From assembly GCF_000423585.1 (NCBI RefSeq), contig NZ_KE384056.1:1-44444 (forward strand): a stretch of 44,444 nucleotides of DNA, given 5' to 3'. Each line of letters starts with the position of its first letter. Within the stretch, counting starts at the first letter, position 1. The notes beneath the pieces were generated by a model. It saw only the letters and a list, made by a program, of their open reading frames with translations, was not told where the DNA came from and searched no databases. Positions 1 through 44,444 of this stretch are shown piece after piece. The translations under genes and the position numbers were made by a program. This DNA comes from Salinimicrobium xinjiangense DSM 19287. GTDB taxonomy: Bacteria; Bacteroidota; Bacteroidia; Flavobacteriales; Flavobacteriaceae.

Positions 1-310
1 GCGTAAATTTGCTTGTCATATAGGTGTAGCTCCTTTTTCTTTTCATTCGGGAACAAGTCAAAGATCAAAAAATAAAGTGTCTCACAGAGCAAATAAAAAG
101 CTTAAAACACTTTTCCATATGGCTGCCTTGTCAGCAATAAAAATGAAGGGTGAGCTCAGGGATTATTTTGAAAGAAAAATAGCAGAAGGAAAGAACAAAA
201 TGACTGTTGTTAATGCTGTAAGAGCAAAATTAATTAACAGGATCTTCGCCTTAATTAGAGAAAACAGGCAATATGAAAAATCCCTTAATTTAACCTTGGT
301 TTATCCATAA
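1..310 (+). CDS. IS110-family transposase, C-terminal fragment (5' end outside window)
   Basis: The frame is open from base 2 and reads KFACHIGVAPFSFHSGTS, then a VSHRANKKLKTLFHMAAL segment. This is the typical C-terminal transposase_20 (IS116/IS110/IS902) region, with the conserved GVAP...SG and H-R-x-N-K-x-L-K motifs. The N-terminal DEDD catalytic half lies left of the window, so a complete element cannot be confirmed. A GTG at 77 is in frame but is not the real start. IS110-type enzymes rearrange DNA with a bridge RNA from the element's non-coding end; here no non-coding 3' end is visible, because the frame runs straight into the neighbouring convergent lipoprotein gene (26-bp overlap). 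The last residues may therefore be host sequence. Confidence 0.85.
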   Translation, partial: RKFACHIGVAPFSFHSGTSQRSKNKVSHRANKKLKTLFHMAALSAIKMKGELRDYFERKIAEGKNKMTVVNAVRAKLINRIFALIRENRQYEKSLNLTLVYP

Positions 311-1304
311 GAATATCGGGGCTTACTATTTCTGTTATCTCAAAATTTCCGGAGGAAGGTTTAAATTTAAAAAGATGGATTTTACCACCCGAACCAACAA
401 GCTCTGCAAATTCCCCTGCGTCTGAATTAAAGAATGTTTTATGAGAGAAATTAAGGGCTGAAATTCGGGGTGTGTCCTCCAGTTCCCGGATGGTACCCGT
501 TTGAATATTGTAAGTTACCGGCCTTACTTCTGCCATGTAATCTGAATTGGCTACAGGTGAAAAACCAAAAATGGAATTGGCACTCCCACTATTTCCAAGA
601 TTTGTAAAGCCTGTATCAATACCGGAGACCGGAACCACTTTAAAAGAATTTTGATCCAGATCAATTTCCAGCAGATTTGGATTCCACTGGCTGCCTCTAA
701 ATCCAACTGCATATAATTTTTGCCCTACCAGACTTGTGGAATAGACATTTGTATAAGCTTCTGTAGCTAAATCAATATCAGGTGTAGTGGTTATTTCGAA
801 GTTTTCGGGATCTATCCGTACAACCTTTATAGGTTTGTTGTTTCCGGACTGTTCTATGTCCTCTCTGGTAATCCCAACGAGGTTTTGATTTTCTTCATCC
901 CAGTCCAGGGAGATCAGAGCCGTGTTGTCTCCAAACTCTGCAGGGAAATCCAGAACAGCAGACCTGGTGTTAGCAGTTAGCTTATCCCACGCATACAGAA
1001 CCCCCCTTGGAGGATCAAAATAATGCTCATAGATGTAGATTTTCGAACTTGATGAGGTGATGGAATTGAACATGACATTAAATTCAACTCCCGGTATTTT
1101 GCCCAGCATACTTACCTTGCCGGTTTGATCCCCAATGCTAAATAGCGTGCCGTCATTCCTTAAAGCGATATAATTATAGCTGTCCATGACTTCTTCAGGC
1201 TTTTCGGTGCCTTTTTCTTCCGGCGTAACTTCATCTTCAGAACATGAAAAGAGGGAAAGGAGTAAAGCCAGCATGAGGAGGGGCTTTGAAATTTTTAGTT
1301 GCAT
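285..1304 (-). CDS. Secreted lipoprotein, beta-propeller-like, unknown function
   Basis: 339 residues. The N-terminus is a lipoprotein signal with lipobox LLSLFSC, cleavage before Cys 21, followed by an acidic SEDEVTPEE tether, so the protein is probably anchored in the outer or inner membrane. The rest has recurring short beta-rich segments (YNYIALRNDGTLFSIGD, LYAWDKL, NLVGITRED, KLYAVGFRG, NLLEIDLD) that suggest a propeller or DUF4394-like fold. No catalytic motif was recognised. The start ATG at 1304 is directly preceded by a 16-bp repeat found twice more in the window. The 3' end overlaps the IS110 fragment by 26 bp in convergent orientation, so the last residues could have been changed by the insertion. 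It is monocistronic. The family is not identified. Confidence 0.75.
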   Translation of the reverse strand: MQLKISKPLLMLALLLSLFSCSEDEVTPEEKGTEKPEEVMDSYNYIALRNDGTLFSIGDQTGKVSMLGKIPGVEFNVMFNSITSSSSKIYIYEHYFDPPRGVLYAWDKLTANTRSAVLDFPAEFGDNTALISLDWDEENQNLVGITREDIEQSGNNKPIKVVRIDPENFEITTTPDIDLATEAYTNVYSTSLVGQKLYAVGFRGSQWNPNLLEIDLDQNSFKVVPVSGIDTGFTNLGNSGSANSIFGFSPVANSDYMAEVRPVTYNIQTGTIRELEDTPRISALNFSHKTFFNSDAGEFAELVGSGGKIHLFKFKPSSGNFEITEIVSPDILMDKPRLN

Positions 1305-1320
1305 AATGTCATTTTTGAGA
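1305..1320. repeat. 16-bp interspersed repeat AATGTCATTTTTGAGA, copy 1
   Basis: Exact 16-mer that also occurs at 30213-30228 and 32662-32677. Here it abuts the lipoprotein start codon. At 30209-30226 it forms one arm of an inverted repeat TCAAAAATG-T-CATTTTTGA. Its function is unknown. Confidence 0.6.
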
Positions 1321-1726
1321 AGTATGAAAATAGATAATAAATTTTAGATTATGACATAAAAAAGTGGTCAGTGTTCAGTGGTCAGAATTTTATCATACAA
1401 TTTATGATATACATTATTCATTAGACCTTATATCTTCCAAAGTAAGTCGGGAGAGACAGTATTGTTAGCCCGGGAGGTTGAATTTCCGAAGTTAGAAGTA
1501 CGAGGTATTTTTAAAAAGTGGGCAGTGTTCAGTGCTCAGTGCTCAAAAATTTTATTATACAATTTATAATATACATTATTCATTAGACCTATACTTCCAA
1601 GGTAAGTCCCGGAGGGACGAAATATTGCCAGCCCGGGATTTTATGCCCGGTGATCATAATCAAAGCATACTCGTCGTTAGGAGAATTTAATGGATAGTTT
1701 ATGGTCAGGAAACTAAATCTATAATT
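1305..1726. repeat. Intergenic spacer with tandemly duplicated interspersed repeat
   Basis: No gene is seen. Two imperfect copies of one composite lie at about 1360-1475 and 1513-1639. Each contains a CAGTG/TCAG-rich run, a TATACATTATTCATTAGACC segment, an (A/C)GGGA-rich segment and a closing AGCCCGGGA. The link between them (about 1467-1533, with CGAAGTTAGAAGTACGAG) recurs in diverged form at about 3293-3355. The second copy carries the GGAGGGACGAAATATTG form of a repeat also seen at 4915-5010. Confidence 0.7.
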
Positions 1727-3064
1727 TTAGTTAAAGTCGAAATCTTCAAAGTGTATTTGTTTTTTGGGCACTTTTAATTGGTTCAGTTGTTTTAAAATGG
1801 CTTTTCTCATATTTTTCGGTCCGCAAATAAAGATCTCTTTTTTCTGTATTTCAGGTAAGTCGCCGGCTTTGAAAAAACCATTCTGTTCTTCACTAATTAC
1901 CTGTACATGAAATCCCGGTAATCTTTTTTCCAAATTCATAAAGACCTCCATGTGAGTTGCAGAATTCACATTCTTTACGCAGTAGTAAAGTTTGGCCCTT
2001 ATATATTCATTGGGATTGTTGAACAGGTAGTTCGCCCAGCCAAGAAAAGGTGCAATTCCAACGCCACCTCCTATCCATACCTGCTCTCTTTTGGTAGTCC
2101 TGAAATTAAATTTCCCATAAGGACCTTCGAGCAAAGCGGGTATTCCGGGTTTTATGATTTTGTTCAAAAGGTTCGTGTAATCCCCCAGAGCCTTTACCAT
2201 GATCTTTATTCTTCCATCTTCGGTCTCATCACAAATGGTAAAAGGATGACTTTCTGCCGAAAGATCTTCAGAAAGAAAAGTAAAGAAATAAAATTGTCCG
2301 GGTATAATATCTTCAGCTTTACTTTTTGGCTGTAGTTCTATCTCAACAATGTTGGCATTCAGCCTTCGAACCTCTGTAACTAAAAACCTGCTTTTCTTTT
2401 TTACCAGATCAAAAAATACCGATTTATAAAGCCACGCAGATATTCCTCCCACTGAAAGCAATGCCAGATAAATTCTTAAACCGGGATTTACGGAAAAGGA
2501 AATGCCCTGAAAATAGAAATGGGCTACTCCCAAAACAAAGAAAAATCCCATGAATTTATGGGAAATCTTCCATTTATCGTAAGGGATTTTTATTACCAGA
2601 GTAAAGATAATTAGGACGAGCATGCCCCATAGCGCCCAACTGCCCAGATCTATTTCCACCCGACGGTGGAGGGGGAGCAGATACCACAAAGCCTTGGTTA
2701 AATCTTCGGGAACCCACCTTAGGGCCAGAAGAACCGGATGTGCTACTAAAAAAATAGCGGCCGATTTCCCCATAGAAAGATGCATTTTATAAACCTTGTC
2801 TAAACCTCCGAACAAGTCTTCCAGAAATCTTAGTCTGGAGGTTAAAATCAAACTTAATGAGAACAAGGAGAATCCAATAAGGCTTGAAAGCTGACTGGCA
2901 TATATGAAGAAAGGTTTAAAATTATGCCGTACAGTAGTTTCGGGATAAGAGATGATCCACAGAGGGATAACAATAAAAACAATTCCCCAGATAATAAAAG
3001 GGCCGGGTGGTCTTCTGGTTAATGCTCTATCCCGGTGTTCTGAAATGAGTGCATAGGAGGACAT
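1727..3064 (-). CDS. Ferric-reductase-like transmembrane flavoprotein (FAD/NAD(P)-binding)
   Basis: 445 residues. The N-terminal half (about 20-215) holds some six hydrophobic segments with several His residues, matching the ferric reductase-like transmembrane domain that binds haem. The C-terminal half is a ferredoxin-NADP reductase module: FAD-binding HPFTICDE near 272, LEGPYGKFNF near 314, NAD(P)-binding GGGVGIAPFLGW near 327, and IFICGPKNMRKAI near the end. It should pass electrons from cytosolic NAD(P)H through FAD and haem across the inner membrane, to ferric iron or another periplasmic acceptor; the substrate cannot be told. The ATG at 3064 gives a full-length family member. Single gene, with repeat-rich spacers on both sides. 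Confidence 0.82.
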   Translation of the reverse strand: MSSYALISEHRDRALTRRPPGPFIIWGIVFIVIPLWIISYPETTVRHNFKPFFIYASQLSSLIGFSLFSLSLILTSRLRFLEDLFGGLDKVYKMHLSMGKSAAIFLVAHPVLLALRWVPEDLTKALWYLLPLHRRVEIDLGSWALWGMLVLIIFTLVIKIPYDKWKISHKFMGFFFVLGVAHFYFQGISFSVNPGLRIYLALLSVGGISAWLYKSVFFDLVKKKSRFLVTEVRRLNANIVEIELQPKSKAEDIIPGQFYFFTFLSEDLSAESHPFTICDETEDGRIKIMVKALGDYTNLLNKIIKPGIPALLEGPYGKFNFRTTKREQVWIGGGVGIAPFLGWANYLFNNPNEYIRAKLYYCVKNVNSATHMEVFMNLEKRLPGFHVQVISEEQNGFFKAGDLPEIQKKEIFICGPKNMRKAILKQLNQLKVPKKQIHFEDFDFN

Positions 3065-3494
3065 ATCATTTTAATTAGTGATTGTATGGGAGAAATTGGT
3101 AGCATCAAAGACTATTTTCAGACTTATTTCGGGAGTTAAGAAAGAAGTATCACAGTTATTGTGTTCGATGGTCGTAACCCCATTAAATTTACGACAAAAA
3201 AAAGTTGTGACAGATTTTGTAAGGCAGCAATTAACCAGATTTCACACCCTATTCCTTATGCCTTTAAAACCAATCTCCCGGAGACCATATATCGGTAGCC
3301 CGGGAAGATAGACTTACGAAGTTATAAGTACGAGAAAAAGTGGGCAGTTCCCAGTTTTAAGTGGGCAGTACTAAAGTTGTCGGTTGTCAGTTGTCAGTAA
3401 GAGAGGTGTGGAGTCACAAGGCCTCTAAGGGTGAACCGTAGTAAATGAGAAATTAAACATTATACACTATTCAATATTTAATTTGTCAGAGCCT
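3065..3494. repeat. Repeat-rich spacer without a gene
   Basis: 430 bp with no supportable gene. It contains a CTCCCGGAGACCATATATCGG/AGCCCGGGA repeat at about 3272-3309, an ACGAAGTTATAAGTACGAG segment matching 1483-1503, and GTGGGCAG / TTGTCAGTTGTCAG runs at about 3338-3400. These belong to the same interspersed families as the 1.3-1.7 kb spacer. Confidence 0.55.
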
Positions 3495-4577
3495 TTATAC
3501 AGGAAAATAAACCGAAAAAGTAGAACCTTTTCCAAGCTGACTCTCTACCTCTATACTACCACCATTGTTTTCCATAATACGTTTGATGATATAAAGACCC
3601 ATTCCTGTACCTTCAATCTTGTGGGAAACCCGGGTAGACCTTTTAAAGATAGCCTCCTGGTGCTCCTCTGCAATGCCAATACCGTTATCCTTTACCTGCA
3701 AGAGTACGTGATCATCATTTCTTACCGTGGAGAGCTGTATCTTTAATGGCTTATCTGCTTTTTTGTACTTGATGGAATTGCGCAGCAGGTTGTATAAGAT
3801 ACTTCTTAAATTGTTTCTGGAGAAAATAATTTCTGAAGTTTGAAAGTCTGTACTAATTGTAATTCCCTTGTTAAAGATTTCAGATTTTAAAGAAATGATG
3901 ACATCCTGCGCAATATTCTCAATATTTACCCGGATTGGTTCGCCTTCAAGTTCAGGCTGTTCTTCACTTTCAGCTATAAAATCTTTAACCAGCTCCCTCA
4001 TGGCGTTAGAGCTGGATTTTAAAGTATCGATGTATTTTATGAACTGCGGGGTATTTTGTTTATGATACGCATTTAATAAGGCGTCAGAAAGTAATACAAT
4101 AGCAGAAAGTGGCTGCCTTATATCATGAGAAAGGGCATCTAATAGCGTATTGTATTCAGAATTTAACTTCTCTAGTTCCCCAATGGTTTTTATTCGTTTG
4201 GTAATGTCTACAAAGGTAATTATAACCCCGTTGGTCCTGTTTTCCTTAAAAACCGTGTAGGGGAGGATATTCATCTGAAACCATTTCTCATCTGTAGTCT
4301 GCACTTCCTTTTCGAGTATCTCTCCGGTCTCAATGACTTCGTTAATATTTTCAATCAAAGTGGGAAAACGAAAGTTATCCTTTACATCACGTATATCTCT
4401 GTTGATATCTTCATCTGTAAGAGAAAACTGTTTCATCGCAGGAGGTGTAAATTTCTTCAGGATGAGATTGCCATCAATGAAAAGCTGCGGAATTATTGTA
4501 TTGGCGAAGTAATTTTCGAGATCCTGGTTTTTCTTTTTATTTGCTTTGGGAACATTTTTTTTAACTACTTCAGACAT
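3495..4577 (-). CDS. PAS-domain sensor histidine kinase
   Basis: 360 residues, no transmembrane segment, so probably cytoplasmic. A lysine-rich N-terminus is followed by one PAS-like domain (about 23-128). Next comes a HisKA dimerisation domain with the phospho-acceptor in LSHDIRQPLSA (His151), and an HATPase_c domain with N box NLLRNSIKYKK, G1 box DNGIGI and G2 box GTGMGLYIIKRI. It autophosphorylates on His and passes phosphate to an unidentified response regulator; none is adjacent. The ligand of the PAS domain is unknown. The start ATG at 4577 leaves a complete PAS fold. A similar-sized PAS kinase lies at 28859-29950. Confidence 0.88.
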   Translation of the reverse strand: MSEVVKKNVPKANKKKNQDLENYFANTIIPQLFIDGNLILKKFTPPAMKQFSLTDEDINRDIRDVKDNFRFPTLIENINEVIETGEILEKEVQTTDEKWFQMNILPYTVFKENRTNGVIITFVDITKRIKTIGELEKLNSEYNTLLDALSHDIRQPLSAIVLLSDALLNAYHKQNTPQFIKYIDTLKSSSNAMRELVKDFIAESEEQPELEGEPIRVNIENIAQDVIISLKSEIFNKGITISTDFQTSEIIFSRNNLRSILYNLLRNSIKYKKADKPLKIQLSTVRNDDHVLLQVKDNGIGIAEEHQEAIFKRSTRVSHKIEGTGMGLYIIKRIMENNGGSIEVESQLGKGSTFSVYFPV

Positions 4578-5396
4578 ATGGTATTAATCGTTTTTAATTT
4601 TATGAAAGATAGGCATTTAATTTGTTTTATTTAAGATGCCTGATATCGCAAGAGAAAATAAAATATGTTTTTTAGTTTCAAATACCCGATCCAATTTGAG
4701 AGCGAGTTCATTTTTATGATTCTTGAAAAACTATCTGTGGATCGTAACTGAATTAAAGTCTCTAAAATGCCATTAAAAAGAGTTATTTATAAGGGACAGA
4801 GGAGAGAGAAAATAGTGATCAATGGTCACTGTTCAGTGCTCAGTACCTCCCCCGCTGAAACAGCAGGATTACTGCGGAATATGACTGTAGAAGATTTTGT
4901 GCGGACAGCAAAAAAAGCCCCAGCGGGGCGAAATATAGGTAGCCCGGGGTGCAGCCCCGGGATCAAAAAACACCCCCTCCACAAAGAGCCCCGGAGGGGC
5001 GACATATTTGCGATTGCAGTTACATCATTATGTTTAGTCATATGATAGTTAAATACGATTGAAAAAAGTTTAAAATGAAAAGTAAAAAGTTGAGAGTAGA
5101 AGATGGGAAGCGGAAAGTGGACAGAAGAAAGATGAGAGAAGCACCAAATTCCAAATTCCAGGGAGTCAGTTGGCAAAAAAAGTTAATGGTTAATAGGATT
5201 ACTAAACTCCACAAGGTCAAACTGAGAACCGGAACCCCTTATACAATATTCAGTATCTATCAAAAAGATATCCGTGAATCCGTGGCTAATTAGAATGGTC
5301 CTTAAAATGCAATTTAAAAGAGGTGTCCATATAGGACCAAAGACAGTTGATCATTCATTATTCAATATTCATTATTCATTATTCATTACTAAATAT
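4578..5396. repeat. 819-bp spacer packed with interspersed repeats
   Basis: No gene is supported. It contains a CAGTG/TCAG run (about 4820-4847), a composite palindromic repeat at about 4915-5010 with CCCGGGG-TGCAG-CCCCGGG (4943-4961) flanked by AGCGGGGCGAAATAT and CGGAGGGGCGACATAT, a CACCAAATTCCAAATTCCAG segment near 5142 (similar text occurs near 31198 and 32705), and an ATTCATTATTCA run at about 5352-5385. Small frames here are repeat-driven. Confidence 0.6.
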
Positions 5397-6692
5397 TTAA
5401 TATTCATTTTTATCCTTGCCGGTTATCTTTTTCAGAATTGTGGAAAGGCTGAGGCTAAAAAGGACAAAGGCAATGAAGATGATGAACCCCGGCTGCAATG
5501 AGGTCTTATTGGTTGAGATGCTAACCAGCGTTTCAGTCTCCATGTCAAGATTCGAAAGCTGATTATCCAGTATTCCCTGGAAACCTATATAGGCCATGAA
5601 AATTGCAATCACATACACATCTGCCATGCTCCACTTCCCCGATTTAAAAGTGAAGAATCTAAGGATCTTGTTCTTTCTCAGTTTAGCACCTCCGGCAAGA
5701 TAGATTTGGGTAGATAATAACTTTGCCAGGGGAAAAACTATACTAAAGACAAGGATAAGTAGTCCCACGAAAAAGGAATCCAGCTTTCCTGTATCAAATA
5801 ATATCCCAATCACCTGCAGTATGCTTTTACTTTGGAAAAAAATAACCTGATCGTTAAAAGTGATCTGCTCTCCAATGATTAGGAAATTCACCTGCTGGAA
5901 CCGGGCATCTATCTCTATCATTGGGGCTGTGAGTCCGGCAAAAAGGACAATTAGGGCCACCAGAACCGAAGTGATAAATAAAAGGGTGTGCAGGGAATTT
6001 TGGTTTCTAAGCAGCCACCACAGGATTAAAAAAGCTATGATCACTCCAAGTAAAATATAGGTGTGGTTATAAGTTTTTCTTTCCAGTTCGAGCAGTTCTT
6101 CAGATGCTTTTAAATTAAATTCTTCAAGGTTTGCTGCATCATACCGATATAACAACTCATTAAGTCGTATCACCGCGGCCAGAGAGTTTGCGTGGGTCAT
6201 ATCGCTGTATTCCTGCAGTTTGCTTTTTATGACGTACTTAAGAGCTTCCTTGTTTTCAGGTTTTTGAATTTCATCTACTATAGTCTGGGCAAACATGGGT
6301 ACAAGAGCCCTGATCTTTTCCTCGGGCACCAGAGTTCTAACTGCAAATTTGCGGAGCTTACCCTTTAGGGTTTTTTGTTTGAGGTTCATTAGGCTGTCAC
6401 CCTTATCGATTCCGGCAGTCAGAATATTCTCCACCTGAAACACCAGTGTGTCTTCCTGTTCGGCGGTGAATTCAAATTCATCGATCCGGTTAAGGAGCAT
6501 ATTGGTGAGGTGATCCCTCCAGATGTTTACCGAAAGAATTCCGTGGGTAATGCTATTAAGTTCACTGAAATCTTTTTTGATCTGGGCTGCTTCTGAAGAA
6601 TATTTATAGACCAGGAAACTGCTCCATCCCGAGATGACAAGCAGACCACCGGTAAAGATTATCAGAAGAAGGCGCTGTAGAGTTTTTGACAT
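5397..6692 (-). CDS. PqiA-family (paraquat-inducible protein A-like) membrane protein
   Basis: 431 residues from the ATG at 6692 (a GTG at 6695 is directly upstream). One N-terminal membrane anchor (about 8-30) precedes a long helical, probably periplasmic region (about 35-205). Then follow about five membrane segments with the PqiA signatures PMIEIDARFQ, FPLAKLLST and FKSGKWSMADVYVIAIFMAYIG. PqiA-like proteins sit in the inner membrane and partner MCE-type lipid transporters; no pqiB-like gene is nearby. The extended N-terminal region replaces the duplicated half and zinc-ribbon seen in gammaproteobacterial PqiA. Monocistronic. Confidence 0.78.
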   Translation of the reverse strand: MSKTLQRLLLIIFTGGLLVISGWSSFLVYKYSSEAAQIKKDFSELNSITHGILSVNIWRDHLTNMLLNRIDEFEFTAEQEDTLVFQVENILTAGIDKGDSLMNLKQKTLKGKLRKFAVRTLVPEEKIRALVPMFAQTIVDEIQKPENKEALKYVIKSKLQEYSDMTHANSLAAVIRLNELLYRYDAANLEEFNLKASEELLELERKTYNHTYILLGVIIAFLILWWLLRNQNSLHTLLFITSVLVALIVLFAGLTAPMIEIDARFQQVNFLIIGEQITFNDQVIFFQSKSILQVIGILFDTGKLDSFFVGLLILVFSIVFPLAKLLSTQIYLAGGAKLRKNKILRFFTFKSGKWSMADVYVIAIFMAYIGFQGILDNQLSNLDMETETLVSISTNKTSLQPGFIIFIAFVLFSLSLSTILKKITGKDKNEY

Positions 6693-6935
6693 CACTTATT
6701 GGAGTTGCACTAAATGTACTCCTTTTAAGCGGATAAAAAATGCGCCTGATTTACACCTGAAAATATCGAAAAGCAGAAGCACCAGGTTGTAGATAGTTAA
6801 TAGTTATTAGTTAATAGTTAATAGTTAGTAGGAATCGAATACATCAAGGACAATCGTGAACAGATTTCAAAATTATATTCCGGTACTAAAATACAGCAGG
6901 AACATAGTAAACCGTATTCAGTATTTTTTGTAGAA
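6693..6935. other. Short spacer with TTAATAGTTA-type repeat
   Basis: An imperfect run of TAGTTAATAGTTA units occupies about 6790-6829. Nothing else is recognised. Confidence 0.4.
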
Positions 6936-7298
6936 TTAGCTCCGCAGGATCTTTTCCATTTTCCTGCCTTTAGCCAGTTCGTCCACCAACTTATCCAGAT
7001 ATCTGACTTTTTTCGTCAGCGGATTTTCAATTTCCTCTATTCTGTACCCGCAAATCACGCCGGTAATAAGATGCGCATGGGGGTTGAGGGAAGCTTTGTC
7101 AAAAAAGGTTTCAAAAGTGACGTTTTGATCGATCATTTCCCGGAGCTGTTTTTCATCAAAGCCGGTCAACCACTCAATAACCTGATGCAATTCTGCTTTT
7201 GTTCTACCTTTCTTCTCTACTTTGGTGACATAATGAGGATAAACAGAGGCAAATGTGAGATTTGCCATTCTTTCGTCATGAGATGCGGAAGTACTCAT
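6936..7298 (-). CDS. DUF2200 family protein
   Basis: 120 residues, soluble and without a signal peptide. It contains the family-typical stretches [53 protein letters not shown] and [22 protein letters not shown], and spans the usual length of the family. The biochemical role is unknown. The central [16 protein letters not shown] block is the most conserved part and could be a binding site, but that is inference. Start ATG at 7298. A 65-bp interspersed repeat lies 134 bp upstream. Confidence 0.85.
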
Positions 7299-7703
7299 TG
7301 ATTTTTAAAGAAAGATATAGGATTTGGTTTTAATGTCAAAATAAGTAGAGGACGATGTGCAGTGGGCAGAGAACAATTAATGAGTAGTTAATATTCACTA
7401 TTTATGTATGGAGGAAACAGTGTGAAATAATCAGACAAAAGCTTGTAGGGATTCGCTTCTGTCAATAACCCGTTAACAAGTTTTTAAATGTAGGAATTTT
7501 TTGTTTTTATTTTTTGATTTTGTGGAAAAAAGTGAGTGAGCAGATACAAACTCTGTTATACCTTATTCCTTGTTCATTTTACCAAAAGGGACTCCTCCTT
7601 CGTCCTGATGACAAACCTTGATTGAAGTCTTTTACCGGGCTCTTGAAGCCGAAGCGGACTTTATTCTTAACCGGACATTAGGATACTCAATCCTGATCTA
7701 TTT
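7299..7703. other. Intergenic spacer with a 65-bp interspersed repeat
   Basis: 405 bp between the methyltransferase stop and the DUF2200 start, both on the minus strand. It holds copy 1 of the 65-bp repeat (7432-7496). The stretch 7580-7690 has a few short GC-richer patches (GGACTCCTCCTTCGTCC) but no readable gene. Confidence 0.5.
7432..7496. repeat. 65-bp interspersed repeat, copy 1
   Basis: Aligns without gaps to 41530-41594 with 58 of 65 bases identical. Both copies keep an inverted repeat AGACAaAAGC-N12-GCTTcTGTC, then CGTTAACAAGT and TTAAATGTAGGAA. Both lie upstream of minus-strand genes. No open frame spans it. Confidence 0.65.
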
Positions 7704-8327
7704 TTAATCATCAACCTTCAGCACAACAAGCCTCTTCTCGATTGCCAGACATTTAAAATCAAATTTCTTCCGGATAAATTCAAAAGTGGGTTCTGTATAA
7801 ATGAAAACATGGGTAGGATCCTTCCTGTAGTACCAACTTTCAAACGGAATTTCTTCAGAATAGAGGTGGGTCATCATAATTAAAGCTCCTCCCGGCTTGA
7901 GCATTTTTCTTAATCTCCTGAATTCTTCCTGCGGATGGTAAAAATGCTCCACCACCTCACAGGCGAAGATATAGTCATAGGTTTCCTCCAGTACTTCAGG
8001 ATGATTAGCAAAATATGGATCGTACTGCCTTATCTGATAATCCTGTTTTTTTAGCATTTCGGAAATTACAGGCCCTGTACCCGATCCAAAATCCAATCCT
8101 GAATGATGTGGTTTGAAATTGTTTAGAATATAATTTGTTATTGGGGAAGTGAAATTTTGGTAGTTAATATCATTGACATCATTGTTGTGAGTCAGATAGC
8201 GTTCTTTTTCCGCTGAAGTGTCCGGCCATAGTTCCCTGTCTTTTACCAAAGCCTCACATTGGGTGCAGTGGAAATAATGAGTATCTATCTTGAGGTTGAG
8301 GTCGTTCTTGCAAAGCGGGCAATCCAT
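7704..8327 (-). CDS. Class I SAM-dependent methyltransferase with N-terminal zinc ribbon
   Basis: 207 residues. The N-terminal CPLC (3-6) and CTQC (21-24) pairs form a probable zinc ribbon. The methyltransferase fold follows: motif I LDFGSGTGPVISEMLKK, acidic motif II QYDPYF, motif III YDYIFACEVVEHFYHP, and the post-III MLKPGGALIMMTHLY typical of Methyltransf_11/23 proteins. The EVVEHFYHPQEEF segment resembles UbiE/UbiG-like and rRNA/tRNA-modifying enzymes, but the substrate is not identified. Single cytoplasmic gene. Confidence 0.82.
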   Translation of the reverse strand: MDCPLCKNDLNLKIDTHYFHCTQCEALVKDRELWPDTSAEKERYLTHNNDVNDINYQNFTSPITNYILNNFKPHHSGLDFGSGTGPVISEMLKKQDYQIRQYDPYFANHPEVLEETYDYIFACEVVEHFYHPQEEFRRLRKMLKPGGALIMMTHLYSEEIPFESWYYRKDPTHVFIYTEPTFEFIRKKFDFKCLAIEKRLVVLKVDD

Positions 8328-8687
8328 AAGTGCTAATTTAAAAAAGAAGATAATTTTCGGGAGCCGGATGGTTTCAAAAACAGTCCTACCGCTGAAAAGA
8401 ACCTACAAAATAACATCGTTAGGAATTTGACATAAAAATTTATCCTGGCAGAAGGTAAAAGGATTTCTTCTAATTAGGAGTATGTCTAAAAATTTTAGAA
8501 ATAAAATTATTCCAAAAATAACAAATTAAGATAGAGCGAGGCCAGGATGTTTCCAGATCAGGAACCCAGAATCTTAGACATTAAACAATCCATCTTACTC
8601 ATTCAAAAGTTATGTTAATCATTTCCAGGGATTTAAGTTTTTAGCTATATTAAGGATGAATCACTGTTTAACCTTAAAAAACTAATT
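8328..8687. other. AT-rich intergenic spacer
   Basis: 360 bp between divergently placed genes. It presumably contains the dodecin promoter, but no clear TTG / TAnnTTTG pair is seen. There are no repeats or remnant coding sequence that I recognise. Confidence 0.4.
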
Positions 8688-8894
8688 ATGAGTATAGTAA
8701 AAGTTATAGAAGTAATAGGAACATCAGACAAGAGTTTTGATGATGCAACCCAGAACGTATTAATAGAAGCTTCGAAAAGCGTCAAAAATATTGAGTCTGT
8801 TTATATAAAAGAGATGAAGGCCAAGGTGAAGGATAACCAATATGTATCTTATGGTGTAAATGCAAAAGTATCCTTTGTTGTGGGAGAAATTTAG
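8688..8894 (+). CDS. Dodecin family flavin-binding protein
   Basis: 68 residues, full length for the family. The sequence shows the dodecin pattern: MSIVKVIEVIGTSDKSFDDA, IEASKSVKNIESVYIKEMKA, and a final strand YGVNAKVSFVV. Dodecins assemble as dodecamers that store or buffer riboflavin/FMN or CoA in the cytoplasm. The region usually carrying the flavin-stacking Trp (within GTSxxSWxxA) has Phe here (SFDD), so the mode of flavin stacking may differ. A weak hairpin terminator lies about 140 bp downstream. Confidence 0.88.
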   Translation: MSIVKVIEVIGTSDKSFDDATQNVLIEASKSVKNIESVYIKEMKAKVKDNQYVSYGVNAKVSFVVGEI

Positions 8895-9033
8895 ACTGGA
8901 ATAAAGCCAGAGCTTTCATTAAGCGGCTATCTAAAAAGATTGGAACGTGTCATCCCTAATTTCCTTAGGGTTATCAATTACTGAATTTCAGGTCAATGAT
9001 GGTCTGAAAAACAAGTTTGGAAAACACATTTTC

Positions 9034-9058
9034 AAGGCTATTTAGATGGCCTTTTTTT
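9034..9058 (+). terminator. Possible weak intrinsic terminator
   Basis: The 5-bp stem AAGGC/GCCTT with a 10-nt loop is followed by a run of seven Ts. It lies 140 bp after dodecin, and its left arm overlaps the end of a possible minus-strand small frame. Confidence 0.35.
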
Positions 9059-9175
9059 ATGGACAAAATTCCAGATGATGGAACTATTGTCCAATTCATT
9101 TAATCTCCTTTCAATTACCTGCAGTAGCTGAATAATTTCCTCAAAATTTTTAAGATTGTATATGATTGTACTCAT
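9038..9175 (-). CDS. Possible small protein, unknown
   Basis: 45 codons from the ATG at 9175, reading MSTIIYNLKNFEEIIQLLQV and ending FVHKKRPSK. The composition (amphipathic helix EEIIQLLQVIERRLNELD) looks protein-like. However, no ribosome-binding site or homologue is known to me, and the stop lies inside a hairpin. It could be a small regulatory peptide or chance. Confidence 0.25.
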   Translation of the reverse strand: MSTIIYNLKNFEEIIQLLQVIERRLNELDNSSIIWNFVHKKRPSK

Positions 9176-9289
9176 AATACAGCCTTGCCTGTTTGCAGAT
9201 ATTTGGGACTAACAGTTAGTTGTTAGCTATTCCGGAAAAATAAACTGAAGATCCATACTTCCGGTGTCTTTAGCTGCTTTTGAATTTAA

Positions 9290-9664
9290 ATGAGGATGAA
9301 TAAGAAATTATCAGATTCCGGCGCTTTAAAAATATTGAACGAGGAACATGATCATGTACTTCAGTTGTGTTCGAGGATTAGAAAAGGATTGATCCGAAAT
9401 GTCGAGACAGCAAGGATAAGAAGATATGCCGACTGGTTTAAGGAAAATTATCTGGAGCCACATTTTGAAGCTGAAGAACAGTTGGTTTTCCCTCTTTTAG
9501 GTACTAATGTGAGGGTGAAAAGAGCTCTGGCAAACCACAGAAGAATAAATAAGTTGCTAAGTTGTAGCTGTGCCACCCCTCAAAAGCTGGAAGAGATAGA
9601 ACGGAATTTTGAGGCACTTTCTTTTGATGATTCAGAATGGAGGGACCAATTCTGGCTGGAATAA
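9290..9664 (+). CDS. Hemerythrin (HHE) domain protein
   Basis: 124 residues. Hemerythrin-like di-iron ligands are visible in order: EEHDHVLQLCSRI (first His pair), HFEAEEQLVFPLL (H-x3-E), and NHRRINKLL (late His). It is shorter than many HHE proteins, and the C-terminus (EWRDQFWLE) ends soon after the fourth helix begins, so the last helix may be short. HHE proteins bind di-iron and sense or handle oxygen or NO. The ATG at 9290 is followed by a second ATG at 9296; either could be used. The next gene, 104 bp downstream, is a universal stress protein, which suggests a redox or stress context. Confidence 0.8.
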   Translation: MRMNKKLSDSGALKILNEEHDHVLQLCSRIRKGLIRNVETARIRRYADWFKENYLEPHFEAEEQLVFPLLGTNVRVKRALANHRRINKLLSCSCATPQKLEEIERNFEALSFDDSEWRDQFWLE

Positions 9665-9768
9665 AAATTTGCAGATGTAGTTGGATCAATAGTAAAAGGT
9701 TTAAAACTGATTTGTATCATTTTTACAGATGAAGGGTTGAACTATTTTCGGCCCTTAGAAGAAATGCT

Positions 9769-10572
9769 ATGAATGTCCTTTTACTTTCAGACTTCTCAAA
9801 GGTGGCTATTAATGCTACCCTTTATGCTATGGATCTTCTACAGGACCAAAAGGTGAATTTTTATTTATTGAACATCTATGATCCCGATCCTGATTGTGAG
9901 GACAATCGGGAACATAAAAGAATTGCCACCCAGGCACGCTTAGAAGAACGGGTTCAAAAGTTAAAACAGAGATCCGCTACCGGTCTTCATAAAATTACAG
10001 GGCATTATTCTGAAGATACTTTAGTGAATGCGGCACGCAGGTTTGTAGATAACTACAGGATAGACCTAATTGTGATGGGAGCAGTGGGTCACGAACAGCG
10101 TCATACTACAATTCTGGGAAGACACACTTTTGAAATAATATATAAAATCAAGTGCAATATACTGGCAGTACCAGAGAATAGTAAGTTTAAAAGACCCGGG
10201 AAATTGCTAATGCCTCTTGATTACACTGCTTCTTTCAGCAGCAAAAATATTCGCTTTTTAAAAAATTCCGGGCTTTATCAGGGGACTGATCTCAATATCT
10301 GGGAAATATCAGGAGACGCAAAGATCGCGGATGAAGAGATTGCTGCAAAGAAGAATATATTCAGCAGCATTAATGATATTAAAGTGAAATTTTCCCCATT
10401 AATGGAATCTGCCGTTTATAATGCAAATACCTGGACAGAGGTTCAGAAAAAATTTGATCACATCATACTTCTGGGAAAGAATATCAGGATCTGCGATCGT
10501 CTCTTGCACAACCAACATGGTTTATATACTTCTGTTCCAAATCAAATTCCCATCCTTGTGCTACATGACTGA
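9769..10572 (+). CDS. Universal stress protein, two-domain
   Basis: 267 residues. The first Usp domain (about 1-140) begins MNVLLLSDFSKVAINATLYAMDLL and has the ATP-loop-like IDLIVMGAVGHEQRHTTILGRHTFEII followed by CNILAVPE. The second half (about 145-267) starts GKLLMPLDYTASFSSKN and is more degenerate, ending QIPILVLHD. A tandem Usp arrangement is common in Bacteroidetes. It is a cytoplasmic stress or nucleotide-sensing protein with no known catalytic activity. It faces a second, single-domain Usp gene in convergent orientation. Confidence 0.85.
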   Translation: MNVLLLSDFSKVAINATLYAMDLLQDQKVNFYLLNIYDPDPDCEDNREHKRIATQARLEERVQKLKQRSATGLHKITGHYSEDTLVNAARRFVDNYRIDLIVMGAVGHEQRHTTILGRHTFEIIYKIKCNILAVPENSKFKRPGKLLMPLDYTASFSSKNIRFLKNSGLYQGTDLNIWEISGDAKIADEEIAAKKNIFSSINDIKVKFSPLMESAVYNANTWTEVQKKFDHIILLGKNIRICDRLLHNQHGLYTSVPNQIPILVLHD

Positions 10573-10711
10573 AACATGTTTTGAAAGGAGAGCCACGTTC
10601 TAGAATATCTTCCGGAAAAGGAAAACCTTTAAGTCAATTCAGATAACAAGACAGGTGTGAAAAGTAATCTCTGAATCTGACTGTAGGGAAATTCTGTGTT
10701 GTGATGAGCCT

Positions 10712-11152
10712 TTAAACTATTGGGACGGCTAAAAGCGGAATCTTTAATTCATCTACAAGATCTTTCTTCTTGTTGGAGGAGAAAAGTTCGTACAGGAAAT
10801 CCTTTTTACGATGTCCGGCGATGACCAGGTCTATACCATATTCATCTACTTTTTGTTTTATAGCTTTGGCAACAGAGCCTTCAACTATAAAACCTTCTGC
10901 AGGAATACCATGATTCTCCTGAATTCCTTTAGCGCATTGTTTTACGAAAGTATCTTTTTTCTTTTGTTTTTCAGCTCTTTCATCAAATACGAATTGAGGT
11001 CCACTTTCCCGTGCCAGATAATCTTCCGGATTGGATTCGGTGACATGTGAAATCCAGATCTTTCCGTTAGTGAGTTTCGCCAGCTTTACTGCCTGGGCTA
11101 TTAATTGATCAGCATGTTCACGATTTCCGAGCGCTATAAGTATATTCTTCAT
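10712..11152 (-). CDS. Universal stress protein, single domain
   Basis: 146 residues from the ATG at 11152 (MKNILIALGNREHADQL). An in-frame upstream ATG at 11185 would add 11 residues but would break the usual Usp start. The nucleotide-binding pattern at the C-terminus reads IDLVIAGHRKKDFLYELFSSNKKKDLVDELKIPLLAVPIV. The G-x2-G-x9-G(S/T) loop is modified, with SSNKK in place of the final G-S/T, so ATP binding may be lost. Convergent with the two-domain Usp gene. Confidence 0.85.
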   Translation of the reverse strand: MKNILIALGNREHADQLIAQAVKLAKLTNGKIWISHVTESNPEDYLARESGPQFVFDERAEKQKKKDTFVKQCAKGIQENHGIPAEGFIVEGSVAKAIKQKVDEYGIDLVIAGHRKKDFLYELFSSNKKKDLVDELKIPLLAVPIV

Positions 11153-11381
11153 AAACAGATATTCAATAAAACTTAAATATAGCAAATAAAAACCGGTTCA
11201 AATAAAAAACACGAGCAGGTTCAGCCTTTGGACCAGGTATTATGTATATTTTTTAATTCAATAGAAAAACGAAAAATCTTATTATTGAAACTCTAATAAT
11301 TGTATAAAGTCCGTTAATTCCTTTTAAAATATAACCGCAGAGGGATGAACATTTGTTATTTTCCAGACTAAATAGTAGCAT

Positions 11382-11615
11382 ATGAAAGCTGATGATCTTT
11401 ATGAAGTACTTAAGCCAAATTTAAAAAGGCTTGGCAGGACCGAAAAAATCAAATTATATCACCAGATAATTTCTGAATCCCACCCTGCATATAGACTAAA
11501 GAAAAGAGGGAAAATAAAAAGTTGTGAAGAAGTAAAGCAAAAACTCCGAAAGGATTTGAGGATTGCTTCACAAAGTGCTTTGACAATCCACAATCTAAAG
11601 CAGGAGAATATCTAA
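11382..11615 (+). CDS. Small basic hypothetical protein upstream of the MscS channel
   Basis: 77 residues, lysine/arginine rich, predicted helical, with no signal or membrane segment (MKADDLYEVLKPNLKRLGR..., ending LTIHNLKQENI). Family not recognised. Its TAA is followed after one base by the ATG of the MscS gene at 11617, so the two are probably co-transcribed and translationally coupled. It may be a cytosolic partner or leader of the channel; this is inferred only from the spacing. Confidence 0.6.
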   Translation: MKADDLYEVLKPNLKRLGRTEKIKLYHQIISESHPAYRLKKRGKIKSCEEVKQKLRKDLRIASQSALTIHNLKQENI

Positions 11616-11616
11616 G

Positions 11617-12663
11617 ATGGAAAGCCGGGAACAGCAAGAGGAGCATGAAATCGAGGAAATCCTAAAAGATAAAAAGGTCAGGGAGGCTTTAAAAGAATCT
11701 TCGGGAGAGAAAAAAAGCAGCAGTAAGGAACAGTCTTCTGCTCTGGGTTTAACAACAATTATCTTCCTGGTTGCCGGTACCGTATATTTCTTGGTACAGT
11801 ATCAGGTTATCCCCATCCCTGTCTCCTATGTTCCTTTAGTCCAAAGAATATTACCTGGTCTTTTATTTATATCAATTATTCTGGTCATTAGCCGCTTGTT
11901 GAAAAAGATCTTAGATCGTAAAATAGTAGATAAATCCACAGTCTATAATTTACATCGCATAATCAACCTCTTTAGTGTCGTTTTCATCTTTGCTGTTTCT
12001 TTATCTTTATTATTTTCCAACTGGTATGCCACCATGGTATCATTTGGTGTGGGTTCATTAATTCTTGGACTTGCCTTGCAGAGTACCTTCACAAGTTTTT
12101 TTGGATGGATCTATCTTCTTATTCGGAAACCATATGAGGTGGGAGATAGGATTAAAATAGGACCGGTTTATGGGGATGTGATTAGAGTGGGATACCTTGA
12201 TACTACTCTTTGGGAATTTCGGGGAGATTATCTTTCTGGGGATCACCCCAGCGGTAGAGTGGTTAGATTTACCAATTCCAAAGTTTTTACTGAATATATT
12301 TATAACTATTCATGGCCGCTATTCCCTTTTATCTGGAATGAATTAAAAATATTTGTTTCTCATGACAGTGACCTCTTGTTCATTAATAAAACAATAAAGA
12401 GAATAGCAGAAGAAGAAATTGGAGAAGCTATGACCCGCAGGATAAAAAGGTACAACAGAATTTTAAAAAGCACTCTGGTCGAAAAATTAGAAGTTCGGGA
12501 AGTGCCTTCAGTTCTACTGAAGGTCAATGAAAATACCTGGATAGAAATTACTGTAAGATATCTGGTGAATCCGAAATCTTCAGGTACAGTAAAAACAAGT
12601 TTACTTGAACATGTTATGCAGGAATTAAAGAGACATCCTGACAAGGTAAAATTTCCGAATTAG
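11617..12663 (+). CDS. MscS-family mechanosensitive ion channel
   Basis: 348 residues. A charged cytoplasmic N-terminus (about 1-40) precedes four hydrophobic segments (about 45-65, 75-93, 115-133, 137-165). The pore helix reads VSFGVGSLILGLALQSTFTSFFGWIYLLIRKPYEVGDRIKIG, the MscS signature of TM3 plus the start of the beta domain. A cytoplasmic C-terminal vestibule domain follows. Such channels open under membrane tension and release solutes on osmotic downshock. The gene follows the small 77-residue gene after one base and is convergent with the AI-2E gene (29-bp gap). Confidence 0.87.
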   Translation: MESREQQEEHEIEEILKDKKVREALKESSGEKKSSSKEQSSALGLTTIIFLVAGTVYFLVQYQVIPIPVSYVPLVQRILPGLLFISIILVISRLLKKILDRKIVDKSTVYNLHRIINLFSVVFIFAVSLSLLFSNWYATMVSFGVGSLILGLALQSTFTSFFGWIYLLIRKPYEVGDRIKIGPVYGDVIRVGYLDTTLWEFRGDYLSGDHPSGRVVRFTNSKVFTEYIYNYSWPLFPFIWNELKIFVSHDSDLLFINKTIKRIAEEEIGEAMTRRIKRYNRILKSTLVEKLEVREVPSVLLKVNENTWIEITVRYLVNPKSSGTVKTSLLEHVMQELKRHPDKVKFPN

Positions 12664-12692
12664 TATTCTCTGTAAGGTCTTCAGAAATAGAT

Positions 12693-13754
12693 TCAATCAG
12701 AATTCTTTCCAAATAAAAAACCTAATGGTTTCAGCTTATCAATGCTTCGGAAAACAACAGTAAAAATGGCCATGACCGGGATTGCCAAAACCATCCCAAT
12801 TAGCCCCCAAAGAGCCGCTCCCAGCATTACAAACAATATCACGAAGAAAGGATGAAGTCCCACCTTGTCGCCAACAACATACGGTTGAAGAATATAGCTT
12901 TCCACAAACTGGGATACTGTAAAAGTAATAATTACCCCCCAAAGAACATTTAGATCCCCGGAGGTAAGATATCCAAATACCATAGCCATAGCAAGACCTA
13001 TTATATTTCCTATCCAGGGGATAATGGTTAAAATAGCAGCAATAATGGATATCAGAATAAAGTTATCTACCCCCGACAAGCCCAATCCGATGGAATAGAG
13101 TACGGCAAGAATTCCCATCAGGATTAATCTTCCCAGCAGGTATTTTTGTACTACATCTGCAGATTCGGATAGTATTTTGTGTATTTGTAATTTTCTTTCT
13201 TTCGGAAAAAGTTTTATTAGAAATTTTTTAAAATGCTGTCGGTAATACAGGATGAAAAAAATATAGACAAAAGTTAAGAGATATACTCCCATAAAATTAA
13301 AGACAGATTTTAAAAATCCGGCAGCACGTGCTCCTTCGTTCAGAGGTTCTTCCAAAAATGGGAAAAGATCTGACACAGTACGGTCACTCAAAGACTCCTT
13401 GTTTATTGCTGTATGATCAAAAACGAATGTTTTAAATTTTTCTATTTCGGGGGACATGGTTTCTTTAATATCAGGCCATTGACTAACAAAGTTTTTGATC
13501 TGTAGGGAGCATAAACTTAATATCCCTAATGAGAAGAGAAACAACACAATGGTGCTAATTAAGGAGGAAAAACTTCTGTTAAAAATAGATCTTTCCATCT
13601 TCCTGGAAAGAGGAAGAATAATTAAAGCTAAGACTACCCCTGTAACTATGGGTGCTAAAAAGCCCCGGGAATATGGTAAAAAGTTTAGAAGCAAGATTAG
13701 AGCAATCAGCCCTAAGACCGCCAGAAGAAGCTTTACATGGATTATCTTAATCAT
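12693..13754 (-). CDS. AI-2E family transporter (putative permease)
   Basis: 353 residues with about eight membrane segments: an N-terminal pair (8-50), one at about 62-82, a large extracytoplasmic loop (about 85-145), then a cluster in the C-terminal half with GVDNFILISIIAAILTIIPWIGNIIGL, the PF01594 hallmark, followed by GVIITFTVSQFVESYILQPYVVGDKVGLHP. Members export AI-2 or exchange Na+/H+; the substrate cannot be decided here. The start ATG at 13754 is well supported by the membrane-inserted N-terminus. Confidence 0.87.
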   Translation of the reverse strand: MIKIIHVKLLLAVLGLIALILLLNFLPYSRGFLAPIVTGVVLALIILPLSRKMERSIFNRSFSSLISTIVLFLFSLGILSLCSLQIKNFVSQWPDIKETMSPEIEKFKTFVFDHTAINKESLSDRTVSDLFPFLEEPLNEGARAAGFLKSVFNFMGVYLLTFVYIFFILYYRQHFKKFLIKLFPKERKLQIHKILSESADVVQKYLLGRLILMGILAVLYSIGLGLSGVDNFILISIIAAILTIIPWIGNIIGLAMAMVFGYLTSGDLNVLWGVIITFTVSQFVESYILQPYVVGDKVGLHPFFVILFVMLGAALWGLIGMVLAIPVMAIFTVVFRSIDKLKPLGFLFGKNSD

Positions 13755-14111
13755 TTGGGACTAAAATTTCTATCCTAAGTTAAGGAAGAATTTTTAAGGA
13801 AAAAATCCAGGCAGAGGCAGAATGTTAAGATTTTCTTTATCTAAAACTTTTGAACAGACGGAGGGCAACTAAATAATCATTTTAAACTTCTTCTTCCCGG
13901 CCTGAAAATTCTATAGTCCAGGACCGGAAAGGTTTACTTCCACTTGCTAGTACGGAATTCTTTGGCAGTAACTTCAGGAATTGGGCGGGAAGCATAATAA
14001 GTATTACACTTCGTGTTTTTCCTGCTTCACTTCTCTTTTTATCTTAGAAAATTTTCAAAATATTATTTTTTCAGGCAGATCTTTTCCTAATAAATCAAAT
14101 GCATTGGAACT
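13755..14111. other. Spacer without recognised gene
   Basis: About 360 bp between divergent transcription units. No gene, repeat or clear remnant is seen. The right-hand end leads into the operator at 14112. Confidence 0.4.
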
Positions 14112-14155
14112 GTAACTATTGTTACTGCACCGAGAGAGGTCACAGAGTACTTTTG
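14112..14155 (+). promoter_or_regulatory. Sulfur-regulon operator and promoter 1 (before TauE/SafE)
   Basis: Palindrome GTAAC-TATT-GTTAC at 14112-14125 and -7 box TACTTTTG at 14148-14155. The centre of the palindrome is 29.5 bp from the first base of the box, placing it near -41.5 if transcription starts near 14160. No TTG stands at the normal -33 distance, so the promoter probably depends on an activator. Confidence 0.8.
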
Positions 14156-14178
14156 CTGCAAATTAAAAAAAGGACACT

Positions 14179-14976
14179 TTGGAAATAATAGATCTCTTAG
14201 GATATTTTGGAGCATTATTGATTGGCGTGGTTTTAGGCCTGATAGGAGGTGGTGGATCAATCCTTACAGTTCCGGTCCTGGTTTACCTGCTATCAATTAA
14301 TCCTGTTACGGCAACAGCATACTCCCTCTTTGTTGTAGGTGCTTCCTCTCTGGTTGGTGCTTTGAATAACATGAAAAAGAAGCTGGTGGATTTCCGCACG
14401 GCTACGGTATTTGCCATTCCGGCTTTTATTGCGGTCTATGGTACCCGGAAGTATCTTGTACCTGCAATTCCCGAACATATTTTCACCTTATGGGGATTTG
14501 AGGTTACCAAAGATATTGCAATCATGCTGTTCTTTGCTGTCATTATGATCGTAGCGTCAATATCGATGATCAAAAATAATGGTACAGAAGAACTAAAGGA
14601 AACTAAGGTCAAATATAACTACCCGCTTATCATTATTGAAGGTCTGGTAGTTGGTGTTTTGACCGGAATTGTTGGTGCCGGCGGCGGATTCCTTATCATT
14701 CCGGCCCTGGTATTACTGACTAAACTCCCAATGAAAAAGGCAGTAGCCACCTCCCTGCTCATTATAGCCGTGAAGTCACTTATAGGTTTTATTGGAGATG
14801 TGGAAAATCTGGAAATTGACTGGATTTTTCTTATGATCTTCACCGGACTGTCTATCATAGGGATCTTTCTGGGCGGTTATCTCAATAAATTCATTGACGG
14901 GAAAAAACTTAAAAAAGGTTTTGGCTGGTTTGTATTGGTAATGGGCGTTTACATCATTGGAAAAGAGCTGCTGTAA
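14179..14976 (+). CDS. TauE/SafE family sulfite/sulfonate exporter
   Basis: 265 residues and about eight membrane segments, arranged as two TauE halves. Each half starts with a glycine-rich signature: FGALLIGVVLGLIGGGGSIL near 9-28 and VVGVLTGIVGAGGGFLIIPAL near 156-176. The family moves sulfur-containing organic or inorganic anions (sulfite, sulfoacetate, possibly thiosulfate or sulfide) across the inner membrane. The start is TTG at 14179, chosen because AAAGGA stands 5 nt upstream and no ATG/GTG fits. Its promoter carries the shared operator, tying it to the other sulfur genes. A hairpin terminator follows at 15191. Confidence 0.88.
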   Translation: MEIIDLLGYFGALLIGVVLGLIGGGGSILTVPVLVYLLSINPVTATAYSLFVVGASSLVGALNNMKKKLVDFRTATVFAIPAFIAVYGTRKYLVPAIPEHIFTLWGFEVTKDIAIMLFFAVIMIVASISMIKNNGTEELKETKVKYNYPLIIIEGLVVGVLTGIVGAGGGFLIIPALVLLTKLPMKKAVATSLLIIAVKSLIGFIGDVENLEIDWIFLMIFTGLSIIGIFLGGYLNKFIDGKKLKKGFGWFVLVMGVYIIGKELL

Positions 14977-15190
14977 ATTGCATTTTTGACACCCCTAAAC
15001 ATTGATTTCAACGGAAGAAAATTATCTTCTCAGGGATAAAAGCTTCGGATTTCCCTGCGGAACGGAAGGTGGAAATTCAGGAGTTTCGACTGAAGTGGAC
15101 TGCAAAGTTTTGGCTTTAAAATCTAATCCCGAAGGGTAGGTAAGACGACATTGTACAAATAAGAAAAAGGATGAAATAAAACCTTTTTAA
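14977..15190. other. Spacer after TauE/SafE
   Basis: No gene seen. GCATTTTTGACACC near 14982 is the reverse complement of GGTGTCAAAAATG near 30206, another copy of a short interspersed repeat. Confidence 0.35.
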
Positions 15191-15217
15191 AAGGCATCTC
15201 TTTCGGATGCCTTCTTT
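15191..15217 (+). terminator. Intrinsic terminator, probable end of the TauE/SafE transcript
   Basis: A perfect 8-bp stem, AAGGCATC / GATGCCTT, with a 7-nt loop is followed by the pyrimidine-rich tail CTTTCTT. It lies just before the next operator. Confidence 0.6.
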
Positions 15218-15225
15218 CTTGCCCT

Positions 15226-15269
15226 GTAACTTTTGTTACATCCGGTAGGGAATAAGGGTTCTATTTTTG
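15226..15269 (+). promoter_or_regulatory. Sulfur-regulon operator and promoter 2 (before HMA-TlpA)
   Basis: GTAAC-TTTT-GTTAC at 15226-15239 and TATTTTTG at 15262-15269, centre-to-box distance 29.5 bp. The predicted transcript start is near 15274, giving a leader of about 35 nt. Confidence 0.82.
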
Positions 15270-15308
15270 AAAGTCATAAAAGAAACTTAACCTAATTGAT
15301 TCAAAAAG

Positions 15309-15572
15309 ATGAATACGACCATAATAGTTCAGAATTTAAAATGTGGTGGCTGTGTAAAAACCATATCCACTAAAATTTCAGAACTGGAGAATATAAGTAA
15401 TGTAAATGTAAACCGGGAAACTGCTGAGGTATCATTCCAGTATAATGACCCCGAAGACGCTTTGAAAGTAAAGGAGATACTGAAAAAACTCGGGTATCCC
15501 GCAGTAGATGAGAAAAATAGCCTGGTTGCTAAGGCAAACTCATTTGTAAGTTGTGCTACAGGCAAAATTTAA
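15309..15572 (+). CDS. Heavy-metal-associated (HMA) domain protein
   Basis: 87 residues. It has a ferredoxin-like HMA fold with the metal or thiol motif C12-G-G-C15 in MNTTIIVQNLKCGGCVKTIS and the closing strand VKEILKKLGYPAV. A short C-terminal tail carries another Cys (FVSCATG). The usual CxxC (MxCxxC) binds Cu(I), but in this sulfur setting a role as a thiol or persulfide carrier is also possible (inference). It is 25 bp ahead of the TlpA-like gene and shares its promoter. Confidence 0.85.
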   Translation: MNTTIIVQNLKCGGCVKTISTKISELENISNVNVNRETAEVSFQYNDPEDALKVKEILKKLGYPAVDEKNSLVAKANSFVSCATGKI

Positions 15573-15597
15573 ATAAATATAAAAAATCACAGGAAGT

Positions 15598-16203
15598 ATG
15601 AAGGAAAAGAATAAGAAGAGCTTGAAAAAGAATTTAATAGAATACGGAATTATTTTTGTCATTTTCGGGGGGTTATATGTCACAGGTTTGCATACCGAAG
15701 TCCTGGGATTTCTGCAGCGCGGGATCCTGGCGACCGGATTAATGAATCCCGATCTTGAGAAAAAAGAAGAGCTGGCATTAAATGATGTTAATCCCGCTGC
15801 CGACTTTAATATGAAGCTTATAAATTCAAAAGGTGAAAAAGTGGCAATGGAGGATCTAAAAGGCAAAGTGATTTTTATGAATGTATGGGCTACCTGGTGC
15901 CCTCCATGTATAGCTGAAATGCCCGGAATAAATAAACTTTATAATGATGTAGATAAGGAAAAGGTAGCTTTTATAATGTTATCTGTTGATCAGGATTTTC
16001 AGAAGGCCATAGATTTTAATGAGAAGAAAGGCTATGATTTCGAGATCTATAGACTTGACGGAGGCATGCCGGTGATGTACCAGACTCAGAGCATCCCCAG
16101 CACCTTTGTAATAGATGCCGACGGAAAATTGGTTATGACCCACCTGGGAATGGGAGACTACAATACCAATAAATTCAAGAAGTTCTTAAAGGAGCAGTAT
16201 TGA
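15598..16203 (+). CDS. TlpA/ResA-like membrane-anchored thioredoxin
   Basis: 201 residues. One N-terminal membrane anchor (about 13-32) puts the thioredoxin domain (about 60-201) in the periplasm. The active site is WCPPC (Cys101, Cys104) in MNVWATWCPPCIAEMPG, with the cis-Pro loop QSIPSTFVID. It is expected to reduce disulfides or persulfides on periplasmic partners, plausibly the DsrE-like and SoxB-like proteins of the divergently oriented operon next door (inference). AGGAAG stands before the ATG at 15598. A strong bidirectional terminator follows. Confidence 0.88.
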   Translation: MKEKNKKSLKKNLIEYGIIFVIFGGLYVTGLHTEVLGFLQRGILATGLMNPDLEKKEELALNDVNPAADFNMKLINSKGEKVAMEDLKGKVIFMNVWATWCPPCIAEMPGINKLYNDVDKEKVAFIMLSVDQDFQKAIDFNEKKGYDFEIYRLDGGMPVMYQTQSIPSTFVIDADGKLVMTHLGMGDYNTNKFKKFLKEQY

Positions 16204-16236
16204 TTTAAGGAATCATCCGGCCTCTTATAAATAGAA

Positions 16237-16266
16237 AACCTCACAACCTTATTGTGAGGTTTTTCT
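16237..16266. terminator. Bidirectional intrinsic terminator
   Basis: A perfect 10-bp stem, AACCTCACAA / TTGTGAGGTT, with the 5-nt loop CCTTA is flanked by A-rich and T-rich tracts on the two sides. It separates the convergent TlpA and SoxB-like genes. Confidence 0.9.
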
Positions 16267-16283
16267 ATTAAAAAGAAAGATGA

Positions 16284-17939
16284 TCACTGAAACTTATAAT
16301 TTGTTTCAGGTACTGTGGAAAAAGAATAAGGTCCTAAATATTCACAGTAGGCGCGACCTTCCAATTTTGGGGATACCGGTGAATTCTTTTGAAGATACTC
16401 TTCCACCACCTCGTGAATGGTGTAATCCTTTACTTCCACGTCTTCCACATCTGGAATCCGGCACAGGTTATCTATAGGATCACCGGGACGTACACAGGCA
16501 GAAATAGTGTAGTATTCATCCATTTGCATTGGCTCACCTTTTATAGTAATAGATTTTACCCGTTCTCCTTTGTTGCCCTGACTATTGAAATCAACTTCCA
16601 TTCCTGAAAATCTTACCAGCCATCCGCCAAACCTTTCGGTAGGATCCTGAGCAAAAGCATTATGCATTTCCCGCTCCAGCCAGTCTTTTATCTGCTGTCC
16701 GGTGACTTTTCCGGTTTTCACTTTTTCATTTACTGGAAGCAGGTTCCATAAATTTGCACGGGTAATAGGTGCAGGTTGGCCATTCTCCGGAACTATGGGA
16801 TTTCCAAACCGGAATCCATTGGAAATGGAAATGTCGGCTCCGGTTTTCCACCTGGCGGCATCGGTTATCATGTTGTCCATTGGATTTTCAACGGTTAAAT
16901 ACCTGTAAAGGGGAGTGGCTGTATGTCCTACAACCGTTTCCAGATGTTCCTCATAAGGTTCTTTGGCTTTATCAACCAACTGCTGAAGTTCAGGATCTGC
17001 GGGATAAACTTCTGGATCCACATCCATTAGTTCGTAGTCATCTCCCACCAGTTTTCCATCTACAAAATGCAAGGTGAGCTTTCCTACGAAAGAACCGAAG
17101 GCACCGGGCTCAGTTACTTTCGCATATTTACCCGAAATGAGCTCCCTTACTCTCTCGTGTGTGTCATTCCCCAAAATATAATCGACATCTTTCGCCAGCT
17201 CCCGGTTTGCAAGATCCACCTGTTTAAATACGCCGAAATGGGTAACCAAAAAGAGGACATCTATTGCTTCCTTCTTTTTGACCTCACTAATAAGTTCTTT
17301 TACCTCATCCTCAATTCCGCTGAATGTTATTCCTTCGCTAAAAATTGGATTTTGACGCACAGGTACATCGGGATCATTAATACCGATGAAGCCAATTTTC
17401 ACCCCCTCTATTTCTTTTACCCAATAGGGAGGAAAAAGTTCCTTCCCGTTCTCTTCGTGAAACATGTTCTGAGCGATCACGGGTGTGTTATAGTTTGTCA
17501 TGATATCCATCATCCTGGCTTTTCCATAAACCACCTCCCAGTTTCCGGGTATGATAAGATCATAACCCATCTGGCTTATGATCTCCGGGAAAATTTTGCC
17601 TTCAGAAAGAGCAGCATAACCGCTACCCTGGATGAGGTCTCCGCCATCTACAATTATAGTGCGGCCGGGATTCTTTTTACGTTCTTCCTTAAAAAAGGTT
17701 TTAATATTGGCGAGTCCGCCTCTTTCTTTAAAAACGATCTCTTCATTTTCCCAGAACAGCTCAGGGTGTGGATCCAATTGCCCGTGAATATCTGCCGTTT
17801 GCAGCACGGTAATACTTAAGGTGTCTTTTTTGATTTCTTTATTAATCGAATTCCCTCCGGTTGCCTGATTGCAGGAAGTTAAAACTGCAATCCCCAATAG
17901 TGCCGGGATCCAAAGAGATTTCTTCAAATTAAAATTCAT
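16284..17939 (-). CDS. SoxB-like / 5'-nucleotidase-family metallohydrolase lipoprotein
   Basis: 551 residues from the ATG at 17939, which places a lipobox (LTSC, Cys23) after a normal signal. The metallophosphatase domain shows TADIHGQ (D50, H52), IIVDGGD (D98/D101), GNWE (132-135), VTHFG (H234) and GNDTHE (257-262). The C-terminal 5'-nucleotidase domain holds NPMDNMITDAARWKTGADISISNG. True nucleotidases read GNHE; here Trp replaces the catalytic His, as in SoxB thiosulfohydrolases (G-x-W-E-x-x-Y-G, from memory). With DsrE and DoxX partners, a periplasmic role in releasing a sulfur group from a carrier is likelier than nucleotide hydrolysis, but no SoxYZ carrier is in the window. Last gene of the operon starting near 19680. 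Confidence 0.75.
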   Translation of the reverse strand: MNFNLKKSLWIPALLGIAVLTSCNQATGGNSINKEIKKDTLSITVLQTADIHGQLDPHPELFWENEEIVFKERGGLANIKTFFKEERKKNPGRTIIVDGGDLIQGSGYAALSEGKIFPEIISQMGYDLIIPGNWEVVYGKARMMDIMTNYNTPVIAQNMFHEENGKELFPPYWVKEIEGVKIGFIGINDPDVPVRQNPIFSEGITFSGIEDEVKELISEVKKKEAIDVLFLVTHFGVFKQVDLANRELAKDVDYILGNDTHERVRELISGKYAKVTEPGAFGSFVGKLTLHFVDGKLVGDDYELMDVDPEVYPADPELQQLVDKAKEPYEEHLETVVGHTATPLYRYLTVENPMDNMITDAARWKTGADISISNGFRFGNPIVPENGQPAPITRANLWNLLPVNEKVKTGKVTGQQIKDWLEREMHNAFAQDPTERFGGWLVRFSGMEVDFNSQGNKGERVKSITIKGEPMQMDEYYTISACVRPGDPIDNLCRIPDVEDVEVKDYTIHEVVEEYLQKNSPVSPKLEGRAYCEYLGPYSFSTVPETNYKFQ

Positions 17940-17949
17940 AGCTATTTTT

Positions 17950-18369
17950 TTATAGTTGTAAACTGTAATAATTTTTATTTTTCTGTAGCTGAATGAGGTG
18001 CGTAAAAGCATGATCCACCACCTCAAAATATTCGTGCAGTTCGGCCGCATCTATCTCCAGTCTCTCCAAAGAGAGCTTACAAACAGCGATCTTTACTCCT
18101 GCAGCCCTGGCTTTGCCGGTGTAGGTCTCCATCTCTTCCTTATTCGTAAGCCCTTTTACATTGGATCCATACATAACGATCTGGAAGTCACCGAACCTTG
18201 AACCATCTTCTTCTTTTAGAGCTTCAGCCGTTAGTATGATTGGCAGGAGTTGCGGGATCTTTGTTGTTGAAACCACGTAATTGTTCATTTCTTCCTGTAT
18301 CCCGGATTGTGCATTAGCGGTAATTCCCAACATCATGAGCATCATAAAAATTCCTATTGATCTTTTCAT
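17950..18369 (-). CDS. Exported DsrE-like sulfur-carrier family protein, paralogue 2
   Basis: 139 residues with a Sec signal ending TANAQ (about 1-21). The rest is a DsrE/YchN-like fold, NYVVSTTKIPQLLPIILTAEALKEED, with one conserved Cys97 in KIAVCKLSL, the position of the persulfide Cys in this family. It aligns without gaps to the upstream gene product at 18380 (shared IPQL-P, LTAEAL, FG-F, K-LT-KE), so the two are a tandem duplication. It lies 10 bp before the SoxB-like gene. Probable periplasmic sulfur relay. Confidence 0.75.
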   Translation of the reverse strand: MKRSIGIFMMLMMLGITANAQSGIQEEMNNYVVSTTKIPQLLPIILTAEALKEEDGSRFGDFQIVMYGSNVKGLTNKEEMETYTGKARAAGVKIAVCKLSLERLEIDAAELHEYFEVVDHAFTHLIQLQKNKNYYSLQL

Positions 18370-18379
18370 AAATTTTGTT

Positions 18380-18796
18380 TTAGAGTGAAATGCTGGTATA
18401 TCCTTTCTTTTGTAGCTGCAGGTTGTAGAGAATCCCGTTCTCCACGACCCTGAGTTCGGGAGAAATATCCTTTCGGTCCACTCCGAATTTATTCAGTGAG
18501 AATCCGCAGGCAACCAGTTCAACATTCTGTTCTTTGGCTATATTGATATATCCCTGCATCATTTCTTTATCGGTAAGTTCCTTCACCGTTTGTCCACAAA
18601 TGATGACCTCAAATTTTCCGAAGTTATTACCGTCTTCCTTTGCTAAAGCTTCCGCAGTTAAAAATATGGGTTGAAGCTGAGGGATCTTCTTTGTCAGGAC
18701 TACATAGTTTTGCTGTTCTTCCTCTACCTGCGCATGAACAGGATTACTTACTAATGCAAGAAGAAATACGATACTGCTTAAAAAATACATTTTCAT
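18380..18796 (-). CDS. Exported DsrE-like sulfur-carrier family protein, paralogue 1
   Basis: 138 residues with a signal peptide ending PVHAQ (about 1-23), then NYVVLTKKIPQLQPIFLTAEALAKEDG. Cys97 (ELVACGFSL) matches the Cys of the downstream paralogue, and this copy has an extra Cys67 (EVIICGQTV). The family (DsrE/DsrF-like) binds sulfane sulfur on Cys; an exported version would act in the periplasm. Spacings of 2 and 10 bp to the neighbours indicate a tight operon. Confidence 0.75.
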   Translation of the reverse strand: MKMYFLSSIVFLLALVSNPVHAQVEEEQQNYVVLTKKIPQLQPIFLTAEALAKEDGNNFGKFEVIICGQTVKELTDKEMMQGYINIAKEQNVELVACGFSLNKFGVDRKDISPELRVVENGILYNLQLQKKGYTSISL

Positions 18797-18798
18797 AA

Positions 18799-19242
18799 TT
18801 ATTTATTTTTTACGCTCAACTCTGGTTGAGCAGGATTTGTTTCTGTTATTGTTTCTTTTGTAAAGTCATTTAAAATAAAAAACAGGAGTCCGCCCATTAT
18901 GGCCACATTTTTAAAGAGAGGTCCCATGGTATTCGCCTGGCCTACCTGAATAGTAATAGTAATTGGAATTAGTACGGCCAGAAGGATCACTGCCGCCCAT
19001 CGGGTCCGGTATCCTGCCAAAAAGGCCAGACCTGCCAAAAGCATTACAATACCCGACAGGATCACCAGTAATTCGGGGTCTCCAAAGAGATATGCAAAAC
19101 CTTTTAAACTGGCAGCGTCTATGCGTTTAGCCGTTTGCTCAACATTCATGAGGTGATTGGAACCTGCGATAAGAAATATCCCGCTAAGCATTATTCTCAA
19201 TACCTGAATGGAGCGACGGCTGACTGAAATTTGCGTCGTCAT
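18799..19242 (-). CDS. DoxX family membrane protein
   Basis: 147 residues from the ATG at 19242; an in-frame TTG at 19269 is less likely. Four membrane segments: RIMLSGIFLIAGSNHL, LLVILSGIVMLLAGLAFLAGY, WAAVILLAVLIPITITI and NVAIMGGLLFFIL. DoxX/DoxD-type proteins include the quinone-reducing subunit of thiosulfate:quinone oxidoreductase and redox partners of SodA/SseA-like systems. In this operon it may pass electrons from sulfur oxidation into the quinone pool (inference). The stop is 2 bp from the next gene's start. Confidence 0.82.
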   Translation of the reverse strand: MTTQISVSRRSIQVLRIMLSGIFLIAGSNHLMNVEQTAKRIDAASLKGFAYLFGDPELLVILSGIVMLLAGLAFLAGYRTRWAAVILLAVLIPITITIQVGQANTMGPLFKNVAIMGGLLFFILNDFTKETITETNPAQPELSVKNK

Positions 19243-19323
19243 ATTAAATAAGTTGTGGTTCAGAACCAATAAGGTTCTGAAAATTGTGTAAAATTGATTT
19301 AGGTTGTAGCTTAGAAAGTGAAT

Positions 19324-19680
19324 CTAAGCCTGAGGGGGAGGATAGAACCTGTCTTCGGCAGATTCCGGTAAAGAGGGAGTGTGATGTGCATATGTCCTGG
19401 ATTCTTCAGGAATTACCGTAGATTCCCAGGAGAAAACTTCAAATTCAAAAGGGGCATTACAAAACGAATCTATAGTTAGATTTAAAGAAGTATCATCTTC
19501 AGCTAAAGTCTCCAAAAAGTTGTCCTTCTGAATTTTTTCCTTTTGCTTTTCACAGAAAGGATTGACGTAAGCGATTTCATCAGCATCAAAAATGGCTACC
19601 AATATTTTGGAGTCCATCACAAGGAATTTTCCGAAGAAAATTACCGAAAAGAAGATCGCTATGTAAGCCTTTAAATTCAT
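19324..19680 (-). CDS. Small secreted or anchored protein, first gene of the SoxB-like operon
   Basis: 118 residues from the ATG at 19680 (a TTG directly upstream is not needed). A hydrophobic N-terminus (AYIAIFFSVIFFGKFLVM) is followed by a soluble acidic part with two Cys (NPFCEKQKEK, DSFCNAPFEF) and a C-terminal HHTPSLPESAEDRFYPPPQA. This tail type occurs in small flavobacterial proteins next to metal or sulfur genes; function unknown. Two Cys in an exported protein fit redox or metal binding. The predicted transcription start (near 19683) nearly coincides with the ATG, which suggests an almost leaderless mRNA. Confidence 0.6.
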   Translation of the reverse strand: MNLKAYIAIFFSVIFFGKFLVMDSKILVAIFDADEIAYVNPFCEKQKEKIQKDNFLETLAEDDTSLNLTIDSFCNAPFEFEVFSWESTVIPEESRTYAHHTPSLPESAEDRFYPPPQA

Positions 19681-19687
19681 CAAGCGT

Positions 19688-19732
19688 CAAATATATTCAT
19701 TTTTCGCTCAAAAGTTATGTGACATTTGTTAC
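19688..19732 (-). promoter_or_regulatory. Sulfur-regulon operator and promoter 3 (before the SoxB-like operon)
   Basis: On the minus strand: GTAAC-AAAT-GTCAC at 19732-19719, then the -7 box TATATTTG at 19695-19688. The distance is 30.5 bp, one more than in the other seven. One half-site base deviates. Confidence 0.72.
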
Positions 19733-19769
19733 ATAGCGCAGATCATATAGGATGAGAATTGATTGCAAA

Positions 19770-19813
19770 GTAACTTTGGTTACTGATTGAGCCGTTGCTA
19801 TAACGGACATTTG
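19770..19813 (+). promoter_or_regulatory. Sulfur-regulon operator and promoter 4 (before the ACP-like gene)
   Basis: GTAAC-TTTG-GTTAC at 19770-19783, with GACATTTG at 19806-19813 as a -7 box lacking the first T; spacing 29.5 bp. It is divergent with operator 3, the two centres 51 bp apart. Confidence 0.7.
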
Positions 19814-19839
19814 CGGAAAACTCATAAAGTTTTAATCAC

Positions 19840-20166
19840 ATGTTAAAAATACTTTTTACAAATAAACACCGGAATTGTCTCTCTGCCTGGGCAGGCTTTG
19901 AAGTTTATCTTAATGATGATTTTGAGTCTTTAATTCAGAGCGAGGTAGATTTTATAGAGCTTCTATTATTGTTCGAAAAGCACTTTCAGCTCGATTTACT
20001 GGAAACAGATAAAACCAGACAGGATTTCTCTACTGTTGAAGAATTTGTGACATGGGCTCTGGAACATCCTGCTGTGGAACCAATACCATTTTCAGAACCT
20101 GAAGATCTGCCTTTTGCCAAACATCTTCAACAGCGGCATTATATCTGTCAGCAGGTGGGATCATGA
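19840..20166 (+). CDS. Acyl-carrier-protein-like protein without the phosphopantetheine serine
   Basis: 108 residues. The core SEVDFIELLLLFEKHFQLDL...TVEEFVTWALEHP has the helix II and helix III pattern of ACPs (LD-x-VEL-x-x-x-xEE-F...). But the residue equal to Ser of the DSL motif is Glu, so it should not carry a 4'-phosphopantetheine arm. No Cys lies in that region either; the only cysteines are near the ends (NCLSAW and YICQQ). It is probably a scaffold or regulatory protein rather than a true carrier. Its promoter has the same operator as the sulfur genes and it is divergent from the SoxB-like operon. The fold assignment is by eye. Confidence 0.55.
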   Translation: MLKILFTNKHRNCLSAWAGFEVYLNDDFESLIQSEVDFIELLLLFEKHFQLDLLETDKTRQDFSTVEEFVTWALEHPAVEPIPFSEPEDLPFAKHLQQRHYICQQVGS

Positions 20167-20272
20167 TGATTCCCTTTGCTGAAATATTTTGCTGAAAAGG
20201 TTCAGAAAACTTTCACGGTAAGTGAGATTTGGCGGGTTGATAGCTTTATTTATTTCGTAGAGCAGATATACA

Positions 20273-20306
20273 AAATCCCGGATCCTTACAATCCGGGATT
20301 TACATA
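20273..20306. terminator. Bidirectional intrinsic terminator
   Basis: An 11-bp perfect stem, AAATCCCGGAT / ATCCGGGATTT, with a 7-nt loop lies between the convergent ACP-like and OsmC genes. The T-tract is better on the minus strand. Confidence 0.75.
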
Positions 20307-20335
20307 ATATATTGATATATTGGAGGTACTTGAGC

Positions 20336-20785
20336 TTAAGCAGTCTGATTGTTTGAAATAAGGACCTTAGTTTCCATATGAACTTCAGAAGTTATCGAGT
20401 TGGAAATAAGACAGGCTCTTTCGGCTTTGATCATGATCTTTTCTGCTTTTTCACTGTCAGCCTCGTTTGGTATGGTCACTACAGGTCTTAAAATGATCTC
20501 TGTCATCGCAAATTTTCCATCTTTCTTATCCAAAACACCTTCTGCAGGACATGTAAGGCTTTCAAATTCCAAATTAGAATTCTCAGCAATTGCAAGAAAA
20601 GTAGTCATAAAACAACTGCTAACTGCAGCGGTAAAAAGATGTTCGGGTGACCAGATCCCCGGCATTCCTTTTGGAAATTCCGGCGGAGTCGCAACTTCAA
20701 CTTTCTGGTCAAGAACCGGAGATGAAATTTCCCCCTTTCTGTCCATTTTCCATTCAAGATCGACGTGATATTTATGTGCTTCCAT
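20336..20785 (-). CDS. OsmC family peroxiredoxin-like protein
   Basis: 149 residues. Catalytic cysteines are Cys58 (FTAAVSSCFMTTF) and Cys124 (AERACLISNSI), the two-Cys signature of OsmC/Ohr-type thiol peroxidases; Cys79 is extra. The LEW and P-x-x-L segments around 10-55 are family-typical. OsmC-like proteins reduce organic hydroperoxides, and some clear sulfane sulfur or persulfides, which fits the context. It is the last gene of the rhodanese operon, 39 bp after the DUF2892 gene, with no promoter of its own recognised. Confidence 0.88.
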   Translation of the reverse strand: MEAHKYHVDLEWKMDRKGEISSPVLDQKVEVATPPEFPKGMPGIWSPEHLFTAAVSSCFMTTFLAIAENSNLEFESLTCPAEGVLDKKDGKFAMTEIILRPVVTIPNEADSEKAEKIMIKAERACLISNSITSEVHMETKVLISNNQTA

Positions 20786-20824
20786 ATGTTTAATTATTTT
20801 TTTTAAAAGTATTAAAGGCTTTCT

Positions 20825-21043
20825 TTAAGGTTTATGATCTGTGTCAGGTTTGACCTCACAACTTCCTGTGGCGCAATTTCCCGACGCACATCCAAATGCA
20901 AAAAGTCCCATCACCGCGGGCCACGCACCAATGACCACACCTATCCACTGTCCTTCCAGTGCGCTTTGTACAATCACCCAAACGCCTATGAGGAGGTAGA
21001 CAATGCGTACCCAGGTCCAGTTGCTAAAGATCCTGTTGATCAC
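20825..21043 (-). CDS. DUF2892 (YgaP-like) membrane protein with Cys-rich tail
   Basis: 72 residues with two membrane segments (VRIVYLLIGVWVIVQSAL and WIGVVIGAWPAVMGLFAFG), ending in the cysteine-rich GCASGNCATGSCEVKPDTDHKP. The start is GTG at 21043, overlapping the preceding rhodanese TGA as GTGA, so translation is coupled. In E. coli YgaP the same DUF2892 hairpin is fused to a rhodanese; here the two functions are separate neighbouring genes. The tail cysteines probably accept sulfur or bind metal at the membrane surface. Confidence 0.8.
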   Translation of the reverse strand: MINRIFSNWTWVRIVYLLIGVWVIVQSALEGQWIGVVIGAWPAVMGLFAFGCASGNCATGSCEVKPDTDHKP

Positions 21044-21360
21044 GTTCCAATTTTATTATTTAGCCCTAACCAGCTTCCGCCATTGTACACATTGGTGTAG
21101 CCTTTTGACTTTAAAATGCTTTTAGCCGAGCCACTTCTCATTCCGGAAGCACAACAGGTAATAATGGGCTTATTCTTATCTTTAGGGATTGCAGGATTGG
21201 AATTCAGGTTGGGCAACGGAATGTTTTTAGATCCTTTAATATGTCCTACGGCAAATTCAGCTTTACTTCTTACATCTACAATTATTCCACCTTCCCTGAG
21301 TAGCTGATTATAATCTGGTGCCGGAGAAATACCCAGCATTTCCTTTATTTTTTCGAACAT
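21040..21360 (-). CDS. Rhodanese-like sulfurtransferase, second of pair
   Basis: 106 residues, single rhodanese domain without a signal, so cytoplasmic. It has IIVDVRSKAEFAVGHIKGSKNIP, the active-site loop CCASGMRSG (first Cys of CASGMRS catalytic, preceded by another Cys), and GYTNVYNGGSW at the end. It should move sulfane sulfur as a Cys persulfide. It is one base downstream of the first rhodanese gene and overlaps the DUF2892 gene by 4 bp, so a functional unit like split YgaP is likely. Confidence 0.88.
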   Translation of the reverse strand: MFEKIKEMLGISPAPDYNQLLREGGIIVDVRSKAEFAVGHIKGSKNIPLPNLNSNPAIPKDKNKPIITCCASGMRSGSAKSILKSKGYTNVYNGGSWLGLNNKIGT

Positions 21361-21361
21361 A

Positions 21362-21646
21362 TTATACTTCCTGAGAGGTTAGAAAATTTACTTCAAGCCA
21401 GGATCCACCGTTTACACATTCTATTCCCTGGCGGCTAACATAATGAGTCGCCTGCCCGCTTCTGTTTCCTGTGGCACAGCAAAAGATCAACGGGGTTTTC
21501 ATTTCCTTCAATTCATCTAGTCTTAATGGTATTTCATTTAAAGGCATATTTACGGCCCCGGCAACGCTGCCTCCCATAAATTCCCCGCGGGTACGCACAT
21601 CCACGATGGTGCCCTCATTATTCTTTATCAATTTTTCTGTATCCAT
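21362..21646 (-). CDS. Rhodanese-like sulfurtransferase, first of pair
   Basis: 94 residues. TIVDVRTRGEFMGGSVAGAVNMPL, the active loop CCATGNRSG and VNGGSWLEVNFL define a minimal rhodanese; it ends soon after the final helix. Like its neighbour it has a double Cys at the active site. It is the first gene of the operon rhodanese - rhodanese - DUF2892 - OsmC and is controlled from operator 5, with a predicted leader of about 60 nt. Confidence 0.88.
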   Translation of the reverse strand: MDTEKLIKNNEGTIVDVRTRGEFMGGSVAGAVNMPLNEIPLRLDELKEMKTPLIFCCATGNRSGQATHYVSRQGIECVNGGSWLEVNFLTSQEV

Positions 21647-21710
21647 AAATAATATGTATTAATTTAAAATTGGTTTTTTGAAGCTTATATGCTAATTGAT
21701 TTTATACGTG

Positions 21711-21754
21711 CAAATTTAAGCCTGAAGCCGGGACTCCACAGTTACTTTTGTTAC
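21711..21754 (-). promoter_or_regulatory. Sulfur-regulon operator and promoter 5 (before the rhodanese operon)
   Basis: On the plus strand GTTAC-TTTT-GTTAC at 21741-21754, with one imperfect half. The minus-strand -7 box is TAAATTTG at 21718-21711; spacing is exactly 29.5 bp. Confidence 0.78.
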
Positions 21755-21783
21755 ATATAAAGCAGGACATCAGTAATGAAAAA

Positions 21784-21908
21784 ATGAAGAAAAAGTCGGA
21801 TTTGGATAGCTTTATAAAGCTGCTGAAAGTGTAGCATCATCAGAGATCCTTCGCAAAGAATATATTTCAGGAGTAGTAGAAAATACTTCAAAAAAATCAG
21901 CCTTTTAG
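21784..21908 (+). pseudogene. Frameshifted small peptide gene (leader-like), degraded
   Basis: ATG at 21784 reads MKKKSDLDSFIK and then hits a stop. Adding one base in the AAAG near 21815 joins it to a frame reading AAESVASSEILRKEYISG and ending KKSAF before TAG at 21906, 41 residues in total. The helical KKSDLDSFI...EILRK...ISG pattern recalls leader peptides of flavobacterial modified-peptide precursors, but no maturation genes are near. It could also be chance. The surrounding 21909-22015 holds nothing else. Confidence 0.3.
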
Positions 21909-22015
21909 GAACCCCTGAAGTTGTTGTTTAAAAAGCTCTTCAACATCAATATGGCCTACTAACTACCTGCGGATTCCACGTCCCCGGGATTTGAAAATAC
22001 ATCCGGTTGATTCAA

Positions 22016-22702
22016 TCAATTTTCAGATAATATAAAATCGGCAGCCATTTGTGCATGAAGTTGGGTGGTTGCGATCATTGGCAGGTGGAAATCAGAAGCC
22101 TCAATAAGCATCGGCAGTTCGGTGCAGCCAAGAATTATTCCTTCTGCCCCTTTTGCCTTGAGTATTTCCATTTGCTCAAGAAAGAATGATTTTGCCTCAT
22201 CATTAAAAATTCCCCGGGTAAGCTCCGTTGATACAAAATGATGATTTTGATCTATATATTGAGGATCGGGGATAATGGTCTCAATTCCGTAGTTGGCCTT
22301 CAGGTATCCGGGGATAAAATCTCCGGTGATTGTAGGCCGGTTTCCAAGAAGACCTAAAGTCTTTAATCTTTGTTTTTGGGCCTCTTTTCCAATAGCATCG
22401 GCGATATGAAGAATTGGGATATCTATTTGAGGTTGCACAAAATCATAAACCATATGCGGGGTATTGGCACAGATGACCAGCGCTTTGGCTCCTGCAGTTT
22501 GCAGAGTGCGGGCGATCTCCAGGTACTTCTTGTTGATCTTTTCCTTGTTTTGCTCCCGCATGAGCTCAATATTAAGGCTGTAGATGATCACTTCGGGATT
22601 AGCCTGAGTGCCGATCTTTTCCCCCACCAACTCATTAATGAGCCTGTAGTAAACAATGGTAGAATGCCAGGATGTGCCGCCAATTAGTCCTAACTTTTTC
22701 AT
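22016..22702 (-). CDS. Aspartate/glutamate racemase family protein
   Basis: 228 residues. MKKLGLIGGTSWHSTIVYYRLIN at the N-terminus, LVICANTPHMVYD (first catalytic Cys region) and GIILGCTELPMLI (second catalytic Cys) are the signatures of PLP-independent aspartate racemases. The enzyme would interconvert L- and D-amino acids, probably aspartate. It lies 121 bp after the SQR-like gene on the same strand; whether it shares that transcript is unclear, and its role in sulfur metabolism is doubtful. Confidence 0.87.
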   Translation of the reverse strand: MKKLGLIGGTSWHSTIVYYRLINELVGEKIGTQANPEVIIYSLNIELMREQNKEKINKKYLEIARTLQTAGAKALVICANTPHMVYDFVQPQIDIPILHIADAIGKEAQKQRLKTLGLLGNRPTITGDFIPGYLKANYGIETIIPDPQYIDQNHHFVSTELTRGIFNDEAKSFFLEQMEILKAKGAEGIILGCTELPMLIEASDFHLPMIATTQLHAQMAADFILSEN

Positions 22703-22823
22703 ATCAACCTTTGATCCCGTTAATAAAAGTAATGCATGAATTTAATCTTTTTCACACTCAATGTTTTGGATCTTATGCTAAAATTTCTGTCAGAAGATAA
22801 TTGTGGAGAGTATATATCCCTGA

Positions 22824-23972
22824 TTAGAAATTTTTGAAGAACCAGAATTTTTCATCCCACCATTTGGAAAAGTGTCCCAATTGAGCGGGAGTTTTCATTT
22901 TGACATCCTTTCCGGTAGCCGAAAACCTGCCTCCGGTCTCACTTGCTTTTCCTTCGCCGGCTTCGATAAAGTATTTACCTTGGGGTACAAAAGTTTGATC
23001 TGGTTCATCTCCGGCCATTTTTCTTCCAATATTATGAGCTACTACCGCTGCCTGCTGCCTTGCAAATACTCCTATCTTTGGAAGCATCGCTCCGTTTTCA
23101 GTGCTTACCTGAGTGACATCACCTATCGCATAAACATCTTTGAATTTCGTTTCCAGTGTCTTGTTATCAACCTCTATCCAGCCCGATTTTCCAGCTAAAT
23201 CACTCTTTTTGATCAGTTCGGGTAGCTGGTGCCTTGGAGTGTAAGCCAGGAGATCATAGGAGTAATTTTCTCCATTTCTAAATTCCAGTTTATTCCCTGA
23301 AACAGCTTTTAATTCGTGATTTGGAAAATATTTGATCCCCTTTTTTTCCAGCAGTTCCTTTAGCTCCTGTGATGCTTCAGCGCCTGCGAATTCCATTGGT
23401 CCGGTTTCAGGAGTATAAAGGGAAACGGATGAATTATCTTTCAGATTATTTTTTCTTACGAAATCTTCTATTAGCATAGCTGCCTCATAGGGTGCGGCCG
23501 GGCTTTTAAACGGAAGGGAAGAAACTAAAATGGCAATTTCTCCTCCGTTGAATTTCTTTAATTCAGAATAAAATGCCTCAGCTCCTTTTAACCGGAAAAA
23601 ATTGAATCCAAATTTCCGAAGATCAAAAGCATCCGTCTGTTCCACACCTAGTGAAACCACCATGTGATCTCCCTTATACTGCTTTCCATTCACGGTTACC
23701 GCAACATTTTCTGGATCTATTATTTCTATTTCACCTTTGACGACTTCCAATCCTGAAGCGTTCAGTTTATCTACGCGCTCTGTGATCTCTTCCTCTTTAC
23801 TTTTACCAACCATCACCCAAGGCAGGGAAGGGGAATACACGCTGGTTTCCTCTTTTTCGAAAACCAGGATCTTTACCAGGTTGATATCTTCTTCATTACC
23901 ACTATGTCTGCTTAATTCCCTGGCAGTTACGATTCCTCCTGTTCCGGCTCCTAATACTAAGATTGTTTTCAT
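22824..23972 (-). CDS. SQR/FCSD-like FAD-dependent oxidoreductase without any cysteine
   Basis: 382 residues. FAD-binding GAGTGG at 8-13, a second dinucleotide motif VYAIGDVT near 293, and the SQR-like order VVSLGVEQ..., FKSPAAPYEAAMLIEDF, VFARQQAAVVAHNI and a C-terminal aromatic WWDEKFWFFKNF place it in the sulfide:quinone oxidoreductase / flavocytochrome c sulfide dehydrogenase group. Yet the protein has no Cys at all: the position of the usual Cys in KCPPAP is Ser157. Canonical SQR chemistry needs a Cys pair, so it may use an external thiol (perhaps the CC protein encoded 5 bp upstream) or be an NADH- or quinone-linked enzyme. Membrane association through the aromatic C-terminus is plausible. 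Confidence 0.75.
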   Translation of the reverse strand: MKTILVLGAGTGGIVTARELSRHSGNEEDINLVKILVFEKEETSVYSPSLPWVMVGKSKEEEITERVDKLNASGLEVVKGEIEIIDPENVAVTVNGKQYKGDHMVVSLGVEQTDAFDLRKFGFNFFRLKGAEAFYSELKKFNGGEIAILVSSLPFKSPAAPYEAAMLIEDFVRKNNLKDNSSVSLYTPETGPMEFAGAEASQELKELLEKKGIKYFPNHELKAVSGNKLEFRNGENYSYDLLAYTPRHQLPELIKKSDLAGKSGWIEVDNKTLETKFKDVYAIGDVTQVSTENGAMLPKIGVFARQQAAVVAHNIGRKMAGDEPDQTFVPQGKYFIEAGEGKASETGGRFSATGKDVKMKTPAQLGHFSKWWDEKFWFFKNF

Positions 23973-23977
23973 AAAGT

Positions 23978-24160
23978 TTAAGATTTGTTGATCCCTTTCC
24001 CGGCTTCATTTATTTTGAGAAGCTCAGGGCGCAGGTTTTTTTCCATATAGATAGAGCCATAAGAGCAACAGGTACTGCTATCGTGTTCATGCGAAACCGG
24101 ATTTTTGAAATCCTCCCATATATCCTTTAGCAGTGCTTTAAGTTGTACTAAATATTTCAT
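23978..24160 (-). CDS. Small CC-motif protein coupled to the SQR-like enzyme
   Basis: 60 residues, MKYLVQLKALLKDIWEDFKN then SHEHDSSTCCSYGSIYMEKNLRP. An amphipathic N-terminal helix is followed by a His/Asp-rich segment and an adjacent Cys pair (Cys31-Cys32). Family not known to me. Its stop is 5 bp before the SQR-like ATG and it is first behind operator 6. An obvious hypothesis is that it supplies the thiol pair the flavoprotein lacks; no direct evidence. Confidence 0.6.
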   Translation of the reverse strand: MKYLVQLKALLKDIWEDFKNPVSHEHDSSTCCSYGSIYMEKNLRPELLKINEAGKGINKS

Positions 24161-24193
24161 TATTTGATTATAAGGTCATTTTTAATTGCAGGA

Positions 24194-24237
24194 CAAATTT
24201 AAGGGGCGACTGTCTTATAGTAAGTTACTTTTGTTAC
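24194..24237 (-). promoter_or_regulatory. Sulfur-regulon operator and promoter 6 (before the CC protein and SQR-like gene)
   Basis: GTTAC-TTTT-GTTAC at 24224-24237 (one imperfect half). The minus-strand -7 box TAAATTTG is at 24201-24194, spacing 29.5 bp. The predicted leader is about 29 nt. Confidence 0.8.
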
Positions 24238-24266
24238 ATACTGAGGTTGATCTCAAACCTGATACT

Positions 24267-24310
24267 GTAACATATGTTACTGTCCTATGATCTTAGTCAT
24301 ATTTTCTTTG
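24267..24310 (+). promoter_or_regulatory. Sulfur-regulon operator and promoter 7 (before the YeeE/YedE pair)
   Basis: GTAAC-ATAT-GTTAC at 24267-24280, a perfect palindrome, and TTTCTTTG at 24303-24310 as an imperfect -7 box; spacing 29.5 bp. Divergent with operator 6, centres 43 bp apart. Confidence 0.75.
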
Positions 24311-24331
24311 CGCCCTTAAAAAAAGTAGTAT

Positions 24332-24889
24332 ATGGAATGGATTTTAGAACCCTGGCCCTGGTATGTAAGTGGGCCGCTTATAGCAGGAATAATGTTTTTG
24401 TTATTGTTTGGAGGTAAGAATTTTGGAATGTCATCAAACCTGCGTACAATGTGTACTATAGGAGGAGCCGGAAAGAAAGCCGACTTCTTTGCATTTGACT
24501 GGAAATCACAGCGTTGGAACCTTGTGGTTGTGGCCGGTGCCATAATAGGTGGATTCATTGGAGCCAACCTTTTGAGTACAGATACTGCCGTGATCATAAA
24601 TTCTGAAACAGTTACAACTCTTGAAAATATGGGATTTGAAAGTGCAGGGGAAGCTTATTTGCCGGCTGAACTTTTTGCTACAGATGCTTTGACAGATCCT
24701 AAATCGCTGATCATTTTACTCATTGGCGGATTGCTAATTGGGTTTGGGGCGAGATACGCCGGTGGATGTACTTCAGGACATGCCATCTCCGGACTCAGCA
24801 ACCTGCAGTTACCCTCACTTATCGCAGTAGCAGGATTTTTTATTGGGGGACTTGTTATGGTTCATTTATTATTCCCTTTAATTTTTTAG
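24332..24889 (+). CDS. YeeE/YedE (TsuA-like) sulfur transporter, first half-subunit
   Basis: 185 residues, about four to five membrane segments. Conserved cysteine motifs are MCTIGGAG (Cys42) and GARYAGGCTSGHAISG (Cys near 152), the family signature that relays thiosulfate through the membrane in TsuA/YeeE. Classical YeeE is one chain of about 350 residues with both halves; here the halves are two genes, and this is the N-terminal-like one. The next gene starts 4 bp downstream. It brings thiosulfate or another sulfur species into the cell (known for TsuA; inferred here). Confidence 0.88.
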   Translation: MEWILEPWPWYVSGPLIAGIMFLLLFGGKNFGMSSNLRTMCTIGGAGKKADFFAFDWKSQRWNLVVVAGAIIGGFIGANLLSTDTAVIINSETVTTLENMGFESAGEAYLPAELFATDALTDPKSLIILLIGGLLIGFGARYAGGCTSGHAISGLSNLQLPSLIAVAGFFIGGLVMVHLLFPLIF

Positions 24890-24893
24890 AAAA

Positions 24894-25307
24894 ATGAAAT
24901 ATTTAAAATTTTTAGCCATAGGTATCCTCTTTGGAATAGTAATGTATAAAAGTGAAGCCGCCTCGTGGTTTCGTATCTTTGAAATGTTCCGGTTCGAGTC
25001 ATTTCATATGTATGGAATAATTGGTTCTGCTCTCACATTAGGAGTGCTTGGAACCTGGCTGATCAAGAAATATAAATTAAAATCCATAGATGGAGAACCT
25101 ATCAAATTTACTCCTAAAGACAAAAGCTTTAGCCGGTACATGTATGGAGGAATCCTTTTCGGCTTAGGTTGGGCACTGGCAGGATCCTGCCCCGGGCCCA
25201 TTTATACCTTAATAGGAGCCGGATACATATCTATCCTGGTAGTGCTTTTTGGAGCTTTGATTGGGACCTTCCTATATGGTGTTTTCCGGGGTAAATTACC
25301 TCATTAA
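24894..25307 (+). CDS. YeeE/YedE family sulfur transporter, second half-subunit
   Basis: 137 residues, four membrane segments. The signature GGILFGLGWALAGSCPGPIYTLIGAG carries the conserved Cys of the second half of YeeE-type transporters (GSCPGP). It pairs with the preceding gene, 4 bp upstream, and should complete the transport path. The order YeeE-1, YeeE-2, then the MFS and persulfide dioxygenase genes matches sulfur gene clusters common in Bacteroidetes. Confidence 0.88.
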   Translation: MKYLKFLAIGILFGIVMYKSEAASWFRIFEMFRFESFHMYGIIGSALTLGVLGTWLIKKYKLKSIDGEPIKFTPKDKSFSRYMYGGILFGLGWALAGSCPGPIYTLIGAGYISILVVLFGALIGTFLYGVFRGKLPH

Positions 25308-25388
25308 AAATAAAAAGAAATGGTTTGAGCTACCCGGGAAAAAAGGTGGAAGTAACCCCGTCAGAAGGGGTATTGAAAATACGTTGGT

Positions 25389-26651
25389 ATGAAGAAAAAT
25401 GCAATTGAACTTGGCTTAAAAGAGAACTGGAAACAGTTTAGCCTGCTGGTTCTTGTAAACGCCTTTGTAGGAGGTATGGTAGGTTTGGAGCGCAGTATCC
25501 TGCCTGAAATAGCCGAAAAAGAATTCGGAATAGCGGCAACCAGTGCAATATTGTCTTTCATTGTAGTATTCGGAATTGTCAAGGCCATTTCTAATTATTA
25601 TGCCGGCACCCTTGCCAATAGAATTGGAAGAAAGAACCTGCTGGTTCTGGGGTGGATCTTTGCAATCCCTATCCCATTCATATTAATGTATGCTGAAAAC
25701 TGGAACTGGATAGTGGCGGCCAATGTCCTCCTGGGGATCAACCAGGGACTTGCATGGTCCAGTACCGTGGTGATGAAAATTGATCTGGTGGGCGAGAGAC
25801 AGCGGGGTTTTGCAATGGGACTCAATGAATTTGCGGGCTATCTGGCTGTTGGGCTTGTTGCTTATTTAACAGGGTGGATAGCAGGAGAATACGGGCTTAG
25901 GCCCTATCCATTTTACCTGGGGATAGGCCTAATGGTGATGGGATTGCTAGCCAGTATTTTTTTCATTAAAGATACAAGGAGACATGCTTCAAAAGAGGGG
26001 GACACCAGCGAAATTGCTTTACTAAAGAATTTGTTCTGGGAGACCACCTGGAAAGATAAGAACCTGGGATCTGTAACCCAGGCCGGGCTTATCAATAACC
26101 TGAATGACGGCATGGCCTGGGGATTATTCCCCATTCTTCTTGCCGTTCGGGGTTTTAATCTGGAACAAATAGGAATTGTAGTAGCAGTTTATCCCGCTGT
26201 GTGGGGTATAGGACAGTTGGTCACCGGAAGGATGGCAGATAAATTCTGCAAAAAAGATATGCTGTTTGTTGGAATGTTGCTGCAGGCCTTAGTCTTGATC
26301 GCCCTGGTGTGGGCAGGAAGTATGTGGCAATTTGTTAGCCTCATGGCGTTGCTTGGATGGGGCACTGCTATGGTATATCCAACTTTTCTGGCTACCATTG
26401 CTGAAAACACGCACCCTAAAGACCGGGCTCAAAGTATTGGGATCTTCAGGCTGTGGCGGGATCTTGGTTATGCCGTTGGAGCGATTCTTACGGGGGTGAT
26501 CTCAGACCTTATAAGTATTGAAGCTGCTGTTGGACTGGTTGGGGCGCTTACCCTGTTTTCTTCCGCAGTTATCTATATAAGAATGAAATGCGGTGAAGGA
26601 AGCTCCATTAGACTACGCTCTATGTTCGCGAGACCTACTGTTAAATGTTAG
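25389..26651 (+). CDS. MFS transporter in the sulfur locus
   Basis: 420 residues with about twelve membrane segments in two blocks. The MFS loop motif appears as YAGTLANRIGRKNLL after TM2 and VTGRMADKFCKKDML after TM8. Substrate unknown; its position 81 bp behind the YeeE pair and before the persulfide dioxygenase suggests export or uptake of a sulfur compound or related anion. The C-terminal end (GEGSSIRLRSMFARPTVKC) is polar and may be a short extension. No separate operator is found, so it probably shares promoter 7. Confidence 0.82.
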   Translation: MKKNAIELGLKENWKQFSLLVLVNAFVGGMVGLERSILPEIAEKEFGIAATSAILSFIVVFGIVKAISNYYAGTLANRIGRKNLLVLGWIFAIPIPFILMYAENWNWIVAANVLLGINQGLAWSSTVVMKIDLVGERQRGFAMGLNEFAGYLAVGLVAYLTGWIAGEYGLRPYPFYLGIGLMVMGLLASIFFIKDTRRHASKEGDTSEIALLKNLFWETTWKDKNLGSVTQAGLINNLNDGMAWGLFPILLAVRGFNLEQIGIVVAVYPAVWGIGQLVTGRMADKFCKKDMLFVGMLLQALVLIALVWAGSMWQFVSLMALLGWGTAMVYPTFLATIAENTHPKDRAQSIGIFRLWRDLGYAVGAILTGVISDLISIEAAVGLVGALTLFSSAVIYIRMKCGEGSSIRLRSMFARPTVKC

Positions 26652-26690
26652 CCTTGCCTGGAGAAAACACGATATCATGAAGTTAATATT

Positions 26691-26734
26691 GTAACCAATG
26701 TTACTGTAAAACAGAATTCCGGGAAGTATTTTTG
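26691..26734 (+). promoter_or_regulatory. Sulfur-regulon operator and promoter 8 (before the persulfide dioxygenase)
   Basis: GTAAC-CAAT-GTTAC at 26691-26704 and TATTTTTG at 26727-26734; spacing exactly 29.5 bp. The predicted leader is about 42 nt. Confidence 0.82.
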
Positions 26735-26780
26735 CTCCGGAAATTAAAAAAGATAATAATCTAAACTAAACTATAAAAAT

Positions 26781-28196
26781 ATGTTTTTTCAACACGTATA
26801 TGACAAATCGCTTGCACAGGCAAGTTATGTAATAGGATGTCAGAGAACCGGTGAGGCAATTGTCATCGATGCGAAACGGGATATTGACACGTATCTTGAA
26901 ATAGCAAAACAGAACAAACTCAACATCACTCATGTCACCGAGACTCATATTCATGCCGATTTTTTGGCAGGAACGAGGGAACTTGCGGAAGTGACCGGAG
27001 CAAAAATTTATCTTTCAGATGAAGGCGGACCAGACTGGAGCTACGAATTTGATCATATTGGATTAAAGGATGGGGATTCCATAAAGGTGGGAAATTTGAC
27101 CCTTGAAGTAATTCATACCCCCGGACATACCCCCGAAAGTATCAGTTTTCTACTAACGGATAATCCTGCAACTAAAGAGCCTGTAATGATATTTACAGGG
27201 GACTTCGTCTTTGTTGGCGACATTGGACGCCCTGATCTGCTGGAAAAAGCTGCCGGACTAAAAGGTACACAGGATAAGGGAGCCGAAGATATGTACAAGT
27301 CTATTAAAAGGTTCAGTGAGCTTCCTTCCCATCTTCAGGTGTGGCCGGGCCACGGAGCAGGATCTGCCTGTGGTAAAGCTTTGGGTGCAGTACCAAGTAC
27401 TACAGTTGGCTATGAGAAGATACGTAACTGGGCTTTTCAGTATGAGGACAATAAACAGGGATTTATAGAATACCTGCTGGAAGGCCAACCGGAGCCTCCA
27501 AAGTATTTTGCAATGATGAAAAAGCTGAACAAGGTAGAACGTCCATTGCTCACCGAAGTTCCTAAACATCCAAAACTTTCTTCCGAAGAATTTAAAAGTG
27601 CCTATGAAAAAGGTATCACCATTATCGATGCAAGAGATAATAAAGCATTTGCTCAGGGACATATTCCAAATAGTATAAATATTCAGGGGAATAACTCCTT
27701 TTCAACCTGGGCAGGCTGGTTCCTGAATTATGATGAGCAGTTTATTATTGTAGCCGACGATAATCAAATGGAAAACCTTACAAGAAAACTGATGCGGATT
27801 GGCCTGGATAATGTTCTGGGGTATATTTCGGATGTGACCGCTATGGGACTTCCTTTGGAAAAGACAGAGAACATTTCCCTGGATGAGTTCAAATCAGCCT
27901 TGAAAAAGGACAACGTTCAGGTAGTAGACGTTCGCGGTGTATCTGAATATAAAGAAGCACATATAGAAGGAGTGGAGAATGTATTTGTGGGAACGATCGG
28001 AGACAACCTTAATAAGATTGACCGTAACAAAGAAGTTGTGATCCACTGTCAAAGTGGAGCCAGAGCTGCGATTGCCCAATCTGTATTGGCACGACACGGA
28101 GTGGAGAATGTAAAGGTCTATCCCGGCGGAATGGAGGAGTGGTCCAAACAGGATCAACCTGAAGTCTCTACTGATTTTAATATCTCTTTGACCTAA
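26781..28196 (+). CDS. Persulfide dioxygenase (ETHE1-like MBL fold) fused to two rhodanese domains
   Basis: 471 residues. The N-terminal MBL domain has H56-x-H58-x-D60 in ETHIHADFLAG, H116 in HTPGHTPES, D141 in IFTGDFVFVGDIGRPDLL and H191 in VWPGHGAG. The ETHE1 mononuclear-iron ligands correspond to H56, H116 and D141, while the extra His of dinuclear hydrolases (HxHxDH) is Phe61, as in persulfide dioxygenases. The first rhodanese domain (about 265-350, IIDARDNKAFAQGHIPNSINI) has no catalytic Cys; the second (about 368-462) has the active loop HCQSGARA. The enzyme would oxidise glutathione-type persulfide to sulfite using O2 and handle the product on the rhodanese. Followed by a strong terminator. 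Confidence 0.9.
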   Translation: MFFQHVYDKSLAQASYVIGCQRTGEAIVIDAKRDIDTYLEIAKQNKLNITHVTETHIHADFLAGTRELAEVTGAKIYLSDEGGPDWSYEFDHIGLKDGDSIKVGNLTLEVIHTPGHTPESISFLLTDNPATKEPVMIFTGDFVFVGDIGRPDLLEKAAGLKGTQDKGAEDMYKSIKRFSELPSHLQVWPGHGAGSACGKALGAVPSTTVGYEKIRNWAFQYEDNKQGFIEYLLEGQPEPPKYFAMMKKLNKVERPLLTEVPKHPKLSSEEFKSAYEKGITIIDARDNKAFAQGHIPNSINIQGNNSFSTWAGWFLNYDEQFIIVADDNQMENLTRKLMRIGLDNVLGYISDVTAMGLPLEKTENISLDEFKSALKKDNVQVVDVRGVSEYKEAHIEGVENVFVGTIGDNLNKIDRNKEVVIHCQSGARAAIAQSVLARHGVENVKVYPGGMEEWSKQDQPEVSTDFNISLT

Positions 28197-28219
28197 GAAT
28201 TAAATTAGTTTATTAAAGG

Positions 28220-28253
28220 ATCCCGGCGTCATACGATTGCCGGGATTTTTTTG
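28220..28253 (+). terminator. Intrinsic terminator after the persulfide dioxygenase gene
   Basis: Perfect 8-bp stem ATCCCGGC / GCCGGGAT, 11-nt loop, then a run of seven Ts. It lies 24 bp after the stop codon. Confidence 0.88.
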
Positions 28254-28383
28254 TTTCATTATGTGCTGAAGGTGATTATGGGACAAAATGCTGGTAAATG
28301 CAGCTAAGCTTAACTGTCCCTGCGGGCCAAACGTTTTAAAACGAAAAAATCCTGCTCAAGCGAAAAGGCCTGGCAGGTTTTCT

Positions 28384-28638
28384 TCATAGTAACCTCTTAT
28401 TTCTAAAGGCTGCTCCTGATCCTGTTTTCAGATATCTCTCAAAATCACAGACTTTCTTTTTATTTGGAAATAGAGAAAGGTGAACAAGTTCTACAGGTAA
28501 TTTCTTTTTTGTGAAGTACACTTCTCCTTTTTGATGTGCTGTTAAGCGTTTATTAATATTCTCAGTATATCCTGTATAATATTGACCATTGGAACATTTA
28601 AGAATATAGACTGCAAAAGCTCGTTTGGTAAGGATTTT
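28384..28638 (-). pseudogene. GIY-YIG nuclease-family gene lacking a start codon
   Basis: From 28620 downwards the minus strand reads AFAVYILKCSNGQYYTGYTE, then NINKRLTAHQKGEVYFTKKK, and ends RYLKTGSGAAFRNKRLL at a TGA. This is a complete UvrC-type GIY-YIG domain of about 80 residues with VYIL and YYTGYT motifs and the family C-terminus. But the frame is closed by TAA at 28641-28639, and no ATG, GTG or TTG lies before the domain. Either the start was lost by mutation or a rare ATC/ATT start is used. These small GIY-YIG proteins are widespread in Bacteroidetes; their function is poorly known. Confidence 0.6.
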
Positions 28639-28858
28639 TTAGGTGGATTTCGTCCACTGAAGCTATCCGAAGATAATTTAAAAAGAAATACTATTTTTTA
28701 ATTTTTGGTTTTGAACTGTTTGTAGTAGCTACCAGGGTCTTCAAATTAGTGGTCAAAGAGGGGACAATTTTTCTCCTGGTTTTGAGAAATGTTTTTGGTT
28801 TAAAGGATTATCTTGGGCTATTTCTTAATTTCACCCGATTCCCAAATCGATATCTATT
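28639..28858. other. Spacer before the second PAS kinase
   Basis: It contains an imperfect hairpin GGTGGA-TTTCG-TCCACT at about 28643-28659. There is no gene and no clear promoter. Confidence 0.35.
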
Positions 28859-29950
28859 ATGAGCAGCCTTACTTCCGCAAACCAGTCTGACCTGGAAGCA
28901 TTTTTTCGTTTATCCCACGATAATCTCTGTATTGCCGGATACGATGGCTACTTTAGAAAGGTGAACCCTGCCTTTGTAAAGCTTCTGGGCTATAGTGAGG
29001 AAGAATTGTTCGCAGTTCCCATAAGTTCCTTTGTACACCCGCAGGACAAGGAATTAACAGCTGAGACCCGGTCCTTAATTCTGAAGGATAAACCGCTGCT
29101 GAACTTTGAGAACCGCTACATCACGAAAACCGGTGAAATTGTATGGCTTTCATGGACTTCGATACCAGATCATACCAAAGAACTTATATATGCCGTCTCC
29201 AAAAATATTACCCATAAGAAAAAACTGGAAGAGGACAGACAGCTGTTGATAAAGGATCTTACAGCCATAAATACAGGACTTAAACAACTCACTTATACTA
29301 TTTCTCATGACCTGAGATCACCTGTGAGCAATATGATGTCGATCTTCAGTTTACTTGATCTTTCACTAATACAGGATGAAGACAGCTTACAATACCTTGA
29401 CCTGCTGGAGAAATCGGTACACGAGTTAAAGGACACACTGGATGAGCAGATGAAACATCTAAAAGAGACGCTTTTACTTAAATCCACCATGGAACCTATT
29501 CCCCTTAGAGAGGTGTTTCAGGCCACCACAGATTCGATTCGCAGTTTAATTAAAAGTTCCGGGACCACCTTTGTAGTTGATTTTTCGGAAGTGGAACTTT
29601 TATTAGGGAATAGTTTTTATCTGCATAGTATCTTTTTGAACCTCATCACTAACTCAATTAAATATGCAAGACCGGAAATTCCTCCCATAATAGGGATTAC
29701 CTCAAAAAAAGATGGGGATTCTGCCAGACTCCTTTTTACAGATAACGGAATAGGTTTTGACCTGGGGAAGAACGGAAGCAAGATATTCAAGCTGAATCAG
29801 GTGTTTACCGACCATAGCAATAGTAATGGTATTGGCCTTTACCTGGTAAAAAATTACATGAACAGTGTTGGCGGTACTATTGACGTATCAAGTCGGGTAA
29901 ATGAAGGGGCTACCTTTTGCCTTACTTTTAAGGAGCAGGGTTTAAATTGA
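28859..29950 (+). CDS. PAS-domain sensor histidine kinase
   Basis: 363 residues, soluble. The PAS domain (about 11-120) is typical: DNLCIAGYDGYFRKVNPAFVKLLGYSEEEL and a PAC end VSKNITHKKKLEED. HisKA has the phospho-acceptor in TISHDLRSPVSNM (His150), then HATPase_c with FLNLITNSIKYA, TDNGIGF and NGIGLYLVKNYM. No receiver domain or adjacent response regulator. It is not preceded by the sulfur operator. The signal is unknown. Confidence 0.88.
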   Translation: MSSLTSANQSDLEAFFRLSHDNLCIAGYDGYFRKVNPAFVKLLGYSEEELFAVPISSFVHPQDKELTAETRSLILKDKPLLNFENRYITKTGEIVWLSWTSIPDHTKELIYAVSKNITHKKKLEEDRQLLIKDLTAINTGLKQLTYTISHDLRSPVSNMMSIFSLLDLSLIQDEDSLQYLDLLEKSVHELKDTLDEQMKHLKETLLLKSTMEPIPLREVFQATTDSIRSLIKSSGTTFVVDFSEVELLLGNSFYLHSIFLNLITNSIKYARPEIPPIIGITSKKDGDSARLLFTDNGIGFDLGKNGSKIFKLNQVFTDHSNSNGIGLYLVKNYMNSVGGTIDVSSRVNEGATFCLTFKEQGLN

Positions 29951-30266
29951 GCGCTAAATTGATTTTCGATCTTGTCCAGATCATAGCAGGATTTTCCCAC
30001 AATTTTTTAGACACAAGGGGAGGTCGACCTCAACTTTAAAACATTTTCCATTATAGTTTGAGGATTGCAGGAGATTTTTTTTCCTCCCGCTAAGTTGTTC
30101 CATATAAGGTCGTTATTTTTTGCTTTAATTTTAGTTTAATACTCATGGCTTTCAGATTATGAATCCGGCGCTCAGAAAGTTTTAGCAGTGGCAGATTTAA
30201 AGAGGTGTCAAAAATGTCATTTTTGAGAGCTCTTTGTTATGGTGGCGACCAGCCTTAAACCTTAAA
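29951..30266. other. Spacer with a short palindromic repeat
   Basis: 316 bp, no gene. At 30209-30226 an inverted repeat TCAAAAATG-T-CATTTTTGA includes copy 2 of the 16-bp repeat AATGTCATTTTTGAGA (30213-30228). Confidence 0.5.
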
Positions 30267-31124
30267 CTATCTCAAAAATCCGTTGGAAACGAAAGGCAGC
30301 GCCAAATAAAGGGCAGAATGCCAGTATTCCCAGTCATGGCCGCCATCTCTCACTCTCAATTCTGAAGGGATCTTCGCCTCCTGCATCGCGCGGTAAAAAT
30401 CGAGGTTGATGGAGAGTAGGAAATCGTCGTCCCCACAGTCTATAAACCACCTGATATCCTTTAGTTCTTCCTGGGTTGCTTCATCGGCATTGGTGACAAA
30501 TTTCACCGCATGGTTTTCGAGGACAGTCCTGTTCAATTCTTTGCCTTTTTCATCTGCATTCTGGATTCCGCCGCCGGTTTCGATTCCGAGCCAGGCACTC
30601 ATGGCATAGACCGAGGAGAACATCTCCGGGTGTTTCTGTGCATAAACGGTCGCACCGCCACCGCCCATGGAGAGTCCGGCAATCGCGCGGTGCTTTTTAT
30701 CGGGAATTGTTCTGTAGGTTTTTTCGATATGTGGGATCAACTCTTTAAAGAAGTAATCTTCGTAGGTCCATCCATTCATGTTGAAGTAACCATACCAGTC
30801 TGTTCCTGCATCTGGCATTACTATGATCATTTCCACCGCTTCTTCGGCATTGATCAGCCGGTTGGCTACGTCCTTTACATGTCCTCGTTCTACCCAGTCT
30901 TTGTTGCTGCCGTACAAGCCGTGCAGGAGGTAGAGAACAGGATATTTTTTTTCTGTATCGGTGCTATAGCTTTTGGGCAGGTAAATGGAATAACTTCTTT
31001 CGGTCTCGAGGATCCCGCTGCTCATGGTCTTGAATTCCGCCACGCCCTGCGGCGGATTAAAATTTTGAGAGTAGCCGGCAAAAGTGCTGCCGATCAACAG
31101 GAATAATGTGAAAAATCTTTTCAT
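30267..31124 (-). CDS. Secreted esterase (esterase D / feruloyl-esterase-like alpha/beta hydrolase)
   Basis: 285 residues. Signal peptide about 1-19 (ending FAGYSQ). The family PF00756 pattern: YSIYLPKSYSTD, YPVLYLLHGLYGSNKDW, nucleophile Ser152 in AIAGLSMGGGG, acid in FIDCGDDDF (about 230-234), His263 in RDGGHDWEYW. Such enzymes hydrolyse acyl or feruloyl esters on carbohydrates in the periplasm or outside; the exact substrate is unknown. Start ATG at 31124. No polysaccharide-utilisation genes nearby. Confidence 0.87.
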   Translation of the reverse strand: MKRFFTLFLLIGSTFAGYSQNFNPPQGVAEFKTMSSGILETERSYSIYLPKSYSTDTEKKYPVLYLLHGLYGSNKDWVERGHVKDVANRLINAEEAVEMIIVMPDAGTDWYGYFNMNGWTYEDYFFKELIPHIEKTYRTIPDKKHRAIAGLSMGGGGATVYAQKHPEMFSSVYAMSAWLGIETGGGIQNADEKGKELNRTVLENHAVKFVTNADEATQEELKDIRWFIDCGDDDFLLSINLDFYRAMQEAKIPSELRVRDGGHDWEYWHSALYLALPFVSNGFLR

Positions 31125-31161
31125 GAGTTTAGGTATGGTGGTTAAAGGTCTTAAAAATACA

Positions 31162-31325
31162 ATTTTTGAGGGGTGTTTATGAAAGCCAAATTACAAGCAC
31201 CAAATTCAAATTTTCACCCGCCGAAGCCTGAGCGAAGGAGGGCCAATTTGAGCAGTCCAGGCTCTGGTTTCTAGATTCTTACTTCCTTCACCAATCTTGA
31301 ATCTTAAATCTTGAACCCGGAATCC
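31162..31325. repeat. Direct repeat flanking the mobile mystery pair, left copy
   Basis: Begins ATTTTTGAGGGGTGTTTATG, passes through AAATTACAAGCACCAAATTC and ends CCAATCTTGAATCTTAAATC and GGAATCC. The right copy is at 32667-32810. The left copy carries an extra palindrome-like insert, CCGCCGAAGCCTGAGCGAAG, near 31219-31238. Confidence 0.65.
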
Positions 31326-31372
31326 TTCATGACCTCACGCAGCGACAACGGATGTTGCGCAACTGGTTGGCT

Positions 31373-31969
31373 TTAGTTTTTTGCAAATTCAATTAATGGT
31401 GTAATGTTTCCATTGTCAGCTTCTCTTAGGGCGTTAATATACTTGTTTCTTGTTTCGTTAGGTTTAATCATATTTGACTGATGCCAGGAAAATATTTCCT
31501 CTCCGAATATTGATTCCATAATTATGTCGGCCATCATCCTTGAGTGTCTACCATTTCCATTTGGAAAACAATGAATAGAGACTATACGATGCTTGAACCT
31601 AATGGCTACTTCTTCAGGTGGGAAAGTTTTATTTTCTATCCAATATTTGGTGTCATCTAGTAAGTTTTTTAATTCAATCCCAATTTGTGTCCACGGAATC
31701 CCAATGTTTTTTTCAGTCCTTCTAAATTCGCCTGCCCATTTCCATACATCTTCATACATTTTTTTGTGTAAGTCTTTTATAAACTTTTCTGTCAAAATCT
31801 TTTCCACTTTCCATTTTATATGAATAGTCCATTCGACTGCTTTTTCAATGTTCAGTTGCTCAAAATCATCCAGTTCTCCTTGAGTAGTAATTGATTTTAT
31901 TTTGAGGCCCTCCTTTTCTTCTTCGTCTAAAGGTGTTTGTCCATCTTTATAATCGAATTCTAATCCCAT
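31373..31969 (-). CDS. Mobile mystery protein B (Fic-domain protein)
   Basis: 198 residues. The Fic motif at 133-144 reads HCFPNGNGRHSR: the catalytic His and the anion-binding GNGR are present, but the usual D/E before GNG is Asn. Upstream blocks WTIHIKWKVEKILTEKFIKDLHKKMYEDVWKWAGEFR match the mobile mystery protein B family (TIGR02613), which accompanies mobile elements paired with protein A. The Asn may lower or change AMP transfer. The gene overlaps the end of the A gene by 10 bp. This arrangement is toxin-antitoxin-like; no such activity is established here. Confidence 0.85.
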   Translation of the reverse strand: MGLEFDYKDGQTPLDEEEKEGLKIKSITTQGELDDFEQLNIEKAVEWTIHIKWKVEKILTEKFIKDLHKKMYEDVWKWAGEFRRTEKNIGIPWTQIGIELKNLLDDTKYWIENKTFPPEEVAIRFKHRIVSIHCFPNGNGRHSRMMADIIMESIFGEEIFSWHQSNMIKPNETRNKYINALREADNGNITPLIEFAKN

Positions 31970-32421
31970 AATGACTTTCTCATCTCTCGCTTTATTTCAT
32001 TAGCAAGTTCCTTTATAGTTTTGGCTATTTTTTCATCTCCAATTCCCTGGTCCTCTAATTTCATATTTTGATTAGTCCTTAATACTATTTTTTGGGCCAG
32101 CTTTTCTGCTTTTAATTGTATTAAATCGTCGATGGTCCCGCCTTTTGGAACCAGCGCATAAACCAATTTTAAGTCCATTGCATTGGCTACATCTTTTAAG
32201 GAATTTAGTGTTATCGTGCCATTAGCCTCACTTTCTTCAATTCTTTTCACACCTTGTCTGGTGATATTAAGTTTGGTGCCAAGTTGGGCCAGTGTCATAT
32301 TGAGAGTGGTCCGAATTGTATTGATCCATCCACGTTCAGGGACCAAAACCCCTCTGGTTTGGGAAAATGCTTTAAGTTTTTGGTCCAACTGTTCTATTAA
32401 AAGTGTTCGCTGGTTTCTCAT
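31960..32421 (-). CDS. Mobile mystery protein A (XRE-type helix-turn-helix)
   Basis: 153 residues from the ATG at 32421 (MRNQRTLLIEQLDQKLKAFS); the in-frame upstream ATG at 32466 would extend into the operator array and is rejected. An XRE HTH lies at about 43-75: TTLNMTLAQLGTKLNITRQGVKRIEE. The family-typical GWINTIRTTLNMTLAQLG and LKLVYALVPKGGTIDDLI identify the TIGR02612 group. It probably binds the four regularly spaced inverted repeats just upstream and controls the A-B operon. Confidence 0.87.
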   Translation of the reverse strand: MRNQRTLLIEQLDQKLKAFSQTRGVLVPERGWINTIRTTLNMTLAQLGTKLNITRQGVKRIEESEANGTITLNSLKDVANAMDLKLVYALVPKGGTIDDLIQLKAEKLAQKIVLRTNQNMKLEDQGIGDEKIAKTIKELANEIKREMRKSLWD

Positions 32422-32425
32422 TTTT

Positions 32426-32541
32426 TGTAAATATTTAAGTTTACAGAATAAAAATAATGTCAACATATGGATTTACAAATATATAAAAAAGTTAACGTAT
32501 ATGTTTACAAAATAAATTATAAGTAAACTTACTTGTTTACT
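32426..32541 (-). promoter_or_regulatory. Four-operator array with 32-bp period before mobile mystery protein A
   Basis: Four inverted repeats, each 7-N6-7: TGTAAAT/GTTTACA at 32426-32445, TGTCAAC/ATTTACA at 32458-32477, AGTTAAC/GTTTACA at 32490-32509, and AGTAAAC/GTTTACT (perfect) at 32522-32541. Starts are exactly 32 bp apart, about three helical turns. A minus-strand -7 box TATATTTG (32483-32476) overlaps the second operator, as expected for autorepression by the XRE protein. Confidence 0.78.
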
Positions 32542-32661
32542 ATTAGCCATATTAAAGCCGAAAGTCCCGTATAAAAACTGTGCGAGCTGGTTTTAAAATC
32601 CCATTGTAACGGGAAGGCAGGACTTAAAGATGATCCTCGTTCTCTCATAATTCAGAATCGA

Positions 32662-32677
32662 AATGTCATTTTTGAGA
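32662..32677. repeat. 16-bp interspersed repeat AATGTCATTTTTGAGA, copy 3
   Basis: Exact third copy; it runs into the start of the right direct repeat. Confidence 0.55.
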
Positions 32678-32810
32678 GGTATTTATGAAAGCTAAATTAC
32701 AAGCACCAAATTCTAAATTCCAATTTAAGTAAGTCTAGACTCTAGACTCCAGGTTCTAGTCTCTTGCTTCCTTTACCAATCTTGAATCTTGATTTTTGAA
32801 TCTTGAATCC
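32667..32810. repeat. Direct repeat flanking the mobile mystery pair, right copy
   Basis: Shares with the left copy (31162-31325) TTATGAAAGC(T/C)AAATTACA, AAGCACCAAATTC and, after a TAGACTCTAGACTCCAGG variant, CCAATCTTGAATCTTGA. The pair brackets about 1.3 kb with the two mobile mystery genes. Confidence 0.65.
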
Positions 32811-32812
32811 AA

Positions 32813-32950
32813 TTATGATTGCTCATCCAAATAATCCTGCCAAATCTCTTCCCATTCATTTCTGAAAACTACAGCAGTCTCATAGTCTGAAATTCCATGT
32901 CTGTTTGTTCATTATACTCCTGTTTTTTGAAATTTCCTGTTGGGGATGTT
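32813..32950 (-). pseudogene. Possible frameshifted remnant of a small gene
   Basis: The minus strand reads VLGTSPTGNFKKQEYNEQTD from about 32950 in one frame and HGISDYETAVVFRNEWEEIW plus QDYLDEQS to a TAA at 32813 in another. Together they look like one small protein broken by a frameshift. No family recognised. It is the only coding-like sequence in the 539-bp gap 32422-32960. Confidence 0.22.
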
Positions 32951-32960
32951 CCTAATACAA

Positions 32961-33803
32961 TTAGCTTTTGGAATTCTCTTTTAAATCTGGATCAATAACA
33001 ATAAGCATTAATGCTTCTAAAGTATACCTTCTGTAAAATTTCATGAAGGCCATGAAGAATAAATAAGAAGTTATGGTTAAGAATAGAATTGAAGTGAGCA
33101 TAATTTTAATGTCATAGTTGCTTGCACCGAAGCCCTCAATTATCTTATATAAGAGAAACCAAAAAAAGAGAACAGATATAAGACATAGGGATCTAAGAAA
33201 TCCGTATAACGTTACATAATTTGTCATTTTTGACTGGTGGTTTTTTGAATTTTCGTACACGTAGTGAGAAAAAATTCTGTGAAAATCATACTCTCTTAAG
33301 GATTCAGTCACTGGAGCTCCTAATTTTTCCAGTAATACAAGTCCTTTAGATTTGACCATTTCAACAATGAATTTATCGGCTTTTTTCGTGTAAAACTCTT
33401 TGAAGCTAAAAAATTCTCCCAAGATATAATCAAGGATTGCAACAGGTAAAATAATTAAAGCAAGAAATCCTTTCCACAACTTTATTTTAATTGGTCCTAT
33501 CCAATATTTATGGTTGGGATTTAAATTCATTAAGTATTTTGAGGGGAAGCTGTATTTCCAATTGGCATATCTTTCGATTGTAATTGAGGAAGAAAAATTG
33601 ATTAAATGTCCAAGAGAATAGCTAATGATTACAAAGAATAAAATATTATCGAAATCAAGAATTTTATTACTACCTAAAAAAGTTACAAAATCCTCAGTGT
33701 TCGAAGGATTAAAGATGATTAGGAATATGTAAATAACCAAGGCTCCTGGAATAAAATAACCCAGAAAATCGTAAATGGAAAAAGGGTTTTGCTTAATCAT
33801 CAT
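32961..33803 (-). CDS. Multi-pass membrane protein, unknown, in the defence island
   Basis: 280 residues. Hydrophobic segments at about 11-33, 52-72, 110-130, 205-225 and 230-255 suggest four to five passes. The N-terminus (NPFSIYDFLGYFIPGALVIYIFLIIF) resembles membrane proteins often found near defence genes. Between TM3 and TM4 is a soluble region (about 135-200) with SLREYDFHRIFSHYV. No known domain is recognised. It lies 8 bp after the coiled-coil frame on the same strand and could be the membrane partner of the SIR2-STAND system (inference). Confidence 0.6.
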   Translation of the reverse strand: MMIKQNPFSIYDFLGYFIPGALVIYIFLIIFNPSNTEDFVTFLGSNKILDFDNILFFVIISYSLGHLINFSSSITIERYANWKYSFPSKYLMNLNPNHKYWIGPIKIKLWKGFLALIILPVAILDYILGEFFSFKEFYTKKADKFIVEMVKSKGLVLLEKLGAPVTESLREYDFHRIFSHYVYENSKNHQSKMTNYVTLYGFLRSLCLISVLFFWFLLYKIIEGFGASNYDIKIMLTSILFLTITSYLFFMAFMKFYRRYTLEALMLIVIDPDLKENSKS

Positions 33804-33811
33804 ACCTGAAA

Positions 33812-34348
33812 TTATTCATTATTTACATTATCTATTTCCTCGCCAAATTCTGCCAAAAACCAATCAAGAGTTTTATTGTGTTTTCCAAGTTCCCTTCTTA
33901 AAAAATTCTCGTGCCCTTTTATATCTTGCTTCTTCGCGTTCAGCATCTTTATAATCGCGTCCCACCCTTTGTGCTTGTAATATAAAACCAACTTCTCTGG
34001 GTAATCCATTGGGGGATTTTTCGAGTTCTCTACTAAGTTCTTCATGTATTGCTCTTTCAAGGCCTTCTTCTTGTTCTGCAATTCTTCTTTCTTCTTCTGT
34101 AAAGCTTGCTCGTTCTCTTTCTTCAAGCTTTCTAAAATCTTCAGAAATGGTTCTTTCTTGTTCTCGAATTCTTTTAATATTTTTTTCTGCTCTTTCTCCA
34201 ATTCCTCTTCCTTGTTCTGCAAAATTTGCCCGTGCTTGTTCCTCAAACTTTCCAAACTCTTCTCCAAGGGTTTTTTGTCGTTCTCGAATTGTTTGGATAT
34301 TTCTTTCTTCTCTTTACAGCACTCTTGTTCTGTAACGAATTTTGTTAA
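33812..34348 (-). CDS. Coiled-coil frame with 40-residue repeats and no start codon
   Basis: An open frame of 178 codons begins directly after the TAA of the SIR2-STAND gene, in the same reading frame. It contains two adjacent 40-residue coiled-coil repeats: FENDKKPLEKSLESLRNKHG... and FENKKEPFLKILESLKKENE..., plus a partial third before them (EQECCKEKKEISKQ). A C-terminal domain follows with LVLYYKHKGWDAIIKMLNAK and LGKHNKTLDWFLAEFGEEID. No ATG, GTG or TTG precedes the first full repeat; the first candidate is TTG at 34267, inside it. Possible explanations are stop readthrough from the SIR2-STAND gene, a rare start, or loss of the gene's 5' end. Confidence 0.55.
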   Translation of the reverse strand, partial: LTKFVTEQECCKEKKEISKQFENDKKPLEKSLESLRNKHGQILQNKEEELEKEQKKILKEFENKKEPFLKILESLKKENEQALQKKKEELQNKKKALKEQYMKNLVENSKNPPMDYPEKLVLYYKHKGWDAIIKMLNAKKQDIKGHENFLRRELGKHNKTLDWFLAEFGEEIDNVNNE

Positions 34349-37300
34349 TTAATCTAGTTTCTTCAACAACTGAACTCTTAGACCTTTAACAGTAAAAATT
34401 ATATTGCACTCATAATTATCACCTGGTTTCAAATTAAATTCACTTTTAAACATATATAAATCTTTACCCAGTTCACGAATATAAATTTGGTAATTACCAA
34501 TATGTTTAATGTTACCATTAAAAAGTTTTGGCTCTAAAGTTTCATCATCAATCCATAATTCCTTTAGAGATGGATTGATATACTTATATTCTTTTCTTAA
34601 TTCGTTCAAGTGTCGTCTGGAATAGTGGTACTGTTGATTATACGACTCTTTAATGTAGTTGTAAAAATGATACTTAAAAAAATTGTCTCTTTCAAATTTC
34701 TCCATATCAAAATTATTCATAGCCATTCTTGAATCAATATTATATAGCCGGTTGCAGTGATACTCAAATATTGCTTTTTGAACTATATCCAGATGCTTAT
34801 AATTTTCCAATTCTTCAACTATGTCTTCACTTCCATGATTTGGAAGAAATTGTTCTCCAAATTCTAGTATAGGATTTTCGAGGGTATTTAGTTTGAAAAT
34901 TAAAGCATATATTCTAGTGGAATTATTTTCATATAGTTCCTCTAAATGCTTTAAAACTTCGGCCTTGGAAAACTGGTTAACCTTAATCTCATGAACGTAT
35001 TTGACTCTTAATTTTGTAATGAAATCAACATTTTCAACCACAGATTCATGAGCTTTTAGAAATAAATCTTGGATTAGCAAATGTTGTTTTAACACCTCAT
35101 CCTCTTCGAGTTCTAAATTTTTTATTTTCCACATTTCAAGCTTTAAAAAGTCGGAATAACTATAAGAGGAAAATGGATCTACCATTCGTTTTATTTCAAA
35201 AAACTCAGTAGCTGATTGTAAGTATTCCTCCCGTAAATAAGCATTATCCTGGTGATGATAATATTTTGCTATTGCAAAGGCTATCACACCACGTCTATGA
35301 GTAATTGCATTACTCCTATATTCTAAACTGGAATCAACAAGCATAAGCCTTTCTTCAGCTTTCTTTAAGGAGTTGATATCTCTCCTGTGTTGAAGATTCA
35401 TGGCATAATGAATATTAAATAATGGATGTGTTGCAAAGACTAAAGCCGCTTCGTCATATAGCTTTGAGAGTTTGTCTTGAGTGGTGAAAATCTTATGATT
35501 TCTGATTGCTTTGAACAAATCCACAGCTATTTTAGCATGTTCATCATTGGGGCTAAGATTTCTTACAACTTTTAAAAATCCTTTAAATAATTGATCTTCA
35601 TTTTTAAAATTTCTCTCAACGAATGTCGAGGAGATGATCCTATGTTTAGTACGAAAAATTAAATCTTCTTTTATATCTACAGGTATAGCTATTTCATTTA
35701 AAAGAAGGCCTTTACAATCTATCTTTAATACTTTATCTTTAAATTCCTCCCAATCCATTTTAATAATTTTTTTCAAAATGCTGGCCGGCATAGGAATGTT
35801 GAATTGGTAGAGTAGTGAAGTATATTCAAAAGCTTTTCTGGCTTCTGGATTGATAGCACTTAATGTTTCTGCTACGGCTCTATACAAAGTACTATTCTCG
35901 ATAATAGAAAGCATAGTAACATAAGGGTCTGAATCATAATTTGTTCGTATCTGATTCTTTATTTGATTTTCTTCTTGTTTATCTCGTGTATGTATTAATC
36001 CAAGTGTTTTCAGTTTAATAATTAGTTCATCAATTTCAGTCTCAGACAGTTTATGATTAACTGTAACGGTCCTCGTGTTCGAATAACTGTAACTCTTCAG
36101 ATTTTTAGCTAACATATTCTCCCTTATCGGAGCAACTATAACAATGTTTCTATTGAATTGATGCTCACTTAATGATAATCTGAAATTCATTAATTCCTTG
36201 AAAAACGTATGCCTTTCTACATTATCAGCTAAAAGTATAATCTTTTCAGAAGAGCTTTTACTAAATAAGTCTTCCATATCCTGTGCTCTTAATCCATTAA
36301 CTTCAATTAACTCGAAAGCGGTATAATCATAATTTTTCTGCAATTCGTCTATTGCTCTCAGAGTTGAAGTGGTTTTCCCGATCCCATGACTCCCGGAAAT
36401 AAATAAGACAGGAATGAGATTTTGTAGAACCTCAGAATTTAGAATATTCTGTACAATTTTAAGGGTAGGTTCTTTTTTAATTATATCATGACCTTCTAAA
36501 ATAATGGAATATTTTGGTTGTTCTCCTTTATAAAAGCTTTCTGGTTTCTGAAATTCAAAATTATTCTTATGTAGTTGTTTTAATTTTGTCATCAACCTCA
36601 TTCTAAGTTGATTACTTATTTGTACAGCGCCTTCAGATTTTTTATAAAAAGTTTTTGGTAATGCTTTTGCTGCCCTTGAATGTTTAGCTTCTAACCAATC
36701 CTCATAATATTTAAAAAATTGCTCAGCCGTCATTCTAATAGTTATGACGTTTTTTTCTTCTAAATAAGGTATTAGACTTTCATTAGGGAAAGGGTCAACA
36801 TTAAATATTTTTCTATTATTCTTTAAATTGTTCTTGTTTAATTCATCTAATAGCCTTTTAGAAATTCCATCAGTAAATGAATATCCAATTGACAAGAATT
36901 TAACCTCATTTGTAAGAACACTAAAATTACTCAACACCAAATTGTAAAATTCTTTGTTGTTAAGAAAATCCTGGGAAGAGAAGATGAACTTGTATTTAGA
37001 TAAATCAGAAAGACACCCGTTTAACTTAATATATTTTATTTGATCATTTGCTATACTACTTTGATATTCAGAAATATCACGTACGGGGTAAATCTTTTTA
37101 TATTCATCAGGAGTACCATAAATTGAATTATAGGCTGTTTCTATTAACAGGTCCATATTTGTCGTTATGATTTGCCTCCATCCTAGAGATACAATTTTTT
37201 TATGGGCAGTCTCTGGTTTTAAACCTTGCAATAAGGTCTTAACATATTGGTCAAACTGGTGCCTAGAAAATTTATCTAATTGGGAGGCTCTATCTACAAA

Positions 37301-37498
37301 TTCTACTAAATCTCTTGTTTCTAAATTACTTTGTAATTTTTCTTGATAGTAGTTGATGAGTGTAGAACCCAAATAATTCTTTTCTTTAGTATATGAGGCT
37401 CCAGCTCCAAGAAACAAAATTGTATTTTCATCATATATACTTGGAAAAATATTTTCCTCTAGAAATTCAATTGATTCCTGATTATTCTTTAGATTCAT
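34349..37498 (-). CDS. SIR2-STAND NTPase, putative anti-phage defence protein
   Basis: 1049 residues. The N-terminal SIR2-like domain (about 10-275) has ILFLGAGASYT (31-35 GAGAS) and IITTNMDLLIE (112-116). The following motif reads KLNGCLSD where SIR2 proteins normally have K(L/I)HG. The central STAND-type P-loop domain has Walker A GSHGIGKTT (about 368-376) and Walker B KIILLADN (about 418-425). The C-terminal half (about 560-1049) is helical, probably TPR-like sensor repeats. SIR2-STAND proteins (Avs5-like) sense phage products and degrade NAD+. The Asn in place of His questions the NADase step. It is next to a restriction-modification gene. Confidence 0.82.
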   Translation of the reverse strand: MNLKNNQESIEFLEENIFPSIYDENTILFLGAGASYTKEKNYLGSTLINYYQEKLQSNLETRDLVEFVDRASQLDKFSRHQFDQYVKTLLQGLKPETAHKKIVSLGWRQIITTNMDLLIETAYNSIYGTPDEYKKIYPVRDISEYQSSIANDQIKYIKLNGCLSDLSKYKFIFSSQDFLNNKEFYNLVLSNFSVLTNEVKFLSIGYSFTDGISKRLLDELNKNNLKNNRKIFNVDPFPNESLIPYLEEKNVITIRMTAEQFFKYYEDWLEAKHSRAAKALPKTFYKKSEGAVQISNQLRMRLMTKLKQLHKNNFEFQKPESFYKGEQPKYSIILEGHDIIKKEPTLKIVQNILNSEVLQNLIPVLFISGSHGIGKTTSTLRAIDELQKNYDYTAFELIEVNGLRAQDMEDLFSKSSSEKIILLADNVERHTFFKELMNFRLSLSEHQFNRNIVIVAPIRENMLAKNLKSYSYSNTRTVTVNHKLSETEIDELIIKLKTLGLIHTRDKQEENQIKNQIRTNYDSDPYVTMLSIIENSTLYRAVAETLSAINPEARKAFEYTSLLYQFNIPMPASILKKIIKMDWEEFKDKVLKIDCKGLLLNEIAIPVDIKEDLIFRTKHRIISSTFVERNFKNEDQLFKGFLKVVRNLSPNDEHAKIAVDLFKAIRNHKIFTTQDKLSKLYDEAALVFATHPLFNIHYAMNLQHRRDINSLKKAEERLMLVDSSLEYRSNAITHRRGVIAFAIAKYYHHQDNAYLREEYLQSATEFFEIKRMVDPFSSYSYSDFLKLEMWKIKNLELEEDEVLKQHLLIQDLFLKAHESVVENVDFITKLRVKYVHEIKVNQFSKAEVLKHLEELYENNSTRIYALIFKLNTLENPILEFGEQFLPNHGSEDIVEELENYKHLDIVQKAIFEYHCNRLYNIDSRMAMNNFDMEKFERDNFFKYHFYNYIKESYNQQYHYSRRHLNELRKEYKYINPSLKELWIDDETLEPKLFNGNIKHIGNYQIYIRELGKDLYMFKSEFNLKPGDNYECNIIFTVKGLRVQLLKKLD

Positions 37499-37662
37499 TC
37501 AGTTAAATTATTATAAACATATAATGGTAAAATCCTGGTATAGATTGGGATAGTGAAAACCGGACCTCCTCCTAAATCCATTTGTTAGGTTTTTAAATCA
37601 GCCGGTCGATTTGCTCCTTCAATCTATTTCCTTTTGGAATTCGCGAATCTCCCTCCATCCCG
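37499..37662. other. Short spacer between the type IIG and SIR2-STAND genes
   Basis: 164 bp. A minus-strand echo of the type IIG C-terminus (EQIDRLI, near 37605-37625, compare EAEIDRLVYQL in the gene) hints at an old duplication, but it is too short to call. No terminator seen. Confidence 0.3.
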
Positions 37663-40600
37663 TTACTTAATTGAGTTTTCGATTATTTGAATCTCTTCGT
37701 CAGTCAAGTCATATAATTGGTATACAAGCCGGTCGATTTCTGCTTCCAAAGAAGAGGTGTCGGCGGCGGGGTTTTCTTTTTTGTTATCTTCAATCTGCTT
37801 TACCAAAGCTGTAATATCAGATTCAGAAGCATTGTTCCTTGCTATTGGAAATTCTTTCACATATATATTTATCCATCTTGCAGTTCCCATTCCGCTCGTA
37901 TTGGCGGTCAACTTCAAATAAAACTTTATGAGTTTTGAATTAAGTAAACCTGCTAAAAATGTAATTTCTAAATCATCTGGAGGTAAGAGAAAATATGCAC
38001 TATTTAAGAGGTAAATTTCATCAGTGCAAATAGCAAACTTGTTTGTGTCACTTAGCTCGATCCAAATAAGCTTTGGTAATTTAAAATCTTCAAAAAATGA
38101 ACAGGCTCTTAAATTTGTCCAGTGTTGTCCTTTTGCGCCGCGATTTTTGAAACCTTCACCAAAGGAATTTAAATACTTATAGATAATTGGATAATCTTTT
38201 TCTACGTTGACACCGTTTTTTGTCAGTATTATGAAATTTTGTTGGTCATATCCATATCTCGAGATATCTCTACCTCCCAAAACAGGTTTTATTATTTCTA
38301 AATTCTTTGGGTCTTGAGAAATTAATTCTTCTGCTTTTGATCTATCAATTACAAAGGCTTTATTAGACCCTGTAGCTAAGCCAAGTCTGATTTTGGTCTC
38401 AAGCTGCTCCAAGGTTTTCCCTTGACTTGCCATTTTTTTACCTAAAGCGATATACTCAGGTTTAGCGAGATTCCAGCTCTTGGTATTAAAATCGTCAAAG
38501 GTGTAATTGAAGAAATTTTTAGAAACAAAATCACTGAAATTCTCTTGCAAATCATATTTCTGATTAACAATTTTGGAATTTAATTTTCTCTGTCCTTTTG
38601 AGAAGTGAGCAATAACTGTATTTACCACAGCATCTTCAAAAATTTGCGCATCTTCAATGTTCAGCAATTCAATAAATTGACCCTTACTATTAAAGAGATC
38701 TCTGAGCGGTTTTCCATATTCTGCTTTTAAAAATGAATTGGAAGTAATAAAATTTAAAAGACCTTTCCCTGTGAGAATGGCTAAACCTAGTTCAAAAAAA
38801 TAGCAGTAGAGATCAGCAAATGCTTCAAAACTCTGATAATTACCGTTTAAATATTGTCGAAAATCGATTTTATCATGACTTACATACGGCGGATTCCCAA
38901 TTACCACATCAAAGCCTACATAATCCCCGTTGTCGTCCAGCACTTCCGGAAATTCAAAGCGCCACTCAAAGGCGTTTTCGTAGATCTTGTTGTCTTTTAT
39001 CTCCTGTATCTGGGCTTCCAGCTTTTTGCTCTCTTTGCTGAGCTTGTCCAGCTTCTTATTCCAGGCGGCTTTTTCCTTTTTTGACTGCTCAAACAGCTGA
39101 GTTTGATTGGCCATTAAAAAGATCTCGCCTTTTACCTTTTCCAGCCTCTTTACCTTGGGATCATTGGTGGAGATCTCGCTCCTAAAGTCGTTCTTGATGT
39201 CGTGGATGATCTTTTCCATCTCCCGCTTCTGCTCTTTGTTGTGGGCGTTACGGTAAGTATCCACCGCCACGCGGTAGCTGTCAATATTCCATTTGCTGTC
39301 CTTCAGAGCTTTGCTTAAGTCGGCATTGAGGTCAAAACGGCTGATGAGGGAGTTGCCGCATTTGATGTTGATGTCGATGTTGGGGAGTGTCTCTAAAGCG
39401 GGGTGTGCTCCGGCCCCCTCCCGGCCTCCCCCCAAGGGGGAGGAGGTTTCGTTCTTATAATAAGCACTTTTTAAAAGTTCGATCCAGAGCCGCAGGCGGC
39501 AGATCTTGACGGAGTTTGGGTTGATGTCTACTCCAAAAAGGCAATTTTCAATGATGTTCTGTTTCTCGTGGAAAAGCGCTTCCTGCACCCGCTGACTTTC
39601 CTTTCCGGAGGGGTTGTATTCAAACAGCTCCCCGTCTTCATCGGTCACGATAAGTTCATCGTTGACCACTTCCACCTGGTATTCCTTTAGCCTTCTTCCA
39701 TGGCGATCCTGCAGGATGTTCAGGTCATTCTTGATGGCGATCATCTCATTGAGCGCCGAAACCAAAAAATGTCCGCTCCCCACCGCGGGATCACAGATCT
39801 TAAGGCTGTTGATAATATCATTCGCCTGCTGCCGGGTAAACATCCGGTGATCATCGATCTGGTCGTACACATCATCCAAGGTTTCAAACCGGACCAATTC
39901 TCCCCCATTGGGGGAGCTAGAGGGGGCGGTCTCGTTAAATTTCTGTACGACTGCCTTCCTGATGGTCTCGCGGCACATGTACATGGTGATAAAGCCGGGC
40001 GTGAAGAAAGAGCCGTCCTTATAGCCGTTGATCTTCTCAAAAATAAGCCCCAGCACCGAGGCATTGATGAGCGTCTTGTTGTCTTCCTGTATGGTCTCGC
40101 CGCCTTCACTGCTAAAGTCATAGGCGTTGAGGAACCCGAACAGGTATTCGAGCGCGTTGAGTTCGCCGCTGCGTTTTTTGCCTTTTTTATCCTTCAGCAC
40201 GGTGGCGCTGTAGATGGGCAGTGTCTTATCATCGCGCAGGTTGCTTATGAACAGCGTGGCGTGCTCAATATCTGTAGGCTCGAACAGCGAAGAGTTCAAA
40301 TAAGGTACCTTCTCAAAAAGGGCTTTTACGTCTTCATTTCTTTCGGAATACTGCCGCGCCAGCACCTGAAAGAACAACGAGTTAAGGTCGTCGTAATTAT
40401 GTATCCTGTCGAGACTGAGGAATTCATAGGATTTGTCGCCTTTGTGGTAGGTGAGGAGCTGGGCTTCGAGCAGCTTCAGAAACAGAATCCTGTTCAACCA
40501 GGTGATGCTGAGTTCCAGTCCTACGGAAAAAAGCCGTTCCTCATGCGTCTCCCCAAACTGCGACGGCTGCTCCAGCCTTCCGATCTTATCCATGCTATCC

Positions 40601-41505
40601 AGCTGAATGATCGCATTTTCGAGAAAAGAACCCGTGTTCCGCTGTCCGGCCTTCTGGCGTTCGATGATCTTTTTGCCGCCCTGTTTTGTTTCAGTTAAAC
40701 CAATGATATGAAGTAACTCGCCGTAAAAACGTTTGTCCAGGCTGTTACTGTCATTCAAAAATGGCAATTTCAGCAGGTGTTCCGGAGAAAGTAATTTAAA
40801 CAGCGCGATGAGCTTATTGTCGTCTTTCGGATTGTTGTTCCGCAGCGGTTTTTCGTAGTTGCGGATGTCGAAGTACGTGAATTCCACTTCCTGCTGCATT
40901 TCAGCAATAAAGGGTTCCGCGATTTCCTTATAGAAGAAGTCGGTCGTTTTCCCGGCCAGCCTTCCGGCTTCAAAATCGGTAAACTGAGCAACTAATTTTT
41001 TGTTTTGTGCAAAGGCTTTTTCAAAGAAGTTGGCGTCAAAGATGAACCACTCATTGATATTGGTCGCCACCACGTATTTCACCTCGAGGTTCTTATGCGT
41101 GATGCGCTCCCTCAAATAATACAACACCAGCTCCTGAAATGCCTTGCAGTTGATCTTTTCCCGACTCAGCATCTCTGCCCGGTTGGTAGGCTTCTTGGCT
41201 TCAATAATAACGCCCACGCTGGTTTTGGCCTTGTTCCCGTTATGGATCACGAGATCTGTACGGCCTTTGGTATTGATAAAGTGGTTGGGTTCGTACCAGG
41301 TCTTCTTCAGGAAGTCGGTCACCAGGTTCTTGTGGAACTCTTCACTTTCAGTTTCATTGGTCCTGTCCAGCAGCTGAATAAGATTGGTTTTGAACTGCTC
41401 TATCTGGGAGCGATTTGGTTTAACCTTTAAAAAAGCTTTATTGAGAGCTTTTCGTGGTTTAAGTATATGGAAATTCCCTAGGGTGGTGGAGGAGTCGGTC
41501 TGCAT
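37663..41505 (-). CDS. Type IIG restriction-modification enzyme (Eco57I-like)
   Basis: 1280 residues. The N-terminal nuclease domain of PD-(D/E)xK type has GRTDLVIHNG (D84) and GVIIEAKKP (E102, K104). The N6-adenine methyltransferase core has motif I DPAVGSGHFLV (about 571-581) and motif IV VIGNPPYVS (about 866-874). After it comes a TaqI-like specificity domain, with KPVLGGRDISRYG near 1075 and ANTSGMGTARWINIYVKEFPIA near 1215. One protein both cuts and methylates, so no separate genes are needed. Two in-frame palindrome-derived insertions sit at about residues 523-540 and 686-703. The first gene of the defence block, 25 bp after a 65-bp interspersed repeat. Confidence 0.9.
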   Translation of the reverse strand: MQTDSSTTLGNFHILKPRKALNKAFLKVKPNRSQIEQFKTNLIQLLDRTNETESEEFHKNLVTDFLKKTWYEPNHFINTKGRTDLVIHNGNKAKTSVGVIIEAKKPTNRAEMLSREKINCKAFQELVLYYLRERITHKNLEVKYVVATNINEWFIFDANFFEKAFAQNKKLVAQFTDFEAGRLAGKTTDFFYKEIAEPFIAEMQQEVEFTYFDIRNYEKPLRNNNPKDDNKLIALFKLLSPEHLLKLPFLNDSNSLDKRFYGELLHIIGLTETKQGGKKIIERQKAGQRNTGSFLENAIIQLDSMDKIGRLEQPSQFGETHEERLFSVGLELSITWLNRILFLKLLEAQLLTYHKGDKSYEFLSLDRIHNYDDLNSLFFQVLARQYSERNEDVKALFEKVPYLNSSLFEPTDIEHATLFISNLRDDKTLPIYSATVLKDKKGKKRSGELNALEYLFGFLNAYDFSSEGGETIQEDNKTLINASVLGLIFEKINGYKDGSFFTPGFITMYMCRETIRKAVVQKFNETAPSSSPNGGELVRFETLDDVYDQIDDHRMFTRQQANDIINSLKICDPAVGSGHFLVSALNEMIAIKNDLNILQDRHGRRLKEYQVEVVNDELIVTDEDGELFEYNPSGKESQRVQEALFHEKQNIIENCLFGVDINPNSVKICRLRLWIELLKSAYYKNETSSPLGGGREGAGAHPALETLPNIDINIKCGNSLISRFDLNADLSKALKDSKWNIDSYRVAVDTYRNAHNKEQKREMEKIIHDIKNDFRSEISTNDPKVKRLEKVKGEIFLMANQTQLFEQSKKEKAAWNKKLDKLSKESKKLEAQIQEIKDNKIYENAFEWRFEFPEVLDDNGDYVGFDVVIGNPPYVSHDKIDFRQYLNGNYQSFEAFADLYCYFFELGLAILTGKGLLNFITSNSFLKAEYGKPLRDLFNSKGQFIELLNIEDAQIFEDAVVNTVIAHFSKGQRKLNSKIVNQKYDLQENFSDFVSKNFFNYTFDDFNTKSWNLAKPEYIALGKKMASQGKTLEQLETKIRLGLATGSNKAFVIDRSKAEELISQDPKNLEIIKPVLGGRDISRYGYDQQNFIILTKNGVNVEKDYPIIYKYLNSFGEGFKNRGAKGQHWTNLRACSFFEDFKLPKLIWIELSDTNKFAICTDEIYLLNSAYFLLPPDDLEITFLAGLLNSKLIKFYLKLTANTSGMGTARWINIYVKEFPIARNNASESDITALVKQIEDNKKENPAADTSSLEAEIDRLVYQLYDLTDEEIQIIENSIK
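39425..39443. repeat. Palindromic mini-element inserted in frame in the type IIG gene, copy 1
   Basis: Core palindrome CCTCCCCC-CAA-GGGGGAGG. The inserted coding is SSPLGGGREGAGAHPAL between NET and ETLPN. The outer bases resemble copy 2: GGTTTCGTT on one side, GTCTCTAAA on the other. Confidence 0.65.
39900..39916. repeat. Palindromic mini-element inserted in frame in the type IIG gene, copy 2
   Basis: Core palindrome CTCCCCC-ATT-GGGGGAG. It encodes APSSSPNGGELVRF between NET and ETLDD. The flanks GGTCTCGTT and GGTTTCAAA match those of copy 1. Confidence 0.65.
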
Positions 41506-41809
41506 TCAGAAAACAACATTAAATTTATTCAGACAAAAGCCTGTAGGGAATTGCTTCTGTCTTTAACTCGTTAACAAGTTCTTAAATGTAGGAAATATTT
41601 TGAAAAAGCTTATCCCTAAGTTGACAATATCCAATTTAGGTACAGGAAAGTGAAGTAAGTCCTTCCGGGGGTTTCCCAAAAAATCAGAATTATGGCGCTG
41701 TAGCTGACTTTTTTGAAAAGGATGTCAATTGTGCAATAAGCTTATAAGAAAATATATAATTGTGTATGCCTGGTCAATGGAAGAAAGCATTTTTTGCTGC
41801 TCAGGGTGG
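41506..41809. other. Spacer between the type IIG and T9SS genes
   Basis: It holds copy 2 of the 65-bp repeat close to the type IIG start. The remainder (41600-41809) shows no gene or repeat I recognise. Confidence 0.45.
41530..41594. repeat. 65-bp interspersed repeat, copy 2
   Basis: 58 of 65 bases match 7432-7496 without gaps. It starts 25 bp upstream of the type IIG start codon, so it would lie in that gene's promoter or leader. The inverted repeat AGACAaAAGC / GCTTcTGTCT is preserved. Confidence 0.65.
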
Positions 41810-41842
41810 GTGAATAAAATAAGAGCCACCTTACGGTGACTC
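41810..41842 (-). terminator. Intrinsic terminator of the T9SS protein gene
   Basis: On the minus strand: GAGTCACC-GTAA-GGTGGCTC (one mismatch in an 8-bp stem), followed by TTATTTTATT. It lies about 33 bp after the stop codon. Confidence 0.75.
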
Positions 41843-41874
41843 TCATCTTATTACTACTAAAAATTATCTTTCTC

Positions 41875-44444
41875 TTAGTTATCTCTAATTACAATCTTTT
41901 TCTGAACTTCTCCAGCTTGTTCAACTCTCACAATGTAGGTTCCAGCCTGGAAATTATGGCCGAAGGTGTACGTATCATTTGGTTTTCCTGTTGTCTGGTA
42001 AACCACGCTACCACTATAATCATGTACAGAAAGATTAATTTTATCTCTCTTGTTTTCAGTTAGAATATGAACAGTAAAATAATCTATAGAAGGATTAGGT
42101 GAGACGGTAAAATCCAAAACGGTTGTTGATTTTGTCTCCGTTGTACTGGTTTCGATATCCTCTGAAGCTCCTTCCAGGCTAAACCCACTATGGACTAACA
42201 GGTTTCCTCCTGCCAGGTTCATCTCTTCACTCAAAATAACTGACCAGTTACTTGAGAATAATAGCACACCAGAGTTTCCATCGGTAAGATCAAACGAAAT
42301 CGAATCATAGGTTCCCGGTTCGCCTCTATCGGTCATATTAACTTTCAGGATCAAATTACCGCCAAGGGATATCGGATTGTCAGGATCGGTAATATCACTT
42401 AGGTTAGATTTGGTAATAAATGTGGCCACCTGCGCATCGGGATCTGAAACATCCACACCTAAAGACTGAACTGCATTGCTCTTGATCTGGTACTTATGTA
42501 CGATTCCGTCAGATTCCAGCCGCCTAAAGATCACATTCATATGCCCCTTAAGCTGGGTGCCTTTCTTGTTATATTTTACATTAAATCCAAAGTTAGTTTT
42601 CAAGCCTGGAGTAGAAGCATACTGCCCGGCGGAATTATCAGGCAATAGATAACCACCTCCGGTAATGAAATCTCCGGTGGGTATATAGACGGTTACTACA
42701 GTTTCATCTTCAGCAATGTAAAATCCGTTATCCACCATTACTCTTATAGTGAAGGATTCTGAAGTATTATTTCCGGTTAATTGAGCTAACCACTCATAGC
42801 TAACTCTTCCCGTTTTACTGTCAGATGGATCCACTAAATCGGTTACTTGTAACCATCCCGAATTTTCCCCTGTTTCGACAATCATGAAATTCACCTTAGC
42901 GTTCCTGATATCTCCTTCAAAGGCATCGTAGAGAGAATAGGAGGTATTGGCAGTAATATCCTGAATATTAGCACTTAATATCACAATTGCTTCGGTGTCC
43001 CTCGTACTTGGAGTGGCCTGTAAAGACTGACCGGTATAAGCTATCATCGCGTTTTCCCGGGTTATATTGAATGCATCAGAATCGGTGCTACCTAGATAAC
43101 CGGCATCTTCCGGGAATTCAGTTTCGACCATATAAGAATTGGCCGGATCCTGAGTTAATATCAGAGTAGTGGAAGCCACGCCATTGGCATCGGTTACGGC
43201 GCTGGTAGATTGCGAACCAATGCTGAACTTAATCATCTTACCTGCGATGCCCGTACCTGAAACATTATCGATCAATGTAGCCGACAAGTTTGTCTGGTCA
43301 GAATATTGTTCGGAGTGATCTCCATTATAGGTCAGAGTAGTTGGCCTCTTTTTAATGGTTACCGAAGTTGAACAATTGGATGAATTATTATTTACATCGA
43401 CGGCCGTCCAGGTCATTGTGTTGACACCCAGAAGAAGTTTTACTTCATTCATGCTGTCACCAGAAGTAGGAGCGATACCACCAGAGTAAGTGAGGGAGGC
43501 TACTCCACAAGCATCAGTGGCAGTAGCGTCAAATTCAGTACCTTGTACAGTATAATAGGTCTGGTAAGGATCAACATAGCGTTCCTGAGAGGAAACACAA
43601 GTTATATCTGGTTTAGTTTCATCTTTGACTTCTACGTTAGCATCAACCGTCGAAACATTCCCATTGTTATCGGTAACCGTTAAGGTCACGTTATTAGGTC
43701 CAATATTAGAACAGTCGAAATCTGCTTTACTAAGTGCCAGACTTGCAATCCCACAGGCATCATTGGATCCATTGTCGATATCGGCTGCTGTGATAGTGGC
43801 CGCACCTGATGCATCCAGTTGCACGGTAATATCCTGTGCAATAGCTACCGGAGCTACATTGTCTTCTACAGTTACAGTTGCCGTAGCTGTTGAAACATTA
43901 TTGTTGTTGTCTGTAACGCTGAGTGTGACTGTATTAGCTCCTACATTGGTACAGTCGAAGCTGGTTACATCCAGGGTGAGATCAGCAAGCACACAGGCAT
44001 CATTCGATCCGTTGTCGATATCGGCTGCTGTGATAGTAGCTGCCCCCAAAGCATCGAGTTGTACTGTAATATCCTGTGCAATAGCTGCCGGAGCTACATT
44101 ATCTTCTACAGTTACAGTTGCCGTAGCAGTTGAGACATTATTGTTGTTGTCTGTGACAGTGAGTGTAACTGGATTGGCTCCTACATTGGTACAGTCGAAG
44201 CTGTTTACATCCAGGGCAAGATCAGCAATACCACAAGCATCATTCGATCCGTTGTCGATATCGGCTGCTGTGATAGTAGCCGCACCTGAAGTATCGAGTT
44301 GAACCGTAATATCCTGTGCAATAGCTGCCGGAGCTACATTGTCTTCTACAGTTACAGTTGCAGTAGCTGTTGAAACATTATTGTTGTTGTCTGTGACGGT
44401 GAGTGTAACTGTGTTGACCCCTATGTTGGTACAGTCGAAGCTGG
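41875..44444 (-). CDS. Large secreted repeat protein with T9SS type A sorting domain (5' end outside window)
   Basis: Open through the right edge; 856 codons are visible. From the edge it shows near-identical 80-residue repeats (DNVAPAAIAQDITVQLD, ATITAADIDNGSNDACGIA, FDCTNVGANTVTLTVTDNN), a HYR/Ig-like beta fold of the kind seen in adhesins. A diverged unit KPDITCVSSQERYVDPYQTY, an Ig-like domain (TLTYNGDHSEQYSDQTNLSA) and a region near 42300-42700 with GDFITGGGYLLPDNSAGQY follow. The end, VSPNPSIDYFTVHILTENKR ... GTYIVRVEQAGEVQKKIVIRD, is the type A C-terminal domain that directs export by the type IX system and anchoring at the surface. An apparent TTG start at 44049 is only internal. Confidence 0.87.
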   Translation of the reverse strand, partial: SFDCTNIGVNTVTLTVTDNNNNVSTATATVTVEDNVAPAAIAQDITVQLDTSGAATITAADIDNGSNDACGIADLALDVNSFDCTNVGANPVTLTVTDNNNNVSTATATVTVEDNVAPAAIAQDITVQLDALGAATITAADIDNGSNDACVLADLTLDVTSFDCTNVGANTVTLSVTDNNNNVSTATATVTVEDNVAPVAIAQDITVQLDASGAATITAADIDNGSNDACGIASLALSKADFDCSNIGPNNVTLTVTDNNGNVSTVDANVEVKDETKPDITCVSSQERYVDPYQTYYTVQGTEFDATATDACGVASLTYSGGIAPTSGDSMNEVKLLLGVNTMTWTAVDVNNNSSNCSTSVTIKKRPTTLTYNGDHSEQYSDQTNLSATLIDNVSGTGIAGKMIKFSIGSQSTSAVTDANGVASTTLILTQDPANSYMVETEFPEDAGYLGSTDSDAFNITRENAMIAYTGQSLQATPSTRDTEAIVILSANIQDITANTSYSLYDAFEGDIRNAKVNFMIVETGENSGWLQVTDLVDPSDSKTGRVSYEWLAQLTGNNTSESFTIRVMVDNGFYIAEDETVVTVYIPTGDFITGGGYLLPDNSAGQYASTPGLKTNFGFNVKYNKKGTQLKGHMNVIFRRLESDGIVHKYQIKSNAVQSLGVDVSDPDAQVATFITKSNLSDITDPDNPISLGGNLILKVNMTDRGEPGTYDSISFDLTDGNSGVLLFSSNWSVILSEEMNLAGGNLLVHSGFSLEGASEDIETSTTETKSTTVLDFTVSPNPSIDYFTVHILTENKRDKINLSVHDYSGSVVYQTTGKPNDTYTFGHNFQAGTYIVRVEQAGEVQKKIVIRDN
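43613..44444. repeat. 240-bp tandem coding repeats
   Basis: Units repeat with an exact period of 240 bp (80 codons); for example, ATATCCTGTGCAATAGCT recurs at about 43832, 44072 and 44312. At least three and a half units are visible, and they continue past the window edge. Confidence 0.85.

Follow-up and report, generated by a model that had tools for sequence, protein, structure and literature searches.

How are the sulfur genes that lie together between positions 14,112 and 26,734 of the analysed window (44,444 nucleotides of the Salinimicrobium xinjiangense DSM 19287 genome) controlled, and by which protein? The original prediction held that eight palindromes of the form GTAAC-N4-GTTAC, each upstream of a sulfur transcription unit, define an undescribed regulon under a Crp/Fnr-like activator encoded outside the window. 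Our analysis offers a concrete candidate: we consider it likely that one Crp/Fnr activator, encoded on contig C16, acts through all eight palindromes in a class II arrangement on the sulfur units, in response to persulfide or sulfane sulfur.

The predicted operators and the genes around them are collected in Table 1. A computational scan located all eight palindromes upstream of the sulfur units, five of them perfect and three with one mismatch. That none occurs elsewhere in the window held for up to one mismatch (these eight and no others) and failed at two mismatches, where 13 more appeared; at that tolerance 21 copies were observed vs 11.2 expected from shuffled sequences. The spacing between palindrome centre and the Bacteroidota -7 box came out as predicted, 29.5 bp at seven sites and 30.5 bp at one (19719, minus strand), and the boxes match TAnnTTTG at 6/6 positions at six sites and at 5/6 at the other two. 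There was likewise no TTG at the usual -33 position, 17-23 bp upstream of any of the eight boxes. The TTG-to-box distances at the first four sites are 26, 26, 13 and 27/16/8, and the last four sites have no TTG from the palindrome start to the -7 box. The orthologous TauE genes of loci L046 and L053 are preceded by a perfect palindrome and the same -7 box as the site at 14112. The rhodanese unit of L046 has the same one-mismatch palindrome and box as the site at 21741, and the GTCAC half of the 19719 operator is retained in L046.

Table 1. Predicted operators and sulfur genes of the window, in order of position.
Feature	Position	Strand	Basis
Operator GTAACTATTGTTAC of TauE/SafE gene; -7 box TACTTTTG at 14148-14155	14112..14125	+	palindrome and box scan
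TauE/SafE sulfite exporter family protein	14179..14976	+	Pfam PF01925, 157 bits
Operator GTAACTTTTGTTAC of HMA/thioredoxin-like unit; -7 box TATTTTTG at 15262-15269	15226..15239	+	palindrome and box scan
Heavy-metal-associated domain protein (15309-15572) and redoxin/thioredoxin-like protein (15598-16203)	15309..16203	+	Pfam HMA, Redoxin/AhpC-TSA
119-aa protein, DoxX, two DsrE-like proteins, SoxB-like 5'-nucleotidase family protein	16284..19683	-	one unit by adjacency
Operator GTAACAAATGTCAC (minus-strand reading); -7 box TATATTTG at 19688-19695, 30.5 bp from centre	19719..19732	-	palindrome and box scan
Operator GTAACTTTGGTTAC of 108-aa gene; -7 box GACATTTG at 19806-19813	19770..19783	+	palindrome and box scan
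108-aa protein	19840..20166	+	no Pfam match
Two rhodanese-domain proteins (21362-21646, 21040-21360), OsmC/peroxiredoxin-like protein (20336-20785)	20336..21646	-	one unit by adjacency; Pfam Rhodanese
Operator GTAACAAAAGTAAC (minus-strand reading) of rhodanese unit; -7 box TAAATTTG at 21711-21718	21741..21754	-	palindrome and box scan
60-aa ORF (23978-24160), sulfide:quinone reductase-like FAD protein (22824-23972), Asp/Glu racemase family protein (22016-22702)	22016..24160	-	one unit by adjacency
Operator GTAACAAAAGTAAC (minus-strand reading) of FAD-protein unit; -7 box TAAATTTG at 24194-24201	24224..24237	-	palindrome and box scan
Operator GTAACATATGTTAC of YeeE unit; -7 box TTTCTTTG at 24303-24310	24267..24280	+	palindrome and box scan
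Two YeeE/YedE (TsuA-like) half-transporters (24332-24889, 24894-25307), MFS transporter (25389-26651)	24332..26651	+	
Operator GTAACCAATGTTAC of MBL-rhodanese gene; -7 box TATTTTTG at 26727-26734	26691..26704	+	palindrome and box scan
MBL-fold hydrolase fused to rhodanese domains, persulfide-dioxygenase-like	26781..28196	+	

Several of the gene assignments come with scores below the model cut-offs. The SoxB-like protein obtained 262.5 bits with the SoxB model (cut-off 550) and the sulfide:quinone reductase-like FAD protein 183.6 bits with SQR_III (cut-off 525), while the Pfam DsrE matches of the two DsrE-like proteins fell slightly under the gathering score. Matches under cut-off were also obtained for the OsmC/peroxiredoxin-like protein (NCBIfam SACOL1771/OsmC subfamily), the half-transporters (NCBIfam TsuA/YedE), the MFS transporter and the MBL-rhodanese protein (Blh, GloB and rhodanese models).

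A scan of the 3.76-Mb genome for palindromes outside the sulfur genes was in keeping with the prediction, as five of the nine perfect copies lie within this 12.6-kb stretch. With up to one mismatch there are 90 copies genome-wide and 8 in the stretch. The motif is not enriched across the genome, because a reversed control pattern occurs 16 times perfectly and 228 times when one mismatch is allowed. Outside the window, perfect sites precede four units: a sulfide:quinone reductase gene, another MBL-rhodanese gene, a DUF302 gene and a TolC/HlyD/RND operon. These sites, which had no part in defining the 29.5-bp spacing, have a -7 box (5/6 or 6/6) at 29.5, 29.5, 29.5 and 28.5 bp, and a -33 TTG is absent from all twelve units of the genome, the eight in the window and the four outside. 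The regulon thus appears to reach beyond the window, with at least four further predicted units. At up to two mismatches the composite of palindrome and box gave 15 matches in the genome vs 9 for its reversed control, so matches at this tolerance are uninformative. Two other candidate members were dropped: a one-mismatch composite at C16:56914, which falls within the terminal part of an ORF, and a near-site at C8:25059, which has no -7 box at 28.5-30.5 bp.

A candidate regulator gene was indeed found outside the window. Five proteins with a cNMP-binding domain are encoded on contigs C7, C8, C9, C16 and C19, and the window belongs to C6. Three regulators searched by tblastn gave no match in the window better than E 0.3. 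One Crp/Fnr gene, at G000:C16:28838-29470, encodes a 211-residue protein. The gene adjoins a second TauE / MBL-rhodanese / YeeE locus with a perfect palindrome, its orthologues are linked to the palindrome, and its product is very probably the regulator of the window sites. The protein matches Pfam PF00027 (42.6 bits) and PF13545 (36.2 bits) above the gathering scores, and the structure model of an 87%-identical orthologue resembles the CRP, FNR and NtcA structures (CRP fold). It has Arg at the positions of CRP residues 180 and 185 and Val (Val184) at that of 181. Its only cysteines, C78, C84 and C85, are conserved in 119, 118 and 113, respectively, of 119 regulators, a set that includes the protein itself. 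A 265-aa Crp-like protein encoded on C9 was also considered as the binder of these sites, with the C16 protein serving another role. Its recognition helix, TRAVVNR, aligns with Arg at 180 and Ala at 181, a non-Glu residue as in the C16 protein. However, no GTAAC-N4-GTTAC lies in a 3.2-kb stretch around its gene, its sequence reads without the CX5C cysteines, the palindrome is enriched around C16 orthologues, and in relatives it precedes the C16-type regulator's own gene at seven sites; we regard this assignment as very improbable.

The linkage of the C16-type regulator to the site was computed over the best 80 of 126 C16-orthologue loci. Among all 5-base palindromes with spacers of 2-8, GTAAC-N4-GTTAC ranked first, with 188 copies in 75 of the 80 loci (five have no perfect palindrome), vs one locus for the reversed control. 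These loci are related to each other and the 188 sites are not independent. All but two of the 188 lie outside ORFs of at least 100 aa. A -7 box of at least 5/6 stands exactly 29.5 bp from the centre at 161/188 palindromes, compared with 0 to 13 at other offsets from 10.5 to 59.5; with start positions as expected from the boxes, this fixed distance would correspond to the class II layout of Crp/Fnr proteins, in which the operator is centred near -41.5. Crp/Fnr proteins are also capable of repression, but it is highly unlikely that the C16 protein represses from these sites, which at those 161 palindromes lie upstream of the -7 box and do not overlap it; in this genome, moreover, none of the twelve units has a -33 TTG. 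In two loci orthologous to the window a paralogous regulator lies upstream of TauE and sites are kept. Regulator relatives in Cytophagales also neighbour sulfur genes. Plasmid relatives were matched in 31 records, of which 8 were inspected, one of them without annotation.

Co-occurrence was examined in 146 sampled genomes of the order, where the composite promoter had 43 matches in 21 genomes and the reversed control one match. At a regulator threshold fixed beforehand (E 1e-40) the composite was present in 21/78 genomes with a regulator match and in 0/68 without. The exact composite is missing in the other 57 of the 78, and in 11 of the 31 that score at least 189 bits. Taking 189 bits as the mark of a strong orthologue, a threshold picked post hoc with the rows already seen, the composite occurs in 20/31 vs 1/115 genomes (Fisher 8e-16); hand counts at the same post hoc threshold gave 14/16 vs 1/12 in the window's family and 3/3 vs 1/12 inside one genus.

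The presence of the site was also found to correlate with the residue at the position of CRP Glu181. Of the 119 regulators, 101 have Val and 18 have Glu there, and the perfect palindrome is found at 84/101 Val loci vs 0/18 Glu loci, a correlation confounded by ancestry. Among 30 equal-flank loci of another order it was found at 8/20 Val vs 0/10 Glu loci (one-sided p 0.02), the other 12 Val loci being without it. No alternative palindrome was prominent in 14 loci with Glu-type regulators, most of which have no GTGAC palindrome. GTGAC-N4-GTCAC was seen only in Pontibacter (two sites) and a mixed site in Spirosoma and L201, which is insufficient to prove a switch of residue and base. We tentatively propose, as somewhat short of probable, a hitherto undescribed cross-phylum lineage of Crp/Fnr activators in which a CX5C(C) thiol pair reads sulfane sulfur directly, in place of cyclic-nucleotide sensing, and in which the change from Glu to Val moved the operator from GTGAC-like to GTAAC-like. 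If true, this would be a natural replay of a known CRP specificity position, and the Val and Glu variants offer a natural series at a classic DNA-contact residue.

Gene neighbourhood, orthologue linkage, co-occurrence in the 146 genomes and the DNA-contact residue all agree with the predicted Crp/Fnr activator at class II spacing, from which we infer the following mechanism. A dimer of the C16 protein would bind GTAAC-N4-GTTAC (TGTAA-N6-TTACA in the CRP register), with Arg at the equivalents of CRP residues 180 and 185, and Val at the equivalent of 181. Bound some 41 bp ahead of the expected transcription start, beside a -7 box that lacks an accompanying -33 element, the dimer would act in class II manner by recruiting RNA polymerase. 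About 19 genes of the window would be switched on, provided that adjacent same-strand genes are cotranscribed, along with the sulfide:quinone reductase, the second MBL-rhodanese, DUF302 and the efflux operon. The signal would be cellular persulfide or sulfane sulfur, sensed by the CX5C(C) cysteines. This assignment draws on two things, gene content and the conserved cysteines, whose arrangement suggests persulfide sensing. A Crp/Fnr regulator of these units that responds instead to oxygen, thiosulfate, sulfite, metal or general thiol redox is possible, if on the unlikely side. The cysteines would also fit general thiol or metal sensing, and the regulon includes the efflux operon and the DUF302 gene, with cytochrome bd-like genes downstream of three sites in relatives; yet sulfur-type genes (TauE, MBL-rhodanese, SQR-like, rhodanese and YeeE) account for 102 of the 163 first genes after the sites. 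For the way marine Bacteroidota handle sulfide and persulfides, the C16 protein is a concrete candidate regulator, with its operator and promoter arrangement. Its signal is directly testable, as the protein is small and has three cysteines, the site spans 14 bp and the promoter is fixed.

Describing the regulon as undescribed was right in part. The motif had already been published as that of HcpR2, while regulon and regulator look new, no account of this regulator having been found in the literature searched, which covers few subscription journals. According to Rodionov et al. (2005; PMC1274295), HcpR2 regulons have the motif GTAACnnnnGTTAC, Pro at 181 and hcp as target. Compared by this published description, HcpR2 shares with the C16 protein the Crp/Fnr family, the motif and a non-Glu residue 181, and differs in Pro181 and the hcp target, where we find Val and sulfur genes. 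An HcpR2-type nitrosative-stress or redox regulator might have taken over the sulfur genes, the signal being NO or a heme-bound ligand, and besides the identical palindrome, Bacteroides thetaiotaomicron HcpR is described as binding heme in a preprint (PMC13370916). We find this improbable: this genome has no hcp (Prismane match), though the same search was positive in 5/14 control genomes, all 119 regulators have Val or Glu rather than Pro at 181, and the regulator's neighbours are sulfur genes, Cytophagales included. Moreover, 30 hcp loci of the phylum (taken from at least 35 Prismane matches in 29/118 genomes, Bacteroides HcpR2 not knowingly sampled) had no perfect GTAAC-N4-GTTAC, and no regulator relative at E 1e-5 within 1.5 kb.

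The C16 protein can also be set beside other known regulators. According to PMC3898017, cyanobacterial NtcA activates in class II manner from a GTA-N8-TAC site near -41.5, and its recognition helix contains TRV in the printed alignment. The perfect palindrome includes GTA-N8-TAC and TRV is common to both proteins, whereas NtcA serves cyanobacterial nitrogen control by 2-oxoglutarate and has other targets. The NCBIfam NtcA model gave 38.4 bits on the C16 protein (cut-off 244.95), and the CRP model 63.2 bits (cut-off 266). With E. coli CRP the C16 protein shares the fold, the Arg180 and Arg185 equivalents and the operator register, but CRP has Glu181 where the C16 branch has Val. Its CX5CC presumably falls in the stretch that bears the cAMP contacts in CRP, and on a reading of the sequence these contacts appear lost. 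In FNR, an N-terminal cysteine cluster binds 4Fe-4S; the C16 protein, with just its three cysteines, has no such cluster. The sulfane-sulfur sensors SqrR/BigR, CstR and SoxR/sHdrR (ArsR and CsoR families) are repressors of non-Crp folds. They control the same gene types, and a two-cysteine switch is plausible here as well, but they repress, whereas the C16 protein is a Crp/Fnr protein positioned as a putative activator.

All eight copies of the palindrome GTAAC-N4-GTTAC listed in the original prediction were recovered. The claim that the window holds no others stands up to one mismatch but not at two, where 13 more appear; these are near chance level (21 in total, against 11.2 expected from shuffles and 20 in the largest shuffle). 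The proposed geometry was reproduced as well, in that the -7 box (TAnnTTTG-like, scored out of six) begins 29.5 bp from the palindrome centre at seven sites and 30.5 bp from it at one, and the 17-23 bp upstream of the boxes of the eight window promoters contain no TTG, as had been noted for the -33 element. At the 119-aa unit only four bases separate the end of the -7 box from the TTG with which the listed ORF begins; its transcript may have almost no leader, or translation may begin further in. Elsewhere in the window, a group of genes listed in the table looks, by reading of the sequences, like a defence or mobile island.

We scanned the whole genome (3.76 Mb, 45 contigs), in which the window forms the first 44,444 bases of contig C6, for the palindrome and for a reversed control pattern. 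Perfect palindromes number nine: the window holds five, and contigs C2, C7, C8 and C16 have one apiece. With up to one mismatch the palindrome occurs 90 times and the reversed pattern 228 times, so most near-matches outside the window are probably due to chance. The four perfect sites outside the window, which were not used in defining the spacing, provided a test of it, and have boxes of 5/6 or 6/6 at 29.5, 29.5, 29.5 and 28.5 bp. On C7 a one-mismatch palindrome is located 22 bp (about two helical turns) upstream of the perfect one, and these paired palindromes before an efflux operon suggest an export function for the regulon as well. The open frame of the C2 sulfide:quinone reductase (SQR) scores 646.8 bits with the NCBIfam model 'type III SQR, selenoprotein subtype' (cut-off 525).

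Locations of the features
Feature	Location	Genes or content
Eight palindromes	window 14112, 15226, 19719, 19770, 21741, 24224, 24267, 26691	
119-aa unit	window 19324-19695	
Putative island	window 31373-41505	Fic-like protein and adjacent HTH protein, 1049-aa SIR2-like/ATPase-like protein, large restriction-methylase-like protein
C2 perfect site		upstream of SQR with DsrC- and DsrE-like genes
C2 SQR	L015:6061-7290	
C7 perfect site	L016:8125-8160 (G000:C7:88124-88159), including the one-mismatch site	upstream of TolC/HlyD/RND operon
C8 perfect site		upstream of DUF302 gene
C16 perfect site		upstream of second MBL-rhodanese gene
C16 regulator	L018:6839-7474	
Relative's operator	L029, site 17744	sterol-desaturase-like gene
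Relative's operator	L059, site 9848	regulator gene
Upstream palindrome, Salegentibacter salinarum	L053, site 9683	

The genome encodes five proteins with a cNMP-binding domain, none of them in the window, in agreement with the predicted absence of the regulator gene there. One of the five, a 211-aa Crp/Fnr protein on C16, is the probable regulator; its gene is followed directly by TauE/SafE, and further on come an MBL-rhodanese gene with a palindrome and a YeeE pair, in that order. No perfect palindrome precedes the regulator gene in this locus. By reading, the helices of the C7, C19 and C8 proteins (RVET, ASET, STES) lack Arg at the position of CRP residue 180 and carry Glu at that of residue 181, and that of the C9 protein is TRAVVNR, leaving C9 as the only other candidate by helix.

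From a scan of GTDB genomes we took the best 80 of 126 orthologue loci, labelled nearly all as Flavobacteriaceae genera, Flavobacteriales or Bacteroidetes MAGs. Among all 5-base palindromes with spacers of 2 to 8, GTAAC-N4-GTTAC reaches the most loci (188 copies in 75/80; next-ranked word, 53 of 80; reversed control, 1/80), and 186 of the 188 copies lie outside ORFs of at least 100 aa. A box of at least 5/6 is found at 29.5 bp for 161/188 sites, 102 times as exact TAnnTTTG, whereas every other offset between 10.5 and 59.5 bp gives 0 to 13; several genera recur among the loci, and the 188 sites are not independent. Ten sites have a box but no first gene, and 15 have no 5/6 box at 28.5-30.5 bp. 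Behind the remaining 163 the first genes, labelled by reading of sequences, are TauE (42), MBL-rhodanese (33), sterol-desaturase-like (15), DUF983-like (11), SQR-like, rhodanese and YeeE (9 each), SulP (8), the regulator itself (7) and smaller groups. The regulator gene behind its own operator and box (L059 and six others) suggests autoregulation. The third commonest first gene (L029 and 14 other sites) encodes a sterol-desaturase/fatty-acid-hydroxylase-like membrane protein.

A composite promoter, palindrome-N22-TANNTTTG, was counted in 146 genomes of the order. It occurs 43 times in 21 genomes (reversed control, once), all of them among the 78 in which the regulator has a match at E 1e-40 (21/78), compared with 0/68 of the others. 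Counting against the link, 57 of the 78 lack the exact composite, although many of these have weak and perhaps paralogous matches. Among the 21 composite-bearing genomes, G091 has a regulator match of just 160 bits. Less telling is the palindrome by itself, with at least one copy in 111/146 genomes.

CRP contacts DNA through R180, E181 and R185, and changes of motif accompany changes at 180 and 181 (PMC1274295). We compared 119 regulators, made up of the C16 protein, its 80 orthologues, 8 plasmid-borne relatives and 30 from another order (those listed of a larger set). The R180 and R185 equivalents are invariant; at the CRP-181 position, residue 184 of the C16 protein, 101 regulators carry Val and 18 carry Glu. 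GTAAC-N4-GTTAC is present at 84/101 Val loci versus 0/18 Glu loci, and, in the 30 loci with equal flanks, at 8/20 versus 0/10. A Glu-type Pontibacter plasmid locus with similarly arranged genes (Crp, TauE, MBL, rhodanese, YeeE, DUF6691, MFS) has GTGAC-N4-GTCAC twice, and a Spirosoma locus (Crp, DUF81, beta-lactamase-domain, hypothetical, two YeeE) has a mixed site; the other Glu-type loci examined gave no clear motif.

Loci orthologous to that of the window, with TauE 91% identical, are found in Salinimicrobium sediminis and Salegentibacter salinarum, and in both a paralogous Crp/Fnr gene lies directly upstream of TauE. No remnant of it was recognisable in the window (best tblastn E 0.3), and hence control of the locus there would come in trans from C16. 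Four window promoters were compared: those of TauE and of the HMA/redoxin unit with both species, those of the 119-aa and rhodanese units with S. sediminis. Palindrome and box are retained at every one, imperfect forms included: S. sediminis keeps GTAACAAAAGTAAC before the rhodanese unit and, before the 119-aa unit, GTCAC with a box displaced by 2 bp. The upstream palindrome of Salegentibacter salinarum has no box at 29.5 bp.

The three cysteines of the C16 protein all fall within one short stretch and are conserved among the 119 regulators (C78 in 119, C84 in 118, C85 in 113). Plasmid relatives from Thioclava and Paracoccus keep CX5C and adjoin MBL-hydrolase and SulP genes, with a sulfur-transferase gene also nearby in Thioclava. 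Azospirillum, Thiothrix and Persicobacter psychrovividus relatives have no neighbours of these types within 5-6 kb; DUF2892 is found near the first two, and in Thiothrix a DUF302 gene lies at a distance of about 4.6 kb. From gene content and conservation we infer that the cysteines would read persulfide. Mean pLDDT is 86 in the AlphaFold model of the orthologue from Salinimicrobium catena, yet it drops to about 60 over residues 81-90, where C84 and C85 lie, and thus we claim no geometry.

The regulon had been predicted to be undescribed. Its motif is not new, as GTAACnnnnGTTAC is given for the HcpR2 group in PMC1274295, but the literature searched held no description of a C16-type regulator or of a sulfur regulon under GTAAC-N4-GTTAC. 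Membership in HcpR2 is disfavoured by two features: the CRP-181 position is Val here and Pro in HcpR2, and hcp, the HcpR2 target, is absent from this genome. NtcA sites are GTA-N8-TAC near -41.5 (PMC3898017). Since the motif is published, the regulator and regulon were not found in print and these two HcpR2 features are lacking, we regard the system as a putative variant of class II Crp/Fnr activation.
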